A stretch of DNA of 62,184 bases, taken from positions 1-62,184 of the forward strand of contig JAFYQQ010000013.1 in the NCBI GenBank assembly GCA_017559845.1, read 5' to 3'. Of the stretch, positions 1-62,184 are shown piece by piece; position 1 is the stretch's first letter, and the number at the start of each line of letters is the position of its first letter. The notes beneath the pieces were generated by a model. It was not told where the DNA came from. It searched no databases and was given only the letters and a program-made list of their open reading frames with translations. Source of the DNA: Bacteroidaceae bacterium. GTDB taxonomy: Bacteria > Bacteroidota > Bacteroidia > Bacteroidales > Bacteroidaceae. The position numbers were made by a program, and so were the translations under genes.

Positions 1-43
1 CACAAGCACGTTGTATCAATTGAGGGAATGTAACATTTGCCAT
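1..43 (-). CDS. 5' end of an unidentified gene, cut by the window edge
   Basis: A minus-strand ATG at 43 is followed by 13 sense codons (MANVTFPQLIQRAC) running off the left edge. A TACCTTTG box at 78-71 lies about 28 nt upstream, which would give a leader of roughly 25-30 nt. The more upstream ATG at 66 is followed by a stop after three codons and cannot be used. The fragment is too short to name. Confidence 0.35.
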   Translation of the reverse strand, partial: MANVTFPQLIQRAC

Positions 44-62
44 AAGCTTACCTTTTACGTAT

Positions 63-142
63 TCATACTACAAAGGTAACTTAAGCTTAATGTTTTTCAT
101 TCACTTTGGCGTGATTTTTTTATCTCATGGGCATTTCATAAA
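63..142 (-). promoter_or_regulatory. Promoter segment, copy A of an 80-bp duplication
   Basis: Read on the minus strand it contains the -7 box TACCTTTG at 78-71. The whole 80 bp is repeated at 2475-2554 with one mismatch (position 92). It drives whatever gene starts at 43. Confidence 0.6.
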
Positions 143-190
143 TTTATTGTTTCTCTATAATCTTTTCTTGGAATGAGAGTCGCTTAACCG

Positions 191-1822
191 TCACTTAAAA
201 TTAATGCGTCCTTGGGACTTGCCGTACTCATTGCCTATGCTGCCACCGAGGGTTGACTCAAGGTAATGACGCAGAATCTCTATGTCTGCCCCCCAGTATG
301 TATCAATTGGCTTTACCTGATTGAATATGCCGGAGCCTCCTTGTTCAAGGATGAGGTAATCCAAAGTTGCCATTGTATATATACGGGACAAATCCACCTC
401 TTTATACTCGCCGCTCTGCTTGTCCAGAACTTCCACATGTGAAACACGGCGTTTGCCCTCGCCTACATGCGAGTACAACGATGTTTTCTCATCCTTCACG
501 ACAGGAGATGGGACATTGGAATCAACCTCAAAGCGCAAGCCGCTAACCTGCATGAAAGCGCCGGATTCGGCAGGCAAAGAAGAAACTGAGAACTCCAGCA
601 CGTCGAGCAATTGTTGCCCAGTGAGGGTTCCCGTGGCAATCATGTCACCGAAAGGCATCACATTGTACAGATCGTTGAACAGAATCTCGCCTCGGCTGAC
701 GGAGGTGCGTATAGCACCGCCGTTGACCAGTGCAATGTCGGCATCCGTGAAAACGCGTAAGGCGTCCGCACAGAAATCACCAAGATTGGATTCACGGTTA
801 CGGACGATGCGATTTCCGTCGGCATCGCGAATCGTAAGGTCCACCTCGCTATGCCCGATGACAAAATTCCCTTGACTGCTGATGTTTTCTATCACCTGAT
901 TGACGAACTGCTTCGTATCCTCATCGACAGAAACCGCGCCACTGGCAATATCCGTAAGCGAAGACTGCACGGTGCCGTCAGTATGGATGATAAGCTGGCC
1001 AACGTATTGGAAGTTTGACCCGGAGGAAGTCAGCAGCACGGATTTGCCCTCTTTGTCGTCCACAAACTGCCCTTCAATAACATGATGGTCGTGGCCGTCA
1101 ATCACGGCATCCAATCCCGTGGTGTTATTGATTAAGCCTATAGAATTGGGATGGCCTCCGGTCTTCTCGCTATCGCCCAAGTGAGCGAGGGCAATGACAA
1201 AGTCGGCACCATTCTTGCGGGCTTCGTTGATAACGTGTTGGGCATTCCGGTAAAAATCATCACGCATGAAACTATAAAGCACATTGCCTTGTTCATCGTC
1301 CAGACTCTTCACCGTACCGCTCGTTGTAGTTGTAAAGCCGATATAAGCCACATCCACCTTGCCGTAACGCATCATGTGATATGCCGGATAAAGATGGGCG
1401 CCGGTCTGTACATTCTTGAGATTGGCACAGACCACCGGGGCATCCAGGGCTTCAGTGAGGCTGAACATCTGCGACATGCCATAATCCAGTTCGTGATTGC
1501 CCAAAGTCACCACATCATAGCCTACTTGATTCATAATCTCAACAATCCCTTCGCCATTCGATATGGAGCCGACAAAGCCGCCACTTGCGAAATCGCCACA
1601 GGATACAGTAGACACATAATTGGTACTAGACAGGCGCTCGTCACGAAGCGACACAAGTTTGGGATACCCGTCGACCGTACAATGGACGTCGTTCTCGTAC
1701 AAAATGAGAATGGGGCGGTCCGGCAAATCCGGTTGTCGAACCTGAATGTCCTCTTCGCTGCATGCGCCAAAGAGCATACAGCAGACAGACAAGGAAAGAA
1801 TCAATCTATATTTCATGTTCAT
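191..1822 (-). CDS. UshA-like 5'-nucleotidase / metallophosphatase lipoprotein
   Basis: 543 aa. The signal peptide ends in a lipobox (LFGAC, Cys21), so this is probably a lipoprotein anchored in the cell envelope. The calcineurin-like metallophosphatase domain shows the metal-binding blocks NDVH (44-47), CGDF, GNHELD, a later AHLGDS and GHDHH. The C-terminal 5'-nucleotidase domain shows ESNLGDFCADALR and NGGAIRTSVSRGEILFNDLY, which form the substrate pocket in UshA. Known family role: removal of phosphate from extracellular or periplasmic nucleotides for salvage. It follows the gene ending at 1843 by 20 nt on the same strand and probably shares its promoter. The exact substrate (nucleotide, UDP-sugar or cyclic nucleotide) cannot be told from sequence. 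Confidence 0.88.
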   Translation of the reverse strand: MNMKYRLILSLSVCCMLFGACSEEDIQVRQPDLPDRPILILYENDVHCTVDGYPKLVSLRDERLSSTNYVSTVSCGDFASGGFVGSISNGEGIVEIMNQVGYDVVTLGNHELDYGMSQMFSLTEALDAPVVCANLKNVQTGAHLYPAYHMMRYGKVDVAYIGFTTTTSGTVKSLDDEQGNVLYSFMRDDFYRNAQHVINEARKNGADFVIALAHLGDSEKTGGHPNSIGLINNTTGLDAVIDGHDHHVIEGQFVDDKEGKSVLLTSSGSNFQYVGQLIIHTDGTVQSSLTDIASGAVSVDEDTKQFVNQVIENISSQGNFVIGHSEVDLTIRDADGNRIVRNRESNLGDFCADALRVFTDADIALVNGGAIRTSVSRGEILFNDLYNVMPFGDMIATGTLTGQQLLDVLEFSVSSLPAESGAFMQVSGLRFEVDSNVPSPVVKDEKTSLYSHVGEGKRRVSHVEVLDKQSGEYKEVDLSRIYTMATLDYLILEQGGSGIFNQVKPIDTYWGADIEILRHYLESTLGGSIGNEYGKSQGRINFK

Positions 1823-1842
1823 AAGGAAACCTCTGTCTTACA

Positions 1843-2478
1843 TTACATCAACTCGTCAACGCTCTGTTTCTTCTTGCCCTTGGCATCGCGCTTGGCCTTC
1901 TTGGCGGCCTGCTTTTCCAGGTATTCCGACCAGGGTTCAACGTCGGTTTTGATGATGAACTCATAGGCGTTGTACGATTCATCCACGTTCTTTACCGTCT
2001 TGCGGTCGGCGGTGCGGGCCGAAGTGCGGCTGATGGTGTGCTGCTCCATGTTCAGTTCCAGGGCGTAATCGCCGTAGAATGCCTGGTGCTTCACCTTCTT
2101 GCCCGAGGAGGTCTCCACCACCTTCTTGCCGTTGTCCTTCATGAAGGTGAGCAACTTGTGGTACGTCTCGTCGCTGTAACACTTCACCTGTACGTAGGCC
2201 GCCTTGTTTTCCTTTCCCATCTGCACAATGATGGCGTAATCCTTGGAATCGGGGCGCACCTCTTCCTCGGCATCGGCGATGATGGCCAGGATGTTGAGGG
2301 TGGTGTTCAGTCCGCTGGTCTTGCGCAGCGACCAAGTGTTGGTCTCGTTGTCATACTTAAAGCGATTTTCCTTGAACTCGCTCTTGCCATAGGTAAGATA
2401 CTTTCCGTAGGGCAATTCCTGGGCGCGGGCCACGAATGCGGCGCACAACGCCAGGCAGAAGAATACAATCTTTTTCAT
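1843..2478 (-). CDS. Exported protein of unknown function
   Basis: 211 aa. It has a clear Sec signal peptide (MKKIVFFCLALCAAFVARAQ) and a soluble remainder, with a very basic C-terminal tail rich in Lys and Ala (about residues 185-205). No recognised domain. It is the first gene of a two-gene unit with the 5'-nucleotidase 20 nt downstream. The start ATG at 2478 lies only 4 nt after the TACCTTTG box at 2490-2483, so the transcript should be leaderless or nearly so. The signal peptide leaves no reasonable alternative start. Function unknown. Confidence 0.75.
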   Translation of the reverse strand: MKKIVFFCLALCAAFVARAQELPYGKYLTYGKSEFKENRFKYDNETNTWSLRKTSGLNTTLNILAIIADAEEEVRPDSKDYAIIVQMGKENKAAYVQVKCYSDETYHKLLTFMKDNGKKVVETSSGKKVKHQAFYGDYALELNMEQHTISRTSARTADRKTVKNVDESYNAYEFIIKTDVEPWSEYLEKQAAKKAKRDAKGKKKQSVDELM

Positions 2479-2554
2479 ACTACAAAGGTAACTTAAGCTT
2501 AATATTTTTCATTCACTTTGGCGTGATTTTTTTATCTCATGGGCATTTCATAAA
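2475..2554 (-). promoter_or_regulatory. Promoter segment, copy B of the 80-bp duplication
   Basis: Near-identical to 63-142 (79 of 80 positions). The -7 box TACCTTTG lies at 2490-2483 on the minus strand. The copy includes the ATG at 2478 that starts the exported protein; the same ATG at copy A (66) leads only into a three-codon reading frame. Confidence 0.65.
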
Positions 2555-2636
2555 CCAAAAGTATGACATCATTATATGGTTATAAAACGCTGTTATTGAA
2601 AATGCGCGGTGCCGTATTGACGGCAAAACACAACGA

Positions 2637-2672
2637 TTGGTGTCCGATAACATTACTTTTACCGGACACCAA
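2637..2672 (-). terminator. Hairpin downstream of the TRL-like gene (terminator or mobile-element scar)
   Basis: Perfect 10-bp stem TTGGTGTCCG / CGGACACCAA with a 16-nt loop, 18 nt after the stop of the TRL-like gene. There is no immediate U-run. The arm is shared with 12964-12980 (TTATCGGACACCAAT), so it may instead be two inverted ends of a lost insertion. Confidence 0.45.
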
Positions 2673-2689
2673 CGCAATTCTGTTACTGA

Positions 2690-2980
2690 TTACTCACCGT
2701 AAACCTTTGTAGTCTGCTTCTGAACGATGCCGAGGACATAGCTCTTGGTGTAAGAGTCTACGTGAGAGATTTTGGTGATACCAGCCTGCTTGGCTGCCTT
2801 GTCAATACCGTTCTCTTCGCCCTTTGAGCTCCAGATGCCCAGGATGATGGTGCTCTTGGCCTCACCACACTTTGAGCCAACGGGGTTGCCGGTTGCGGCA
2901 ACGGGACGTGATACGGTCATACAACTGCCCAGCAATGCACATGCCATTACTGCTGCGAACGCTTTAACTGTACGTTTCAT
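2690..2980 (-). CDS. TRL-like family lipoprotein
   Basis: 96 aa. Lipobox LGSC with Cys20. The mature part has the features of the TRL-like family: a PVAATGNPVGSK opening, an ILGIWSSKGE turn, and the helix-strand segment AAKQAGITKISHVD followed by a C-terminal strand. Members of this family are small envelope lipoproteins with no established role. It lies 71 nt downstream of the M13 peptidase gene with no promoter I can find between them, so it may be the last gene of the 7.9-2.7 kb minus-strand series. Confidence 0.75.
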   Translation of the reverse strand: MKRTVKAFAAVMACALLGSCMTVSRPVAATGNPVGSKCGEAKSTIILGIWSSKGEENGIDKAAKQAGITKISHVDSYTKSYVLGIVQKQTTKVYGE

Positions 2981-3051
2981 AACTTTTGATGGATTTAAAT
3001 TGTTAATAAATAAATGTTTATAAAAAACGGTTTTCTCTTTTCTGAAGGGGA

Positions 3052-4917
3052 TTACCAGATGGTGATACGCTTGTCCTCGGGCAGGTACATGGCATTTTGG
3101 CCGGTCACGTTGTAGAGGTCGTACCAGCGGCCCATGTGCTGTACCATACCATTTACGCGCACCTTTGCAAGGGAGTGTACATCGGACAACAACCGCTGCA
3201 ATGTCTGGGCGTCATATTCTGTACGATAACGGAAAGCGTGGTGTTCAAAGAAGGTCTTTTGTGCCTTTTTCTGCTCCTCGCCGCTAACACCCTGCTGCTT
3301 CAAAGCCTCGTTCAGAGCATCAAAGGCGATATTGAAACCGCCCAGGTCGGCCACGTCCTCGCTGACAGTCTGACTGCCGGGAGCCATAATGCCGGGAGCC
3401 ACCTCAATGGTACTGATCTGTTGGGCAAAAGCCTTGTTCAAGGCAAGGAACTTTTCCTTGTCCGATGGTTCCCACCAGTCGTTCAGGTCGCCATTGGCAT
3501 CGTATTCACTACCATGGATGTCAAAACCGTGGGTCATCTCATGGCCGATAACATAGAACAGGGCATACTTCTTGGCGATATCCATGTCCGAAGTGTATTC
3601 GGGCTCCATCATGAACGCGGGCAGGATAAGCATTGAATTTGTCTCTCTGATATAGCCTGCATTGTACTGATACATACCCAAACCGCCAAGCGTCAGGATG
3701 CACAGCGCAGCAGATTCATCGTGCTTGTCCTTGCCAATCAGGGACTCGATGGTGCGGTTGCGGCTCTGCTTTGCCTCAAGGATGTCGTCGATGAGCAGTT
3801 CGCCCCTCATCTGGGGGAACGACTCCAAGTCCCATTCCTCGGGCTCGCCAATGACGAACTTCATGTTTTCCAGTTTGTCCAGAGCAGCCTGCTTGGTCTG
3901 GCCGGTGAGCCATGCATTGGTCTCGATGCGCTTGGCAAACATGCTTCTCATGTTCTCGGCATAGGCGGTGTACTCGGCCTTCACCTCGTCGTTGACATAC
4001 TTCTGACAGAAATAATAGGAAAGGGGATACGTCAACAGGTTGGGCAACTGCTTCTTCAGGACGTCATACGTACTGCTGACACTGCCTTCTGTAATTTCCT
4101 GTACATAGTCATCGCCGCAATAAAGATAAAACTCCATTATGGCACTCTGCAGTATCATTTCCTTCAATTCTTCCAGACTGGATTGGTTAAAGCCGTCATA
4201 CAGGACGGCCATGGTGTCTTCCATAACGAAATACTTGGGGTCAATGCCCACACCTTCCGCCACGCAGGACATGAAGTCGTTTCCGCTTCGGGTCTTGACG
4301 GTATACTTTTCATAACGGCCCATGCTGAAACGTTTGCCAAAGACGCCGTCCACGAATCCTTCTTCCTCTTCATCCTCTCCGGCGTCCAGCATTGACATCA
4401 GGTTTACATCCGGGGCAAGGGTATAGCAGATTTCTGCACCGTGCTTGGTGGGTGCGGCGTACAGACGGAACATATTGTCAATATAGCCCTTTCTTACGCA
4501 TTCGCCCAGGAACAGGCCCAATTCCTCCTTGGTCTCGGCGGCATCAACAGCGTCGCTGATTACCTGGAGGATAGAGTCGGCAAATTCCACATTGGCGTCC
4601 TGCTCTCCGTCCATCAGACGCTCGTATGAGTTCATGATGGCACGCGCCTCTTCCATCTCGTCAAGGACGAGGTCGGCCTTCATTGATATCTCTTCCGCTG
4701 CATCGTATATGGCACCCTGCGTTGTCGTCACTTCGCCAAGGTTCTTGTGCCACGCTTCGTTCACATACATATAGAAATCCTCACCTGCTGGGGAAAGTTC
4801 TTCTTCAACCGCAGGTACGTCGGGTTCAGGAATCTCTTTGTCTTCGCTACAAGCGGTAAAACCCAGTCCTGCCACCAGGAAAAACAGGGCCATTGCCCAA
4901 AACTTGAAATTCTTCAT
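3052..4917 (-). CDS. M13 family (neprilysin/PepO-like) zinc metallopeptidase, lipoprotein
   Basis: 621 aa. Lipobox signal peptide ending at FTACS (Cys23). The catalytic zinc motif HEMTH is at 459-463 and the third zinc ligand Glu520 lies in SEDVADLGG, the usual spacing of the M13 family. The protein ends in ITIW, matching the conserved C-terminal tryptophan of the family. Expected role: endopeptidase that cuts short peptides outside the inner membrane. An acidic insert (EDEEEEG, around residue 180) and a low-complexity linker after the lipobox are visible. The first ten residues (MKNFKFWAMA) are almost the same as those of the next gene upstream, which suggests exchange of leader sequences. 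It is 67 nt downstream of that gene. Confidence 0.9.
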   Translation of the reverse strand: MKNFKFWAMALFFLVAGLGFTACSEDKEIPEPDVPAVEEELSPAGEDFYMYVNEAWHKNLGEVTTTQGAIYDAAEEISMKADLVLDEMEEARAIMNSYERLMDGEQDANVEFADSILQVISDAVDAAETKEELGLFLGECVRKGYIDNMFRLYAAPTKHGAEICYTLAPDVNLMSMLDAGEDEEEEGFVDGVFGKRFSMGRYEKYTVKTRSGNDFMSCVAEGVGIDPKYFVMEDTMAVLYDGFNQSSLEELKEMILQSAIMEFYLYCGDDYVQEITEGSVSSTYDVLKKQLPNLLTYPLSYYFCQKYVNDEVKAEYTAYAENMRSMFAKRIETNAWLTGQTKQAALDKLENMKFVIGEPEEWDLESFPQMRGELLIDDILEAKQSRNRTIESLIGKDKHDESAALCILTLGGLGMYQYNAGYIRETNSMLILPAFMMEPEYTSDMDIAKKYALFYVIGHEMTHGFDIHGSEYDANGDLNDWWEPSDKEKFLALNKAFAQQISTIEVAPGIMAPGSQTVSEDVADLGGFNIAFDALNEALKQQGVSGEEQKKAQKTFFEHHAFRYRTEYDAQTLQRLLSDVHSLAKVRVNGMVQHMGRWYDLYNVTGQNAMYLPEDKRITIW

Positions 4918-4984
4918 TTGTTTTTAATTATTATTTATAATCTTGTTTTAGAAAGCTATTTCTAGCCAACCATGCCGGGCCGGA

Positions 4985-6229
4985 TTACTTCATCACAACG
5001 CTGAGGTTGATACTTTCTACCGCTGCATCGATTTCGTTGTAGATAGCATCGATAGCTGCTGGATTGGTAATGTCGAACGCAGGGTCCACCGCTGCTGCCA
5101 TGATAGCCTGCATATTGGTAAAGAAGCTCACGAACGAAGACTGGTGAATGTAGAGATGCAACTGGCTGTCGTCAGCATCTTGGAATGCATAGAATACCAC
5201 ATCCTTCAAAGAAGGTACCTTAGCGCTTACCTTGAACGTAATCTTGTTGCCTTCTACCACAATAGGGAGCGTGTATGTTTCGCTGATACCATTCAACTGG
5301 TACGTGTAGCTAACGGTATTTGCATCCGGGAACTCAAAGCCGAAGAGAGCCGACTTCATCACCATTTCCAATCTTGAACCGTCCATATCAGCGAAGGTAA
5401 ACTTGTAGCCCATGAAGTTGATTTCCTTATCCGAACCCTCTACGTTCGATAGATACACATTGTTGTAGCTGTACTTCTTACCTACAAGGTTGAGGTTTTG
5501 CTTTACGCGGATCATTGATACAGATGATTCAATAACTTCACCACCATCTACTATATAAGAAGTATTGGTAAGCACATCGCCATATTCTGAACCATCAGGA
5601 GCATAATCCAAACGGAATATCATGTACGGAGATGTACCTTCGACTAAATCAGAAGTCAGTTTTTGAATCATTAAATCACCGATTACTTTGTAAGTTGATT
5701 CAGCATTCATCATATAACAATTGCCCCATGGCACAAAGCCTGTGAAAAGAGCCTTGCCATCTGCTTGATAAGTGTTAATAGACATACCTTCATCTACCAA
5801 TGTAGAATGTGTACATACCCACATACCTACCACCTCATCAGCAAGGTCGTTTTTGCAATAGTGGTAAGTAAAGCGCATGTCGAGTTCGTCATCGAAAACC
5901 AAAGAGAAAGTTTCGCCAGCTACCATCTCGAAACGGCCTTCAAACTCGTCGCCATTATCTTGCTTATAAAACACCTTGTTGTTCTTTACGCGGATAGTAC
6001 CGGTTGTTTCGTATAACTCTCCGTTTGCCACACCGGTTACTTCCATCGTACCATCGGCCTTGATTACCAAAGCCTCTGCAAATTCGTTCTCAGGCTCTAT
6101 ACAAGTCCAAGTACCTACCAAGTCCTTGCTGTGATCGTATTCAATAAAGTCGTGGTTGCATTCTTCAGAACAGCTTGCAAAGCCTAATACGGCCAAAAGG
6201 GCCATTGTCCAAAACTTAAAATTCTTCAT
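4985..6229 (-). CDS. Lipocalin-like lipoprotein
   Basis: 414 aa. Signal peptide with lipobox GFASC (Cys20). Two consecutive segments begin with the lipocalin-like pattern of Bacteroidales lipoproteins: LVGTWTCIEPENEF near residue 37 and VVGMWVCTHSTLVDEG near residue 135, each followed by alternating strands with K-x-D-G-T type turns. The C-terminal third is a different beta-rich segment followed by a helical end. Role unknown; such proteins are usually surface or periplasmic. The leader is nearly identical to that of the M13 peptidase downstream. Confidence 0.6.
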   Translation of the reverse strand: MKNFKFWTMALLAVLGFASCSEECNHDFIEYDHSKDLVGTWTCIEPENEFAEALVIKADGTMEVTGVANGELYETTGTIRVKNNKVFYKQDNGDEFEGRFEMVAGETFSLVFDDELDMRFTYHYCKNDLADEVVGMWVCTHSTLVDEGMSINTYQADGKALFTGFVPWGNCYMMNAESTYKVIGDLMIQKLTSDLVEGTSPYMIFRLDYAPDGSEYGDVLTNTSYIVDGGEVIESSVSMIRVKQNLNLVGKKYSYNNVYLSNVEGSDKEINFMGYKFTFADMDGSRLEMVMKSALFGFEFPDANTVSYTYQLNGISETYTLPIVVEGNKITFKVSAKVPSLKDVVFYAFQDADDSQLHLYIHQSSFVSFFTNMQAIMAAAVDPAFDITNPAAIDAIYNEIDAAVESINLSVVMK

Positions 6230-6314
6230 CCGTTTTAATGTTTAAAGATAAAAGTTAGTTTATAAATTTATATTATAGCCCGCCCCATAACCCAAAACAG
6301 GGAGGCGCACAGGC

Positions 6315-6809
6315 TCACTTCATCGGGATTTCCGGATTCGGCACGGAAAGGGGCTGGTCTTTCCTGGTGACGTAGAACATATAGAGGACAACGGGTTCCG
6401 TGCCACGGTTCTCGCCATAATGGACCGCGTCCACCATTTCCACCACAACATCGCCCTTGCGCAGGACTTTCGTCTTTCCGTCCAGGCCGATGATGGTGAG
6501 TTCGCCCTGCGCCATCACGCCGTGGTTATGGGCTACGTGGTGGTGCCATCCCAATTTCTTCCCGGCAGGGATGACATATTTCATCGCCACGATTTCGGGG
6601 CTTCCCTTGGGGTATTCCGGCAGTTCCGCCCCGTCCCAGCTCTGGCTGGTGCGAAGCAGTTCTGTACGTACCACGTCCGTAACGTGGCCGTAAGTTTCGG
6701 TCTTCGTGCGCGAGGACGAGACTTTGACGCTACAGGAAGACAAGACATTAACCGCGCAGCAAGCGGCGGCAAGCATCAGCATTTTTGTAAAGTTATTCAT
6801 TTTCATCAT
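6315..6809 (-). CDS. Cupin-domain lipoprotein
   Basis: 164 aa. Lipobox VLSSC (Cys26). One cupin fold: the first motif GKKLGWHHHVAHNHGVMAQGE carries the metal-binding His residues and the second motif ends in VHYGENRGTEP. The domain covers residues 65-155. Single cupins of this kind bind a metal and often a small ligand; the substrate is unknown. Its ATG overlaps the stop codon of the preceding gene (6806-6809), so the two are translationally coupled. Confidence 0.8.
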   Translation of the reverse strand: MMKMNNFTKMLMLAAACCAVNVLSSCSVKVSSSRTKTETYGHVTDVVRTELLRTSQSWDGAELPEYPKGSPEIVAMKYVIPAGKKLGWHHHVAHNHGVMAQGELTIIGLDGKTKVLRKGDVVVEMVDAVHYGENRGTEPVVLYMFYVTRKDQPLSVPNPEIPMK

Positions 6810-7939
6810 TTTTCGGTAGGCTCTGATTTACGTTTGGCAGCTTCGGCCTTGGCACGCTCTACCAACTGGAGGGTGGCTGCATCCAACGGAGGCACGAAGG
6901 CGGGGATTTCGAACTTGGCGTCGGCAGACTTGTCCTTGTATTCGGCCTTGGCCTCTTCCTTGGAAAGGAAATCATTCTCGACAAGGTATATTTCAATCAT
7001 CATGAAGACGTCAACGGGCTTGTCGGAATTGAGGGCTTTGCGGATGAACTTGCCGCGGCCTTCTGCCTCCATGACAAAACTGGCCTGGGTAAGATCCTTG
7101 GGCTGATAGACGCCGGTGTCGTTGGCGCAATAGACCTCTGTCTTGTAGAGCTGGTTGAAATCCATAGTGCAGCCCAAAGCTTTTAGGGCCCAGGGAGAAT
7201 AGGTGTGGTCCTTCTCTTCGGCCAGCATATCCATAATGGCGACGAAAGATTGGGCATTCTGTTTCAGCACGAGTTTCATTCCGGACTTTCCGGGCTCTTC
7301 GTAGATTTTTGGTTTATCCCCTGCCTGGGTAAAAGATTCGGGGAGGGTTATCTGTTCGTCTTCCAAATGGAGGAGATTCAGGAAGGAGGGGAAAGGGGTT
7401 TCCGGATTGACAACGCAACTGTCCCGGTCGTCCACATTATAGCGTCCATAGCAACGGGTGGCACGGATGCGCAGCGAGGAATTGCCGCCAAACTTGTCCT
7501 CCTTGGAAGAGCGCACAAGACGGTTGGCCATGTTCTCGATGAAGAAGGTGACGGTGTCGCTGGGGTTACTCATGCAGAAGTATTGCCGCACATAAAACTT
7601 CTGCTTGAGGATATTGCGTCTGACGGGAATGACCACCACCTCGCCCATGTCTTGGTAAACGGGCATCATCTCCCAGTCCTTGTCCTCGGGACGAGGGATG
7701 ACAAGCGGTTCGTACCCCATGCAACGGATGGTAATGGGATAGGCAGCAGCGGGGATCTTGGAGAAATCTCCATCGTCCCAGGTCAGTCCAATAACATTTC
7801 CGGTTGCATCAAAGATTGAGGCCGTGGAAACCGGCAAATGGTCGTCGGCGTCGACAACGCGTCTTTGCGCTTCGGCGGGAAGGGCAATCAGCAGCGCCCC
7901 CCAAAAAAAAAGGAATAGAATTCTGTTCACCATCGTCAT
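6806..7939 (-). CDS. Exported protein with carboxypeptidase-like regulatory domain
   Basis: 377 aa. Signal peptide (cleavage near AEAQ). Residues 27-85 look like a carboxypeptidase regulatory-like beta-sandwich, of the kind found at the N terminus of TonB-linked receptors (VDADDHLPVSTASIFD, then TIRCMGYEPLVIP), but no receptor barrel follows. The rest is mixed alpha/beta with no recognised domain and ends in a Lys/Glu-rich helix. It starts the operon with the cupin lipoprotein, whose start codon overlaps its stop. Promoter box TATCTTTG at 7979-7972. ATG 7933 is an alternative start two codons in. Confidence 0.65.
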   Translation of the reverse strand: MTMVNRILFLFFWGALLIALPAEAQRRVVDADDHLPVSTASIFDATGNVIGLTWDDGDFSKIPAAAYPITIRCMGYEPLVIPRPEDKDWEMMPVYQDMGEVVVIPVRRNILKQKFYVRQYFCMSNPSDTVTFFIENMANRLVRSSKEDKFGGNSSLRIRATRCYGRYNVDDRDSCVVNPETPFPSFLNLLHLEDEQITLPESFTQAGDKPKIYEEPGKSGMKLVLKQNAQSFVAIMDMLAEEKDHTYSPWALKALGCTMDFNQLYKTEVYCANDTGVYQPKDLTQASFVMEAEGRGKFIRKALNSDKPVDVFMMIEIYLVENDFLSKEEAKAEYKDKSADAKFEIPAFVPPLDAATLQLVERAKAEAAKRKSEPTEK

Positions 7940-7971
7940 GATGCTTTGTTATTATGTACATTAAATTTTTG

Positions 7972-7979
7972 CAAAGATA
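7972..7979 (-). promoter_or_regulatory. -7 box of the promoter for the 7939-6315 operon
   Basis: TATCTTTG on the minus strand, about 33 nt upstream of the ATG at 7939. It matches the Bacteroidetes -7 consensus TAnnTTTG. Confidence 0.65.
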
Positions 7980-8112
7980 CTTCCTTTTTCCGCAAACCTT
8001 CAAACAACGAAGTGCTACATTTTGGTTTACATTTGGCTATTATATATACAAAAACAGCAAATGTAAACCGAAATGTAAACCGCCAAGGTTAGGGGAATAA
8101 GCATTTTTTTGA

Positions 8113-8120
8113 TAATTTTG
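8113..8120 (+). promoter_or_regulatory. -7 box of the DUF3667 gene
   Basis: TAATTTTG fits TAnnTTTG. It lies 12 nt before the ATG at 8133, so the leader would be under about 10 nt, or about 27 nt if translation starts at 8151. Confidence 0.55.
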
Positions 8121-8132
8121 CAACATAAATCA

Positions 8133-9248
8133 ATGAATGCGCCAATAAAGATGAAAGGACTGTTTACAACGAATTTACACAAAAACGATGTTGTTCCGTA
8201 TGAAAAATGCCTGAATTGCGGAACGGAGCTACAAGGAATGTACTGCCACAAATGTGGCCAACAGGCATCAAACCCGACGCCAAAAGTATGGGAATTCATC
8301 CTCGAATACATGAACAACGCTTTCATTTGGGATACAAAATTCTTTCCCACAATATGGAACTTGCTTCGCCGCCCCGGCTTCCTGACCAACGAATTCATTT
8401 CCGGAAAATTTGTCGCCTACGAACATCCGCTGAAGCTGAACATGTTCTTCCTCTTTGTGTTCGTCTCCATGTTCCTGCTTTTCTCCGACATTGAGAAAGC
8501 CGACAAGGCTTTTGACGATGTGACAAGCCACGAACTGGTTCGGCCCGCACTGTCGCTGAGTGCAATAACCGAAGATGCGGATTACGCGAAAAAGCTGGAA
8601 GAATCGGCAAGAGACACAATCAGGTTGGCCATACCGTCATTGGTGGCAAAACAACACCCGCAGGTTGTCACCGTAATCCGCCCTCTCACGAATCATGATG
8701 AAGAAATGGACACCCTTGAAGTTGCCGTTCCACGCATATTGATTCAGGATAAAATCATCACAAACAGCGGCAGTGCTGTTTATTCCTTCACTGAGAAAAA
8801 CGAAAAGGTGGACAATTTTCTGCAGCTGGACGTGGTGTCCATGGTGTTTCAGAAAATAGTGTACCTGTTGACACAGTACTTCCCCTTGATTTTCTTGTTG
8901 ACATCGCCCCTTTTGGCCTTTGCCGTGCAACTGTTGCATTGGAAACGGAAAGAGCCGGCAATCAATTCTTTCATCTTTGCCCTGCATTACACGGCCCTTG
9001 TCGAATTCCTGCTGCTGGTCATTTACGCGCTATACCTTTCCTTACGGCCAAGTCTTGACATCCTGGAATGGATAATGACATTGGGGTCCTGCCTTTATCT
9101 GACCGTTGCCGTCAAAAACGTGTACGAGAACAATTCATGGACAAAGTCAATAGTGAAAGCCTTGCTGATAAGCCTTACCTATCTTGCGATTTGCTTCCTG
9201 GCTTTCTTTACGATTTTCATCGTTGCAATATTCCATGTTGCCACATAA
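8133..9248 (+). CDS. DUF3667 family membrane protein with N-terminal zinc ribbon
   Basis: 371 aa from the ATG at 8133; ATG 8151 is the alternative. A CxxC zinc ribbon (CLNCGTELQGMYCHKCGQQ) near residue 28 is followed by the family block around TPKVWEF, the run RRPGFLTNEFISGKFVAYEHPLK cut here into RRPGFLTNEF and YEHPLKLN, and a first membrane segment (MFFLFVFVSMFLLF). Four further hydrophobic segments occupy the C-terminal half. A soluble insert lies between the first segment and the rest. DUF3667 proteins are common in Bacteroidetes and have no known function. The TPR/HTH regulator starts 37 nt downstream, so co-transcription is likely. The in-frame TTG at 8109 overlaps the promoter region and is not a credible start. 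Confidence 0.85.
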   Translation: MNAPIKMKGLFTTNLHKNDVVPYEKCLNCGTELQGMYCHKCGQQASNPTPKVWEFILEYMNNAFIWDTKFFPTIWNLLRRPGFLTNEFISGKFVAYEHPLKLNMFFLFVFVSMFLLFSDIEKADKAFDDVTSHELVRPALSLSAITEDADYAKKLEESARDTIRLAIPSLVAKQHPQVVTVIRPLTNHDEEMDTLEVAVPRILIQDKIITNSGSAVYSFTEKNEKVDNFLQLDVVSMVFQKIVYLLTQYFPLIFLLTSPLLAFAVQLLHWKRKEPAINSFIFALHYTALVEFLLLVIYALYLSLRPSLDILEWIMTLGSCLYLTVAVKNVYENNSWTKSIVKALLISLTYLAICFLAFFTIFIVAIFHVAT

Positions 9249-9285
9249 CGCCCGCATCATTTGTACGTATATATAATAATGTAAT

Positions 9286-11235
9286 ATGTGTTTACTCCTT
9301 TGGCGCAAAAACATTCTGCTGCTTATCGCATCAATGCTGATTTGCTGTACCGGCCTGGCAAATGAAAGCCTCTACCGGAAGGCAAGAACATTGCAACGCG
9401 ACGGAAAACATGACGAAGCCATCGAGGCGTTCAAGTCCTACCTGTCACAGCCGGTGGACAAGAATGCCCAACAAACAGCCCTGCACATCGAAGCCTTGGT
9501 ACAACTGATGAATACATACCAAAGCAAGGGAGAGCCGGAAGCCTGCATCGTTGCACTGGAAGAAGTGTTCAAGGCATCCACCACCCTGCAGAACCGGTGC
9601 TTGAGGGACTTTTATTCGGTAAAGGGATACGCCTTGTCGCGTACGGAACGGATGCAGGAGGCAGAAGAAACAATGCTGAAAGCCCTTGCCCTGCCCCTTC
9701 ACCAGGCCACGCCCGAACGTTATTTCCGCGACTATGCCTATGCCGCGGCCGTGTTTTACAGCAATCCGGGCTATCAGAAAGAGGTTATCAACTGGTGCGA
9801 AGAGGCGATGGTGCAAGCCCAGCAGTGCGAGAACACCTCGGGCAAGCAATGGGTGGCGGCGATGTTGGGCTCGCTCTACAAACGGAACGGACAGCTCAAC
9901 AAGACCCTGCAGTTGTTTCAGCAAAGCAAGGAAGAGGCACTGGCAAGAAAGGACGATTTGGGGGTGCTGAACAGCCTGCATACGCTGACCGACATTTTCC
10001 TTTACTTTGACATCCCAGAATATGCCAACCGGTACGCATCGGAAGCCATTCGGGTGGAAACCGGAATGACGACAAAGAATCCGATGGTTTCCGCACAGAC
10101 GTATATAAACAAAGGAAGGGCATTGCATTTGCTCGGAGAGATGGACTCCGTTCCATTCTATGCCGAAGAGGCCAGAAAACTCTGCCAGTCCCTGCCTTAC
10201 AACAGCGGCATGGTGGACGTGAACCTCTTGTGCGGTTTCTTCCTTACCGAAAAGGGCGGGGATGCCCATCCCTCTGGCGTTAGGGAACTGCAGCAGGTAA
10301 CCCTCCAGGGAACGGCCGCCAACCGTGCAAAGGCCTATCACCAATTGGCACAAACCTACCTGAAGCACGAGAAGTACGACTCGGCAGAAGTAATGCTGGA
10401 CAGCATGTATTCTTTGCTGGCACAGAGTAAATCACCGGCCTATATCCACCTTGACTATGAACCCATCCTGAATTACTACCTGAAAAGCAGGGACCAGAAG
10501 AACGTGGAACGATATGTCAGGCTGATGCTACAGGAGCAGCAGGCGTTCAAGGACATGCGGCTCAACTTCAACCTTGTGGAAACCATCGTTGGCCTGCAAA
10601 CCGAACAGAAGAGACAGGAGCTGAGAATCATCCAGCTGGCACAGGCGAACCAACGCCTCTGGCTGCTGAGTTGCATCGCACTGGCAATCATCGTAATTTT
10701 TATTGTCTCGGCACTACTTTTCCGTCAGAAGAAACAACATAAGGACCAAATGGAGCAGGCCGATGCCAAACTTTCACAGTTGATGCAAAAACTGAACGAA
10801 TCCAATACTGCAAAGGAATTGAGGACAAACGAAATCAACGAATACTTGAAAGAAAAAGCAAACCGTCAGGAATTGGAAACGATGACGCCTTTCCTCCTTC
10901 CGAAAGACGGGGAAACCAAGTTCCGCCAATGCTTTGAACTGCTGTATCCGCATTTTCTCCCCCGCCTGCGCGAAAGGATCCCGTCCATTACCCGGCGTGA
11001 AGAACTTCTCTCCATGCTCATCGTTCTAAAGCAGGACAACAAGAAAATTGCCGAACTCATGGCCATTGCCCCCCGAAGCGTCATAATGCTTCGCCACCGC
11101 TTCCGCCAAAAGATTGGCATGGAGACCGCCATCTCGCTGGAAAACTTTATCGAAGAGACATTGAGGCTCAAAGACGAATCCAGCGAAATTGTAGTCAACC
11201 CGGACGTGCAAGAAAACAGTCCCTCAACATTGTGA
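9286..11235 (+). CDS. TPR / transmembrane / HTH putative regulator
   Basis: 649 aa. A hydrophobic N terminus (likely signal peptide, ILLLIASMLICCTGLA) is followed by tetratricopeptide-type helix pairs over about residues 28-440. There is one membrane segment at about 458-478 (LWLLSCIALAIIVIFIVSA), a coiled coil of about 50 residues, and a C-terminal domain that resembles a LuxR-like helix-turn-helix (ITRREELLSMLIVLKQDNKKIAELM, shown here as ITRREELL and NKKIAELM, then APRSVIMLRHRFRQKIG). This architecture occurs in Bacteroidales as a one-protein membrane sensor that senses outside and binds DNA inside. Target genes are not visible. It sits directly behind the DUF3667 gene. Confidence 0.75.
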   Translation: MCLLLWRKNILLLIASMLICCTGLANESLYRKARTLQRDGKHDEAIEAFKSYLSQPVDKNAQQTALHIEALVQLMNTYQSKGEPEACIVALEEVFKASTTLQNRCLRDFYSVKGYALSRTERMQEAEETMLKALALPLHQATPERYFRDYAYAAAVFYSNPGYQKEVINWCEEAMVQAQQCENTSGKQWVAAMLGSLYKRNGQLNKTLQLFQQSKEEALARKDDLGVLNSLHTLTDIFLYFDIPEYANRYASEAIRVETGMTTKNPMVSAQTYINKGRALHLLGEMDSVPFYAEEARKLCQSLPYNSGMVDVNLLCGFFLTEKGGDAHPSGVRELQQVTLQGTAANRAKAYHQLAQTYLKHEKYDSAEVMLDSMYSLLAQSKSPAYIHLDYEPILNYYLKSRDQKNVERYVRLMLQEQQAFKDMRLNFNLVETIVGLQTEQKRQELRIIQLAQANQRLWLLSCIALAIIVIFIVSALLFRQKKQHKDQMEQADAKLSQLMQKLNESNTAKELRTNEINEYLKEKANRQELETMTPFLLPKDGETKFRQCFELLYPHFLPRLRERIPSITRREELLSMLIVLKQDNKKIAELMAIAPRSVIMLRHRFRQKIGMETAISLENFIEETLRLKDESSEIVVNPDVQENSPSTL

Positions 11236-11308
11236 GCTATCAGCTTTGAACGATGAGCCGATATGACAATAAGGGATAAAAGGCTCACGGCACAAAAGTG
11301 CATGAAAG

Positions 11309-11360
11309 ATGCGAGTCGTCTCACGTCTCACATCTCATTGCTCATCGCTCATTGCTCAAT
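11309..11360. repeat. CTCAT-rich direct repeat, copy 1
   Basis: Begins GCGAGTC and continues with TCTCA / CTCATTGCTCAT units. A similar 50-bp segment lies at 11847-11900, 540 bp away in the same orientation; together they bracket four copies of the hairpin repeat. Confidence 0.6.
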
Positions 11361-11363
11361 AAT

Positions 11364-11413
11364 CCGTCTGGAAGACGGGAATTTAAATAGCCGCGGGTTC
11401 TTGAACCCGTGGA
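11364..11413 (+). repeat. Double-hairpin dispersed repeat (reference copy)
   Basis: Hairpin A is CCGTCTGGAAGACGG. A spacer containing AATAGCC follows, then hairpin B, CCGCGGGTT-CTTG-AACCCGTGG. Other copies in the window keep both hairpins but change the B stem on both sides. Confidence 0.8.
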
Positions 11414-11435
11414 AAAAATGATGATAGAATAAATA

Positions 11436-11542
11436 GGCGTCTGCAAAGACGCGGAACGGCAACGTGGAATTATCAAGCGAAATTCGTTCAACGTTAAACG
11501 CCTATCGTTAAAAACCGTTTCCGTTCCCCGTCTTTCAGACGG
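11436..11542 (+). repeat. About 100-bp duplicated segment, copy 1
   Basis: Runs from GGCGTCTGCAAAGACGC to the hairpin CCGTCTTTCAGACGG. It matches 12591-12690 through the shared core TCAAGCGAAATTCGTT. The two copies differ by small gaps and point changes. Confidence 0.7.
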
Positions 11543-11567
11543 CCTTGATGATGGATACTTTCATATA

Positions 11568-11616
11568 CCACGGACTTAAAAGTCCGCGGCTATTCAAATC
11601 CCCGTCTTTCAGACGC
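11568..11616 (-). repeat. Double-hairpin repeat
   Basis: Minus orientation. B stem CCACGGACTT / AAGTCCGCGG, then GGCTATT, then a CGTCTTTCAGACG hairpin. Compared with 11364 the B stem has changed GGGTT/AACCC to GGACTT/AAGTCC on both arms. Confidence 0.75.
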
Positions 11617-11757
11617 TTTTCGTTCATCGTTAAATGTCCTTCCTTCGGATGCCTTATTGTGCGGACGTGAGAAATCTTGGGTATGAAAGCCTGTCGGCTA
11701 TTCAAATCCTTGTTTTCCGGGCGTTTTTTCGTCTGCATAAGGTGATACCATGAGAAT

Positions 11758-11812
11758 GCGTCTGGAAGACGAGAAGCCCGAAGGACGAATAGCCGCGGAC
11801 AAAGTCCGTGGA
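11758..11812 (+). repeat. Double-hairpin repeat with extended spacer
   Basis: GCGTCTGGAAGACG, then a longer spacer that includes GCCCGAAGGACGAATAGCC, then B stem CGCGGACAAAGTCCGTGG. Confidence 0.7.
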
Positions 11813-11846
11813 ATTTGAGACAAATCCCCCTAAAACAGCGTCTGAA

Positions 11847-11900
11847 TGAAGCGAGTCAACTCACATCTCATATCTCATTGCTCATAACTCATCGTTAATG
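11847..11900. repeat. CTCAT-rich direct repeat, copy 2
   Basis: Begins GCGAGTCAACTCAC and continues TCTCATATCTCATTGCTCAT; similar to 11309-11360. Confidence 0.6.
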
Positions 11901-11999
11901 TCAAATATTTTTACTTCTGTTGTTTTCTTGTTAAGATACGTTTTTATAACGAAAACCAAGTTTTTTTAAGAAAAAATCCAATAACCCCTCAATTTCAAG

Positions 12000-12055
12000 T
12001 TTCCAACTGGGAAAATAAATTTTTCCAACTGGAAACATATTTTTTCCCAACTGGG
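12000..12055. repeat. Short palindrome array, 22-bp period
   Basis: Three copies of a TTTCCAACTGGAAA-like inverted repeat, with CCAACTGG starting at 12003, 12025 and 12047. Spacers are A/T-rich. Confidence 0.65.
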
Positions 12056-12455
12056 CGTTTTTTTTCGGCTCAACTGACAAAAACCTCTTTCCGCCCATAA
12101 CGCCCTTGTTTCCGCAAGTTTTATTTTGTAAAATTCTTTTACCAAATCTGAGAATGGCACACAGACGACGCAGATACGACAGAGGCCGCAGATTTTTATT
12201 TTTGGACAGAAGTATTGAATTGGCTTCCCCAAAATGAGTGTAGAAATAACAAATGACTCCAAATGTCATGCTGAATTTAGTTCAGCATGACCGTCTCTTT
12301 GGGCTGTTATATAGAAGAACATAAGGACATGTTTTTCTTTTGAGTCTTCTATATACCAAAAGATGATGGTCCAGAGTAGAGTATCGTGATGATGGAGGTC
12401 TGGAAGGCACTTTTCAAAACGATGAGCATTTAATGTTGAATGATAAACGGAAAAT

Positions 12456-12854
12456 CGTTTGGAAGACGCGAAGTTAAATAGCCGGTTAAACCCGTGGAAA
12501 ATGAATCTTCATCATCAGAGCCGTCTGAAAGACGGGAAAATGAATAGCCGGGGGCTTTTAAGCCCTCGGTCTCTGCGTCCGCAAAATAATGGCGTCTGCG
12601 AAGACGCGAATCGGCAACATGGAGTTGTCAAGCGAAATTCGTTAAACGTTTATCGTTAAAAACTATTGCCGTTCCCCGTCTTCCAGACGGATTCTTAATG
12701 TGGTTTCTTGTTTCCACGGGTTTAAAAACCCGCGGCTATTCGCCTTTACGGGCTTCTCGTCTTCCAGACTCCTTTCCATTATATCATCTTGTTCCGAGGA
12801 TAAAGACGTCTGGAAGACGAGAAATTAAATAGCCGCGGACTTTTAAGTCCGTGG
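12456..12854. repeat. Second cluster of double-hairpin repeats
   Basis: Units at 12456-12498 (+, degraded), 12521-12570 (+, B stem GGGCTTTTAAGCCC), 12714-12770 (minus, B stem CACGGGTTTAAAAACCCGCGG cut as GGGTTT/AAACCC), and 12805-12854 (+, B stem GGACTTTTAAGTCC). The stretch also contains copy 2 of the 100-bp segment (12591-12690). The lead-in at about 12330-12410 resembles 32563-32650, which also precedes a hairpin repeat. Confidence 0.7.
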
Positions 12855-12963
12855 TAAAATTGTCACATCAGATAAACCGTCTGTGAAGACGGGGGATGAC
12901 AACGTGGAATCAAGCCCTTGCGCCTGTTATTCGCCTTCGCTCATCGAAAACATCTTTATTTAG

Positions 12964-12980
12964 TTATCGGACACCAATCA
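12964..12980. other. Sequence shared with the hairpin at 2637-2672
   Basis: GTTATCGGACACCAATC is the reverse complement of part of the hairpin arm at 2637-2672. It sits directly at the 3' end of the truncated HTH gene and may be the scar of a mobile element. Confidence 0.4.
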
Positions 12981-13184
12981 TTATACAAATTCTTCCTCTG
13001 CAACCATGGTTGGATAGGTCCTCTGCTCGTCATAAATCAGGTTGATGTCAAGCGCATCCTCAAGTTTGGATAGGGTGTCAAGGGAGATGTTTTCCCTGCC
13101 TTTCAGAATTTTTGAAACGTATTGTTGGGTACAATTCATTCGTTCTGCAAGCGCTTTTTGCCCGAAATAGAAAAACCCTCGCAA
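12981..13184 (-). pseudogene. Truncated XRE-type helix-turn-helix gene
   Basis: The frame encodes an XRE-like HTH (KALAERMNCTQQYVSKILKG, then NISLDTLSKLEDAL). There is no ATG before the first helix: the frame starts only with a TTG inside the terminator hairpin of fba, and the first true ATG (13139) falls in the middle of the HTH. Related proteins I recall carry about 30 more residues upstream. I infer that the 5' end has been lost and replaced by fba downstream sequence. A 52-residue remnant from 13139 could still be translated, but it would lack helix one. Confidence 0.6.
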
Positions 13185-13211
13185 AATCTGTGTGAGGATT
13201 CTTGCGAGGGT
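13171..13211 (-). terminator. Intrinsic terminator of fba
   Basis: On the minus strand an 11-bp stem AACCCTCGCAA / TTGCGAGGGTT is followed directly by TTTC, 36 nt after the fba stop. It also forms the fused front end of the truncated HTH frame. Confidence 0.75.
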
Positions 13212-13246
13212 TGGACTTATGCCGTAACCGGCAAAATGGGGATTGA

Positions 13247-14245
13247 TTACAACTTGTCGTTAGAACCGAGCACGTTGATAATCTTGTGGGTATACAGCTT
13301 CTTCATGTTGTCGCGAGCAGGACCCAGGTACTTGCGGGGGTCGAACTCAGCGGGCTTCTCGGCGAAGGTCTGACGGATAGCAGCGGTCATGGCCAGACGA
13401 GAGTCAGAGTCGATGTTGATCTTGCAAACAGCGCTCTTTGCAGCCTCGCGCAACCACTCTTCGGGAATACCGATGGCAGCCTTCAGGGCACCGCCGAACT
13501 TGTTGATGGTCTCAACCTCGTCCTGGGGAACTGAAGAAGAACCGTGCAGTACGATGGGGAATCCGGGAAGCTTCTCCTCAACAGCCTTCAATACGTCGAA
13601 TGCCAAGGGAGGAGGAACCATACGGCCGGTAGCGGGATCGATGGTGCACTGTTCGGGAGTGAACTTGTAAGCACCGTGGCTGGTACCGATAGAGATAGCC
13701 AAAGAGTCGCAACCGGTGCGGGTAGCGAAGTCGATTACTTCTTCGGGATCGGTGTAGGTGTGGTGGTCAGAAGAAACTTCGTCTTCAACACCAGCCAAAA
13801 CGCCCAGCTCGCCTTCAACGGTTACGTCGAACTGATGAGCATACTCAACAACCTTCTTGGTGAGGGCTACGTTCTCCTCGTAGGGGAGGTGAGAACCGTC
13901 GATCATCACTGAAGAGAAACCAGAGTCGATACAGCTCTTGCAGGTTTCGAAAGTGTCACCGTGGTCGAGGTGCAGAACAATCTGAGGATTCTGGCAGCCC
14001 AGTTCCTTTGCGTATTCAACAGCACCCTGAGCCATGTAGCGCAACAGAGTGGCGTTGGCATACTGACGGGCACCCTTAGATACCTGGAGGATAACGGGAG
14101 AGTTGGTCTCTACTGCTGCAGAGATGATGGCCTGCATCTGCTCCATGTTGTTGAAGTTGAAAGCGGGGATGGCATAGCCACCTGCTACTGCCTTGGCAAA
14201 CATTTCACGGGTGTTCACCAGACCCAATTCCTTGTAACTTGTCAT
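13247..14245 (-). CDS. fba: Class II fructose-bisphosphate aldolase
   Basis: 332 aa. Cleaves fructose-1,6-bisphosphate into glyceraldehyde-3-phosphate and dihydroxyacetone phosphate in glycolysis and runs in reverse in gluconeogenesis; cytosolic. Class II marks are the zinc-binding histidines in VLHLDHGDTFE, the VEGELGVLAGVED block with the active-site loop glutamate, SIGTSHGAYKF with another zinc histidine, and VLHGSSSVP with the phosphate-binding serines. Full length for the family. Its own promoter box lies at 14306-14299 and a strong terminator follows. It is divergent from rpmE2. Confidence 0.95.
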   Translation of the reverse strand: MTSYKELGLVNTREMFAKAVAGGYAIPAFNFNNMEQMQAIISAAVETNSPVILQVSKGARQYANATLLRYMAQGAVEYAKELGCQNPQIVLHLDHGDTFETCKSCIDSGFSSVMIDGSHLPYEENVALTKKVVEYAHQFDVTVEGELGVLAGVEDEVSSDHHTYTDPEEVIDFATRTGCDSLAISIGTSHGAYKFTPEQCTIDPATGRMVPPPLAFDVLKAVEEKLPGFPIVLHGSSSVPQDEVETINKFGGALKAAIGIPEEWLREAAKSAVCKINIDSDSRLAMTAAIRQTFAEKPAEFDPRKYLGPARDNMKKLYTHKIINVLGSNDKL

Positions 14246-14298
14246 AATCGTTAAGTAGAATTTGTTATTATATTAATAATGAAATGACTTTCTGTGTG

Positions 14299-14306
14299 CA
14301 AAGGTA
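14299..14306 (-). promoter_or_regulatory. -7 box of the fba promoter
   Basis: TACCTTTG on the minus strand, about 53 nt upstream of the fba start codon. The 357-bp gap between fba and rpmE2 holds this promoter and the rpmE2 promoter; I see nothing else in it. Confidence 0.7.
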
Positions 14307-14475
14307 CATAAATCTGCACGAATTTGGGCATCTTTTGCTCATTTTTTTAGAGCCGATTGCAAGAAACGGCCACTTTGGCGCTCAGTTTTCCCGATTTCAG
14401 TGGTTGCAGATACATTGCCCGAATCATGTGTGAAAGACAAAACAAGGGGAAAATCAGAAAATTATCCTTAAAAAC

Positions 14476-14507
14476 TTTGGCTGATTCGGCAAAATCCTAT
14501 ACCTTTG
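14476..14507 (+). promoter_or_regulatory. rpmE2 promoter
   Basis: -33 box TTTG at 14476-14479, 20-nt spacer, -7 box TACCTTTG at 14500-14507. The leader is about 90 nt and A/T-rich. Confidence 0.75.
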
Positions 14508-14602
14508 CATGCTGAAAAAGCATTTCAACTCGTTATACAGACCATTACACATATAGTTACCAGCTATATATCAAGAAGATAAATAATAAAAATATTAAAG
14601 AT

Positions 14603-14854
14603 ATGAAACAAGGCATTCATCCCGAAAACTATCGTACTGTTGTGTTCAAGGACATGAGCAACGGCGATATGTTCCTGAGCCGCTCTACTTGCAAGACCAA
14701 CGATACCGTTGAGTTCGAGGGCGAGACTTATCCTGTAGTTAAGTTGGAAATCTCTAACACCTCTCACCCCTTCTATACTGGTAAGAGCAAGTTGGTGGAC
14801 ACCGCAGGTCGTGTAGACAAGTTCATGAGCCGCTACGCCAGAGCCAAGAAGTAA
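14603..14854 (+). CDS. rpmE2: Ribosomal protein bL31, type B
   Basis: 83 aa. Structural protein of the 50S subunit. The opening MKQGIHPENYRTVVFKDMSN and the SHPFYTGK and DTAGRVDKFMSRY blocks are those of type B L31. The zinc-binding CxxC pairs of type A are absent, so this is the zinc-free form. It has its own promoter and a strong terminator, so it is a single-gene unit. The pairing with a divergent fba is one I know from other Bacteroidales. Confidence 0.95.
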   Translation: MKQGIHPENYRTVVFKDMSNGDMFLSRSTCKTNDTVEFEGETYPVVKLEISNTSHPFYTGKSKLVDTAGRVDKFMSRYARAKK

Positions 14855-14881
14855 TCGAGGAACTGGACGAGAGAGAAAAAC

Positions 14882-14925
14882 AACAGGTGTGGATACTTTC
14901 TGGTATTAACACCTGTTTTTCTTTT
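14882..14925 (+). terminator. rpmE2 terminator
   Basis: Stem ACAGGTGT / ACACCTGT with an 18-nt loop, then TTTTTCTTTT, 28 nt after the rpmE2 stop. Confidence 0.8.
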
Positions 14926-14954
14926 AGAGTAATGGTTATTAATTTTATAATGTC

Positions 14955-17129
14955 ATGAAGAAAATCTTATTTAGTGTAATGTGTGCAGTAATGCTTCTCG
15001 CTTCATGCGAATCCAAGAAGGACTATACTGCATTTGTTGACCCCTACATCGGCTCTGGCGGTCACGGTCACGTTTTCGTGGGTGCAAGTACCCCCTTTGG
15101 TATGGTTCAGCTTGGTCCTCATCAGGTAACTGAGGGATGGGACTGGTGTTCGGGCTATCATTACAGTGACACAACGCTTGCCGGTTTCTCTCATACCCGC
15201 CTTACCGGTACCGGTTGCGGCGACCTTGGCGACATCCTTTTTATGCCCTTCAGCCCTGGTAAGGAGAAGATTGAAGTGCGTCATTTGGGTTCACGAAGAG
15301 CAGACTGCAAGCACCTGTATGCCGCACTCGACCATAATCTGGAGAGTGTGAAGCCCGGTCTTTACACCGTTCAGTTGCCCGACTATGGCGTGAACGTGCG
15401 TCTGACCACTACCGACCGTGCCGGTCTGCACGAATATACATTTACCGATGACCAGTCGGCCATTCTGGTTGACCTCTGTACTGGTGCCTGTGGTGACAGA
15501 CCTTCAGAATGGAAGCTGGAGGTTGTGGACCCCACACACATCAAGGGTTTCAGACATTCAGAGGGTTGGGCAAACCACATCGTGTATTTCGCAGCTGAAT
15601 TCTCTGAACCTATTACCAGTCAGGAGGATATGCATATCGTACACGACCAGTATGCCACCGCATTCAAATTCGACACATCCAAGGAGAAGAAGGTTCTTGT
15701 AAAGGTGGGTATCTCTGCTGTTAGTTGTGAGAATGCCGCAGAAAATCTTGCAGCTGAATTGCCCGGTTGGGATTTTGACCGTGTATATGCCTGTGCCAAG
15801 GACAAGTGGAACGAGGAGCTTGGCCGCATTGACATCGTACCCATGGACGAGAAGCAACAGCGTATTTTCTATACCTCAATGTATCACTTGATGATTGCCC
15901 CCACGCTCTTCAGCGACGTGAACGGCGGTTACCGCGGCGCCGACGGCAAGAATCACCAGGCCGAGGAGAAGCAATATACCATGCTTTCTCTCTGGGATAC
16001 CTACAGAGCTGCCTATCCTCTCTTTACCCTTATTAACGAAGATATGTCAACCTCACTGGTGTCTACCTTCATGAACATCTACGAGCAGCAGGGTACGCTT
16101 CCTGTATGGCACTTGCAGGGTTGGGAAACCAACTGTATGCCCGGTAATCCTGCGGTAATCTGTCTTTCTGACCTCTGTCTGAAGGGCTATGTTAAGGATG
16201 TGCCTGCCGCACTGGAGGCCATGAAGAAGTCTTCTATGCGCGATGACCGTGGCGTGGGCTACATCAAGGAGTATGGCTTTATCCCCCACGACAAGAGCGA
16301 TGAGAGAGAAGAGGTTTCAAGATGTATGGAGCATGCCATTGCCGACGCTTCTTTGGCAAAGGTGGCCAAGATGCAGGGCGATACCGAGGCAGCCGAATAC
16401 TTTGGCAACCGCAGCAAGTCTTGGCAAAAGTATTACGACCCCGCAATGCGCCTGGTACGTGCAAGAAATCTGGACGGCACTTGGAAGGAACCCTTCGATC
16501 CCTATATGGCAAAGCATCATGCCGACTTCAGCGAGGGTAACGCATGGCAGTACACTTGGTTGGTTCCCCACGATGTACAGACATTGGTGGATACACTTGG
16601 AGGTCCCGAGGCTTTCACTGCCAAGTTGGACAGCTTCTTCGTGGATGAGAACGGAAGAGAGAACTTCGGTGCCGACGTTACCGGTCTTATCGGCCAGTAT
16701 GCTCACGGCAACGAGCCCAGCCACCACATCACTTACCTCTATAACTACGTAGGCCATCCAGAAAAGTGTGCCGAAAAGGTACGTCAGATTCTTAACGAGC
16801 TTTACTTCGATGACCACAGCGGTGTTTGCGGTAACGAGGACGCTGGTCAGATGTCTGCATGGTATATCCTTTCAGCTTTGGGCTTCTATCAGGTTGACCC
16901 CGCTGCCGGTGACTTCCAGTTCGGTTCACCCCTTGTTCACAAGGCTGTGATGAATGTTGGTAACGGCAAGCAGTTCACCGTAATTGCTCATAACAACTCA
17001 ATGGAGAACATCTACATCCAGGAAGCCAAGCTCAACGGCACTCCCGTAGAGGGAACCAGCATCACCTACGAGCAGATCAAAGCCGGCGGTGTGTTGGAGT
17101 TCACCATGGGCCCCGCTCCTGTGAAGTAA
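14955..17129 (+). CDS. GH92 exo-alpha-mannosidase, lipoprotein
   Basis: 724 aa. Lipobox LLASC (Cys18). Family GH92 removes terminal alpha-linked mannose by a calcium-dependent inverting mechanism. Visible marks: VDPYIGSGGHGHVFVGASTPFGMVQLGP, shown here as VDPYIGSGG and TPFGMVQLGP, near the mature N terminus; GNEPSHH with the probable general acid Glu587; and NEDAGQMSAW with Asp629 near the base site. The N-terminal beta-sandwich and the (alpha/alpha)6 domain are full length. No separate promoter of the usual type is seen in the 29 nt after the rpmE2 terminator, so it may depend on readthrough or an unusual promoter. The second GH92 (46611) is only distantly similar, so the two probably have different linkage preferences. 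Confidence 0.93.
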   Translation: MKKILFSVMCAVMLLASCESKKDYTAFVDPYIGSGGHGHVFVGASTPFGMVQLGPHQVTEGWDWCSGYHYSDTTLAGFSHTRLTGTGCGDLGDILFMPFSPGKEKIEVRHLGSRRADCKHLYAALDHNLESVKPGLYTVQLPDYGVNVRLTTTDRAGLHEYTFTDDQSAILVDLCTGACGDRPSEWKLEVVDPTHIKGFRHSEGWANHIVYFAAEFSEPITSQEDMHIVHDQYATAFKFDTSKEKKVLVKVGISAVSCENAAENLAAELPGWDFDRVYACAKDKWNEELGRIDIVPMDEKQQRIFYTSMYHLMIAPTLFSDVNGGYRGADGKNHQAEEKQYTMLSLWDTYRAAYPLFTLINEDMSTSLVSTFMNIYEQQGTLPVWHLQGWETNCMPGNPAVICLSDLCLKGYVKDVPAALEAMKKSSMRDDRGVGYIKEYGFIPHDKSDEREEVSRCMEHAIADASLAKVAKMQGDTEAAEYFGNRSKSWQKYYDPAMRLVRARNLDGTWKEPFDPYMAKHHADFSEGNAWQYTWLVPHDVQTLVDTLGGPEAFTAKLDSFFVDENGRENFGADVTGLIGQYAHGNEPSHHITYLYNYVGHPEKCAEKVRQILNELYFDDHSGVCGNEDAGQMSAWYILSALGFYQVDPAAGDFQFGSPLVHKAVMNVGNGKQFTVIAHNNSMENIYIQEAKLNGTPVEGTSITYEQIKAGGVLEFTMGPAPVK

Positions 17130-17152
17130 TTGCAGGATAGTTCAAGTTATTA

Positions 17153-17184
17153 GAAAAGCGCGAGTTTTGGCTCGCGCTTTTTTT
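17153..17184 (+). terminator. Terminator after GH92
   Basis: Stem AAGCGCGAG / CTCGCGCTT with a 6-nt loop followed by TTTTTTG; it lies 24 nt past the stop. Confidence 0.85.
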
Positions 17185-17233
17185 GTTTTTATGCATTAGG
17201 GATTTTGATGTTAATGTTCTCCCATGAAACGGT

Positions 17234-17845
17234 TTATCTTTCAAACCCTTTTCCTGTCCAACGGAAACGGAGGGGTTGGATGTATTTCTGTGCAATTTCC
17301 TTTTCTTTGCCGGCGAGTTCGGAGGTTTGCAGAGTAAGGGTGATTTCCGGTTTGTCCTTGTCTGCGGAAATCTGTATCAGCAGGAGGTCTTCCAAGGAAC
17401 GCTGTGCAAAGCTTGCGTCTCTTGCGAGGCTATCCGGTACGGATGTCCAGAAATCAGTGGCATGGGGAATGGGGAATGTCGCTGCGTAAGGTTCCCAATT
17501 TCGGGTGAAGAATGAAATCCGGCTGTCGGGGGCGGGTCCCAAACAGGTGTTGATGAGGCAGAACACAGAATCGTTCAGCATCTTGATTTCTACCACGCTT
17601 CTTTCGCTGGGCTTAATTTGGAGGTAAGAATCGGTGAGCGCGGTCATTTCCGCTTTTTGTTCCAGCTTGTTCTTCACCGTGGCTTTCATGTTGTTTTCGA
17701 TGAGGTCTATGCAGTCCAGCCGATTGTTGGTGGTCAGCAAAGGGAAAATACTGTCGGGCGCAACGGCGAAGACTTCCTTGGCCTTTGTTTGCGAGAAGGT
17801 GGAAAGCCCGCTCATTGCCAGCATGATGAGGAAAAATGTTCTCAT
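17234..17845 (-). CDS. DUF3256 family exported protein
   Basis: 203 aa. Signal peptide ending near TFSQ. The mature part fits the DUF3256 family of Bacteroidales: FAVAPDSIFPLLTTNNRLDCIDL at the start (given here as APDSIFPLL and NRLDCIDL) and FFTRNWEP. Function unknown. It is the last gene of the truA operon, 12 nt after the EamA gene. Confidence 0.8.
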   Translation of the reverse strand: MRTFFLIMLAMSGLSTFSQTKAKEVFAVAPDSIFPLLTTNNRLDCIDLIENNMKATVKNKLEQKAEMTALTDSYLQIKPSERSVVEIKMLNDSVFCLINTCLGPAPDSRISFFTRNWEPYAATFPIPHATDFWTSVPDSLARDASFAQRSLEDLLLIQISADKDKPEITLTLQTSELAGKEKEIAQKYIQPLRFRWTGKGFER

Positions 17846-17857
17846 TTTCTTTTTTGT

Positions 17858-18775
17858 TTATTTACTTCCCAAATAGAGGAAAATCAGTCCTAACAATACA
17901 AGCAGTAGGTCGATGGCCTTACTCTTGAGGTTCTTTTCGCGGAAGAGATAGGCTCCCAGCAGGAAGCTGACCACCACGCTGCCGCGGCGTACCATACTTA
18001 CGATGCTTACCATGGCTCCGTCCATGCTGAGGGCATAGAAATAGGCAAAGTCTGCCATGCTGAGGAATACGCTGATCCAGGCAATGGAGCCTTTCCATCG
18101 GAATGGGGTGGTGCGGTGGCGGGTAGGATACCAAAGACACAGCACCATGACGCTCATCATCAACAACTGGTAGAAGTTGTAATAGCTCTGCACGGTCATG
18201 GGCTGCAGTCCCACACCACCGTTTTCTGGCGGGGCCATCAGATATTTGTCATAAAGTCCGCTGATGGCACCCAGTATGGCTGCCGCCACGATCATGGCCA
18301 CCCAACGGTTGTGCTTGAAGTCGATGCCTTCCTTCTTCCCGCTCCTGCTCAGCAAGAAGAAACTGACAATGGCCAGCGTTACACCAATCCATTGGAACAG
18401 GTTGAGTTGCTCGCCGAAGACAAGCATGGCGCCCAGTAGCACCATGATGGGGCGTGTGGCGTTGATGGGGCCCACCAGTGTGAGCGGAAGATGCTTCATG
18501 CCGAAATAGCCGCAGAGCCAACTGCTCAGTACGATGCAACTTTTCAGCACGATGAACTTCTGTACGTCCCACCCTCCGAAATCGGAATGGAACAGGTGGC
18601 CGGAAGGAATTTCTCCAGAAATGGAAAGCCCGACGAACGGGAGAAAGATGAGGCTACAGAACAGCGTGTTGAGAAACAGCACCGGAATGACGGCATTGCC
18701 GCTGAGCGAGCGTTTCTTGAATACATCGTAGCAACCCAACAGGGCGGCACTGAGAAAAGCGAAGGCTAACCACAT
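17858..18775 (-). CDS. EamA/DMT-superfamily transporter
   Basis: 305 aa with ten hydrophobic segments arranged as two EamA repeats (about residues 2-135 and 152-303). The first repeat has the typical GPINATRPIMVLLGAML segment; the second has an equivalent VSMVRRGSVVVSFLLGAYLF segment. An inner-membrane metabolite or drug/metabolite transporter; substrate unknown. It lies 16 nt downstream of truA and 12 nt upstream of the DUF3256 gene, and co-transcription is expected. Confidence 0.87.
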   Translation of the reverse strand: MWLAFAFLSAALLGCYDVFKKRSLSGNAVIPVLFLNTLFCSLIFLPFVGLSISGEIPSGHLFHSDFGGWDVQKFIVLKSCIVLSSWLCGYFGMKHLPLTLVGPINATRPIMVLLGAMLVFGEQLNLFQWIGVTLAIVSFFLLSRSGKKEGIDFKHNRWVAMIVAAAILGAISGLYDKYLMAPPENGGVGLQPMTVQSYYNFYQLLMMSVMVLCLWYPTRHRTTPFRWKGSIAWISVFLSMADFAYFYALSMDGAMVSIVSMVRRGSVVVSFLLGAYLFREKNLKSKAIDLLLVLLGLIFLYLGSK

Positions 18776-18791
18776 AAACTGTAATCCTTTG

Positions 18792-19517
18792 TTAATATGT
18801 TACATCCACCAGGAATAGCGCTTTCCCTGGTACGCTCTCTCCGGCCCTGCAGCGGTCTTTGTCTTCAATGACTTTGCGGAAGCCTTCTATCGAGAGTTTG
18901 CCTCTGCCCACTTCGATGAGTGTGCCCACAATGGCACGCACCATGTTGCGCAGGAATCTGTTGGCCGTTATGGTGAATCGCCAGGCTCCGGGTGCTGTTT
19001 CTTCCCAAAAAGCCTGCGTGATGGTGCAGTCGTTGGTCTTGGTGTCTGTGTTTACCTTGCTGAAACTGGTGAAGTCGCGATATTCCATCAAGGTCTGTGC
19101 GGCTTCGTTCATGCGTTGGAAATCAAGCTGTCCGTAGACCTGCCAACTGTAGGCGTTCAGAAAGGGCGACTTGTGGGTGTGGATATGGTAATGGTATGTG
19201 CGGCTTGTGGCACTGAAGCGGGCATGAAGGTCGTCTGCCACCCGCTCTACTTTGGATACGGCGATGTCTGGTGGAAGAATCTTGTTCAGCTTGTATGCCA
19301 GCTGTGGGCAGTCAATTTCTCCGGCGTCAAAATGGGCCGCCATCGTGCGGGCATGCACTCCGGCGTCCGTGCGCCCGGCACCCACAACCTCCACTTCGCA
19401 GCGCAGAAGGGTGGACAGTCCTTTTTGCAATGTCTCCTGCACGCTGATGCTGTTGGGCTGTATCTGCCAACCGTGGTAGCGTGTGCCGTCATACGCAAAG
19501 TATATGAAATATCTCAT
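18792..19517 (-). CDS. truA: tRNA pseudouridine(38-40) synthase
   Basis: 241 aa. Converts uridine to pseudouridine at positions 38-40 in the anticodon arm of many tRNAs. The catalytic motif [11 protein letters not shown] has the essential Asp51, and the family blocks [12 protein letters not shown] at the N terminus and [17 protein letters not shown] in the C-terminal half are intact. First gene of an operon with the EamA transporter and the DUF3256 protein. Promoter box TACCTTTG at 19565-19558. Confidence 0.95.
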
Positions 19518-19557
19518 CGTCTTGTCTGTTCTTTCCGAACCATATTGATTTCCGCTG

Positions 19558-19565
19558 CAAAGGTA
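19558..19565 (-). promoter_or_regulatory. -7 box of the truA operon
   Basis: TACCTTTG on the minus strand, 40 nt upstream of the truA ATG. Confidence 0.7.
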
Positions 19566-19610
19566 AGAAAATATGGTTAAAAGCGCAAACGGAAAGAATG
19601 GGTATTTTTA

Positions 19611-19650
19611 TTTCCCTCGGGAGGGCGTTCTTTTCCCCTCCCGAGGAAAA
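19611..19650. repeat. CCTCGGGAGG inverted element
   Basis: TTTCCCTCGGGAGGG and its near-complement CCCTCCCGAGGAAA are separated by about 9 nt and can form a long hairpin. The first arm recurs at 40835-40848 and 40858-40875. Confidence 0.6.
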
Positions 19651-19689
19651 TGAAAAACTTGTTAAATCCAGCTGATTTCTGTCCTTACA

Positions 19690-19721
19690 TTTGTGGGAAA
19701 GGCAATTATTGGCTAACTTTG
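19690..19721 (+). promoter_or_regulatory. Promoter of the 19759 lipoprotein gene
   Basis: TTTG at 19690-19693, 20-nt spacer, TAACTTTG at 19714-19721. Confidence 0.65.
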
Positions 19722-19758
19722 CTTGTCGAAAGACGTTTGAAACGAGAAAATAGGACGG

Positions 19759-20802
19759 ATGAAGAGAGTGAATTTAGTCTGCCTGCTTGCCTTGCTTGTT
19801 TGTGCGGGCTGCAAGCGGGAAAAGCCCGAGGTGAAGACCGCGAAAGAACCCGTGGAGGAGTCTCAGGTGGTTGGCGGAACGGATGTGGTTTCGCGCATAA
19901 AGGCGTTGTATGAGGGGCTCTTCGCGCATTATAATAAGGGCGATTTCGCCTATGACTTCCAATCGGCTTTTTCTTCCCGTCTCAGGGGTATCTGGAGCCA
20001 GTTGCCCGAGAACGAACTGGTGTATAGCTCCAATATCTGGACGGATGTACAGGATTTCGACAGTTTGGTGCTTGAGATGGTCACGCTGGAAAACCAGATT
20101 GAGGACACGGCCATGGTGGCGGTGCGTTTCCGCGCTTTCGAGGACGATATCCGTTCTGTCCGTGTCCGGGCTGTGCGTGAAAGTCTGCGGGGCAATCTGG
20201 ACTGGTATGTGGATGACATTATCCATCCTCATCAGGACGGGTCGCAATCCATTGCTGGTATAGCGAGGGGATATGCCGCCGACTCCATTGTCCATTACCT
20301 GTGGGCGTATGACGAATTCAATCTGCACCAAGAGGATAACGTCATTGAACTGCGTTTCAAGGATAGCGTGGTGGTGGACGGGTTCTTTTGGGGCACTAGC
20401 GATGAGTTCTATGATGCCCGCGAAGGTTTCTATCCGGGCTTTTCCGTATGGCAGATGCAGGACATCAGCATGGAAGGTGATACGATTGGCTTCATGCTGG
20501 ACTCAAGAGGCGTGGACTATTTCAGCGGGCCGTTGGCCTTGGATGTGCATACCGCCATGGAGGCAAAGCGGGAGGGCTGCTACTTGTGGAGGCAGTTTTC
20601 CTTCGAGTATTTCCAGGACACCGTCCGTTACCAGGGCAGGCTGATGCAGGACACCCTTCTCCTGTTCAAGGAAAAGTCGAAATTCCCATACTATGAGGAA
20701 CATCGTTTTGTGCGCAAGACGGAGGAGGAAATCATGCAGTCGGGTTACGGCCAATGCGATTACGAAGAGGACAACCGGCAATCGCTCCTGAATCTGTATT
20801 GA
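19759..20802 (+). CDS. Lipoprotein of unknown function
   Basis: 347 aa. Lipobox VCAGC with Cys18, then a charged linker. The mature protein has an N-terminal part (about 45-160) with the rhythm of small-molecule binding or DUF3828-like domains (VSRIKALYEGLFAHYN) and a C-terminal beta-rich half. I do not recognise the family with confidence. Monocistronic: own promoter and a strong bidirectional terminator 13 nt after the stop. Confidence 0.6.
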   Translation: MKRVNLVCLLALLVCAGCKREKPEVKTAKEPVEESQVVGGTDVVSRIKALYEGLFAHYNKGDFAYDFQSAFSSRLRGIWSQLPENELVYSSNIWTDVQDFDSLVLEMVTLENQIEDTAMVAVRFRAFEDDIRSVRVRAVRESLRGNLDWYVDDIIHPHQDGSQSIAGIARGYAADSIVHYLWAYDEFNLHQEDNVIELRFKDSVVVDGFFWGTSDEFYDAREGFYPGFSVWQMQDISMEGDTIGFMLDSRGVDYFSGPLALDVHTAMEAKREGCYLWRQFSFEYFQDTVRYQGRLMQDTLLLFKEKSKFPYYEEHRFVRKTEEEIMQSGYGQCDYEEDNRQSLLNLY

Positions 20803-20815
20803 AAGCAACAAAGAT

Positions 20816-20849
20816 AAAAAAGAGAACCCGATGTAGGATTCTCTTTTTT
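20816..20849. terminator. Bidirectional terminator
   Basis: AAAAAAGAGAA / TTCTCTTTTTT stem with a 12-nt loop. It ends the lipoprotein gene on the plus strand and lies just past the 3' end of the tRNA genes on the minus strand. Confidence 0.8.
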
Positions 20850-20850
20850 G

Positions 20851-20921
20851 TTGGGCTACCCGGACTCGAACCAGGAAAGGCAGGACCAGAATCTGCAGTG
20901 TTACCATTACACCATAGCCCA
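20851..20921 (-). tRNA. tRNA-Gln (CUG), copy 2
   Basis: 71 nt, cloverleaf complete: acceptor stem TGGGCTA / TAGCCCA with discriminator A, D arm GTGT / ACAC, anticodon loop TTCTGGT with anticodon CTG (reads CAG), T arm CCTGG / CCGGG with loop TTCGAGT. No CCA is encoded. The anticodon stem has an A-C pair next to the loop (positions 31-39). Identical to the copy at 20981-21051 and transcribed after it. Confidence 0.93.
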
Positions 20922-20980
20922 ATCGTTTTTTTTGTTTCCGCAGCCAGGCTCCAGCCCTTGCTTGCGTTGCTTCAGAGGAG

Positions 20981-21051
20981 TTGGGCTACCCGGACTCGAA
21001 CCAGGAAAGGCAGGACCAGAATCTGCAGTGTTACCATTACACCATAGCCCA
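20981..21051 (-). tRNA. tRNA-Gln (CUG), copy 1
   Basis: Same 71-nt sequence as 20851-20921; this copy is nearer the promoter at 21088-21081. The two genes are 59 bp apart and the spacer is not duplicated. Confidence 0.93.
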
Positions 21052-21080
21052 ATAAAAAAGGTTTTTCCTCTTTTGCGCTG

Positions 21081-21088
21081 CAAATTTA
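21081..21088 (-). promoter_or_regulatory. -7 box of the tRNA-Gln genes
   Basis: TAAATTTG on the minus strand, about 30 nt upstream of the first tRNA. Confidence 0.55.
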
Positions 21089-21137
21089 CATACTTTTTTT
21101 GAAGTGACAAACGATTATGGCAAAAAAATGTTAATTA

Positions 21138-21169
21138 TTTGTTTTTTATCGTAACAATCAGTACCTTTG
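21138..21169 (+). promoter_or_regulatory. Promoter of the rsfS-ftsH operon
   Basis: TTTG at 21138-21141, 20-nt spacer, TACCTTTG at 21162-21169. Leader about 35 nt. Confidence 0.75.
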
Positions 21170-21209
21170 TGCGACTTTTCACCTTATATATATTTATAGA
21201 CGGCAAAAA

Positions 21210-21575
21210 ATGCAATCAGATAGTACAAAAAGAATGGTGCAGATCATCATTGACGCACTTCAGGACAAGAAAGGCCGCAACATAGTGGATGTGGACCTGA
21301 GCGTAATCCCTGACACCATTTGTAACCACATGATAATATGTACCGGCGGTTCGCCCGCGCAACTTAATGCCCTGGCTTCGAGTGTGGACGACAAAGTGCG
21401 CAGTGAACTGCATATCCATCCCTTGGCAGTGGACGGCATGCATTATGCCCATTGGGTGGCAATGGACTATGCGGATGTGATGGTGCACATATTCCTGGAG
21501 GAAGAGCGCGACTTCTATGACATCGAACACCTGTGGGCCGATGCGGAACTGGCCTTCATTCCCGATTTGGACTGA
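21210..21575 (+). CDS. rsfS: Ribosome silencing factor
   Basis: 121 aa, the usual length of the RsfS/DUF143 family. It binds ribosomal protein uL14 on the 50S subunit and blocks joining of the subunits when nutrients are low. Family marks: DKKGRNIVDVDLS, DTICNHMIICTGGSPAQLNALA (here as ICTGGSPAQLNALA), and the C-terminal block ADVMVHIFLEEERDFYDIEHLW cut as VMVHIF and RDFYDIEHLWADA. First gene of a five-gene operon; ftsH begins 42 nt later. Confidence 0.93.
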   Translation: MQSDSTKRMVQIIIDALQDKKGRNIVDVDLSVIPDTICNHMIICTGGSPAQLNALASSVDDKVRSELHIHPLAVDGMHYAHWVAMDYADVMVHIFLEEERDFYDIEHLWADAELAFIPDLD

Positions 21576-21617
21576 AGTGCTTCCGAAAGGATATTGTAAA
21601 ATCAGAAAAAGAGAAAC

Positions 21618-23612
21618 ATGGAAGAAAAAAACAAAAAGAACAATAACGGGCCCAAGATAAATCTGACCTGGATATATGTCATCATTGCGGGCATATTGGG
21701 TTATCTGGTATTGACCAGTGACAACAAGACCGCCGTAATGGGCGGAAGCAGCAAGTCTGTGGCTTATGGCGAATTCAAGACCTATGTGGAAAACGGATAT
21801 GCCCAGCGTATCATTGCCAACAAGGACGATGGCGAGCTGCAGATGTATGTGGACGCGGAGCACATTCGTGACGTGTTCAAGAACATGCCCGTAGAAAGGG
21901 GCAGGGTGCCTTATGTGGAAACCGAGTACCCCTCCAATGACAAACTGGACGAGTTCCTTGCCGACCAGCAAGAATTGGGTAACTTTAACGGCGATGTAAC
22001 CTATAAGAAGAACAGCAGCCTCTTCGGCAACTTCCTGTGGAGCTTCGGCCCCCTAATTTTCCTTCTGTTCATGTGGATGTTTGTGATGCGTCGCATGGGT
22101 GGCGGCGGTTCGGGTGGCGGACCGATGGGTATCTTCAATGTGGGTAAGAGCCGTGCCCGACTGGTAGAAAAGGACCATGTAGGCCGTGTAACCTTTGCCG
22201 ATGTGGCCGGACAAGCCGGTGCCAAGCAGGAAGTACAGGAAATTGTGGAGTTTCTGAAGAATCCCAAAAAGTTTACCGAACTGGGAGGAAAGATTCCCAA
22301 AGGCGCCTTGCTGGTGGGACCTCCGGGAACGGGTAAGACTCTGTTGGCCAAGGCTGTAGCTGGCGAGGCGGACGTACCCTTCTTCTCCATGTCCGGCTCT
22401 GATTTTGTGGAGATGTTTGTGGGTGTGGGTGCCAGCCGAGTGCGCGATCTCTTCCGTCAGGCCAAGGAAAAGAGTCCTTGCATCATTTTCATTGACGAGA
22501 TTGATGCTGTGGGACGTGCCCGTTCTAAGGGTGCGGCTATGGGTGGCAATGACGAGCGCGAAAGCACGCTGAATCAGTTGCTTACGGAAATGGACGGTTT
22601 TGGCACCAATAGCGGTGTCATCATTTTGGCTGCAACCAACCGCGCTGATGTATTGGACAAAGCGTTGCTGCGTGCAGGACGTTTTGACCGTCAGATATAT
22701 GTAGACCTTCCCGACTTGAATGAACGTAAGGAAATCTTCCAGGTGCATTTGCGCCCCATCAAAGCCGACGATTCGCTTGATGTGGACTTTCTGGCCCGTC
22801 AGACCCCTGGTTTCAGTGGTGCGGACATAGCCAATGTATGTAACGAGGCGGCATTGATTGCTGCGCGCCACAACAAAACGCATGTTAGCCGTGAGGATTT
22901 CCTGGCGGCAGTGGACCGTATCATCGGAGGTCTGGAAAAGAAAACCAAGGTGATGACAGCAGCCGAGAAGAAGACCATTGCCCTGCACGAGGCCGGCCAT
23001 GCAGCCATCAGCTGGCTTCTTGAATATGCCAACCCCTTGGTTAAAGTTACCATCGTTCCCCGTGGCCGTGCACTGGGTGCAGCCTGGTATCTGCCTGAAG
23101 AACGCCAAATTACCACACGCGAACAAATGTTGGACGAAATGTGCGCCACACTGGCGGGAAGAGCGGCTGAACAGCTCTGTACCGGTCATATCAGCAGTGG
23201 CGCCATGAACGACCTGGAACGTGTGACCAAGCAGGCATATGGCATGATTGCATATATGGGAATGGGCGAGGGCTTGCAGAACATTTGCTATTACAATACG
23301 GATGAATATTCGTTCCACCGTCCCTATTCGGAAACTACGGCACAGCTCATTGACGAGGATGTGAAGAAGATGATCGCCGAGCAGTACGGCCGTGCCTGCC
23401 AAATCCTAAGTGAACACCGCGAGCAGCATGCTTTGTTGGCGGAACGTCTGGTAGAGCGTGAGGTGGTCTTTGCCGAGGATGTGGAAGAAATCTTCGGCCC
23501 GCGTCCCTGGACCAGCCGTACGGAAGAACTGTTGGCTGCGGATGAAAAAAAACAGGAGACGGACGACGCACCGGAGAATAACGACAAGAACATAGAATCT
23601 GAAGAAGTATGA
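21618..23612 (+). CDS. ftsH: ATP-dependent zinc metalloprotease FtsH
   Basis: 664 aa. Membrane-bound AAA protease that pulls out and degrades membrane and some soluble proteins. Two membrane segments (about 16-34 and 135-155) flank a periplasmic domain. Walker A GPPGTGKT is at 234-241, Walker B FIDEID follows, then the second region of homology with RADVLD and GRFDRQI. The protease site HEAGH is at 457-461. The C-terminal end is a charged, poorly ordered tail ([14 protein letters not shown]). The stop overlaps the cdsA start by 4 bp (ATGA), so the two are translationally coupled. Confidence 0.97.
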
Positions 23613-24454
23613 AGAATTTGATAGTCAGAGCCCTAACCGGGGCTGTATATGTGGTATTGCTGGCGGGATGTACATTGTATGGTCCTGTGTCGGCGTACTT
23701 GTTTTTCTCTATCGTGGCAATGGCTACATTGTGGGAGTTCAGCACCTTGATGAACCGTCATTACGGTGCGTCTCTGGTTCCTTATCTTAATGCTTTTGCG
23801 GGTATTCTGCTCACTTCTGCCGTGTGGCTTTGGTTAGTGGGCGGAAATGGTACAGGACAGGCTTTTGCCCTCTATGGCATGCTAATGCTTTACATGCTCG
23901 TAAGTGAATTGTACCGCAAGGCCGTAGATCCGTTGAAAAACTGGTCGCTTGTTTTCGCTTCCCAACTTTATGTGGCATTGCCTTTTGCTCTTCTTCCTCT
24001 GATGAGCGTGGGTTACGACGAAAACGGCCGTATTGTCTACGAATCTATTTATCCCATGGCGTTGTTCCTCTTTATCTGGATAAATGATACTGGAGCCTAT
24101 CTTTTTGGCTGCTCGCTCAGCAGGTATTTTACCGCCAAACTATTCCCACGCATTTCGCCCAAGAAATCATGGGTGGGCAGCATCGGTGGTGGATTGCTTA
24201 CCGTGGCGGCTTCGGTGGCGGTTTCCCATTTCTTCCCCGGAATGCTCACGTTGCCCAAGTGGATAGGTTTTGCACTGGTGGTGGTAGTTTTCGGTACTTG
24301 GGGCGATTTGGTGGAAAGTCTGCTCAAACGCCAGCTTGGAATCAAGGACAGTGGTAATGTGCTTCCCGGTCACGGAGGCATGCTGGACCGTTTTGACAGT
24401 AGTTTGCTTGCCATCCCTGCCGTAACACTCTACATGCTTCTGGTGAATACTTGA
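23609..24454 (+). CDS. cdsA: Phosphatidate cytidylyltransferase
   Basis: 281 aa with about seven or eight membrane segments. Makes CDP-diacylglycerol from phosphatidate and CTP, the branch point of phospholipid synthesis. The family signature is present near the C terminus: SLLKRQLGIKDSGNVLPGHG followed by GMLDRFDS. Overlaps ftsH by 4 bp. The next gene is a CDP-alcohol phosphotransferase, so product and consumer of CDP-diacylglycerol are encoded together. Confidence 0.95.
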   Translation: MKNLIVRALTGAVYVVLLAGCTLYGPVSAYLFFSIVAMATLWEFSTLMNRHYGASLVPYLNAFAGILLTSAVWLWLVGGNGTGQAFALYGMLMLYMLVSELYRKAVDPLKNWSLVFASQLYVALPFALLPLMSVGYDENGRIVYESIYPMALFLFIWINDTGAYLFGCSLSRYFTAKLFPRISPKKSWVGSIGGGLLTVAASVAVSHFFPGMLTLPKWIGFALVVVVFGTWGDLVESLLKRQLGIKDSGNVLPGHGGMLDRFDSSLLAIPAVTLYMLLVNT

Positions 24455-24469
24455 TGCATGCGTCCGTAG

Positions 24470-25195
24470 ATGAAAATTTTCAGGATAACAACAATGAACA
24501 AGAACGAAAATTCAAACAGAATACAGACGTCTCTGTTGAATCCCTACGAGAAAAAAGTTCTTATCTGGCTTGCCGAGCGTATGCCTTCATGGGTTACATC
24601 GGACATGCTGACATGGCTCAGCCTTTTTGCTGCGGTGCTGATTGCTGCCGGATACTTGCTTACGAACTATGCGCATGAGTGGTTGTGGCTCTGCTCCTTC
24701 GGTGTGGCGCTTCACTGGTTCGGCGATTCGCTTGATGGAACGTTGGCGCGTTTCCGTAACCAGTCACGTCCCCTGTATGGTTTTTATATAGACCACAATA
24801 TGGACTGTGTGGCCCAGTTTTTCATCATCGGGGGTATGGGACTTTCTGCTTACATGCACCTTTGGTCGGCACTGCTGATTCTTGCCGTTTATCTGGCGCT
24901 GGAAGTATATGTAATGATATGTGCCCATTTGAAAAACGAATTCAAACTGACTTATGGTTTTATGGGGCCTACAGAATTCCGCGTGTTCATGATTATGATC
25001 AATACGGTGTGGTATTTTGTGGAGCCTTTGCATGACTTCTGCCTGCTGGTGGAAGTGGGACCGTTGAAGTCGGAATTACTCAGTATGGATGTGGGTGGTA
25101 TGGTTGTCGCCCTGATCCTTTTCTCCATTTACATCAACAGCCTGGTAAAGGATGGCAAATTCTTTGCGAAGATTGATCCGCTGAAGAAAAAATAA
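24470..25195 (+). CDS. CDP-alcohol phosphatidyltransferase family membrane protein
   Basis: 241 aa from ATG 24470 (ATG 24494 is equally possible; the upstream eight codons look unselected). The catalytic motif is readable as DGTLAR, then GFYIDHNMD. The gap between the AR and the G is nine residues, one or two more than the common pattern. About six membrane segments. Reaction: transfer of a phosphatidyl or similar group from a CDP-alcohol to an acceptor; the acceptor is unknown. It follows cdsA by 15 nt. It is not clearly PgsA or PssA, and the gene name is left open. Confidence 0.82.
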   Translation: MKIFRITTMNKNENSNRIQTSLLNPYEKKVLIWLAERMPSWVTSDMLTWLSLFAAVLIAAGYLLTNYAHEWLWLCSFGVALHWFGDSLDGTLARFRNQSRPLYGFYIDHNMDCVAQFFIIGGMGLSAYMHLWSALLILAVYLALEVYVMICAHLKNEFKLTYGFMGPTEFRVFMIMINTVWYFVEPLHDFCLLVEVGPLKSELLSMDVGGMVVALILFSIYINSLVKDGKFFAKIDPLKKK

Positions 25196-25239
25196 GACGG
25201 TTGGTTTTTATGTAAAACTGGTAAACCCTCTGTTTCTTA

Positions 25240-25656
25240 ATGGATAAGATTCTCAGATATCTCAAGTTTATGCTTTCCACACTTGCCGGAACGGCCGTAG
25301 ATTGTGCGGTTATGTGGCTTCTGGCGGAAAAGCTGTTCACAGAAAACGAGATGGCGCAACTTTTCATTGCGCCATCCGTGTCTTTTGAGTGTGCCGTGTT
25401 CACCAATTATGTGCTGGCATATTGTTTTGTGTGGAAGGATCGGGTGAAGGACCGTTCATTGCGCAATTTCTTTCTGCGCTTCTTCCCTTATAACGTGTCC
25501 TGCATTGCCGCTTTTCTCATTAAGATGATTCCGTTTGTCCTCATTCGTCATTTTGCGGGGCTGAACGTGGTGGTCTGCAACTTGCTTGCCCTTGCCGTGT
25601 CTGGCTTGTTCAACTTCATCATGAACGAATGGGTCATCTTCCGTAAGAAAAGTTAG
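25240..25656 (+). CDS. GtrA family membrane protein
   Basis: 138 aa with four membrane segments and the GtrA pattern: LRYLKFMLSTLAGTAVDCAV at the start, FTNYVLAYCFVW in the middle and NFIMNEWVIF at the end. Members help move lipid-linked sugars across the membrane or assist polysaccharide assembly. 44 nt after the CDP-alcohol phosphotransferase gene; probably the last gene of the rsfS operon. The 3' end overlaps the stop of the convergent ThuA gene by 4 bp. Confidence 0.88.
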   Translation: MDKILRYLKFMLSTLAGTAVDCAVMWLLAEKLFTENEMAQLFIAPSVSFECAVFTNYVLAYCFVWKDRVKDRSLRNFFLRFFPYNVSCIAAFLIKMIPFVLIRHFAGLNVVVCNLLALAVSGLFNFIMNEWVIFRKKS

Positions 25657-26450
25657 TCACCGAAGGGGTTCCCTTTGGGGTGGCGGCTCACTACCCAGCG
25701 AAAGGCATTCACGAAGAGTAAGTTCTGTGTGGCATCGGTGAAGCCCGTGTCGCCGTGTCCCATGTTCAGGTAAATCATTCTGTATCGGGTGTTGGTCCAG
25801 ACAATGGGGAAGTCGCCCCAGCGTACAATGTCCTTTATGCCGAAGGGATACATTTTGGGCGATATGGAGAGTAGTATGCGCACATCCTTGTTTTTTCGGG
25901 GCGAGGGGTTCCACATGTAGAATTCCGATTCGGGGATAACGAATGATGGTGGCAGCGTGCGTGTGATGGTGTGCGTGGTGTCACAATCTACCAATGCCGG
26001 CTGTGGTGGCCAGTTGTTACAATAGAACGCACCGCATCCTAAGAACTGGTTAAACCAGGGCCATTTGGTGTGTTTGTCGTTGTATGCCGCAGCGTGGAAT
26101 CCCATCCATCCGCCCCCCTGTTCCATGTAGCGCTGAAATGCCAGACGTTCTTTTTCACCGTGGGGCTGTGTGTTCAGCATGACGATGATGTTGTAGCGTT
26201 CCAGACTGTCGGTAAATTGGTTGAAGTGGGTGGTGGTGTCCATGAGAAAGCCTTCGCCGTAGCTCAGCTTGTGAAAAAAGCGGATGGCATCGCGGGAAAA
26301 CTGTACATGAGCTTCTTCAACGTGAGGACTCCAAACAATGAGCGCACGGAAACGTGGTGCGCCGGCATAACTGGCAGGGTAGCCCTGCTGTGCCCGGGCA
26401 GGGGAAAACCACAGCCCGGCAAGGAGGAGAAGGAGGATGATGTGTTTCAT
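25653..26450 (-). CDS. Exported ThuA-domain protein
   Basis: 265 aa. Signal peptide to about ARAQ, then a ThuA-like (class I glutamine amidotransferase-like fold) domain: FRALIVWSPHVEEAH at the start, IIVMLNTQPHGE, GGGWMGFHAAAYND, and TRYRMIYLNMGHGDTGF near the end. The family is tied to trehalose or carbohydrate use, but activity is not established. The second gene after the GH18-ThuA fusion, separated by a 9-bp-phased CTAG array that ends 16 nt before this ATG. Confidence 0.83.
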   Translation of the reverse strand: MKHIILLLLLAGLWFSPARAQQGYPASYAGAPRFRALIVWSPHVEEAHVQFSRDAIRFFHKLSYGEGFLMDTTTHFNQFTDSLERYNIIVMLNTQPHGEKERLAFQRYMEQGGGWMGFHAAAYNDKHTKWPWFNQFLGCGAFYCNNWPPQPALVDCDTTHTITRTLPPSFVIPESEFYMWNPSPRKNKDVRILLSISPKMYPFGIKDIVRWGDFPIVWTNTRYRMIYLNMGHGDTGFTDATQNLLFVNAFRWVVSRHPKGNPFGD

Positions 26451-26471
26451 TGTTATTTTTGTTTTTTTAGG

Positions 26472-26534
26472 TTTTCTAAGATATCTAGTATTTCCAGAAC
26501 ATCTAGAGCTTCTAGGGCTTCTAGGCTTTCTAGA
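26472..26534. repeat. CTAG array 1 (9-bp period, seven units)
   Basis: CTAG or a one-base variant begins at 26476 (CTAA), 26485, 26494 (CCAG), 26503, 26512, 26521 and 26530, exactly every 9 bp. It fills the 90-bp gap between the GH18-ThuA gene and the ThuA gene. Confidence 0.85.
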
Positions 26535-26540
26535 TAATTG

Positions 26541-28259
26541 TTATGGCAATGCCCAGCGGATGGCGTTGGCAAACATCTTTACAAAGTCGGGTTGCTGGAA
26601 CAGGGCAGCGTCGTGGCCAAACTGGAAATAGACGTTGCGGGCAGGAACGTTGGGGTTTGTCCAAATGACGGGATGGTCGCCCATGCGCACGGCTGATGCT
26701 GGACTGTAGCTGTGTTCATCTACGTGAGCCAGCACATGCACGTTGGGGCGCGGACTGCTGTGGTAGGTGTACCACTCATCGCGCGGAATGCGGATGGTGT
26801 CTGGCAATCCAGCGGTGATGGGATGGATACGGTCTTCCAGGCAGATGGTGCCATCGGACGGTGTTTCAGTGTAACCTTTCCAGCGGATGCCGCCCATGAA
26901 ACGGCTGAACCAGTCCCACATGGGGCCTGCGCCGAAGATGTCGCCCAGAAGTGTGGCGTGATGGAAACCGATGTAGCTGCCGGTGGCGTTCTCGATATAG
27001 TGGATGAAGTCGGCCTTGGCTGCGTCGCTCCATGCGTATGGCGGATAGTCGAGTTGCAGGATGAGGTGATACTGCTCCAACATGCCAGCCGGCACATCGC
27101 GCAGACTGGTGAGGCGGTCCACTTGGATGTTGAGCGAATCCTTTCGTGCATTGAGCCAGTCCAGTGCCGCCTGGCTGAAAGCCTCGTGGGCATTGTCTTT
27201 CTCGGCAATGGCCAGAATACGTCTTGGGGCTTCGGTGCCGCGTTTGTTCTGCATGAGGCTGAGCTGGAGTGTACGTCGTTTGTCGCCTTGTGGCGTGTCG
27301 TCGGCATACTCCCAGTACATTCCGCCGCGCAGACCGTGGTCCATGATATACTGGCACTTGATGGCGAGTGAATGCGTATTGTCATAACCGAAGACCAGTG
27401 TGTCGCCTTGGTCTGCCAGATAAGGAACCTGCCCCTCGTGGCTCCACCGTTCTGTAATGCCGGACGGTAGAGGTTGTGTGCCGTTGTAACGATCGAATTG
27501 CTTGGGGCCGCGGCCGTAAAAGGGCATTCCCATGACTAATTTGTCTGCCGGTATACCTTTCTTTAGATGCAATTCTATGGCCTTGGATGTGTTCATCCAC
27601 CCCGTTATGGGACTGTCGTACAATGGCGAGTGATGCCGTGGGGGGGTGCCCATGTCGTATGCCATCACGTTCACAAAATCGAGGTATTTTAGGCATGAGG
27701 GGAAGTCGATATATTCCCCGCCTGCCACGGTGGCAATTGTGAGTAGGCGCTTGCTGCCCAGCGTTTTGCGAAGGTCGCGCATGAGCAGAGTGAAGTTGTC
27801 CGTATCCTGTGGCGAACAGGAAATGCCAGCGCTGTTCTGGGTGGGGTATTCCCAGTCAATGTCAATGCCGTCCAGGTTGTATTCCTCCACAGCACGCAGA
27901 CAGTCTCGGGCGAAAGCCTTGCGACGGTCGGCCGCAGCAGCCATCTCGCTGAATCCGCCGGCTCCCCATCCGCCCACCGAGAGCATGACACGCAGCTGGG
28001 GCGCATCTTTCTTGAGTGCGGCAATCTGGCGCAGGCGTTCGGGGTTGTTGATGCGGATGCCGTCGAAGGTCTTGTTTACCAGTGCGAAGGCATAATTGAT
28101 GTGTGTCATGGCGTGCGGGTCGGGGATGACTTTGGTCCAGGAGGTGACGTATGCCACCACTACCTTGCCGTCCTTCTCAGTATTGCGTCGGGCGGCGTTT
28201 GCGCTTGCGGCCATGAGCATGCACAGCATCACGGCCGCCCAATATCTGAACAGTTTCAT
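26541..28259 (-). CDS. GH18 glycosidase fused to a ThuA-like domain
   Basis: 572 aa from ATG 28259, chosen because a signal peptide (MKLFRYWAAVMLCMLMAASANA in full; core AAVMLCMLMAASANA) begins there; the in-frame codons further upstream overlap the promoter. The GH18 TIM barrel covers about 25-350 and has the catalytic motif DGIDIDWEY with the acid Glu, plus LRVMLSVGGWG and MAYDMG. Residues 360-570 form a ThuA-like domain (YHLILQLDYPPYAW, SYIGFHHATL, NVYFQFGHDAALF). GH18 enzymes act on chitin-like or N-glycan core linkages. Fusion of GH18 to ThuA next to another ThuA gene suggests one shared glycan substrate, which is inference. Confidence 0.88.
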   Translation of the reverse strand: MKLFRYWAAVMLCMLMAASANAARRNTEKDGKVVVAYVTSWTKVIPDPHAMTHINYAFALVNKTFDGIRINNPERLRQIAALKKDAPQLRVMLSVGGWGAGGFSEMAAAADRRKAFARDCLRAVEEYNLDGIDIDWEYPTQNSAGISCSPQDTDNFTLLMRDLRKTLGSKRLLTIATVAGGEYIDFPSCLKYLDFVNVMAYDMGTPPRHHSPLYDSPITGWMNTSKAIELHLKKGIPADKLVMGMPFYGRGPKQFDRYNGTQPLPSGITERWSHEGQVPYLADQGDTLVFGYDNTHSLAIKCQYIMDHGLRGGMYWEYADDTPQGDKRRTLQLSLMQNKRGTEAPRRILAIAEKDNAHEAFSQAALDWLNARKDSLNIQVDRLTSLRDVPAGMLEQYHLILQLDYPPYAWSDAAKADFIHYIENATGSYIGFHHATLLGDIFGAGPMWDWFSRFMGGIRWKGYTETPSDGTICLEDRIHPITAGLPDTIRIPRDEWYTYHSSPRPNVHVLAHVDEHSYSPASAVRMGDHPVIWTNPNVPARNVYFQFGHDAALFQQPDFVKMFANAIRWALP

Positions 28260-28319
28260 TGTGTGATAATATTGTTTGTTTTGCTCCACGAAATTCGATT
28301 GCTGCATTGTTTCTGTCTG

Positions 28320-28327
28320 CAAATATA
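28320..28327 (-). promoter_or_regulatory. -7 box of the GH18-ThuA operon
   Basis: TATATTTG on the minus strand, about 60 nt upstream of the ATG at 28259. Confidence 0.6.
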
Positions 28328-28438
28328 CAAGGAAATAGCCTGTTATGCAATATTTCATTTGAAATTATGCCACAAAAGTTTGTCTGATATGTTGTCGTTT
28401 TTGGGAATGGAAATCTTGGTTGGACGGCCAATTATCAC

Positions 28439-28446
28439 TACCTTTG
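28439..28446 (+). promoter_or_regulatory. -7 box giving a leaderless transcript
   Basis: TACCTTTG ends 5 nt before the ATG at 28452. With the usual spacing the transcript would begin within a few bases of the start codon. A TTGG element lies near 28414-28420. Confidence 0.65.
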
Positions 28447-28451
28447 CAACC

Positions 28452-29411
28452 ATGAAACTGCATATATTCAATCCCGAGAATGATTTGGCACTGGCCGACG
28501 GACGCCCCGGCTTCACTGCCCCTGCAAGCGCACGACAAATGCGGCAGGAACTCTACTGGCTGCCCGAATGGTGGGCAGACGAGGGCGACCGAGTGTGGGA
28601 CGGTGAGGAACCCATCAACTTGCAGCCCGGCGACGAGATTGTACCCTGGGGGTGGAGTCCGGCGCTTATTCACCAACTTAAGCGTGCGGGAGTGGACGAC
28701 TGTTTTCTGCCCTCTGATGATGAAATGCAGCGGTTGCGTGCGCTTTCCAGTCGCCACACAGCCGTGGAGGCTTTGGCAAGGCTGCGTCAGGACGGCGTGG
28801 CTGGCGAATGGATGTGTGGTGAATCTGCGGTGTGCCGCACGCTCGACGAGGTGAATGCCTGCCGAGAGCGCTGGCCGCATACGCTGCTCAAGGCGCCCTG
28901 GAGCAGCAGCGGAAAGGGACTGATGCCCGACACGGATCCCCACATGGAGGCATGGGCGAGGCGCATCATCCGGCAGCAGGGCAGTGTGGTGGCGGAGCGC
29001 TGGCTTTACAAGACGGTGGACTTCGCCATGGAATTCCGTTGCGATGGCAGTGGCGGTGTGGAATACTGCGGCCTTTCCCTCTTTCACAACACTCCATCGG
29101 GCGCTTATGTGGGCAATTGGCTCGCTCCCGAGAAAGTGAAGCGCCAGTGGCTGGGCCAGTACGTCTCGCTGGACATGGTGGACAGCATCTGCCAGTGGTG
29201 GACGGACTATCTGAAGGCCGTCCCCTACAAAGGTCCCGTGGGGGTGGACATGCTGCTTAGCCGAGAGGGCATTTGTCCCTGTGTGGAAATCAACTGGCGC
29301 ATGACTATGGGCATGGTTTCCGTTCTGCTCGCCCAGCAGGGCCGCAGTGGCAAGTTCATGGTGCATTATGTCCACGACCGCTATGCCGCAGAGATTGAAG
29401 GGTTTGGGTGA
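28452..29411 (+). CDS. ATP-grasp-like protein of unknown function
   Basis: 319 aa, cytosolic (no signal peptide). The start at 28452 is set by the promoter box just upstream and by the conserved-looking MKLHIFNPENDLALADG opening; longer frames run through the divergent promoter. ATP-grasp features: TLLKAPWSSSGKGL (nucleotide-binding strand and loop), VVAERWLYKTVDFAMEF, and VGVDMLL followed by CVEINWRMTMG, where the acidic and Asn residues would bind magnesium. ATP-grasp enzymes join a carboxylate to an amine or thiol. No substrate can be named. A CTAG array and the deacetylase gene follow. Confidence 0.62.
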   Translation: MKLHIFNPENDLALADGRPGFTAPASARQMRQELYWLPEWWADEGDRVWDGEEPINLQPGDEIVPWGWSPALIHQLKRAGVDDCFLPSDDEMQRLRALSSRHTAVEALARLRQDGVAGEWMCGESAVCRTLDEVNACRERWPHTLLKAPWSSSGKGLMPDTDPHMEAWARRIIRQQGSVVAERWLYKTVDFAMEFRCDGSGGVEYCGLSLFHNTPSGAYVGNWLAPEKVKRQWLGQYVSLDMVDSICQWWTDYLKAVPYKGPVGVDMLLSREGICPCVEINWRMTMGMVSVLLAQQGRSGKFMVHYVHDRYAAEIEGFG

Positions 29412-29423
29412 TTTGACTGGATT

Positions 29424-29486
29424 TTCTAGAAGGGCTAGATGTTCTAGTTCTTCTAGATATTCTAGCCCTTCTAGAAAGTCTAGGGA
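29424..29486. repeat. CTAG array 2 (9-bp period, seven units)
   Basis: CTAG at 29426, 29435, 29444, 29453, 29462, 29471 and 29480, seven of seven at exactly 9-bp steps. It lies 12 bp after the stop of the ATP-grasp-like gene and 20 bp before the ATG of the deacetylase gene. Confidence 0.9.
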
Positions 29487-29505
29487 AAAAGCAAAATTAC
29501 AAAAA

Positions 29506-30258
29506 ATGAGACTCCTTTTCTTCCTTTTCCTCTTCTCGCTTCTGGCGCTTTCGGCTCCGGCGCAGCGACATGCCGTGTGGAGCCGTGGCGGCATTGTCCG
29601 TTCGGACACCACAAGCAAGCGTGTGACCCTCATCTTTACCGGCGCACATCATGCCGACGGTGCCGATGACATCCTGCGCACGCTGAAACAGGAACGTGTC
29701 AAGGGGGCATTCTTTCTCACCGGCAAGTTTCTGGAACTCTATCCCGATGTGGTGCGCCGCCTGGTGAAAGAGGGACATTATGTGGGCAGCCACAGCTACG
29801 GCCATCTGCTCTATTTCCCCTGGGACAGTCCCAAGATGAGCGTTACCCGTGAGGAGTTTGAACAGGATATCCAGCGCAGCTACAATGCGTTGGCTCCTTA
29901 TGGCATCAGCATCAGGAACGCGCCTTATTTCGTGCCGCCTTATGAACATTACAACGACACCATATCGGCATGGGCGCGCCACATGGGACTTACGCTCATC
30001 AACTTCACCCCCGGAAGCACCAGCAATGCCGACTACACTACGCCCCAGATGAAAAACTACCGCAGTTCGCAGACCATATACGAAAACATCCTGCGCCTGG
30101 AACAGGAACAGGGACTGAACGGCCATCTGCTCCTCTTCCACATCGGCACGGTGGACGAGCGTACCGACAAGTTCTATCACAAACATCTTAAAATGCTGAT
30201 TTGTGAGCTTAAACGGCGCGGATACAGGCTAAATAACCTTAAAAAACACACATTATAA
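29506..30258 (+). CDS. Exported polysaccharide deacetylase (NodB-like) with variant first motif
   Basis: 250 aa from ATG 29506, where a signal peptide (MRLLFFLFLFSLLALSAPAQ) begins; upstream in-frame codons translate the CTAG array. NodB-like features: AFFLTGKFLELYPDVVRRLV, then the metal-binding block HSYGHLLY and the VPPYEHYN block. The usual first motif TFDDG is replaced by IFTGAHHADGADDI, so the normal catalytic Asp is not in place. I recall similar substitutions in Bacteroides homologues. Expected activity: removal of acetyl groups from amino sugars of glycans or cell-wall material; whether this form is active is open. Confidence 0.78.
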   Translation: MRLLFFLFLFSLLALSAPAQRHAVWSRGGIVRSDTTSKRVTLIFTGAHHADGADDILRTLKQERVKGAFFLTGKFLELYPDVVRRLVKEGHYVGSHSYGHLLYFPWDSPKMSVTREEFEQDIQRSYNALAPYGISIRNAPYFVPPYEHYNDTISAWARHMGLTLINFTPGSTSNADYTTPQMKNYRSSQTIYENILRLEQEQGLNGHLLLFHIGTVDERTDKFYHKHLKMLICELKRRGYRLNNLKKHTL

Positions 30259-30288
30259 ATAAACTGCCAGAATTTTATAACCATCTGC

Positions 30289-30319
30289 TTTGCCGATAGA
30301 TATAAATTTTATACTTTTG
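30289..30319 (+). promoter_or_regulatory. Promoter of the FAS1 lipoprotein gene
   Basis: TTTG at 30289-30292, 19-nt spacer, TACTTTTG at 30312-30319; leader about 22 nt. Confidence 0.7.
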
Positions 30320-30345
30320 CAACAAAATTTAACAACATATTCCCG

Positions 30346-32466
30346 ATGAAAAGAAAAATCCAGCACATTTTTGGTGCAATTGCCATTGCGGCAGCCGCAC
30401 TGAGCGCTTGTACAGAGCATGTTGACACGTCGGCACGCTATGTATTCAAGGAAGAGACCATCGCAAGTTATCTGGCCAAGAACGCACAGTACAGTGAGTT
30501 CGTGAAGCTGATGAACATGGTGCCCGTTAGCGAAATGAGCGAGTCCACAGTTGGACAGCTGCTCGCCGCACGCGGAAACTACACCTGCTTCGCCCCCACA
30601 AACGAGGCCATTGACAAGTATCTGCAAAAGCTGACCGAGGAAGGTCTCATCAGCGCCCCCAACTGGGAATCATTCCCCAGCCAGCACAAGCTTGACTCTA
30701 TCCGTGCCGTTGTCGTTCTGAACAGTGTGATTGACGGTGGCGACGTAACACAGTACAGCACATGGGACTTCCCCACAGAGACCAACGGCGAATTCCCCCT
30801 GTCAAACATGAACGACCGTCGTCTGACCGTAAGATACGTGAACGACCCCGACTCCATCTATCTCAACTATGACTGTCCCGTCAGCGTGCGCAACCGCGAC
30901 ATCCCCGCCATCAACGGAACCATCCATTGTGTGGAGAAGGTGCTCGCACCCAGCGACATCAGCATGGCAACTCTCGTGGGTAAGATCCTTGAGACCAAGA
31001 AAGAAGGATTCCTGGTGGCTGCCAGAGTGCTTGACGCCTGCGGTCTGCTCGACACCCTCGGCAAGATTCAGGACGAAAAATATGAGAAGCTCTACCGTCA
31101 GGGACTTATCCCCGACTACGATGCCACCAAGAACAGCTGGGTGTTCCACGGCGCTTCTGGTTATCAGTTGGCACGTGCCCCCAAGCACCGTAAGTACGGT
31201 TTCACCATCTTTGCCGAGACCGACAGCTTCTGGACAGAGGCCATCGGCAAGCCCGCATTGGAAATCTATCCCGAAGACGTGCAGAACTGGGTGCTGGCCA
31301 ACCAGCAGTATTCTGCGGAAGACCAGTTCGAGGCAGACAACAACTTCAAGTCTCCCGACAACCTGCTCAACCAGTGGATTACCTATCACATCCTCCCCTT
31401 CAAGACTCCTGCCAACAAGCTCGTGTACCACGTGAACGAGAAGGGATACTCACTCAACTCAAAGACCCTGACCATTCCCGTAATGGAGTTCTACGCCACA
31501 ATGGGCAAGCGCCGTCTGCTCAAGATCTACGAGAGCAAGGAGAGCAACGGTATCTATCTGAACCGCTTCCCCAACCTCAGAAACGGACGTAAGGAAGACT
31601 ATCACGAAGCATCATGCGACGACGACAAGCGCGGAAGCTACATCGACAGCAAGTCTGACCGCGTGTTGGAATACGAGGCCGTGAACGGTATCATCTACGC
31701 CATCGACCGTCCTCTTGCATACACAGACGCCGTGCGTAACAACCTGGCCAAGAACCGTATCCGCTTCGAGAGCATGAGCCTCTTCCCCGAAGCCATGAGC
31801 AACGACATCCGTAAGCGTGACGACACCGATTACCGCTATCAGTTCGTTCACATTCCCAAGAACTCGGTTTACCACTACTTCGAGAACATGGACATGAACG
31901 ACGAGACCAACATGGTTTACCTGAACTCATACGGCTACGACTGGTGTAACCTGCAGGCCGACGAGGTGAAGGCTGTGGGTCGCTACGAGGTGACCATCAA
32001 GCTTCCTCCCGTTCCCCGCAGCGGTACATACGAATTGCGCTACCGCGTACTGGCCAACGGCGACCGTGGTGTGGTACAGTTCTACTTTGGCGACAACAAG
32101 AACTTCATGCAGCCCACCGGTATTCCTGTAGACCTGACCATCGGATGCCGCCACCAGTCAACTGGTTGGGAAGACGACACCGAAGACCTGGACTACAATG
32201 CCGAAGTGGACAAGCGCATGCGTAACAACAACAGAATGAAGGGTGCCGAGGCCATTGCCAATAGTGGCGGTTCCGCACGTAAGAGCAGCAACTCACACAT
32301 CGTGCGCCACATCCTTCTGCGCCAGCACATCGATGCAAACAAGACTTACTACCTGCGCTTGAAGTCAGTGCTCGACTCTGACCGTAAGGAGCTTTACATG
32401 GACCACCTGGAGTGGTGTGCCAAGGAAGTCTACGACAACCCCGAACAGCCCGAAGACATCTGGTAA
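30346..32466 (+). CDS. Large fasciclin (FAS1)-domain lipoprotein
   Basis: 706 aa. Lipobox ALSAC (Cys22). The first FAS1 domain runs about 33-195: YSEFVKLMNMVP, the FAPTNEAIDKYL motif, and the closing NGTIHCVEKVL. A second, weaker FAS1-like unit runs about 205-480 and ends in VNGIIYAIDRPL. The remaining 230 residues are beta-rich (ELRYRVLANGDRG, TYYLRLKSVLD). FAS1 proteins in Bacteroidales are usually surface lipoproteins next to SusC/SusD pairs. Here none is visible, and the gene is a single-gene unit with its own promoter and terminator. C-rich third positions (e.g. AAC, ATC, TAC, AAG) suggest high expression. Confidence 0.85.
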   Translation: MKRKIQHIFGAIAIAAAALSACTEHVDTSARYVFKEETIASYLAKNAQYSEFVKLMNMVPVSEMSESTVGQLLAARGNYTCFAPTNEAIDKYLQKLTEEGLISAPNWESFPSQHKLDSIRAVVVLNSVIDGGDVTQYSTWDFPTETNGEFPLSNMNDRRLTVRYVNDPDSIYLNYDCPVSVRNRDIPAINGTIHCVEKVLAPSDISMATLVGKILETKKEGFLVAARVLDACGLLDTLGKIQDEKYEKLYRQGLIPDYDATKNSWVFHGASGYQLARAPKHRKYGFTIFAETDSFWTEAIGKPALEIYPEDVQNWVLANQQYSAEDQFEADNNFKSPDNLLNQWITYHILPFKTPANKLVYHVNEKGYSLNSKTLTIPVMEFYATMGKRRLLKIYESKESNGIYLNRFPNLRNGRKEDYHEASCDDDKRGSYIDSKSDRVLEYEAVNGIIYAIDRPLAYTDAVRNNLAKNRIRFESMSLFPEAMSNDIRKRDDTDYRYQFVHIPKNSVYHYFENMDMNDETNMVYLNSYGYDWCNLQADEVKAVGRYEVTIKLPPVPRSGTYELRYRVLANGDRGVVQFYFGDNKNFMQPTGIPVDLTIGCRHQSTGWEDDTEDLDYNAEVDKRMRNNNRMKGAEAIANSGGSARKSSNSHIVRHILLRQHIDANKTYYLRLKSVLDSDRKELYMDHLEWCAKEVYDNPEQPEDIW

Positions 32467-32514
32467 TCGGTTCCGTTTGAACATACACAACATTCCAACA
32501 TCAATAAAACCGAA

Positions 32515-32551
32515 GCAAGGGCTTGGAGCAACACGCTGCCAAGCCCTTGTT
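32515..32551 (+). terminator. Terminator of the FAS1 gene
   Basis: Stem GCAAGGGCTTGG / CCAAGCCCTTGTTGC; the loop is about 12 nt. It is followed by a weak T-rich run. Confidence 0.75.
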
Positions 32552-32562
32552 GCATATTGTTT

Positions 32563-32815
32563 TCTCATGTGTCCTTTTCTCTGTATCGTCTGTTTTTCTA
32601 TACAACAAAAGACGATAGCCCAGCGCAGATTGTCGTGATGATGGACGTCTGGAAGACGTGAACATGAATAGCCGGGGGCTTTCAAGCCCTCGGTCCCTCA
32701 CGTCCGCACAATAAGGCGTCTGCAAAGACGCCATTTTTTGCCTTATCAATCTTTCCACGGGTTCAAGAACCCGCGGCTATTCGCCCTTGCGGGCTTCGCG
32801 TTTTCCAGACGCATT
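32563..32815. repeat. Repeat island with two double-hairpin units
   Basis: Units at 32645-32693 (plus; B stem GGGCTTTCAAGCCC) and 32755-32812 (minus; B stem GGGTTCAAGAACCC). Between them lies the short hairpin GGCGTCTGCAAAGACGCC. The stretch before the first unit (32563-32650, ending TCGTGATGATGGACGTCTGG) matches about 12330-12410. Confidence 0.75.
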
Positions 32816-32999
32816 ATCAGGATGACTTAAAGAAATACGGTATGCCTTTACCTACGCCCTGTTTTGTGGGCTGGGGCGCTGTGTGGCATTTGGGGTATCC
32901 GAATGGTGGCCGGCGGTGGCGGGGAGGGAATTTTCATTCGGCCGAAAGGGCTTTTTGGGGGCTTGCTGATGGCTTTCCGTTTAAAAAAGCCTGTGTATC

Positions 33000-33190
33000 A
33001 TGTTGAAATTTCATTTCCGCATGATGTAAAAATATAATTTCAGATTGAAATTCCATTTCCGCACTATGTAAAAACATAATTTCAGATTGAAATTCTATGT
33101 TCGCACTATGTAAAAGCGCAATTTCAGATTGAAATTCTATATTTACACTATGTAAAAGTATAATTTCAAAATGAAATTCCACTTTTACAC
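33000..33190. repeat. 42-bp phased palindrome array upstream of DUF6261 gene 1
   Basis: TGAAATT starts at 33004, 33046, 33088, 33130 and 33172, exactly 42 bp apart. Best units contain AATTTCAGATTGAAATT (centre 33128) and, 21 bp on, TTTACACTATGTAAA (centre 33149). The array is open in frame as 14-residue peptide repeats because 42 is divisible by three. The array ends about 100 bp before the start codon of the DUF6261 gene. Confidence 0.9.
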
Positions 33191-33200
33191 AGATTAAATG

Positions 33201-33229
33201 TTGTATTTCAGAAAATTTTTATATTTTCG
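33201..33229 (+). promoter_or_regulatory. Candidate promoter of DUF6261 gene 1
   Basis: TTG at 33201-33203 and TATTTTCG at 33222-33229 with an 18-nt spacer; the -7 box has one mismatch to TAnnTTTG. The palindrome array abuts it on the upstream side. Confidence 0.4.
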
Positions 33230-33291
33230 TGCCGTAGGAAGTCCTTAAAGTGGGCGCCAGACCGAGTTTCAATCCTTAAAAAGTGCACAAC

Positions 33292-34029
33292 ATGGGAAGT
33301 TATCTGAAAATCGATCCCGTAAGACTGGGAAAATTCAACAAGGCAGAGTATGCCAGACTGATGAATGACACAAAATTGCTCATTTTGGAGGTTGGGGCGG
33401 AGAAGATAGGCGTGAGCCAGGCTTTGCTGGACGCTTTTTCCGCCAATGTGGAGAAGTTGACGGACATCATAGTGGAAACCCGCGCCCGGATTGAGACGAT
33501 AGAGATCAACGAGGAGGACCGCAAGGCGTGCGAACTCGTCATTTATCTGATGGCCACCATCCGCGCCAACCGCTCGTCGCCTCTGGAAGCGATGCGCGTT
33601 GCCGCCGAAGCGCTCTTCCTGGAGACCAAACCCTATGTGGGCTGCCAAAGGCTTCCGCAGGGGCAGAAGCTGGTGATGATACGCGCGCTGCTGACCGACC
33701 TCACCACGGAAGGGATGTACGCCCATGTGCAGACGCTCCATCTGGCCGACGTGGTGGAAGAACTGGGCGTGGTGGCCGGTCGCCTGGGCGATCTCATCTG
33801 CCAGCGCACCTCGCAGCGTGCCGCCGAAAGGACTGAGCCGGCAAAGGTCGTGCGTGCCGAGATGGACGAGCAGTTCGACGACATCCTGACCATCGCCTTT
33901 GTGACCAGCGTGGCGCATCCCAGCCCCGTGGCCACGCGCTTTGTCTCGCTGATGAACGCCGTTATTGCCGAATCGGAGACGGCCTACAAGCAGCGCACCG
34001 TACAGCGCACCAGGCGGAAGAAGGAGTGA
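33292..34029 (+). CDS. DUF6261 family protein 1
   Basis: 245 aa from ATG 33292 (an in-frame GTG at 33283 is less likely). No signal peptide or membrane segment; largely helical. It shares the block AHVQTLHLADVVEELG with the second DUF6261 protein (AHVQTLHLEEVVQVMK), along with matching helices before and after and a final FVSLMNAVIAESE helix resembling FIDYMNTLINEYK there. A basic tail (RTRRKKE) could bind nucleic acid, but this is inference. Function unknown. Its upstream region carries the 42-bp palindrome array; the other paralogue has an array of the same geometry. Confidence 0.8.
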   Translation: MGSYLKIDPVRLGKFNKAEYARLMNDTKLLILEVGAEKIGVSQALLDAFSANVEKLTDIIVETRARIETIEINEEDRKACELVIYLMATIRANRSSPLEAMRVAAEALFLETKPYVGCQRLPQGQKLVMIRALLTDLTTEGMYAHVQTLHLADVVEELGVVAGRLGDLICQRTSQRAAERTEPAKVVRAEMDEQFDDILTIAFVTSVAHPSPVATRFVSLMNAVIAESETAYKQRTVQRTRRKKE

Positions 34030-34082
34030 GCGGCACAGCGGAATCCGTTCCGCTTCGCAAAAAGCATAACGCAAGCGAAAAA

Positions 34083-34114
34083 AGAGGGCTGCCCCCGGAG
34101 AGAGGGCAGCCCTT
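34083..34114. terminator. Terminator between DUF6261 gene 1 and the convergent operon
   Basis: Stem AGGGCTGCCC / GGGCAGCCCT preceded by AAAAAAG, so it may work on the minus strand as well. Confidence 0.75.
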
Positions 34115-34165
34115 GTGGTATAACGTGTGCGGCAGACTGTCCGCCGGCCGCACAGAGTGTGCTTT

Positions 34166-35122
34166 CTATTTGAAATCCAGCAGGTACATTTCGCCTTGCG
34201 TCTGGATAAGCATCTTGTCCCGCCATTGCGAACAGTCTTCCAGTTCGCCCTTCGTAACCTGGCTCAGGTCAATCACGTTGCGCATGGTGCGGGTGTTCAG
34301 ATCCCATACGTACAGCTCGGAGGGATACTTCTCGTTGCCGAATCCGGTGGGCATATACAGCAGTCCGTCTCTGATCATCAGTCCTTGCCCGATGGGGTTG
34401 AAGGGAGCCTGATAGGTGTCCTCGATGAGATAGTTCTCCAGCAGGTCTTCTTCCGTGAGGGTAACTATCCCGTCTGTGGATTCGGATAGTTCGGGAATGC
34501 GGAACTTTACAATGCGGTGGCGGTTGGTGGGGTTGGTGTTGTCTACCGTATTGCCGTAGCCGTAAAGATAGTTTCTTTCAGCGTCCACCGCCCAGTTCAG
34601 CGCATAGCCGAAGAGCTTGTTGCGGTCCTTGAACACGATGGTCTGCACCAGGGTTGTCGACTTCATGTCTGGGGCGATGCGTTCAACGTACAGCACATCC
34701 TTGCGCCCGTTAATGCTGCCCCGCTGGCATTGCGCCACGTAAATGAGCGGGAAGGGGTCGTCCTTTTCATACCGTATGCGGCCAAAGGTAACCTCGTTGC
34801 AGTGGTTCTTCTCGTGGTGGCTGGCAATCTGGAAAGGCTTTACCACCTGCTTCAGGGTCTTCCCGTCTGTGGTGTAGACCGACAGGTATCCGGTGTTCTG
34901 AAAGCTGAAGATATAGTCGTTCCATACGTCCATGCCCTGATAGCTTTGTTTCTCCTGCCCTTTCAGCTTGCCCAGGCAAAGCGCGTCGAGGGTGTGCGGC
35001 TTCATTACAATGGCCGGGCCGTCATAACTGGTGGTTTTTACTTCGGCGGCGTTTTGTGCCGTCAGTGTGGAGGGGAGCAGGGCGCATGCGCACAGCATCC
35101 CTTTTACAAAGGTCTTTCTCAT
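34166..35122 (-). CDS. Exported protein of unknown function, possibly a beta-propeller
   Basis: 318 aa. Signal peptide (cleavage near LTAQ). The mature part is made of repeated four-strand units with the rhythm of a beta-propeller: YIFSFQNTGYLSVYTTDGKT, LYGYGNTVDNT, LYMPTGFGNEKYPSELYVWD and MLIQTQGEMYLLDF. No domain name can be given with confidence. It lies 6 nt downstream of the GT2/DUF4922/SpoIID gene and must be co-transcribed with it, so the two probably act in the same process. Confidence 0.62.
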   Translation of the reverse strand: MRKTFVKGMLCACALLPSTLTAQNAAEVKTTSYDGPAIVMKPHTLDALCLGKLKGQEKQSYQGMDVWNDYIFSFQNTGYLSVYTTDGKTLKQVVKPFQIASHHEKNHCNEVTFGRIRYEKDDPFPLIYVAQCQRGSINGRKDVLYVERIAPDMKSTTLVQTIVFKDRNKLFGYALNWAVDAERNYLYGYGNTVDNTNPTNRHRIVKFRIPELSESTDGIVTLTEEDLLENYLIEDTYQAPFNPIGQGLMIRDGLLYMPTGFGNEKYPSELYVWDLNTRTMRNVIDLSQVTKGELEDCSQWRDKMLIQTQGEMYLLDFK

Positions 35123-35128
35123 GTTGGC

Positions 35129-38100
35129 TTAATAGATTTTCTTGATTTCCGCTTCCTTATAATAATGGTGCAGGATGGACTGGAACTTGTGGCCCTGCTC
35201 GCCCATGACGGCGGCGCCAATCTGGCACATGCCCACACCGTGGCCCCATCCGCGGCCGCAGAGTCGGAACCGTTGCGGAATGCCGTCCACAATGTCCAGG
35301 CGCTCCACGCGGAAGGCGCTGCTCTTCAGGTGGGAGCGGCTCAGCGTGCGGCGTATTTCAAGTTCTTTTCCAATGGTGAATTCCTTTTGGGTGCCCACAA
35401 TCTTGAGCTTGCTCAGGTGTCCGCTCTGGCTCCGCTCCACGTCTTGCAGGTCGGTGATCGGGCCCAGGTCTGTGCGCAGATTCTCGCTTACCAGTTCCTG
35501 CATCTCCTGCTGGCTGTATTCCACGGTCCACTCCAGGAAGTCGGTGGTCTCTCGGTCATAGTCGTTCAGCACCTGGTCCAGCACCTGGGGCGTGGCCTGG
35601 CTGCAATAGGGGTCGTCCACATGTTGCAGGTAGGGCAGGTCCTTGTTGTCCCAGCAGTGGCGGTAGGTGTTGGTCATTCCGCCGCAGCACTTTCCAAACC
35701 GCGCGTCGCAAATCTCGCCTCCGTATACGAGAATCTGTCCGCGAGTGGCGTCTATGGCCTGTTTCGCCTGCGGGCTGAATGAGCGTGTGACGCCTTGGTA
35801 GCGTTGGCAGTGGTCATCGGCGCACACGTCAAAGAGGGTGTGTTCCTCGCGGTCGTACCAGCGGATCATTTCGCTGTCCGACTTACTGAACGAGAAGAAC
35901 GTGTTGTGCTCGCCCTCGTGCTGGCGGCGGTGTTCCAGCTGTGCCATAATCCAGCTGCGGCTGATGACGGCAGACGCTTTCAGGAACTCCAGGCTGCAGG
36001 TGGCCTTCATCTCGCTGCTGATGACGCTTAGCAGATAGTCTTCCATCGGAATCTCGTTGATGACCAGAATCTTCTCCTCGTCCACGATGAGGCGCAGCGT
36101 GCCACGGAAGGTCTGGGTCTCAGTGCGCTCCCAATGGAATTGCTTTCCTATGGTCACTTGTTCCACGGAGAAGCAAGACTCCTCTTGCTGGGGACGGAAG
36201 GTGAGGTGGTGGTACAGGCTGCCGTTCCACAGGATGCTGCCTTCGTGATACTGCACGGTCTGCTGTCCGCTCGCCAGGTTTCCCTTGGCCTTATAATCGT
36301 GGTGCAAATGGAAGGTGAGTTGTGTGGCGGACATCAGTCCCACCTTTACAGAAGGCTCCTCGGCATCAGTCTGCTGCAAATCGCTGGAGATGCTCTCATC
36401 CTCTTCTTGCGGCTCCGGCTTCGGGGTGTCCTTGATCTGGTGTATCACGTCTTCCAGCTGGTCATATTCCAGCGTGACTTCCTTCAGGATGGCCGCCGCT
36501 GTTTCCGGTGTCAGCTTGTTGAAGTCTTCTTCGCGCGGTGTGATGAAGAGTCCGCCCATGTCCAATGCGCCCGGACTGATGAGTAACTTGTCTTCGCCTT
36601 CCGCGTAATAGCAGTCGGGACGGTGTTTTGAACGGGGGAAGAGCAACGTGATGACTTCATCGGGCTTTCCCACGCCACCTTCCTGGTGCCATGCAATCAA
36701 GTTCATGCGCGGTTCTTCCTCGCCTTCCGCAATGGGGAGCGCGTTGTAAAGACGTTGGCACAGTAGGCTGTCCGACTCGGTGGGGATGCTGCGGATGACA
36801 AAGACCGGGCACTGATAGTCGCGCAGAATGTACAGTCCGCATTGCGAGCCTACGTATCCGGCCTCTTCCATGGACGCCGCTTCCTTTCCAGTCAGCGGGT
36901 ACAGCTTCTCCAGCCGCTGCTGGTACATGTCCCAGTCGCGTTCTATGGGCACAATGCCGCGGCTTCCGGCCTGCAGGTGCATGTGGTCCGGGCAGGACGC
37001 ACCGCACAAGGGACCGTTGTAGAAGATGATATATCCCTTCATGTCCCATGCCATACGGCGCATGGTGCTGAAGTGGCTGTATATGCTTTGTGGGGTATGG
37101 CGTCTGGTGGGGATGGTGAAGTGCTGCGGCAGGATGGGGAAGGGGTTTACCAGAATCTGGTAGTGCTTTTCCACCATCAGTGTGTGCTGCTCCTTGGGGC
37201 GGTTCTGGTCGCACAGGAAGCAGGGGCGTTCGGCAATGCTCTTCGAGTCGATTTTTGCCCCAGTACTGATAATACGGGCAGGGTTCCACTGGGCTTTCAG
37301 CATCCGTTCGGATTTGTACAAGTCTTTGCTCTGTGTGCTGTCAAGCGCCTTGTAATTCTGTGTGGCCAACGGCCAGTTTTCCACTTCCCGGGCAAAGAAT
37401 GCCTGCATCTCTTCCGTGTCTACGTGGTGCTGCCATTTCTCGTTCAGTTGTTGCCGGGCATGGATTTCGAGTGTACGCAGATGGTCTTTGTATCGGTTGT
37501 TCTTGTTTATCTTGTCCTGGCTCAGTGCTGCATCGCTGTTCCCCTCCCATCGGCGGCACAGATATAGCTCGTCATAGATGCGCCCGATACGGAAACGGCG
37601 ACTGATCATCAGCCCCAGCGCATAGTCTTCTCCGTAACTGGTGTTGGGAATATGTATCTTTCGCAGAAGTGGAGTGAAAAAAGCTCTTGGCGCTCCCAGA
37701 CCGTTTATACGTAGGGCATTGTTGCGGCCGTTTTGTGGAGTCCATTCGCGGTGGTCGATGAGGCCGGGAGGAAGGGTCTCCAGTTGGAAATTGCACATTC
37801 GGTATGCACCGATTACCATTACGGCTTTTTGTTCGTAAAAGGCATCCACGATGCGTTGCAGAGTTTGCGGACTGCTGTACAGGTCGTCGCTGTCCAGCTG
37901 CACCACAAAGCGTCCAGCTTGTGGGTGGTGTACGGCCATGTTCCAGCATCCGCCAATGCCCAGGTCGTCGCGTTCGGGGATGAGATGTATCACCCGTTTG
38001 TCCTCGGTATACTTAGCTATTGCCTCTGTGGTGCCGTCCGTACTGCCGTTGTCTACAATAATCAGATTGAAAGGGAAAGTGGTTTCCTGTTCCAATACGC

Positions 38101-38869
38101 TTTTTATCGCATCCTCAATGGTGCGGACACGGTTGCGTACCGGAATCACAACAGAAGCTTCAACTTCGAAGTCTCCCTCTCTCAAATCCGGTTCATCGTT
38201 TTCGTTGCCGTGCAGATAGGCGTTGATGGCACGTAAATGGCGGGTTACGGCACGTTCCATTTCCACTTGGCGCGACCGGTTTCTGGGGTCTACGTAGTCA
38301 AACTGTTTTTGCCCGCTCAAACGGGTGTCGCGCTCCATCTCTGTGTACAGGAACTCATCCACATGAACCGGCAGAGAACGGCGGCTGATGAAAAGACGCA
38401 GGTCATACAGGGCGGCATGCTGATAGGTGTGCAGATGGCTTTGGCCAACATATTCCTTCAGCGCCTCTGTCTTGATAAGCAGCACGGAACCCATCTGGAA
38501 ATCGTCTCGCACGGAACCTTCCTGATACTCAATCAGCGGCATGGCGCGCCGTTCTCCGTCGGGCGTCACAATGTAGTGGTCGGCATACCACATCTCGCCT
38601 CTGCTGTCTTCTGCTACGGACAGCAGGCGGTGCAGGGCATGGTAGCCCAACTTCAGCGTGTCGTACTTGGTATATAATAAGATGTATGGCGCGGTGGCCA
38701 GTTGTGCAATTTGTCTGATGGTGCGTGTGCAGCCAAATCCTCCCTCTTCTTGCAGGTAGTGTATGGCGGCAACGTGCTCGTCCGCACTCAGTTGGGCGAC
38801 GGTCTCCCGAACCTGTTCTTCGCTGATTCTGGGGATGAAACAGTCTATTTTCGGTAAAACGGTATTCAT
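35129..38869 (-). CDS. GT2 glycosyltransferase / DUF4922 / SpoIID fusion protein
   Basis: 1246 aa, three recognisable parts. (1) GT2 family glycosyltransferase at about 235-480 with [32 protein letters not shown] and QLDSDDLY (Asp326, Asp328, Asp329); the N-terminal 230 residues also look GT-A-like, with YKYD-type rather than DxD residues. (2) DUF4922, about 540-800, a GalT/HIT-like nucleotide-binding domain with CxxC at 550-553 and the HMHLQ triad at 629-633. (3) SpoIID/LytB-like domain, about 900-1246, with [36 protein letters not shown] (a CCGG signature) and [12 protein letters not shown]. No signal peptide is visible although SpoIID domains usually act on peptidoglycan outside the membrane. 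Promoter at 38920-38913. Confidence 0.85.
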
Positions 38870-38912
38870 ATATCTGATGTAGGATTTGATTACAATATGT
38901 CTGTTGTCGATA

Positions 38913-38920
38913 CAAAAATA
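38913..38920 (-). promoter_or_regulatory. -7 box of the GT2/DUF4922/SpoIID operon
   Basis: TATTTTTG on the minus strand, about 44 nt upstream of the ATG. Confidence 0.6.
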
Positions 38921-39038
38921 CTTATTTTTTTTCTCTTATCCAAACGATGGGGCAAACGAATAAGGGAATACTGACTTTCTTTGTGGCTATCCATTAAAAA
39001 AAATATTATGATGTGGTCGGCATTATGTTTTTTTTTCG

Positions 39039-39046
39039 TACTTTTG
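39039..39046 (+). promoter_or_regulatory. -7 box of the GH20 gene
   Basis: TACTTTTG, 42 nt before the ATG at 39089. No clear -33 box at the right distance. Confidence 0.6.
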
Positions 39047-39088
39047 CGGCAAATCATACTCATCAATTAATTTAAATACAAAGCATTT

Positions 39089-40753
39089 ATGAAGAAAATT
39101 GTTTCATTGTTTTTTGCGCTTTTGCTCTTTGCCGGCAATTTCAGTGCCAGCGCACAACGCGCAGACTATGATGTGATTCCCCTGCCCAAGGAAGTGAAGG
39201 AGGACTCTACACAGGTGTTCACTCTCCGTCAGGGTATGGGAGTGGCTTACGATGCCGCCAACCCCGAAGTTTACCGTAATGTGCAATTCCTTTGCCAGTG
39301 GGTGAAGGAAATGACCGGTATCACGCTGAAACTGACCCCCGATGACAAGAAAGCCGCAATCCGTGTAGGATTGGATTACCCTGTCAATAAGGGTGAGGCA
39401 GAAATCGAACTGACCGAACAGGAGAAAGAGGCATATATCATCAATGTGGACAAGAAAGGACTGACCATCCGTGCCCGCAAGCCGGTAGGTTTGTTTCGTG
39501 CAGCTCAGACGATCCGCAAGTCGTTGCCCGTAGAGAAGTCTGAAAAGGTTGAGTTCCCCTTTGTGGAAATTAAGGACCAACCCCGTTTTGAATACCGTGG
39601 TGTATTGTTAGATTGCGGTCGTCATTTCTTTACGGTTGAGTTTATCAAGCAGTTCATTGATGTGATGGCGCTTCACGGCAGTAACCAGTTCCATTGGCAT
39701 CTTACCGAAGACCAAGGCTGGCGTTTCGAGGTTAAGGCTTATCCTAGTCTGGCTCCTCAGGGAAGTGTGCGTGCCGAGACTGTTGTTGGTCCCCACAACT
39801 CTGGTATCTATGACGGCATTCCTTATGGTGGATATTATACCCAGGACGACTGCCGCGAAGTGGTTCGCTATGCTGCGGACCGCTACATCAACGTCGTTCC
39901 CGAGATTGACCTCCCCGGCCACATGCAGAGTGCCCTTCACGTATTCCCCCACTTGGGTTGTACTGGTGGCCCTTATCCTGTGCGTACCTACTGGGGCGTG
40001 AGCCGCGAGGTGTTGTGTGGCGGTAATCCCGAAACCATTACCTTCCTCAAGACTGTTTTGGGCGAGTTGTGTGATGTGTTCCCCTCCAAGTACATCCACA
40101 TTGGTGGTGATGAGTGCCCCAAGGACCGTTGGAACAAATGTGCCAAGTGTCAGGCCAAGATTAAGGAGTTGGGTATCAAGGGCGACGACAAGCATAAGTT
40201 CTCTGCCGAACACCAGTTGCAGAGTTGGATTAACCGCGAGGTGGAGGAGTTTATGAAAGTACGCGGACGTGCCATTGTCGGCTGGGACGAAATTCTGGAA
40301 GGCGGCCTCTCCGGTTCTTCCATTGTGATGTCTTGGCGTGGCACCAAGGGCGGTATTGCCGCTGCTCGTCAGGGCCATCGTGTCATCATGAGTCCCAATG
40401 TATATAGCTACATTGACCATCCCCAGTTGAAGGACTATGGCAAGCAGCCCCGTACCACAGACAGCTATATTGTATCGGCCAGTAAGATTTATTCTTTCGA
40501 GCCCCTCATTCCGGATAGCCTGACTCAAGATCAGCAGAAACTGATTTTGGGTCCCCAGATTAACTTGTGGACCGAGCATGTGGCCTATCCTCAGCATGCA
40601 TTCTATCAGTTGCTCCCTCGTCTGGGCGCATCAAGTGAAGTGCAGTGGTGTCTTCCCGAGCAGAAGGACTTTGAACAGTTCAAGAACCGTCTGCCCCGTC
40701 TGAAGAAGATTTATGACCTCATGGGCGTAGCCTATTGCCGACAGGTTGAATAA
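39089..40753 (+). CDS. GH20 beta-N-acetylhexosaminidase
   Basis: 554 aa. Signal peptide to about SAQR. An N-terminal GH20b-type domain (about 25-165) is followed by the catalytic barrel with HWHLTEDQGWRFE, EIDLPGHMQSAL and HIGGDECPKDRW; the catalytic Asp-Glu pair is Asp341-Glu342. GH20 uses the substrate's acetamido group as nucleophile and removes terminal beta-GlcNAc or beta-GalNAc. It fits with the nearby mannosidase and GH18 genes for breakdown of N-glycans or chitin-like material. Own promoter and terminator. Confidence 0.95.
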   Translation: MKKIVSLFFALLLFAGNFSASAQRADYDVIPLPKEVKEDSTQVFTLRQGMGVAYDAANPEVYRNVQFLCQWVKEMTGITLKLTPDDKKAAIRVGLDYPVNKGEAEIELTEQEKEAYIINVDKKGLTIRARKPVGLFRAAQTIRKSLPVEKSEKVEFPFVEIKDQPRFEYRGVLLDCGRHFFTVEFIKQFIDVMALHGSNQFHWHLTEDQGWRFEVKAYPSLAPQGSVRAETVVGPHNSGIYDGIPYGGYYTQDDCREVVRYAADRYINVVPEIDLPGHMQSALHVFPHLGCTGGPYPVRTYWGVSREVLCGGNPETITFLKTVLGELCDVFPSKYIHIGGDECPKDRWNKCAKCQAKIKELGIKGDDKHKFSAEHQLQSWINREVEEFMKVRGRAIVGWDEILEGGLSGSSIVMSWRGTKGGIAAARQGHRVIMSPNVYSYIDHPQLKDYGKQPRTTDSYIVSASKIYSFEPLIPDSLTQDQQKLILGPQINLWTEHVAYPQHAFYQLLPRLGASSEVQWCLPEQKDFEQFKNRLPRLKKIYDLMGVAYCRQVE

Positions 40754-40781
40754 TCCTAAATATATATATAATAATAGTATG

Positions 40782-40816
40782 CCGGGAAACGAATTCTCTT
40801 TCGTTTCCCGGTTGTC
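40782..40816 (+). terminator. Terminator after GH20
   Basis: Stem CCGGGAAACGAA / TTCGTTTCCCGG, 5-nt loop, then TTGTCATTTTT. Confidence 0.85.
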
Positions 40817-40834
40817 ATTTTTATGGGCAATTTC

Positions 40835-40875
40835 ATTTCCCTCGGGAGAGAGTAATATTTTCCTCGGGAGGAAAA
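40835..40875. repeat. CCTCGGGAGG elements
   Basis: Two direct copies, TTTCCCTCGGGAG (to 40848) and TTTTCCTCGGGAGGAAAA (40858-40875), the second a near-perfect palindrome. Same core as 19611-19650. Confidence 0.6.
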
Positions 40876-40995
40876 AAGAAATGGGGTTTGTGGCAATGAG
40901 ATTTGTTGTACTGAAAATGTATGCAGTTTATAACAGATTTTCATGATGCAGACCGATTAGATGCATATATAAGCGGTGATTTCAGAAAAAAAACT

Positions 40996-41003
40996 TATCT
41001 TTG
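40996..41003 (+). promoter_or_regulatory. -7 box of the GH31 operon
   Basis: TATCTTTG, 41 nt upstream of the GH31 ATG. Confidence 0.65.
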
Positions 41004-41044
41004 TGGCAAAGACAATATAGTAAAAGTTCCAAAAGACTAATATA

Positions 41045-43369
41045 ATGAAGAGAATGCCTCGTTTTACAACAAAAGTTGTGACCTTGATCCTTTGCCTTTT
41101 GTCTGTCACGGTACAGGCGGTAGAACAGGATGATTGGAACCCCTTGGCAGATTCTGCAGCCATGGTGGTAAGTGGAAAAGTCCGTTTTACGGTGCTTACA
41201 AGCAGGATGATACGCATCCAGTACAGTAACGCTTCCAAGTTTGAAGACCGCGCCACCTTTGCTATAGTGAACCGCCGTCTGCCTGTGCCGGAATATACGG
41301 TAGAGGAAGACGGAGTTTTCCTCTACATCCGGACAGAGCATCTTACTTTGCGTTACAGGAAGAGATCTGTTCCCCGGGAAACAGACAAGACACCGAACAA
41401 CCTTTGTATCACTTTTGAAATGAACGGCCAGTCCTGCATGTGGTATCCCGGCAAGGACGATGCCCTGAACTTGTTAGGCACGCATCGTACACTGGATCAG
41501 GCATGGGGCGATACCCGCAGGAACAGTCTGGAAAAAGGACTGCTTTCGCGTGCCGGTTGGGCCATCATTGATGAAAGTCCCAAGACAACCCGGGGCGACG
41601 GCAGTACCACTTTTGCCCTCGCACCCAATGAAGATGGTTTCCTGTGGTGGGACCAACCTGTGGACAAGGCTGCAACCGACTGGTATTTCTTGGGTTACGG
41701 CCATGATTATAAGGCGTGTCTTTCCGACTATACAAAGGTGGGTGGCCGTGTGCCTATGCCTCCCAAGTATATTTTCGGTTACTGGTACAGTCGTTATTGG
41801 GCCTATACCCAGTCTGATTTCCAACGTATCATACGCGATGCCGAATCAAACGATGTCCCTCTGGACGTATTGATTATGGATATGGACTGGCACAAAAGCG
41901 GTTGGACGGGATGGAGTTGGAATCGCGACCTTATCTCCAGTCCCAAGTATCTTATCAAATATATGCACGATCATGGTGTAAAGACGGCGCTTAACCTTCA
42001 TCCTGCTGATGGTGTGGGCCGACACGAGGATTACTATAAGGCAATGAAGGCAGATTTAGGTTATGACGCGTCTTATAACGAAACCATACCTTGGAAGATA
42101 GAGGACTATGACTTTTATAAAGCCTTGTTCAAGAACATTATTTCTGTACATGAAGAGACTGGAGTGGATTTCTGGTGGCTCGACTGGCAACAGCATCTTA
42201 CTGTAGACGATGTGCCCGGGCTGGGCGAGACTTTCTGGTGTAACCATGTCTTCTTTGAGGATATGCGCCGCAACCGCCCCCATCTTCGTCCGGTTATCTA
42301 TCACCGCTGGGGTGGTTTGGGAAGCCATCGTTATCCCATCTGTTTTTCTGGCGATACCTGGGCTTCATGGAGTATGCTCGGTTATGAAATCTTCTTTACC
42401 AGCAACGCCAGCAATGTATGCTATGACTATTGGGGACACGACCTTGGTGGTCATCAAGGTGGCGATAATGATCCCGAACTCTTGCAGCGTTGGCTTCAGT
42501 TCGGTGTTTATACCCCCATTTTCCGTACTCATGCCACAAACGATTCAAAACTGGAACGCCGTATCTGGAAGTACAGCAACTTTGAGCAGTTGCGCGAGAC
42601 GGTGCGTCAGCGTTACCGCATTTTCCCCTATCTTTATACCGCAGCACGCGAGACCTACGAAACCGGAGTGGGCATGAACCGTCCGCTCTATTACGATTGG
42701 CCAGAGGAGAACAATGCCTATAAGTTCGAAGATGAATACATGTTTGGAAACGACATGCTTGTGGCGCCCATCTACACGCCTGCTGATGACGAAGGATATA
42801 GTGAACGCTCCATCTGGCTGCCCAAGGGACAATGGTGGGATGTTACGCACAACTGTTTGATAGAGGGTGGCCGCATTTTCCGTGACCGTTTCACCACAGA
42901 CGAATTACCTCTGTATTACCGTCCTGGTTCGGTCATTGTCAATTATCCAGTGCAGCGCACCGTTCAGGTTACTCCCTCAGAGATTGTGCTGCTTGTGGTG
43001 CCCGGTGCAGATGGAAAGGGCCGTTTTTACGAAGACGACGGAACCAACCAGGAGTATCAGGACGACAGCAAAGTGGCGAACACCTATTTCACCCAGACCC
43101 GCACACAAGGAAAGACCCAGTTCAAAATAGCAGCCCGCCAGGGCGGTTACGAGGGTATTCCGGCCGAGCGTGCATGGCGCGTGGTGTTCCTTGGTCAGGA
43201 ATCTGTGCCAGGAATGGTGACAGTGAATGGCGTACAGGTAGATTCGTCCCAATTGCAGTTTGATGAAGAGAATGGAAAACTCACCGTGCTGCTCCCCTCC
43301 ATGGCCTGTTCGCAGGACATTGTGATTGTCTTGCACGATGCGGTCCCCTCATTAGCGTTTAACCATTGA
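41045..43369 (+). CDS. GH31 alpha-glucosidase-type glycoside hydrolase
   Basis: 774 aa. Signal peptide ending near VQAV. N-terminal beta-sandwich (about 25-230), then the TIM barrel with IMDMDWHKSGWTGWSWN, the nucleophile region DFWWLDWQQ (Asp380) and the acid/base region FSGDTWASW (Asp437), and two C-terminal beta-sandwich domains. GH31 covers alpha-glucosidase, alpha-xylosidase and related retaining activities; the substrate cannot be told. Operon with a SusE/F-like protein 16 nt downstream. Confidence 0.93.
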   Translation: MKRMPRFTTKVVTLILCLLSVTVQAVEQDDWNPLADSAAMVVSGKVRFTVLTSRMIRIQYSNASKFEDRATFAIVNRRLPVPEYTVEEDGVFLYIRTEHLTLRYRKRSVPRETDKTPNNLCITFEMNGQSCMWYPGKDDALNLLGTHRTLDQAWGDTRRNSLEKGLLSRAGWAIIDESPKTTRGDGSTTFALAPNEDGFLWWDQPVDKAATDWYFLGYGHDYKACLSDYTKVGGRVPMPPKYIFGYWYSRYWAYTQSDFQRIIRDAESNDVPLDVLIMDMDWHKSGWTGWSWNRDLISSPKYLIKYMHDHGVKTALNLHPADGVGRHEDYYKAMKADLGYDASYNETIPWKIEDYDFYKALFKNIISVHEETGVDFWWLDWQQHLTVDDVPGLGETFWCNHVFFEDMRRNRPHLRPVIYHRWGGLGSHRYPICFSGDTWASWSMLGYEIFFTSNASNVCYDYWGHDLGGHQGGDNDPELLQRWLQFGVYTPIFRTHATNDSKLERRIWKYSNFEQLRETVRQRYRIFPYLYTAARETYETGVGMNRPLYYDWPEENNAYKFEDEYMFGNDMLVAPIYTPADDEGYSERSIWLPKGQWWDVTHNCLIEGGRIFRDRFTTDELPLYYRPGSVIVNYPVQRTVQVTPSEIVLLVVPGADGKGRFYEDDGTNQEYQDDSKVANTYFTQTRTQGKTQFKIAARQGGYEGIPAERAWRVVFLGQESVPGMVTVNGVQVDSSQLQFDEENGKLTVLLPSMACSQDIVIVLHDAVPSLAFNH

Positions 43370-43385
43370 TAATTCCTTTACACAG

Positions 43386-44354
43386 ATGAAAAGACTTCAT
43401 ATCCTGTTTCTGGCAACAATGTTATGTGTGCTTTGTACCCGTGCGCAATCCTATTATGTTACCGGCAGTGCCGTGCCCGATGGTAAGGTCATTCCGCTTG
43501 AAAAGTGGGACGACGGCTCGCACAAATTCCATGGAACGCTTGTCCCCGGCGAACTTTACATCATCAACACCCCCGAGATTGGCAGTCTTACACAGTATCT
43601 TGCTCCTCAGCAGGTCAACAGCAATATTGTCTGCAATGGAATCCGGGCATTGTCAAGACGCTCGTCCGAAGATGCGGCATGGGCAGTGCTTTTCGAGGCA
43701 GACAACTACCGTTTTTCCATTTCCCCTTCGCTTGTCGTCACTGGCGAGATTTTTACTTGGTGGTACGAGGCCTGGATTGTGGGTGGTTGTACGGAAGACG
43801 GACAAGGCAATTGGAAACTTACGGCAGGAAAGCAGATGGTGCAAAGTCCGCATGACCCTTATGAATGGACATGGGTGGGCGAGCTGAAAGCCTATTCTTC
43901 CAATGAGGAACCGCGCCGTTTCAAGATTCTCGGCCAATACGATTGGGGACCAAAGCACCTTCATCCCTACAAGCAGGATGCTTCCATCCTTACCGCCGAG
44001 AAGGTTATCTATAACAATTCCAACGACTACAAGTGGACAATAGAGGAAGATGGTTATTATCGCATAAAGTGTAATGTGTTTCTGGAAACCATTTCCGGCG
44101 AATACCTTGGTGTGAATCCCCCTTCAGACATCGGAGAGGAGTATGCCTCTGCCACAAGTGTCCGTGCTTTTGGCCGCATAGTCAGTGTGCAGAGTTGCGA
44201 GCCGCTAACGGTACAGTTGGTTTCACTTAGTGGACAGGTTGTCGCTACGGCGCATGGAACTGATGTCAGCTTGCAGGTGCCGGCTTCGGGAATCTACATG
44301 GTTCGTGCCGACGGCCGTTTTACCCATTTCACCCGAAAGGTGGCGGTGAAGTAG
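43386..44354 (+). CDS. SusE/SusF-like exported protein with C-terminal sorting-like domain
   Basis: 322 aa. Signal peptide ending at RAQ. The middle part has SusE/F-type starch-binding features (IVGGCTEDGQGNWKL and HDPYEWTWVGELKA, then RRFKILGQYDWGP). The last 60 residues form a T9SS-like C-terminal domain (LVSLSGQVV, LQVPASGIYMVRADG, KVAVK). Role inferred: glycan binding at the surface for the GH31 enzyme encoded 16 nt upstream. No SusC/SusD pair is present nearby. Confidence 0.78.
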   Translation: MKRLHILFLATMLCVLCTRAQSYYVTGSAVPDGKVIPLEKWDDGSHKFHGTLVPGELYIINTPEIGSLTQYLAPQQVNSNIVCNGIRALSRRSSEDAAWAVLFEADNYRFSISPSLVVTGEIFTWWYEAWIVGGCTEDGQGNWKLTAGKQMVQSPHDPYEWTWVGELKAYSSNEEPRRFKILGQYDWGPKHLHPYKQDASILTAEKVIYNNSNDYKWTIEEDGYYRIKCNVFLETISGEYLGVNPPSDIGEEYASATSVRAFGRIVSVQSCEPLTVQLVSLSGQVVATAHGTDVSLQVPASGIYMVRADGRFTHFTRKVAVK

Positions 44355-44362
44355 TCTGTCTG

Positions 44363-46279
44363 TCATTTTTGGTAGACGACTCGCGTTGTGCCGTTTGCCA
44401 TACGCACGATGTTTATGCCCTTCCTTATGTGTGGGATACGTTTGCCGTCAATGGTGAAGATTTGTTCCTCCTGTAGGGAAGGGTTTGTTTTGTCTGGATA
44501 GGATATGTCTGTTCCGCTTCCCTTGTATCCATAATATTCGTCCAGGATGTCCAGACGGTCGCTTATCCATCCCACCAGTCTTTCCAGAGTGTCTATGTCC
44601 GAATTGCGTACATAGGGAAACACACATTCAACCTCCTTGGTGGCCTCCCAAAGTCTGCCATGCAGCATACAGATGTCGCCTTTCCGGTATTTATGGAACT
44701 CATCGTATTCGGGTGCCGAGTCGTACTTTGACCAGTCGTCGCACACCTTCCAGCCGTCGTTGCAGATGGCCTCGCAGTAGCAGGGACTTTCCGGCCAGCG
44801 TTTTTTCTCCATCTCGTACCATGCTGTTCCCACCCGTCCGTACCAGTCGTGTATGATGGGCAGCACCATGTCTTCCGAGAAGATTCTTTTTTGCCGCAAT
44901 TCGGCATACCGGTCGGCCTCTTCCTGCGCATAATACTTGCTGATGAAGGGGAAGGGACCCGTGGAAATGGAACTTAGTGTATGTGTGGCTGGGCGCGGAA
45001 AACCGTATAGTGTGATGCCGAAAGTCTGGTCCAGGTCGTATGGTGCAACCATCCATTTCATCCCATCGTAGGTAAACCATTGCCAGTTCTTCTGTGTGCC
45101 GTCTCCGTTCATCAGCATACGATTGAACAACTGATAGTCCAATAGGCTTTCCACGTCGAAACGTTTCTCCAGTTCTGTTTTCAACACAGCCTTTTCTTGC
45201 TGCTCAAGGGCAGCCAGCTCCTTTTTGTATTGGCTCAGGTTCTGTATGTATTGTTTTACCTTGGCCGAGCGTTCCTTGCCTTTCTGCACTTCTTCGGAAT
45301 CTTTTTCATTGTTGAAACCTGTGCCGTGTTTGTCCATCAGCTCATTGGGGTAGTTGCCGTCATAGACTTCTCCCTTTTGGGTGTACAGCTGTTTGGGATT
45401 TCTCACTTCAAACTGTTTCCAATTTACTTTCCCGTTGAAAAGATTCTGGTCGTTTATGTTGCCGTCCAGATGCACTTGCTCCGCTGTTTCCTTCTTCATG
45501 TTCATGTTGCGGCGGTGCTTTTTCAATTGCCATGCATATACGCCCCAGAATTTGCCTTCTATGTACACGATGCAGGGAAAACCGTCCGGCACGCACAGCG
45601 CCTCGCTTTCGTTGAAATAGCCGCCCCGTTCCCAAAAAGGCTTTCGGTCTGCTATTATCTGACGATACCATTTGTAGCCGACCTCGCTGAGACCTCGCAT
45701 AAAATCCGTGTAGAAGGCCTTGAAGTGGAACCCGTCTTGCCTTACCCAATCCCCAATGCGGAAGTCGGGGGTGTCTTCCTCTTCCCATTCCGCATTGCAG
45801 AAGTCTGCGGCAAAGTTGCGTTTGGGAAAGCGAAGCGTATATCCTCCTTGTCCTCTAAAGAGAATGGGCTTGCGGAAATATCGTCCCTCTCCGTCATACA
45901 TTTCCATCCATGCCTGTTTCTGCTTGCGGTTGGTTGAGGGAATGTCCGAGATGCCGGTCAGGTTTATGTAGGCCAGTTTGGGTTCGGGCATGGTTATTTC
46001 CCCCTCCTCGGACAGGTTGGCTGTCATTCCCTTTTCCAGTCCCAGTGTCTCCACCAATCCCTCAAAGGTGGCGCATGCCTCGTTGTCCAGTCCCGTCTTT
46101 GCCCAGGCAGGAGCGGCATATCGGCGTGCGGCAATGGCTGTGGTGTCTTCCCCTGTCATGGTGTGTTCCTTTGTACTGAAATCTTTGGGCAGAGCGGGCA
46201 ATGCGGTGGCTGCATGTAAAAGGGAAAGCACAAAAGCTGTCCGCATAATTCTTATGTCATTATTTTTTCTGTTAGCCAT
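44363..46279 (-). CDS. CotH kinase family exported protein
   Basis: 638 aa from ATG 46279; ATG 46246 and ATG 46312 are also possible. Signal peptide (TAFVLSLLHAATALPAL). The CotH domain (about 130-500) shows YINLTGISDIPSTNRKQ, FRGQGGYTLRFPKRNF, KAFYTDFMRGLSE, PCIVYIEGKFWGVYAWQLKK, and the probable metal-binding YDLDQTFG. CotH proteins are atypical protein kinases in spore coats; in Bacteroidetes many are exported with unknown targets. The C-terminal segment QIFTIDGKRIPHIRKGINIV is a sorting-like tail. Convergent with the SusE/F-like gene, 8 nt apart, without an obvious terminator. Confidence 0.83.
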   Translation of the reverse strand: MANRKNNDIRIMRTAFVLSLLHAATALPALPKDFSTKEHTMTGEDTTAIAARRYAAPAWAKTGLDNEACATFEGLVETLGLEKGMTANLSEEGEITMPEPKLAYINLTGISDIPSTNRKQKQAWMEMYDGEGRYFRKPILFRGQGGYTLRFPKRNFAADFCNAEWEEEDTPDFRIGDWVRQDGFHFKAFYTDFMRGLSEVGYKWYRQIIADRKPFWERGGYFNESEALCVPDGFPCIVYIEGKFWGVYAWQLKKHRRNMNMKKETAEQVHLDGNINDQNLFNGKVNWKQFEVRNPKQLYTQKGEVYDGNYPNELMDKHGTGFNNEKDSEEVQKGKERSAKVKQYIQNLSQYKKELAALEQQEKAVLKTELEKRFDVESLLDYQLFNRMLMNGDGTQKNWQWFTYDGMKWMVAPYDLDQTFGITLYGFPRPATHTLSSISTGPFPFISKYYAQEEADRYAELRQKRIFSEDMVLPIIHDWYGRVGTAWYEMEKKRWPESPCYCEAICNDGWKVCDDWSKYDSAPEYDEFHKYRKGDICMLHGRLWEATKEVECVFPYVRNSDIDTLERLVGWISDRLDILDEYYGYKGSGTDISYPDKTNPSLQEEQIFTIDGKRIPHIRKGINIVRMANGTTRVVYQK

Positions 46280-46428
46280 GATGATGAACTTCATACACAT
46301 ATTTATACACACCAGAGTGGATTTACTAAACGCCTGGCTATACCATTATTTGTCAATGTTCTGGATTCTGACGGACTTGTTGCTCAATTTCAAGCCTTTT
46401 TCTATGCTTTATTTCCTTTGTTTTTCCG

Positions 46429-46436
46429 CAAATATA
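46429..46436 (-). promoter_or_regulatory. -7 box of the CotH gene
   Basis: TATATTTG on the minus strand. It would give a leader of about 110-180 nt depending on the start codon used. Confidence 0.45.
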
Positions 46437-46520
46437 CTTCTTTTTCTCCAATAAGACCTGTATTTGTGAATATACTTTAACCCAATCATATACAATGCGG
46501 TAAATAATCATGCGTTTTCT

Positions 46521-46551
46521 TTTGTCCTGAATCCGCTTTTTAGTATCTTTG
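46521..46551 (+). promoter_or_regulatory. Promoter of the mannose operon
   Basis: TTTG at 46521-46524, 19-nt spacer, TATCTTTG at 46544-46551; leader about 55 nt. Confidence 0.8.
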
Positions 46552-46610
46552 CGGATGTGCATGTCGCTTGCACGGTTATTTTGAACAGAATCAAAAAGAA
46601 ATAGGAAGAA

Positions 46611-48647
46611 ATGAAAAAACGAATTTTACTTGGCGGTATGTTTGCCCTGATGTCCTTTTCACAGGTTTTTGCAATCACTCCGCTTTCCGACGAGCATCGC
46701 ATCTTGCGAGAGAAAGTAAACCTCTTCATGGGTACAGCCAATGATTATGGCCAGATGGCTCCCGGTGCCACCGTACCTTTCGGTATGGTACAGGTTTGTC
46801 CGGACAGCAATCCTCGCCAACATCCCGGTTACGATTATGAAGTGCCCCTTATCTCGGGCATCTCCATCAACCGCCTTTCCGGAGTGGGTGGCAGCGGTTG
46901 TGGTGGCAATGTCTCGCTGATGCCCGACGCCAAGGGAAAGGACATCCGCATTCTGAAGGCAACCGAGTATGCCGAGCCGGGATATTACGAAACCTTCTTG
47001 AGCAACGGCGTCCAAGTGAGTCTAACGGCTACTCATCGCATGGCAGTGGAGCGTTATGCCTTCCCCTCAACGGTGGAACCCGTATTGTTGCTCAACCCCA
47101 CTTCTTCCTTTGAACGGGTGGAAGGCTCTTCTTTTTCTGCCCTTTCAGACCGTGTGGCAAAGGGATATGTGGCATCCCGTAACACTTGCGGACGAGGAGT
47201 TTATCACCTCTACTATCGCCTGTATGCCGACAAACCTTTTGTAGCGGAAACTTTGGCAGACGGCCGCATCCGCCTGACTTTCTCTTCTCGCCAGGTAGAG
47301 GTGCGCATTGCCGTGTCCACCGGACTGGAGAATGCCCTTGACGCCTTCTCTGAAACCGATGTGTGGAAACAGGATTTCTCCGCGCTTCGTGCCGATGCCG
47401 CTTCTCAGTGGTATGCCATTCTGGAACGTGTTAAGGTGAGTGGTGCCCCTCAGGTACAGCCTCTTTTCTATACCTCGCTCTATCGTGTGTTCCACAGTCC
47501 TTTCAAGGTTACGGACGACAAGATGGACACCTATTTGGGCACAGACGGTAAGGCGCACAAGGCAGAAGATTTTGACTATTATAGCTCATGGTCATTGTGG
47601 GATACCTACCGTACCAAGTTCCCCCTCATCACCCTGTTCCAACCCCAGCGCAGCCAGGCCATCATGGCATCCTTGGCGCAACTTTACATCACGGGCAAGG
47701 AAGATTGGTCCACTCCTCATGAATGTGTACCTACGGTGCGTACGGAACATGCCATCGCCACTTTGCTCGATGCCTATCGCAAGAAGGTGCTGACAAAGGA
47801 CGTGCTGCAGAAGGCCTATCCCGGAATGGTGGCCGAGGCGAAGCGTCTGTCCTTGAAATCGCCTGACCAGTGCCTGGAGGCTGCTTCTGATTTCTGGGCT
47901 TTGAGCGAACTGTCAAAGGAATTGGGTAAGCAGGCCGACTACAAGAAGTGGAAACAGCGTGGCGAAGAACTTTTCGATTCTATTTGGCCGCGTGAGTTTA
48001 TGAAGATTGACGCAAACTACACCAAGATGCGTGGCAATGGACTTTACCAGGGCACACGCTGGCAGTATCGTTGGGGCGCTCCCATGTTCCTTGATCGCAT
48101 GATTGCCTTGTGCGGAAAGGAAAAGCTCCAGAACGAGTTGAATACCTTCTTTGACGAACAGCTCTATAACCAGGGCAATGAACCCGATATCCATGTCCCC
48201 TTCCTTTTCGGTCGTTTGGGCCAGCCTCTCCGCACCGGCGGCGTGGTACAGGAACTTATGCTGGACAGCATCACTCACCGCTATGGCGGCAACGATGCCT
48301 ATAAGACTCCTTTCATCGGCCATGCCTTCAAGAACGCTCCCCGTGGATATTGCCCCGAGATGGACGAGGACGACGGCACCATGAGCGCCTGGTTTGTGTT
48401 TGCCTCCATGGGCATGTATCCGCTCATTGTGGGCGAACCCGTATATGAACTCTTCTCGCCTGTTTTTGATCGTATTGAAATGCAGATGGATGAGGCAGCC
48501 AAGGTCAAGACCGTCATCCGGACGGCCGGACGCAAGGATATGCGTCAGCCCCTGCGCCGTGTAACGTGGAATGGAGCGCCGCTCCCCAATTTCCAGATTA
48601 AGCATGCGCAATTGGCCAAGGGTGGCGAGCTGGTGTTCTGGTATTGA
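46611..48647 (+). CDS. GH92 exo-alpha-mannosidase
   Basis: 678 aa. Cleavable signal peptide (ALMSFSQVFA), no lipobox, unlike the GH92 at 14955. GH92 marks: VNLFMGTANDYGQMAPGATVPFGMVQVCP, given as FMGTANDYGQ and ATVPFGMVQV; the GNEPDIHVPF block with the catalytic Glu; and DEDDGTMSAWFVF with the Asp pair. First gene of an operon with ManA (42 nt) and a ROK kinase, so released mannose can be used at once. The DYGQ opening is typical of a GH92 subgroup different from the first gene's GSGGHGH. Confidence 0.93.
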   Translation: MKKRILLGGMFALMSFSQVFAITPLSDEHRILREKVNLFMGTANDYGQMAPGATVPFGMVQVCPDSNPRQHPGYDYEVPLISGISINRLSGVGGSGCGGNVSLMPDAKGKDIRILKATEYAEPGYYETFLSNGVQVSLTATHRMAVERYAFPSTVEPVLLLNPTSSFERVEGSSFSALSDRVAKGYVASRNTCGRGVYHLYYRLYADKPFVAETLADGRIRLTFSSRQVEVRIAVSTGLENALDAFSETDVWKQDFSALRADAASQWYAILERVKVSGAPQVQPLFYTSLYRVFHSPFKVTDDKMDTYLGTDGKAHKAEDFDYYSSWSLWDTYRTKFPLITLFQPQRSQAIMASLAQLYITGKEDWSTPHECVPTVRTEHAIATLLDAYRKKVLTKDVLQKAYPGMVAEAKRLSLKSPDQCLEAASDFWALSELSKELGKQADYKKWKQRGEELFDSIWPREFMKIDANYTKMRGNGLYQGTRWQYRWGAPMFLDRMIALCGKEKLQNELNTFFDEQLYNQGNEPDIHVPFLFGRLGQPLRTGGVVQELMLDSITHRYGGNDAYKTPFIGHAFKNAPRGYCPEMDEDDGTMSAWFVFASMGMYPLIVGEPVYELFSPVFDRIEMQMDEAAKVKTVIRTAGRKDMRQPLRRVTWNGAPLPNFQIKHAQLAKGGELVFWY

Positions 48648-48689
48648 TGCCTGTTGTTCGCCAGATACATAGAATAAAAGCGGAAATAT

Positions 48690-50420
48690 ATGCGTTCATC
48701 CAACTTTGACAAATATCCCTCCACCCCAATTGATGGCGAGGCCATCATGGGATGGGGGGCAATAGTGGACAAGTTGCAGGACGAATGGGACGCCAGCCCA
48801 ATTTGGGCCATAGACTTATATGTGGGAAGTTACGAAGATGACTTTGTGGAAGCATTTGCCGCTACAGGTCGCAAGGTTATCCAGACCCGTAGTCTGATGA
48901 TTGGCGATGAGGCCGTAAAGGAACTCACAGACCGTTTTATAACGGATGATGTACTGTTCGGCTATATGTCTAACATTCGTCTTGAGGAATATTTCTGCGA
49001 GAAAAAAGTGGAAGAGATTCGCTTGCGCATGGCAGACGGGGGAAAGTATGTTGTCGTGGGAACCGCGGCAGCATTTATCGCCTCTTCTGCACCGGTAGCT
49101 TACGCCGATATGGCAAGGTGGGAAATTCAGCAACGTTACCGCCGGCACGAGGTGAAGGCTCTTGGCATAGACAACAGCGACGAGGGTCCCAGCCTTCAGT
49201 ATAAAAGAGGATATTTCAATGATTGGAACATCTGCGATGCCTACAAGGATGAGTTGTTCCAGCAGAGACGTATCAGTTTCTGGATTGACCACAACAGCCG
49301 TGCCTACCCCAAAATGATCACCGATGTTCAGTTCCGCCAAGGCTTGCAGCGCACCGTCAGCCGGCCGTTTAGGGTGGTGCCTTTCTTTGACCCTTCCCCT
49401 TGGGGTGGCCAGTGGATGAAGGAAGTGTGTGGTTTGGACCCCTCGGTGGAAAATTACGGATGGTGCTTTGATTGTGTGCCAGAGGAAAACAGCCTCTATT
49501 TCCTGGTTGGGGGAGAGCGTTTCGAATTGCCCTCACAGGATGTGGTGCTGTGGCAATATCGCGAACTGCTTGGACATCATGTCTGGTCTCGTTTCGGGCG
49601 TTCGTTCCCCATTCGTTTTGATTTCCTGGATACCATGGGAGGCGGCAACCTGAGCGTACAGGTACACCCTACAAGCGAGTTTGCGCACCGCAACTTCGGA
49701 TTGGCCTATACGCAGGACGAAAGCTACTACTTGCTGGATGCTGGAGACGATGCCGTGGTTTATCTCGGTCTGAAGGAAGACGTCTGCCCCGAAGAGATGA
49801 TTGAGGATTTGCGCAAGGCGCAGCGAGGCGAAATCATGTTCGATGCCGAATGCTACGTGAATAAGTTCCATGCCAAAAAACATGACCATTATTTGATACC
49901 CAGCGGAACGGTACATTGCTCTGGCCATAACAGCATGGTGCTTGAAATCAGTTCCACCCCCAGTATCTTCACATTCAAGTTGTGGGACTGGGGACGTTTG
50001 GGACTCGATGGCAAACCCCGTCCCATCAATGTGGAACGCGGAAGCAAGGTAATACAGTGGGAACGGCGTACCGAATTCGTGAAGAACGAACTTTGCAACC
50101 GTTTTGAGGTGCTAAAGGAGGAAGACGGAGTGCGCGAGGAACGTACTGGACTTCACCGTAACGAGTTCATAGAAACCCGCCGCCACACTTTCTGCCGTCC
50201 CGTAACACTCCATACCGAGGGCGGAGTCAATGTGCTGAACCTTTGCCAGGGCGAGGCGGCTTTGGTGGAAAGCCCCACAAATGCGTTTGAACCGTTTGAA
50301 GTGCATTATGCCGAAACATTCATCATTCCGGCCAGCATTGGGGAATATACCCTAACACCTAGTAGAAACAACAAGAACAATGAACCCTGCATGGCCATCA
50401 AAGCCAGTGTCAGGGGATAA
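48690..50420 (+). CDS. Class I mannose-6-phosphate isomerase with N-terminal extension
   Basis: 576 aa; typical class I isomerases are 300-400. The isomerase part begins near residue 215 (FRVVPFFDPSPWGGQWM) and has LSVQVHPT, the YLIPSGTVHCSGHNSMVLEI region and TFKLWDWGR, in line with a zinc-dependent cupin enzyme that interconverts mannose-6-phosphate and fructose-6-phosphate. The first about 210 residues (WAIDLYVGSYEDDFVEAF, VVVGTAAAFIASSAPVAYAD) are an added domain that looks like a nucleotide- or phosphosugar-binding fold without a P-loop. No signal peptide. Lies between GH92 and ROK in an operon. Confidence 0.85.
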   Translation: MRSSNFDKYPSTPIDGEAIMGWGAIVDKLQDEWDASPIWAIDLYVGSYEDDFVEAFAATGRKVIQTRSLMIGDEAVKELTDRFITDDVLFGYMSNIRLEEYFCEKKVEEIRLRMADGGKYVVVGTAAAFIASSAPVAYADMARWEIQQRYRRHEVKALGIDNSDEGPSLQYKRGYFNDWNICDAYKDELFQQRRISFWIDHNSRAYPKMITDVQFRQGLQRTVSRPFRVVPFFDPSPWGGQWMKEVCGLDPSVENYGWCFDCVPEENSLYFLVGGERFELPSQDVVLWQYRELLGHHVWSRFGRSFPIRFDFLDTMGGGNLSVQVHPTSEFAHRNFGLAYTQDESYYLLDAGDDAVVYLGLKEDVCPEEMIEDLRKAQRGEIMFDAECYVNKFHAKKHDHYLIPSGTVHCSGHNSMVLEISSTPSIFTFKLWDWGRLGLDGKPRPINVERGSKVIQWERRTEFVKNELCNRFEVLKEEDGVREERTGLHRNEFIETRRHTFCRPVTLHTEGGVNVLNLCQGEAALVESPTNAFEPFEVHYAETFIIPASIGEYTLTPSRNNKNNEPCMAIKASVRG

Positions 50421-50434
50421 AAAACATTACAACT

Positions 50435-51535
50435 ATGTATATTACTGACAATCGTATTGTGCTTACCCTTGATGCAGGAGGCACAAATTTCGTTTTCTCT
50501 GCCATGCAGGGATACAAAGAAATTGCACAACCCATCAGACTTGATGCTGTATCGGACAGCATTCAGGGATGTCTGGATGTATTGGAACACGGATTTAACC
50601 TGGTTAAGGAACAGCTTGCCGACGAACCGGTGGCCATCAGTTTTGCCTTCCCAGGCCCGGCCGACTATGAGCGCGGAATCATTGGCGACCTCGGCAACTT
50701 CCCTGCATTCCGGGGCGGTGTGGCAATGGGACCCTATTTGCAGGAGAAGTTCGGCATCCCCGTATATATAAACAATGACGGCAACCTGTTTGCCTATGGC
50801 GAGGCTCTGGCCGGTTTCCTGCCCGAGGTGAACCAAACCTTGCGGCTGAACGGAGTTACGCGCCAGTACCGCAATTTGTTGGGCATTACGCTGGGCACCG
50901 GATTCGGCGGCGGAGTGGTACTCGACGGCGTGCTGCTGCGTGGAGACAACGGTTGCGGTGGTGATGTCTGGTGTATGCGCAACGCACGCTATCCTCAGAT
51001 GATTGCCGAAGAGGGCGTGAGCATCCGAGCCGTGCGCCGAGTGTATCAGGAAGAAAGCGGACAGGATGTGGAAGGATTGACTCCCTTTGACATTTATCAG
51101 ATTGCCGAGGGCAAGCGCGAAGGAGATCCACAGGCAGCCAAGGAGGCGTTCCGTCAGCTGGGAGAAGTGGCAGGTGAGGCTATGGCCAATGCCCTGAATA
51201 TCGTGGACGGAGTGGCTGTAATAGGCGGAGGTCTGGCCGGAGCGGGAAAATATATCCTGCCCGGAGTGGTTGCCGCATTGAAGGGAACGGCCGGCACGTT
51301 TGGCGGCAATTCTTTCCCCATACTGCAAATGGACGTATTCAACTGGGAGGATGAGGCTGACCGGGAAAAGTTCGTTGCCTTGGGCATGGGAAGCGTGAAG
51401 GTTCCCCGCTCCGACCGCGAAATCCCCTACCTGAACCGCCGTTCCATTTGTGTGGGCCTTTCTAAGAATGGGGCCAGCACCAGCATTATGTATGGAGCCT
51501 ATGCCTATGCGTTGCGCCAGTTGGACAAACTATAG
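50435..51535 (+). CDS. ROK family sugar kinase, probably hexokinase/mannokinase
   Basis: 366 aa. ATP-binding LDAGGTNF (Asp13 onward) at the N terminus, the ROK block INNDGNLFAYGEALAGF with the catalytic Asp, and LLGITLGTGFGGGVVLDG. The usual zinc motif CxCGxxGC is not intact; a Cys-rich GCGGDVWCMRN stands in its place. Because it follows GH92 and ManA (14 nt after ManA), mannose is the most likely substrate. Followed by a strong terminator. Confidence 0.88.
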   Translation: MYITDNRIVLTLDAGGTNFVFSAMQGYKEIAQPIRLDAVSDSIQGCLDVLEHGFNLVKEQLADEPVAISFAFPGPADYERGIIGDLGNFPAFRGGVAMGPYLQEKFGIPVYINNDGNLFAYGEALAGFLPEVNQTLRLNGVTRQYRNLLGITLGTGFGGGVVLDGVLLRGDNGCGGDVWCMRNARYPQMIAEEGVSIRAVRRVYQEESGQDVEGLTPFDIYQIAEGKREGDPQAAKEAFRQLGEVAGEAMANALNIVDGVAVIGGGLAGAGKYILPGVVAALKGTAGTFGGNSFPILQMDVFNWEDEADREKFVALGMGSVKVPRSDREIPYLNRRSICVGLSKNGASTSIMYGAYAYALRQLDKL

Positions 51536-51589
51536 GCTTTAAAGATCCTGTTTGCGCTTTAGCAGACGAAAGAAGTATTTGAAAACAAA

Positions 51590-51622
51590 AAGACGGACGA
51601 CACCATTGCGTGCCGTCCGTCC
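51590..51622. terminator. Terminator after the ROK gene
   Basis: GACGGACG / CGTCCGTC stem extended by CAC/GTG; preceded by AAAAA and followed by CTCGTTTATTG. Convergent with the DUF6261 gene 2. Confidence 0.8.
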
Positions 51623-51651
51623 TCGTTTATTGTATCTTCTGATTTGCAGAT

Positions 51652-51733
51652 TTAGTCAACCTTTCTCAGGAAGATCATTCCGGTGGTATTGTTGCCGTTG
51701 GGGGCATAGCCTTCGAGTTCGATGTGGAAGGAA
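51652..51733 (-). other. Out-of-frame tail behind DUF6261 gene 2
   Basis: In the frame that differs by one base from DUF6261 gene 2, the sequence continues past the gene's stop as WQDNSFHIELEGYAPNGNNT and on to FLRKVD, then a stop. It reads like real protein. Loss of one base in the six-G run at 51788-51793 would join it to the gene. Confidence 0.4.
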
Positions 51734-52624
51734 TTATCCTGCCAGTTCGCCGTTTTCGTCGTAATAGTCGTCACCGCCGCCGGTGTCGGGGGGTGTGGGG
51801 GTATCATTGCCGCCGCCGGTGTTGTCGTTGCCGCCGGTGTCGGGCGTTTCGGGGTCGGCGGGCGTGTCGGTTGGGGTGTCACCCTCGGTCTCGGGCTGCG
51901 AGGGAGTGGTGGACGAGGGCTTCTGGTTCAGGACCTCTGTCTTGTACTCGTTGATGAGGGTGTTCATGTAGTCGATGAAGTTGGCATAGTCGGCCTCGCC
52001 TTCCACCATGGCCAGGGCGTTCACCATGGCGATAAACGTGCGGTAAGCCGCATCGGTGGCCGCGCGGGCGGTCTCGAGTGCCTTCTTCTCCTTGAGCATG
52101 CGCTCCTCGGTGCGGTTTTCGCGAATGGCGATGTACTGGTCATTGGCGGCCTTCATCACCTGCACCACCTCCTCGAGATGCAGCGTCTGCACGTGGGCGG
52201 CGCACTTGCCCTCAAGGTCGGCAATGAAGTTGGAGAGCAGACCCGACTCCTGGTCACGCTGTACGTCAACGTTGATGCGGTAATCGGTAATGAGCTGACC
52301 TGCTGCCTTGGCTGCCTTCTGGATTTCGGCATCGGGCACCTTGGCGTATCCGCCCACAATCTGCTTGAAGCCCCTGTAGGCATTGTCTCGGTTCTCGTCC
52401 AGCATGTTGAGCGTGTCGGTGAACTCGCTCTTCTGGCTGATTTTGAACTTTTCCTCTTCCACGAGGAAGGCGGCCTCATACTGGGTCAGCAGGGGAGCGA
52501 GCTGCGGCTTCGAACTGATTACGGGGTCGTTCTTGGCACGCTTCAGGACGCTTTGGTTGTAGCTGTAATGAGCGCCAATGGTCATGTTCTCGGCATAAAC
52601 GTTATTGGTTTGTTTCATAAGCAT
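51734..52624 (-). CDS. DUF6261 family protein 2, with low-complexity tail
   Basis: 296 aa from ATG 52624 (ATG 52618 possible). Helical N-terminal 225 residues share with DUF6261 protein 1 the block AHVQTLHLEEVVQVMK and the spacing of helices around it. The last 70 residues are Pro/Thr/Gly/Asp-rich (PSQPETEGDTPTDTPADPET, then GGNDNTGGGNDTPTP), which protein 1 lacks. No signal peptide. A tract of six G at 51788-51793 in the tail makes this end open to slippage. The 5' region carries a candidate promoter and the 42-bp palindrome array. Function unknown. Confidence 0.8.
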   Translation of the reverse strand: MLMKQTNNVYAENMTIGAHYSYNQSVLKRAKNDPVISSKPQLAPLLTQYEAAFLVEEEKFKISQKSEFTDTLNMLDENRDNAYRGFKQIVGGYAKVPDAEIQKAAKAAGQLITDYRINVDVQRDQESGLLSNFIADLEGKCAAHVQTLHLEEVVQVMKAANDQYIAIRENRTEERMLKEKKALETARAATDAAYRTFIAMVNALAMVEGEADYANFIDYMNTLINEYKTEVLNQKPSSTTPSQPETEGDTPTDTPADPETPDTGGNDNTGGGNDTPTPPDTGGGDDYYDENGELAG

Positions 52625-52680
52625 TAATTTTTTTAGTGGTTAGAAAAAGTTTGATTGTCGCATTGGAGACTTCCCCAAGG

Positions 52681-52688
52681 CAAAAATA
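52681..52688 (-). promoter_or_regulatory. -7 box of DUF6261 gene 2
   Basis: TATTTTTG on the minus strand, about 57 nt upstream of the ATG; 75 bp separates it from the edge of the palindrome array. Confidence 0.5.
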
Positions 52689-52762
52689 TGTTTTTTTCTT
52701 GAGAATGCCATGCGTTATCCCGATTTTATGATGAAAAAAGTTTTTTATGTAAGGTCTGGAGT

Positions 52763-53150
52763 GAGATTATAGGCGAAAAACCTTTTTTTAGGTAGGTCTC
52801 GCGCCGGGAGAAGCTTCCAAAATCTTTTGGGAGCATGATCTGGCGCCGGACCTTGCAAAAAAAACGTTTTGGAAGCATGAACTGGCGCGAGACCTTGCAA
52901 AAAAAACGTTTTGGAAGGTGGAACTCATGCGAGACCTTGCAAGAAAAACGTTTTGGAAGCATGATCCGGCGCGAGACTATAGGAAAAAAAACTTTTGGAA
53001 GCTTCTCCCGGCGCGAGACCTTGCAAGAAAAAGGTTTTGGGAGGTAGATCTCGTGCGAGACCTTGCAAGAAAAACGTTTTGGAAGCATGGTCCGGCGCGA
53101 GACCTTGTAAGAAAAACTTTTCGGAAGGTAGATCTCGTGCGAGACCTTGC
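52763..53150. repeat. 42-bp phased palindrome array upstream of DUF6261 gene 2
   Basis: GAGACC-type starts fall at 52763, 52805, 52847, 52889, 52931, 52973, 53015, 53057, 53099 and 53141, every one exactly 42 bp apart. Typical unit: GAGACCTTGC, A-rich run, AAAACGTTTT, GGAAGCATGATC, CGGCGC. Best palindromes are TCTCGTGCGAGA (centre 53054.5) and AAAACGTTTT (centre 53075.5), 21 bp apart. Several frames on both strands stay open because 42 is a multiple of three. Confidence 0.95.
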
Positions 53151-53363
53151 CCGTTACATCCGTTTCCCGAATATTCCCGAATCGGGTAAAAGCATCGCCG
53201 GCGTCCGTAGATTACGGGCGATTATAAATCACCCGTGATGAACATAAAAAATGTTAAAAGGTGTGGCGGTGGGGCAATATCCTCCCGCCTGGCCCCGTTC
53301 TTGCATTGGTGGCCGGCGCTGCCGGAGAGATGTTTAACCGTAAAATAAAATAAAGAAGAAAAT

Positions 53364-54119
53364 ATGGAGTCGTTGAAAACGTATGTCAGGAAGTTTATGG
53401 CGCTGCTAGGCAGGCTGGGACGGTATATCTCGTATGTGTGGTTTCTTATTCCTGTGGGGTACTATTATGGCGTGAAGGGGACTTTCAAGTACATGCAGAC
53501 CTCGCCCGAAAAGACGGATTTCTATCTGGGCATCGACATGTTGATGCTTTTGCTTCACATCGTGGCCATTCTTTTCCTGCTGCATCGGCGCAGCATGGTA
53601 CAGTTCAGCCTGGCAGTCGTTGTGGGGTTCTTCATGTTTGCGGTCGCGGTTCTTGGCGGCATGATGCTGGAATCTGCCCCCACGGATTTTGCCCGCAAGC
53701 ATCCCATCCCCGAGGGCTTGGCCTATCATCTGCCCCTGCCCGAGCATGCCGACATGGAGGCCAAGGTCAATCCGGCCGATTCCACCACTTACCTGCAGAT
53801 AAGGAACGGCCTTCAGGGCGGCATCTACGAATTTTCCTTCTTCTATCCCCAACTGCCCGAGGGAGTGATTCATCTGCAATGCTATGAGGCCGGGACGGGA
53901 CTGTCCTTGTCTGCCCGCGAGATAAAGAAGAAGACGCGTCACCAAGTGGGGAAGACGGACAATTTTACCTGCCTAATCCGCAACAAGGAGTTTACCATCT
54001 ACGAGGGCGACTGGGGCGACTGCTATGCCGCCCGGGTGGAAGTGTGGTTCGAGGACAAGAAGGGCACGAAGCGCAAGCTGACGGAAAAGACCTACGGCGT
54101 GCAGGGCTGGATGAAGTAG
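53364..54119 (+). CDS. Membrane protein of unknown function
   Basis: 251 aa. Three hydrophobic segments in the first 105 residues (YISYVWFLIPVGYYYG, MLMLLLHIVAILFLL, FSLAVVVGFFMFAVAVLGG), then a soluble C-terminal part of about 145 residues that is beta-rich (GGIYEFSFFYPQLPEGVIHL, FTIYEGDWGDCYAARVEVWF). No family recognised. No promoter of the usual form was found in front of it. Confidence 0.6.
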   Translation: MESLKTYVRKFMALLGRLGRYISYVWFLIPVGYYYGVKGTFKYMQTSPEKTDFYLGIDMLMLLLHIVAILFLLHRRSMVQFSLAVVVGFFMFAVAVLGGMMLESAPTDFARKHPIPEGLAYHLPLPEHADMEAKVNPADSTTYLQIRNGLQGGIYEFSFFYPQLPEGVIHLQCYEAGTGLSLSAREIKKKTRHQVGKTDNFTCLIRNKEFTIYEGDWGDCYAARVEVWFEDKKGTKRKLTEKTYGVQGWMK

Positions 54120-54124
54120 GCGGT

Positions 54125-54169
54125 AAAGTCCTTAAGGTCTTTAAAGTCTCTAAAGTCCTTAAAGACCTT
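54125..54169. repeat. 9-bp tandem repeat (AAAGTCCTT)
   Basis: Five units of AAAGTCCTT or close variants at 54125, 54134, 54143, 54152 and 54161. Same period as the CTAG arrays but a different core. Confidence 0.8.
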
Positions 54170-54176
54170 TTTTAAA

Positions 54177-54213
54177 ATAAAGGCTGCTCCCATAACGGGG
54201 GCAGCCTTTACGC
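54177..54213. terminator. Terminator between convergent genes
   Basis: Stem AAAGGCTGC / GCAGCCTTT (longer with mismatches) between the membrane protein gene and mutB; flanked by A-run and T-rich sequence on the two sides. Confidence 0.8.
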
Positions 54214-54239
54214 TTATAGAGTTTGTCGTGCGGGAAGGA

Positions 54240-56405
54240 TTATTCTTCCAGCAGGATGTTCATGATTTCGCATGCAGCCTTGGCCACGCTGGTACCGGGG
54301 CCGAATACGGCGGCAACACCTGCCTGATAGAGGAACTCGTAGTCCTGTGCGGGGATTACACCACCGGCGATAACCATGATGTCCTCGCGGCCCAACTTCT
54401 TCAGCTCTTCGATGAGCTGGGGGATGAGGGTCTTGTGGCCGGCAGCCAGAGAGCTGGCGCCCACTACGTTTACGTCGTTCTCTACGGCCTGGCGTGCAGC
54501 CTCTTCGGGAGTCTGGAACAAGGGTCCCATATCCACGTCGAATCCGCAGTCGGCATATCCTGTTGCTACCACCTTGGCGCCGCGGTCGTGACCGTCCTGG
54601 CCCATCTTGGCCACCATGATACGGGGACGGCGGCCTTCCTTCTTGGCAAATTCCTCGGTGAGCTGGCAGGCCTTCTCAAGGTCTGCATCGTTCTTGCTTT
54701 CTGAACTGTACACTCCTGAAATGGTTCTGATTACTGCTTTGTAACGGCCAACGATTTCTTCGCAGGCGTCGCTGATTTCTCCCAAAGTGGCACGGTGTCC
54801 GGCAGCGATTACGGCCAGGTCGAGCAGGTTCTTCTCGCTCTTCTTGCCCTCGCTGAACTCGCGTACACAGGCGGTGATGGCTTCAAGGTCGGCCTTAACC
54901 TGAGCCTCGTCACGGTTGGCCTTGAGTTCCTTGAGTGCCTCTTCCTGCTGCAGGCGAACGGCTGTGTTGTCAATCTCCAGGATGTCGATGGGATCCTCGT
55001 GCTCAAGACGGTACTTGTTGGTTCCCACGATGGTCTGAACGCCAGAGTCGATGCGGGCCTGGGTGCGTGCTGCAGCCTCTTCGATACGCATCTTGGGCAG
55101 ACCGGTCTCGATGGCCTTGGCCATACCGCCAAGCTTCTCGATTTCCTGGATGTGCTCCCATGCCTTGTGGTACAGCTCCTGAGTGAGCTTCTCCACATAG
55201 TAAGAACCGGCCCATGGGTCAATGTGCTTGCACACCTGGGTTTCGTTCTGGATATAAATCTGGGTGTTACGTGCGATACGTGCGCTGAAGTCGGTGGGCA
55301 GTGCGATGGCCTCGTCCAGTGCGTTGGTGTGCAGTGACTGGGTGTGTCCCAATACGGCGGCCATGGCCTCGATACAGGTACGGCCCACGTTGTTGAAGGG
55401 ATCCTGCTCGGTGAGTGACCAACCTGAAGTCTGTGAGTGGGTACGCAATGCCATTGACTTGGGGTTCTTGGCACCGAAGCTCTTCACGATCTTGGCCCAC
55501 AGAAGACGGCCTGCGCGCATCTTGGCGATTTCCATGAAGTGGTTCATACCGATGGCCCAGAAGAAGCTCAGGCGGGGTGCGAAGGCGTCCACGTCGATAC
55601 CGGCGTTGATACCGGCACGCAGATAGTCCATACCGTCGGCCAGGGTGTATGCCAGCTCGATGTCGGCAGTGGCACCGGCTTCCTGCATGTGGTAACCAGA
55701 GATGGAGATGCTGTTGAACTTGGGCATCTTCTGGCTGGTGTACTCAAAGATATCGGCGATGATCTTCATTGAGAATGCAGGGGGATAGATATAGGTGTTG
55801 CGCACCATGAACTCCTTGAGGATGTCGTTCTGGATGGTTCCGGCCATTTCTTCCAGCTTGGCGCCCTGCTCCAGACCGGCATTGATGTAGAATGCCAATA
55901 CGGGCAATACGCCGCCGTTCATGGTCATTGAAACGGACATCTTGTTCAAGGGGATTCCGGCGAAGAGGGTCTTCATGTTCTCCAGTGAGCAGATGCTTAC
56001 ACCGGCCTTACCCACGTCGCCCACAACGCGCTGGTTGTCGGGGTCGTATCCGCGGTGGGTGGGAAGGTCGAACGCAACGGACAGACCCTTCTGTCCAGAA
56101 GCCAGGTTACGACGGTAGAATGCGTTGCTCTCCTCGGCGGTAGAGAATCCGGCATACTGACGGATGGTCCACGGACGGAAGGGGTACATCATGCTGTAAG
56201 GGCCACGCAGGAAGGGAGGGATACCGGCGGCAAAGTCCAGGTGCTCCATGCCTTCAAGGTCTTCCTTTGTATAAACGGGTTGGATGTCAATCTGCTCAGG
56301 AGTCTTCCAGTTGGCAGTGATACCATTCTCCTTTTGCCACTGCTGGCCGTTCTTTGCCTCGATTCCGGCAAAGATGTCTATGTTGTTGAATTGTTTACGT
56401 GCCAT
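54240..56405 (-). CDS. mutB: Methylmalonyl-CoA mutase large subunit
   Basis: 721 aa. Catalyses the adenosylcobalamin-dependent rearrangement between succinyl-CoA and methylmalonyl-CoA, a step of propionate formation in Bacteroidales. The catalytic barrel has [35 protein letters not shown] and the substrate-binding [15 protein letters not shown]. The C-terminal cobalamin domain has the base-off motif DGHDRGAKV with His606 as the cobalt ligand, then [14 protein letters not shown] and [12 protein letters not shown]. It follows mutA by 5 nt. Confidence 0.97.
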
Positions 56406-56410
56406 AATTC

Positions 56411-58267
56411 TTAGATTCCCAATTTAGCGTTATACTCTTTCAATGTCTTCAGCTGGTCTACGCGGACGTGGATGAAGTTCTCGATTCCGGCAGCCTTGAG
56501 GTCTTCTGCACAGGCAGGTGCTCCGGCAACGACGAACATGGCGCGTCCGTTCAGATAGTTGTAAGCGGGGATTGCGTATTCTGCATACTCGTCATCGCTT
56601 GAACAGATGACAACGATGTCGGCACCGGCCTCGAGAGCCTTGTCCACACCTTCCTCAACTGTGGCGAATCCCAGGTTGTCCACAACCTTGTATCCGGCAG
56701 CGGCCAGGAAGTTGCAGCTGAACTGGGCGCGGGCCTGACGCATGGCCAGGTTACCGATGGTGAGCATGAAGGCAACGGGTACCTTCTCGGCCTTCTCGGT
56801 GGTAAGGCGCAATGCCTCGAATTCGCTTGACAGGCGTGCGGGCTTCAGGGCGGGAATCTCTGTTTCTGCGTTTTCCGCGCAGCAAGCCTTGCAGCAGCAT
56901 GCAACGGGTTCCTTGCCTTCGCTGGTCTCGGTGAAGTTGGGGAACTGGTTTGTACCCAGAAGGAATTCCTTGCGCTTGCCGGCGTCTGCATGACGGGTGG
57001 CGTTGGTGGCGTTGATGGTGTTCTGTACGCTTCCGGCCTTGGCTGCTGCCAAGAAACCACCTTCTTCCTCAACACCGAGGAAAAGCTTCCATGCCTGCTC
57101 TGCCAAAGAAGTGGTGAGCTGCTCGATGAAGTAAGAACCACCGGCAACGTCAACCATGCGGTCGAAGTGGCACTCGTCCTTCAACAGCAACTGCTGGTTG
57201 CGGGCGATGCGCTCTGCAAATTCGGTGGGAGTCTCGTAGGGAGCGTCAAAGGGAACAACAACGATGCTGTCCACGCCTCCGAGAGCGGCACTCATGGCCT
57301 CGGTCTGGGTGCGGAGCATGTTCACGTAGCTGTCAAACAATGTCTGGTTGTATGTGGTGGTGATGGCACAGATGTGCATCTTGGCGCTTTCCTTGCATGC
57401 GGTGTACTGGCTTACAATCTGAGCCCACAACATGCGAGCTGCACGAATCTTGGCGATTTCCATGAAGTAAACGCCGTTGATGCCCAGGTTGAACTTGATG
57501 TTCTGGGCGGCAACTTCGGGAGCCACACCGGCCTCGGTGAGCTGTGCCATGTATTCGTTACCCCAAGACAATGCGTAACCCAGATCCTGGTAGCTGTATG
57601 CTCCGGCGTTGGTCAGTGTATAGGCATTGACTGCGATGGCGCGGAACTTGGGATAGCCGGCAAGAACCTCGATCAGTTCCTTGGCATAGGCCAACTTGTC
57701 GGTGGTGTCCTTACCCTTGGCAATCATCTTTCCGATGGGGTCAAAGCTGATGCTGCCTTCAATCTTGGCGGCATCGTAACCCTTCTCCTGGAAGTAAGCC
57801 ACCAGAATCTTTGCCAACTCAACGCAGTGGCATTGGCATGTCTGGAAGTTCAGTTCCACGCACTCGGGAAGAATTCCGTTCAGCAGGGTGGCGATGTACT
57901 CGGCGTTAACGTCCTGTGAAGGAATTGAGAAACCGATACTGTTGACACCCTTGTTCAGGATGTCCAATGCCTTCTCGTTAGCCGCCTTGGCGCATTCGCA
58001 CTTGATGTCCTGGCGAACATACCATTCGTTATCCGCAGCCTTGTTTCCGCGAATATAGGGGAATTCGCCGGGCAAAGCGTTAACTGTGGCTAATTGTTCC
58101 ACGTCCTCCTTGCGGTAGAACGGTTCCATGGAGAACCCTTCGTTTGTTCTCCAGATCATTTTTTTCTGATAGTCTGCACCTTTGAGGTCTACCTCAATCT
58201 TCTCGCGCCATTCCTGTGCGCTGGGAGCAGTGAAATCAGAAAAAAGTCTTTCTTTGTTATCTGCCAT
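56411..58267 (-). CDS. mutA: Methylmalonyl-CoA mutase small subunit
   Basis: 618 aa. Non-catalytic partner of MutB. The barrel part matches the large subunit in layout ([20 protein letters not shown]), and the C-terminal cobalamin-like domain ([40 protein letters not shown]) lacks the DxHxxG cobalt-ligand motif, as expected for the small chain. A Cys-rich stretch ([13 protein letters not shown], near 460) sits in the linker and is not a usual feature I know of. Promoter box TAATTTTG at 58316-58309. Confidence 0.95.
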
Positions 58268-58308
58268 TTCTTAGTTAATTAAATAATGTATTACATGAAT
58301 AAGTGGGG

Positions 58309-58316
58309 CAAAATTA
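58309..58316 (-). promoter_or_regulatory. -7 box of the mutA-mutB operon
   Basis: TAATTTTG on the minus strand, about 42 nt before the mutA ATG. Confidence 0.6.
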
Positions 58317-58422
58317 AATAAAAATCCCGTGATGGCAAAAGAAACGGATGAAAATCGGGGGGAGATTGCCTGCTAAAGTCTGTTTTTTCAGTTTAGGGGG
58401 TACTCAAATAAGATATTTTAGG

Positions 58423-58430
58423 TACCTTTG
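58423..58430 (+). promoter_or_regulatory. -7 box of the aminotransferase gene
   Basis: TACCTTTG, about 55 nt upstream of the ATG at 58486. Its position rules out the longer reading frame that opens at 58348. Confidence 0.7.
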
Positions 58431-58485
58431 CAGCGTTTTTCAAAGGTTGTTATGTAAATTGGAACAACGCATTGAAGCGGATAGT

Positions 58486-59655
58486 ATGAAAAAGTATGAT
58501 TTTGACACATTGGTGGACCGCAGAGGGTCGGGCAATGTGAAGCATGCCGCAATGCAGCAGACGTATGGCAGGGAAGACTTGATAGGTCTTTGGGTGGCCG
58601 ATATGGACTTCGAGACGCCGGACTTTATCGTCCAGGCTCTGAAGGAACGCTTGGAGCATCCCGTTTTGGGATACACCGTGGAACCGGAGGATTTCCGGCC
58701 GGCAATCGTGGATTGGATTTCATCGCATCATCAGTGGGCGGTGCAGCCGGAATGGCTGTCTTACATCCCCGGAATCGTAAAGGGAATTGGACTGGTGGTC
58801 AATTGTTTTCTGAATAAAGGGGACAAGATTATAATTCAGCCTCCTGTTTACCATCCCTTCCGCCTGATACCGGAAAACAACGGTTACGAAGTGGTATTCA
58901 ATCCTTTGATTGAACAGGAGGACGGCACTTACGCAATGGACTTCGAACAGTTGGAACGCATTTGTGACGCATCGTGCAAGTTGTTCATCCTGAGCAATCC
59001 ACATAATCCCGCAGGTTTGGTTTGGGACAAGGAAACTTTGCAGAAACTGGCTCGTTTCTGCCATGCCCACAACATTTTGGTAATAAGCGATGAGATTCAT
59101 TCGGATATGACACTTTACGGGCACAAGCATATACCCTTTGCCTCAGTCTGTCCCGAGGCTGCCGAGATAAGCATCACTTTTGGCGCTCCGTCCAAGACGT
59201 TTAACATTCCCGGAGTGGTGTCTTCCTATGCCGTGGTGCCCGACGCAGAATTGCGCGAGAAGTTCTTTGGCTGGCTTGAGGCAAGCGAACTGGCCGCTCC
59301 CGGCCTGTTCCCTCCCATCGCAACGATTGCAGCCTACAGGAATGGCGAGGAATGGCGTCGTCAGATGTTGGAGTATGTGCAAGGCAATGTGGATTATGTG
59401 GCCGATTTCTGTGCCGCTCATCTCAACGGCATCAAGGCGTTGCGTCCGCAGGCATCTTTCTTGGTGTGGTTGGATTGTAGAGGCTTGAAGCTCTCGCACA
59501 ATGAACTCGTAGACTTGTTTGTGAACAAGGCTCGTTTGGCACTGAATGACGGTGAAATGTTCGGACCTGGTGGACAGGGATTTATGCGCCTGAATGTGGC
59601 TCTTCCGCGACAGGTATTGGCAGAAGCCCTTGAACGCCTCAAGACGGTGTTGTAA
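58486..59655 (+). CDS. MalY/PatB-type PLP-dependent aminotransferase (cystathionine beta-lyase-like)
   Basis: 389 aa from ATG 58486, chosen because the promoter box lies at 58423-58430 and the family opening (MKKYDFDTLVDRRGSGNVKH) starts there. Fold-type I PLP enzyme: VADMDFETPDFI, GYTVEPEDFRPAIVDW, ILSNPHNPAGLVW, VISDEIHSDMTL with the PLP-binding Asp, and FGAPSKTFNIPG with the Schiff-base Lys. This subgroup cleaves cystathionine or related C-S bonds, giving pyruvate, ammonia and a thiol. Probably in an operon with the transporter gene 32 nt downstream. Confidence 0.92.
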   Translation: MKKYDFDTLVDRRGSGNVKHAAMQQTYGREDLIGLWVADMDFETPDFIVQALKERLEHPVLGYTVEPEDFRPAIVDWISSHHQWAVQPEWLSYIPGIVKGIGLVVNCFLNKGDKIIIQPPVYHPFRLIPENNGYEVVFNPLIEQEDGTYAMDFEQLERICDASCKLFILSNPHNPAGLVWDKETLQKLARFCHAHNILVISDEIHSDMTLYGHKHIPFASVCPEAAEISITFGAPSKTFNIPGVVSSYAVVPDAELREKFFGWLEASELAAPGLFPPIATIAAYRNGEEWRRQMLEYVQGNVDYVADFCAAHLNGIKALRPQASFLVWLDCRGLKLSHNELVDLFVNKARLALNDGEMFGPGGQGFMRLNVALPRQVLAEALERLKTVL

Positions 59656-59687
59656 AAGATTGTGATAATTAATAAATTATATTCATT

Positions 59688-61427
59688 ATGGAATGGTTTG
59701 AAAACCTTTTTGTAAACATTGATTCGGTTGCGCATATTATTGTGCTGTATGCCCTTGTGATTTCATTGGGTTTGGCCTTGGGACGATTGAAGTTGTTCGG
59801 GGTGTCGCTTGGAGTCACTTTTGTGTTGTTTGCCGGAATCTTGGTGGGGCATCTTTATAATTTCTTTGGTTCCACTCCAGGTACGGTGATGTATGCTTGT
59901 CCCACAAACGTATTGACTTTTGTGCAGGACTTCGGACTCATCCTCTTTGTGTATTGTATCGGTTTGCAGGTAGGTCCCGGTTTCTTTGAGAGTTTTAAGG
60001 AAGGGGGCATACGCATGAACCTGTTGGCAAGCGGTGTGATTCTGCTTAATGTAATCTGCTGTGTATCATTATTTTTCCTTGTATTCTACGAAGGAGGCGG
60101 AATGGCCGGTGAGAATTCGCGGAACCTTGCAATGATGGTGGGCGTGCTTTGTGGCGCCATCACCAACACTCCAGGTTTGGGAGCGGCAAACGAGGCTTGC
60201 AGTCAGATTTTTGGTTCTGACGCTCCTGCCATAGCCAATGGTTACGCCTGCGCCTATCCTTTGGGCGTGGTGGGTATCATCGGCGCCACAATAGCGCTGC
60301 GTTATATCTGCCGTATTAGTCTGAAAAAAGAGGAGGAGCAGATTGCCCGCGAACAGGCGGAAAATCCTCATGTCAAACCACATAAGATGACACTTTGTGC
60401 AACCAACAAGGCATTGGCCGGACGCACTTTGCTGCAGGTGAAGCAATTCTTGGGTCGCGACTTTGTGGTGTCAAGAATTTTGCACGACGGGCATGTGAGC
60501 ATTCCTAACCGTGATACCATTATTCACGAGGGGGACAAGATGTATATTGTCTGCGCCGAGGACGATGCTGAACCGGTTATCGCTTTCATTGGCCCAGTTT
60601 GTGATGTGGAGTGGGAAGACCAGGATGTCCCAATGGTAAGTAAACATATTTTGGTGACACAGCCCAGCATGAACGGCAAACGTTTTGGCTCGTTGCATTT
60701 CAGCTCGGTCTATGGTGTTAATGTTACCCGCATCCGTCGTTCGGGAACCAATCTGTATGCCGATAGCAACCTGCGTATGCAGGTGGGCGACAAGATTGTC
60801 GTGGTTGGACCCGAAGATGCTGTGGATCGTGTGGCAAATTTGATGGGCAACTCGGTAAAGAAATTGGATCATCCCAATCTGACTACCATATTTGTGGGCA
60901 TCGTCATCGGTATTATTTTCGGCTCGCTGCCCATTGCAATTCCCGGAATTCCAACCCCGGTAAAACTGGGTTTGGCTGGTGGCCCGCTTATCGTGGCCAT
61001 ACTGATAGGCCGTTTCGGATATAAGGCCAAGCTTGTGGCCTATACCACCACCAGTGCTAACTTGATGTTGCGCGAGATTGGTTTGGCACTCTTCCTGGCA
61101 AGCGTGGGAATCAAAGCTGGTGCCACTTTTGTGGATACGGTAGTGGCAGGCGATGGAATTACTTATGTGTGGTGCGGCTTCCTCATCACCGTCATTCCTT
61201 TGCTTATTATGGGAATGGTGGGCCGCCTGCATTACAAAATGAATTATTTTACGCTTATGGGACTGATGGCCGGTTCTACAACTGACCCTCCAGCTTTGGC
61301 TTTCGCCAATCAGACTGCGGGCAACGATGCACCGGCCGTTGGTTACAGTACGGTTTATCCCTTAAGTATGTTCCTTCGCATTCTGACCGCCCAACTTATC
61401 ATCCTGCTGTTGTGCGTGGCGGCATAA
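59688..61427 (+). CDS. AspT/YidE-type putative transporter with two RCK_C domains
   Basis: 579 aa. Two membrane halves with the YidE/YbjL duplication: segment [23 protein letters not shown] in the first, and [19 protein letters not shown] in the second, each followed by [12 protein letters not shown] or [12 protein letters not shown]. Between them lie two TrkA-C-like (RCK_C) domains with [20 protein letters not shown] and [17 protein letters not shown]. In AspT the system swaps aspartate for alanine; the substrate here is unknown. Behind the C-S lyase gene, so an amino-acid-related role is possible. Confidence 0.87.
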
Positions 61428-61447
61428 CATTTGATCGAATATTAAAG

Positions 61448-61487
61448 AGAAGTCCGTTTCAGTAATAAAAACTGAGCGGGCTTCTTT
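61448..61487 (+). terminator. Terminator after the transporter gene
   Basis: Stem GAAGTCCGTTTCAGT / ACTGAGCGGGCTTC with one mismatch, loop AATAAAA, then TTTTGTT. Confidence 0.85.
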
Positions 61488-61628
61488 TGTTAAGGGGTGG
61501 CTATATAAAAACTTTTTTAAGAAACTTAAACAGCTTCTTAAATTCCTTAATGGGTAAAGTTTCTGAAACATAGTGCTTAAATTGTTGTAGGATAGTGTAA
61601 TAAAAGTATTTTCTTCCTTGCAAAAGTT

Positions 61629-61710
61629 ATGTTCCAACTGATGAAACATACGTTCCTGCCGATGAAACGTACATTCCAACAGATGAAACATACGTTCCAA
61701 CGGTTGGAAC
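61629..61710. repeat. 21-bp phased palindrome array
   Basis: GATGAAAC begins at 61640, 61661 and 61682, 21 bp apart. Units read ATGTTCCAACTGATGAAACA, ACGTTCCTGCCGATGAAACG and so on, with ends that are partly self-complementary (ATGTT/AACAT, ACGTT/AACGT); the last unit is the palindrome GTTCCAACGGTTGGAAC. Confidence 0.85.
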
Positions 61711-61927
61711 AAAGATTATACCGTTGATGGAAAACTTTTTCTTTTAGCTAAAAAATCAAGTTTAGTGCCGTCTGGCAGGTTCTGTAATGGCACGCCTCCC
61801 TCCGCCCCTTTTTTGTGCCTTTCCCATTGCCCAGAGCCTGTAAAAGACGTTTTCCGTGCGTATATATTATATAATAATGTGTATAAATATTTTTTTCATT
61901 TTTGTATAAAAAAAGGCAGTCAGTGTC

Positions 61928-61958
61928 TTTGCCGTTTCGCGGAAAGTGCCTACCTTTG
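61928..61958 (+). promoter_or_regulatory. rRNA operon promoter
   Basis: TTTG at 61928-61931, exactly 19 nt, then TACCTTTG at 61951-61958. Perfect match to the Bacteroidetes consensus. Confidence 0.85.
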
Positions 61959-61993
61959 CACCCGCAAACGAGAAACAACGCGTTTTGCGACGA

Positions 61994-62004
61994 TGTTCTT
62001 TGAA
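61994..62004 (+). promoter_or_regulatory. boxA-like antitermination site
   Basis: TGTTCTTTGAA in the rRNA leader resembles the boxA element (TGCTCTTTAAC) used by the Nus complex. Confidence 0.5.
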
Positions 62005-62163
62005 TTATTGCTTACGAGACAAGAAAAAAGGAAATGTAGTACAAGAAAATTTGAACCGTCAATATATATTGTTATAGATTCGGTTTTTCGGACATGGGCC
62101 GCATCGGACGACTTCCGTGAATATTTCAGCATATTTGCCGTTATGGCATATATATATTATTTT

Positions 62164-62184
62164 ACAATGAAGAGTTTGATCCTG
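62164..62184 (+). rRNA. 16S ribosomal RNA, first 21 nt
   Basis: ACAATGAAGAGTTTGATCCTG is the conserved 5' end of 16S rRNA (AGAGTTTGATCCTG is the standard primer site). Truncated by the window edge; its 5' end is placed by analogy with E. coli. Confidence 0.95.

Follow-up and report, generated by a model that had tools for sequence, protein, structure and literature searches.

Private palindromic tandem arrays with a common 41-42-bp period precede most DUF6261 genes in Bacteroidota

Among the closest described systems are the RAYT genes, which lie beside their own palindromic repeats (REP, also seen as REPIN and BIME) and whose cognate repeats are scattered over the genome; the repeats coevolve and co-occur with the protein (PMC2817692, PMC3116915). 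RAYTs are tyrosine transposases related to IS200/IS605. REPs usually number more than 100 per genome (PMC2817692). Another close system is that of the iteron initiators (plasmid Rep, and RctB of Vibrio cholerae chromosome 2), in which an array of sites lies near the gene of the binding protein. The initiator represses transcription from its own promoter, can pair arrays by handcuffing, and is itself titrated by sites farther away (PMC6090056). Within Bacteroidota, the BrickBuilt minisatellite-MITE of Porphyromonas gingivalis is an intergenic tandem array with several copies per genome. It has a 23-nt unit and a leader and tail including inverted-repeat ends, and the abstract of its report links no protein family to it (PMC4596501).

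The DUF6261 genes described here, a family found in gut bacteria and their relatives, share with RAYTs a position beside their own palindromic repeats, dispersed cognate copies, and coevolution and co-occurrence of repeats and protein, the last with exceptions in one genome (G131). In contrast to RAYTs, the proteins are predicted to be all-helical without such catalytic residues, the arrays lie on the 5' side of the gene rather than on both sides and, unlike REPs, they are tandem, with a fixed 41-42-bp period and few trans copies. Classification of DUF6261 as a RAYT was rejected, since neither tyrosine (HUH/Y1) catalytic residues nor paired inverted flanking REPs were found. The differences from iteron initiators are that the chromosomal DUF6261 genes have no evident replicon role and no initiator-like match (a replicon initiator family is absent from the Pfam matches and there is no clear fold match either), and that they occur as many paralogues per genome with unrelated arrays. 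In the literature searched, DUF6261 appeared in one paper only, as one line of a mutation table, and among the papers listed no account was found of this layout, either as 42-/21-bp palindromic tandem arrays in Bacteroidota or as arrays coevolving with paralogues. This kind of protein-DNA partnership is one that we did not find described in that literature.

The window, the whole stretch of 62,184 nucleotides that was analysed, comes from a Bacteroidaceae bacterium (contig JAFYQQ010000013.1) and carries two DUF6261 genes (Table 1). A first-pass annotation, made from the letters alone, had claimed a 5' array with a 42-bp period at both, and TRF and autocorrelation confirm it; by autocorrelation, array 1 stretches over 32965-33235 and array 2 over 52769-53167. 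The arrays had been placed about 100 and 140 bp before the start codons. The measured distances are 94 bp for array 1 and, for array 2, 145 bp by autocorrelation or 201 bp by TRF. At 33220, in the gap of array 1, TATATTTTCG bears a loose likeness to the Bacteroidota -7 element, whose consensus is TAnnTTTG. The noted spacing of 21 bp between palindrome centres is found in both arrays: it separates AATTTCAGATTGAAATT from TTTACACTATGTAAA in array 1, and in array 2 an imperfect second dyad (CTGGC/GCGAG; GGTCTCGCGCCAG) lies 21 bp beyond AAAACGTTTT, which is centred at 52865.5 by direct reading. Because a periodic array that is dyad-symmetric at one centre automatically has a second dyad half a period off, the 42-bp period and the 21-bp spacing are partly one property. 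The two arrays are also unrelated in sequence, as had been noticed, since a search of the genome with either misses the other. A CRISPR array was excluded for both, as the 42-bp units are contiguous and have no unique spacers.

Table 1. Coordinates of the arrays, palindromes, gaps and DUF6261 genes in the window.
Feature	Position	Strand	Basis and remarks
Array 1, tandem 42-bp units, each with a pair of palindromes spaced 21 bp	33003..33198	+	TRF, 4.3 copies
Palindrome A, example from array 1	33120..33136	.	Direct reading; AATTTCAGATTGAAATT, centre 33128
Palindrome B, example from array 1	33142..33156	.	Direct reading; TTTACACTATGTAAA, centre 33149
Gap from array 1 to start codon	33199..33291	+	Sequence; ATG at 33292
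DUF6261 gene 1, 245 aa	33292..34029	+	PF19775 match; model two-lobed and all-helical, without long acidic tail
DUF6261 gene 2, 296 aa	51734..52624	-	Model two-lobed and all-helical, with disordered acidic tail (about residues 235-296)
Gap from array 2 to start codon of gene 2, putative promoter region	52625..52824	-	Sequence; start at 52624
Array 2, 42-bp tandem units with 126-bp higher-order period	52825..53150	-	TRF, 7.8 copies

We then examined DUF6261 genes across Bacteroidota, comprising 116 ORFs including duplicates (111 distinct); a sub-threshold match with no recognisable gene (L080) was excluded, and one locus (L026) lacks upstream DNA. The expectation that 21/42-bp arrays would also precede other DUF6261 genes was borne out: an upstream array is present at 99 of the 111 distinct genes, with a period of 41 or 42 bp in 92 of them, as against 23 control ORFs out of 1,420 when genus g115 is left aside (score 100). 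With the score raised to 130, arrays remain at 93 of 116 DUF6261 ORFs and at 6 of 1,420 controls. All 11 DUF6261 genes of this genome have an upstream array (one of them weak), and no periodic array of 40-43 bp was detected in 357 kb of its other DNA at an autocorrelation threshold of 0.62. In the 550 kb examined of a 568-kb replicon of Prevotella nigrescens, the sole strong 40-43-bp array precedes the DUF6261 gene; an apparent second place for this array proved, within that stretch, to be the same array. No upstream array was detected at 12 of the 111 distinct genes. At L041, which is among them, a 41-bp array lies within 850 bp downstream instead, and downstream arrays within that distance occur at few loci (e.g., L039 and L041). 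When periods from 12 to 70 bp were scanned, the best upstream array had a unit of 40-44 bp at 102 of the 116 loci and never any other period, the remaining 14 loci having no array. A MITE of the BrickBuilt type, with its 23-nt unit, was rejected on this count.

The same uniformity of period bears on the idea that the arrays are ordinary slippage minisatellites without function. Control DNA does contain arrays of many periods, 19 of the 77 sampled outside g115 being at 40-42 bp and a few of those lying beside DUF6261 genes. Yet slippage accounts neither for the single period at DUF6261 loci nor for the excess of dyads and the sequences common to unlinked sites described below, and we regard this explanation as barely credible. 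The dyad excess was measured on the TRF consensuses of 94 of 97 distinct arrays (period 40-43; L006 left out). A second palindrome lies half a period from the strongest in 25 of the 94, compared with 2.2 expected, and the antipodal palindrome score is 0.47 versus 0.37 (p about 6e-12). In 21 pairs of related arrays the strongest palindrome is not conserved beyond the rest of the unit, identity within 8 bp of its centre being 0.67-0.81 and that at random centres 0.73. Palindrome A of array 1 is kept, with small changes, in related arrays from this genome (C19) and from G131, and palindrome B is variable among them. Given the absence of a conservation peak at the strongest palindrome, this contrast of a constant A and a variable B is one seen by eye and applies to the family of array 1 only.

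Array sequence tracks the relationship of the DUF6261 proteins. Covariation of array with protein clade had been proposed as a check, and among 97 distinct arrays (proteins shorter than 190 aa, e.g., L011, left out) array similarity does not exceed background until the proteins are 50% identical, and beyond that point its average climbs. The mean is 0.09-0.10 in distant protein pairs, 0.28 in 12 pairs at 70-80% protein identity and 0.48 in 6 pairs at 80% identity or more. At one locus of a relative (L193), the upstream flank is the one common to L001 and L003 and is followed by a different DUF6261 gene with that protein's typical array. Within this genome, pairwise comparison of 10 of the 11 cis arrays (those upstream of DUF6261 genes) gives a mean similarity of 0.095 over 45 pairs, the shuffled level being 0.096; thus, a single host factor tied to a single motif would fail to recognise the whole set. 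The first-pass annotation had offered either a cooperative partner with locus-specific recognition or self-recognition between each protein and its own array. Since the cis arrays are no more alike than shuffled sequence, locus-specific or self-recognition is the better fit and one shared host factor the poorer one.

Same-sequence arrays elsewhere in the genome (trans) are newly found here. Of 10 cis arrays searched in their own genome, six have unlinked matches of the same sequence: those of four (L001, L003, L008 and L011) were read and confirmed as 41-42-bp arrays, and those of L002 and L005 are candidate arrays. A clear trans copy is absent for the other four (L004, L009 and L010, and L007, whose match is only 35 bp). 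Further same-sequence places occur in 10 of 12 other genomes; there are about 1-5 trans places per cis array, and matches across genomes are few. DUF6261 itself is patchy, being present in 20 of 108 genomes of the genus. Matches to the arrays of this genome (G000) occur in 4 of these 20, G000 included, and in none of the 88 genomes without DUF6261. A relative (G131) has matches to the L001 class (contig C75) and to the L011 class (C52), with no DUF6261 gene listed on either contig and no close L001 or L011 orthologue among the compared genes. These array classes without an evident cognate gene count against DUF6261 as the reader of the arrays; as the G131 genome is 93% complete, a missed cognate gene is possible.

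The position of the arrays relative to genes and promoters bears on whether they act as DNA or as RNA. In 66 of the 99 genes the gap between array and start codon is 60 bp or longer, and TAnnTTTG is enriched inside this gap (22 versus 7.3 expected), which suggests that the array lies upstream of transcription in this class. In the other 33 fewer than 60 bp separate the array from the start codon, and TAnnTTTG precedes the array in 7 of them, where 1.0 would be expected. In this class the array may be part of the 5' leader, so that a single mechanism may not suit both gap classes. The short-gap genes and their upstream promoter-like motifs are what would be expected if the array were transcribed as a hairpin leader controlling translation or stability. 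Such a role is highly unlikely in view of the longer gaps with their own motif excess, the lack of any excess of G.T over A.C mismatches on the sense strand (43 vs 69), the absence of an Rfam match at gathering score across 32400-53600, and the location of four of the five trans arrays with readable neighbours between converging genes. Judging from the mismatch counts and this converging arrangement, the array probably acts as DNA, not RNA.

The two window proteins match PF19775 with 101.5 and 140.6 bits (curated cut-off 27) and are 26% identical to each other over 128 aligned positions. Both are modelled alike (pLDDT 85 and 95), with no beta strand in either model, and the predicted fold consists of two four-helix lobes that are homologous to each other (hhalign E 2e-5, probability 77%, 100 columns). 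The core usually carries a negative net charge, -6 and -5 in the window proteins. The nearly invariant residues, D76, R79, D80, R187 and N221, include no His or Tyr. Scans against PHROGs, PADLOC and PDB sequences gave weak matches only, the best PADLOC hit for six proteins being Cas11e at E 0.006 (14.6 bits), and Foldseek searches of PDB and BFVD with the gene 2 model gave no match at E 0.001. For the same model, the VIA list was headed by pectin methylesterase inhibitor, designed proteins, TorS, PilJ, McpS, CdvB and LemA, helical bundles that fall within the range the tool deems common for helical models. The helical bimodular sensor domains of TorS, PilJ and McpS superpose with an rmsd of 5-7 Å at about 5-10% identity, a resemblance that reflects a common arrangement and is no evidence of kinship. 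The lack of a DNA-binding family in this list proves nothing.

Several of these observations would also be expected if DUF6261 spread or maintained the arrays in the manner of RAYTs and REPs, with the array as a repeat that moves or is amplified and binding to DNA as only a step in that process. In 8 of 9 cis/trans pairs the homology stops at the array and leaves out the flanks (the ninth is a segmental duplication). The patchy presence of DUF6261 in the genus and the joint change of array and gene beside one common upstream flank point the same way, and RAYTs and REPs likewise coevolve and co-occur (PMC2817692). However, no transposase or nuclease signature was found: His and Tyr are not among the nearly invariant residues, an HUH-like string occurs in only 4 of 111 DUF6261 proteins, and the models are all-helical. 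The few trans places per cis array also contrast with the usual abundance of REPs (PMC2817692). We therefore consider a spreading agent unlikely.

In genus g115, arrays are found beside unrelated genes, a result named beforehand as one that would speak against a special tie to DUF6261; outside this genus, the low control count shows no such pattern. Genome G496 has 22 arrays of score at least 130 in 400 kb, almost all of their own distinct sequence, adjoining OsmC, YaaA, polysaccharide-export and other genes, and only 4 of the 22 precede the 4 DUF6261 genes sampled. These genome-wide arrays weigh against DUF6261 as the array reader and, like the unlinked same-sequence arrays, were unforeseen by the first-pass annotation. 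Together with the constancy of geometry under variable sequence, they favour a host nucleoid or regulatory factor that reads helical phase or shape rather than sequence, DUF6261 being merely a controlled gene. Such a factor would leave unexplained both the unlinked places that match one particular cis array and the tracking of protein by array sequence. Phased A-tract bending was rejected as a general basis, A/T tracts of at least 4 being absent from 45 of 97 array units. A geometry reader is thus quite unlikely.

On sequence evidence, the most likely explanation is that each DUF6261 paralogue is a DNA-binding protein with its own specificity, controls its own gene and occupies distant arrays. 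Since each gene has a private array whose sequence recurs elsewhere in the genome, each protein likely recognises its own set of arrays, and we infer that DUF6261 is the array reader. We give a probability of about 0.5 to the reading that DUF6261 genes nearly always have an upstream 41-42-bp palindrome array and that each protein binds its own and same-sequence arrays. Points against it, besides those given above, are the absence of a clear fold match, the mostly negative core, the 12 genes with no upstream array detected, the four cis arrays lacking a clear trans copy and the even conservation across the unit. Palindromes 20.5-21 bp apart, or two helical turns, would align all the bound molecules along the same side of the helix, making cooperative binding possible, and two homologous lobes would match palindromes that are imperfect. 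Protein bound at the cis array would regulate its own promoter; at trans arrays, it would be sequestered or would link remote sites instead of controlling a promoter. With an array sequence of its own for each paralogue, a dozen or so parallel circuits may operate in one cell. Tentatively, DUF6261 could represent a new chromosome-organising or regulatory class, in which proteins with two pseudo-symmetric lobes read private, satellite-like, fast-changing palindromes at a constant spacing of two turns, check themselves at the cis array and tie distant arrays in a dozen or more orthogonal networks.

If this is true, a large family of unknown function would gain a molecular role and ready targets in its own genomes, and would provide numerous orthogonal protein-DNA pairs of natural origin. 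Bacteria would also have a counterpart of rapidly evolving satellite DNA and the proteins that bind it, and the reason why geometry stays constant as sequence turns over would become directly testable.

Sequence inspection, TRF, Pfam and autocorrelation all bore out the description, in the first-pass annotation, of two DUF6261 (PF19775) genes in the window, each with an array upstream. The window is contig C6 of a 3.06-Mb genome that is 93% complete (G000). This genome holds 11 DUF6261 matches, all 11 with a 38-46-bp upstream array by TRF; the one at locus L006 is weak, has a period of 44 and is not visible by eye. Two of the matches (L010 and L011) are shortened, one of them with a different C-terminus. 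A similar leader, GCCGCC...GAAAGGAG...GCGCGGC, lies 5' of the array at loci L003, L005, L007, L010, L011 and L195. Autocorrelation over 357 kb of other G000 DNA found no 40-43-bp arrays. No DUF6261 match lies near the third array of the window, which is listed with other features below.

Positions of repeats and of loci discussed in the text
Feature	Sequence	Positions	Description
Short tandem repeats	Window	29420-29483	9/18-bp (CTAGATATTCTAGCCCTT)
Short tandem repeat	Window	54124-54169	9-bp (TAAAGTCCT)
Third array	Window	61592-61747	Period 21 bp, 3.4 copies (GTTCCAACAGATGAAACATAC); lies 3' to a gene encoding Asp-Al_Ex and TrkA_C domains
Array of WP_004367630.1	L231 (NZ_CP082843.1)	2224-2372	41 bp
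Annotated start of WP_004367630.1	L231 (NZ_CP082843.1)	2339	Inside its own array
DUF6261 locus of G131	L193	2100-2790	Upstream flank in common with L001
DUF6261 locus of G000	L001	1-1300	Compared with L193
Duplicated array	L234 (G131, C79)	7787-8192	Inverted duplicate of the L197 array, including promoter

The distribution of DUF6261 is patchy and often multicopy (18 matches in G1098), with PF19775 present in 41 of 299 genomes at the family level, 47/393 for the order, 12/392 for the phylum and 20/108 for the genus. By TRF, 102 of the 116 DUF6261 ORFs with surrounding DNA have an array of 38-46 bp in the 900 bp on their upstream side. When the scan admitted all periods between 12 and 70 bp (score at least 100), the best upstream array was of 40-44 bp in 102 of the 116 loci, none had another period, and the 14 loci lacking an array included none from G000. 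One such DUF6261 gene (L041) has a 41-bp array (0.83) within 850 bp downstream. The first-pass annotation had proposed to look for an excess of such arrays before DUF6261 genes, and an excess was found: with duplicates removed, 99 of 111 genes have one, against 23 of 1,420 control ORFs outside genus g115 at a score of at least 100. Controls were mechanically called ORFs of at least 100 aa in sampled stretches of 12 genomes, including the window. At a score of at least 130 the counts are 93/116 for DUF6261, 6/1,420 for controls outside g115 and 22/441 inside it. The 99 arrays have periods of 41 (49 arrays), 42 (43), 40 (4), 43 (2) and 44 bp (1); their median copy number is 5, and the median distance from array end to start codon is 87 bp.

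By autocorrelation, 40-43-bp arrays are scarce in genomes without a DUF6261 match (one in 194 kb of G016, none in 200 kb of G044) and in 180-200 kb each of G333 (0), G1013 (1), G299 (0, with masked runs) and G660 (0). For Prevotella nigrescens the scan covered 550 kb of a 568-kb replicon; here the sole strong array of this kind, of 41 bp (0.95), precedes the DUF6261 gene, whose neighbors are conjugative-transposon genes, and the one other match at 40-43 bp is weak (43 bp at 0.64). The annotated start of this gene product, WP_004367630.1, is probably too early, since it falls within the array.

Inside g115, 24 of 441 control ORFs also have an array (score at least 100). In 400 kb of one g115 genome (G496) we counted 25 arrays at this score, mostly of 42 bp and beside many unrelated genes, as well as at all four DUF6261 genes sampled. 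Almost each has its own sequence (two pairs are alike), and the context, read for 23, is convergent in 8 cases, tandem in 11 and divergent in 4. In two further g115 genomes (G569 and G406), 42-bp arrays number 2-3 per 100 kb. Many places in these three genomes (L091-L110, L211-L220) have arrays of 42 or 21 bp, nearly all with a sequence of their own and next to unrelated genes. The g115 arrays may serve DUF6261 proteins, some other reader or no reader at all.

Covariation of array sequence with protein, which the first-pass annotation had also proposed to test, is apparent in 4,656 pairs from 97 distinct arrays. Mean array similarity stays at background (0.09-0.11) where protein identity is below 50%, then climbs to 0.13 at 50-60% identity (34 pairs), 0.17 at 60-70% (11), 0.28 at 70-80% (12) and 0.48 at 80-100% (6). 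Within G000, 10 of the 11 upstream (cis) arrays, compared in 45 pairs, have a mean similarity of 0.095; shuffled units, measured on g115 arrays, give 0.096. Locus L193 of the relative G131 shares its upstream flank with L001 (88% over 553 bp) and has no downstream match to it. It encodes a different DUF6261, 67% identical to that of L003, and its array resembles the L003 array (GCGAGGGGTCGC core; similarity 0.35 vs. a shuffle 99th percentile of 0.20). The array thus tracks the protein and not the site, and array and gene were apparently exchanged between relatives as a cassette.

The 21-bp palindrome spacing seen in the window proved to be a family trait, shown by a fair share of the arrays and absent from others. 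Among 94 consensuses from arrays with a period of 40-43, the top palindrome scores 0.73 of nine pairs vs. 0.64 in shuffled units, a second-best palindrome lies at half-period distance in 25 (2.2 expected), and the antipodal score is 0.47 vs. 0.37 (p ~6e-12). As for position, the array-to-start gap is at least 60 bp in 66 of the 99 genes, and TAnnTTTG, which we take to be the Bacteroidota -7 element, occurs in 22 of these gaps vs. 7.3 expected, at a median of ~70 bp before the start codon. Of the 33 genes with a shorter gap, 7 carry it within 150 bp upstream of the array, vs. 1.0 expected. From this placement, the array appears to lie upstream of the promoter in many DUF6261 genes and behind it in some.

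Arrays of the same sequence also occur at unlinked (trans) places. The array of gene 1 (L008) has a second copy on C19, 74% identical and of period 42, with no DUF6261, between the converging ends of CoA-transferase-like and acyltransferase-like genes (named by eye from translations); the array of gene 2 has none in G000. A single joint query with eight further cis arrays gave C3 and C17 for L001, C32 (near a contig end) for L002, C61, C82 and C10 for L003, C53, C76 and C25 for L005, and C42 and C9 for L011, only 35 bp for L007, and no further places for L009 and L010. Unlinked places thus exist for 6 of the 10 arrays queried (L006 was left out). When read through, the places on C19, C3, C17, C42 and C61 proved to be arrays of 41-42 bp, so that L001, L003, L008 and L011 have confirmed trans arrays; those on C32 and C9 are short and below the autocorrelation threshold, and C82, C10, C53, C76 and C25 are known as sequence matches from the query alone. 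Near the G000 places, tblastn with DUF6261 proteins gave short matches only (31 and 56 residues at C3, 27 at C32). Five trans arrays of G000 have readable neighbors on both sides: four are flanked by converging genes and the fifth (C61) apparently by tandem ones; in sampled G000 DNA, 17 of 80 gaps of at least 200 bp are convergent. Nine cis/trans pairs were compared; in eight of them homology is limited to the array, the exception being L234 in G131, ~24 kb from its source, where no DUF6261 is listed.

Of 12 other genomes queried with one cis array each, 10 gave further same-sequence places, as sequence matches; G496 and G417 gave none. Some of these places belong in cis to a sister gene (G174 C56) or sit where a contig ends, and in G634, G346, G588, G520, G496 and G417, where DUF6261 candidates were partly scored, some could stand in cis to genes that are not listed. 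Matches between these genomes were confined to G520/G588 (one genus) and two weaker ones in G296/G072 (one family).

Across the 108 genomes of the genus (best three candidates per genome scored), the eight-array query matches 4 of 20 genomes with DUF6261, G000 included, and 0 of 88 without (hypergeometric chance, by hand, 0.0009, or 0.005 leaving out G000), a co-occurrence weaker than it appears because some matches are orthologues' cis arrays. The C19 array was found in one of 10 congeners (5 with DUF6261), namely G131, which encodes an 89% identical orthologue of gene 1 (L197). In addition to the cis array of L197, this genome carries a duplicated array and an unlinked one. Counting against a strict one-to-one rule of array and gene, it further shows matches to the L001 class on C75 and to the L011 class on C52, contigs with no DUF6261 listed.

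No match from Pfam, sequence-family or fold searches (the last with the gene 2 model) points to a function. The models of both window proteins consist of helices only, arranged in two lobes of four helices each (pLDDT 85 with 81 sequences; 95 with 46), and hhalign shows the two lobes to be homologous (E 2e-5, probability 77%, 100 columns). Most members have a mildly acidic core, which neither favors nor excludes specific DNA binding. Gene 2 and many other DUF6261 genes encode an acidic tail, disordered in the gene 2 model; many tails end in short motifs such as GGLAG, GELAG, GGLEG, RPGIL and GGSPL, possibly for interaction or degradation.

In their working, the DUF6261/array pair comes closest to RAYT/REP and iteron-initiator systems. 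It departs from RAYT/REP systems on two tested features, since DUF6261 is not a tyrosine transposase and its array is one-sided; for iteron-initiator systems, the Pfam matches include no initiator family and the fold search gave no clear match. Eleven genes of one genome have unrelated arrays, and one host factor recognizing a single motif would not read them all. It is the DUF6261 protein that changes together with the array between loci. Given unrelated arrays within a genome, arrays that vary with the protein, and a private sequence repeated at distant, flank-free sites, the simplest account is that each DUF6261 protein would read its own arrays, both in cis and at distant sites of the same sequence. 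We put the probability of direct binding at about one half, and infer that DUF6261 may act at the arrays by binding, autoregulation, bridging or titration.
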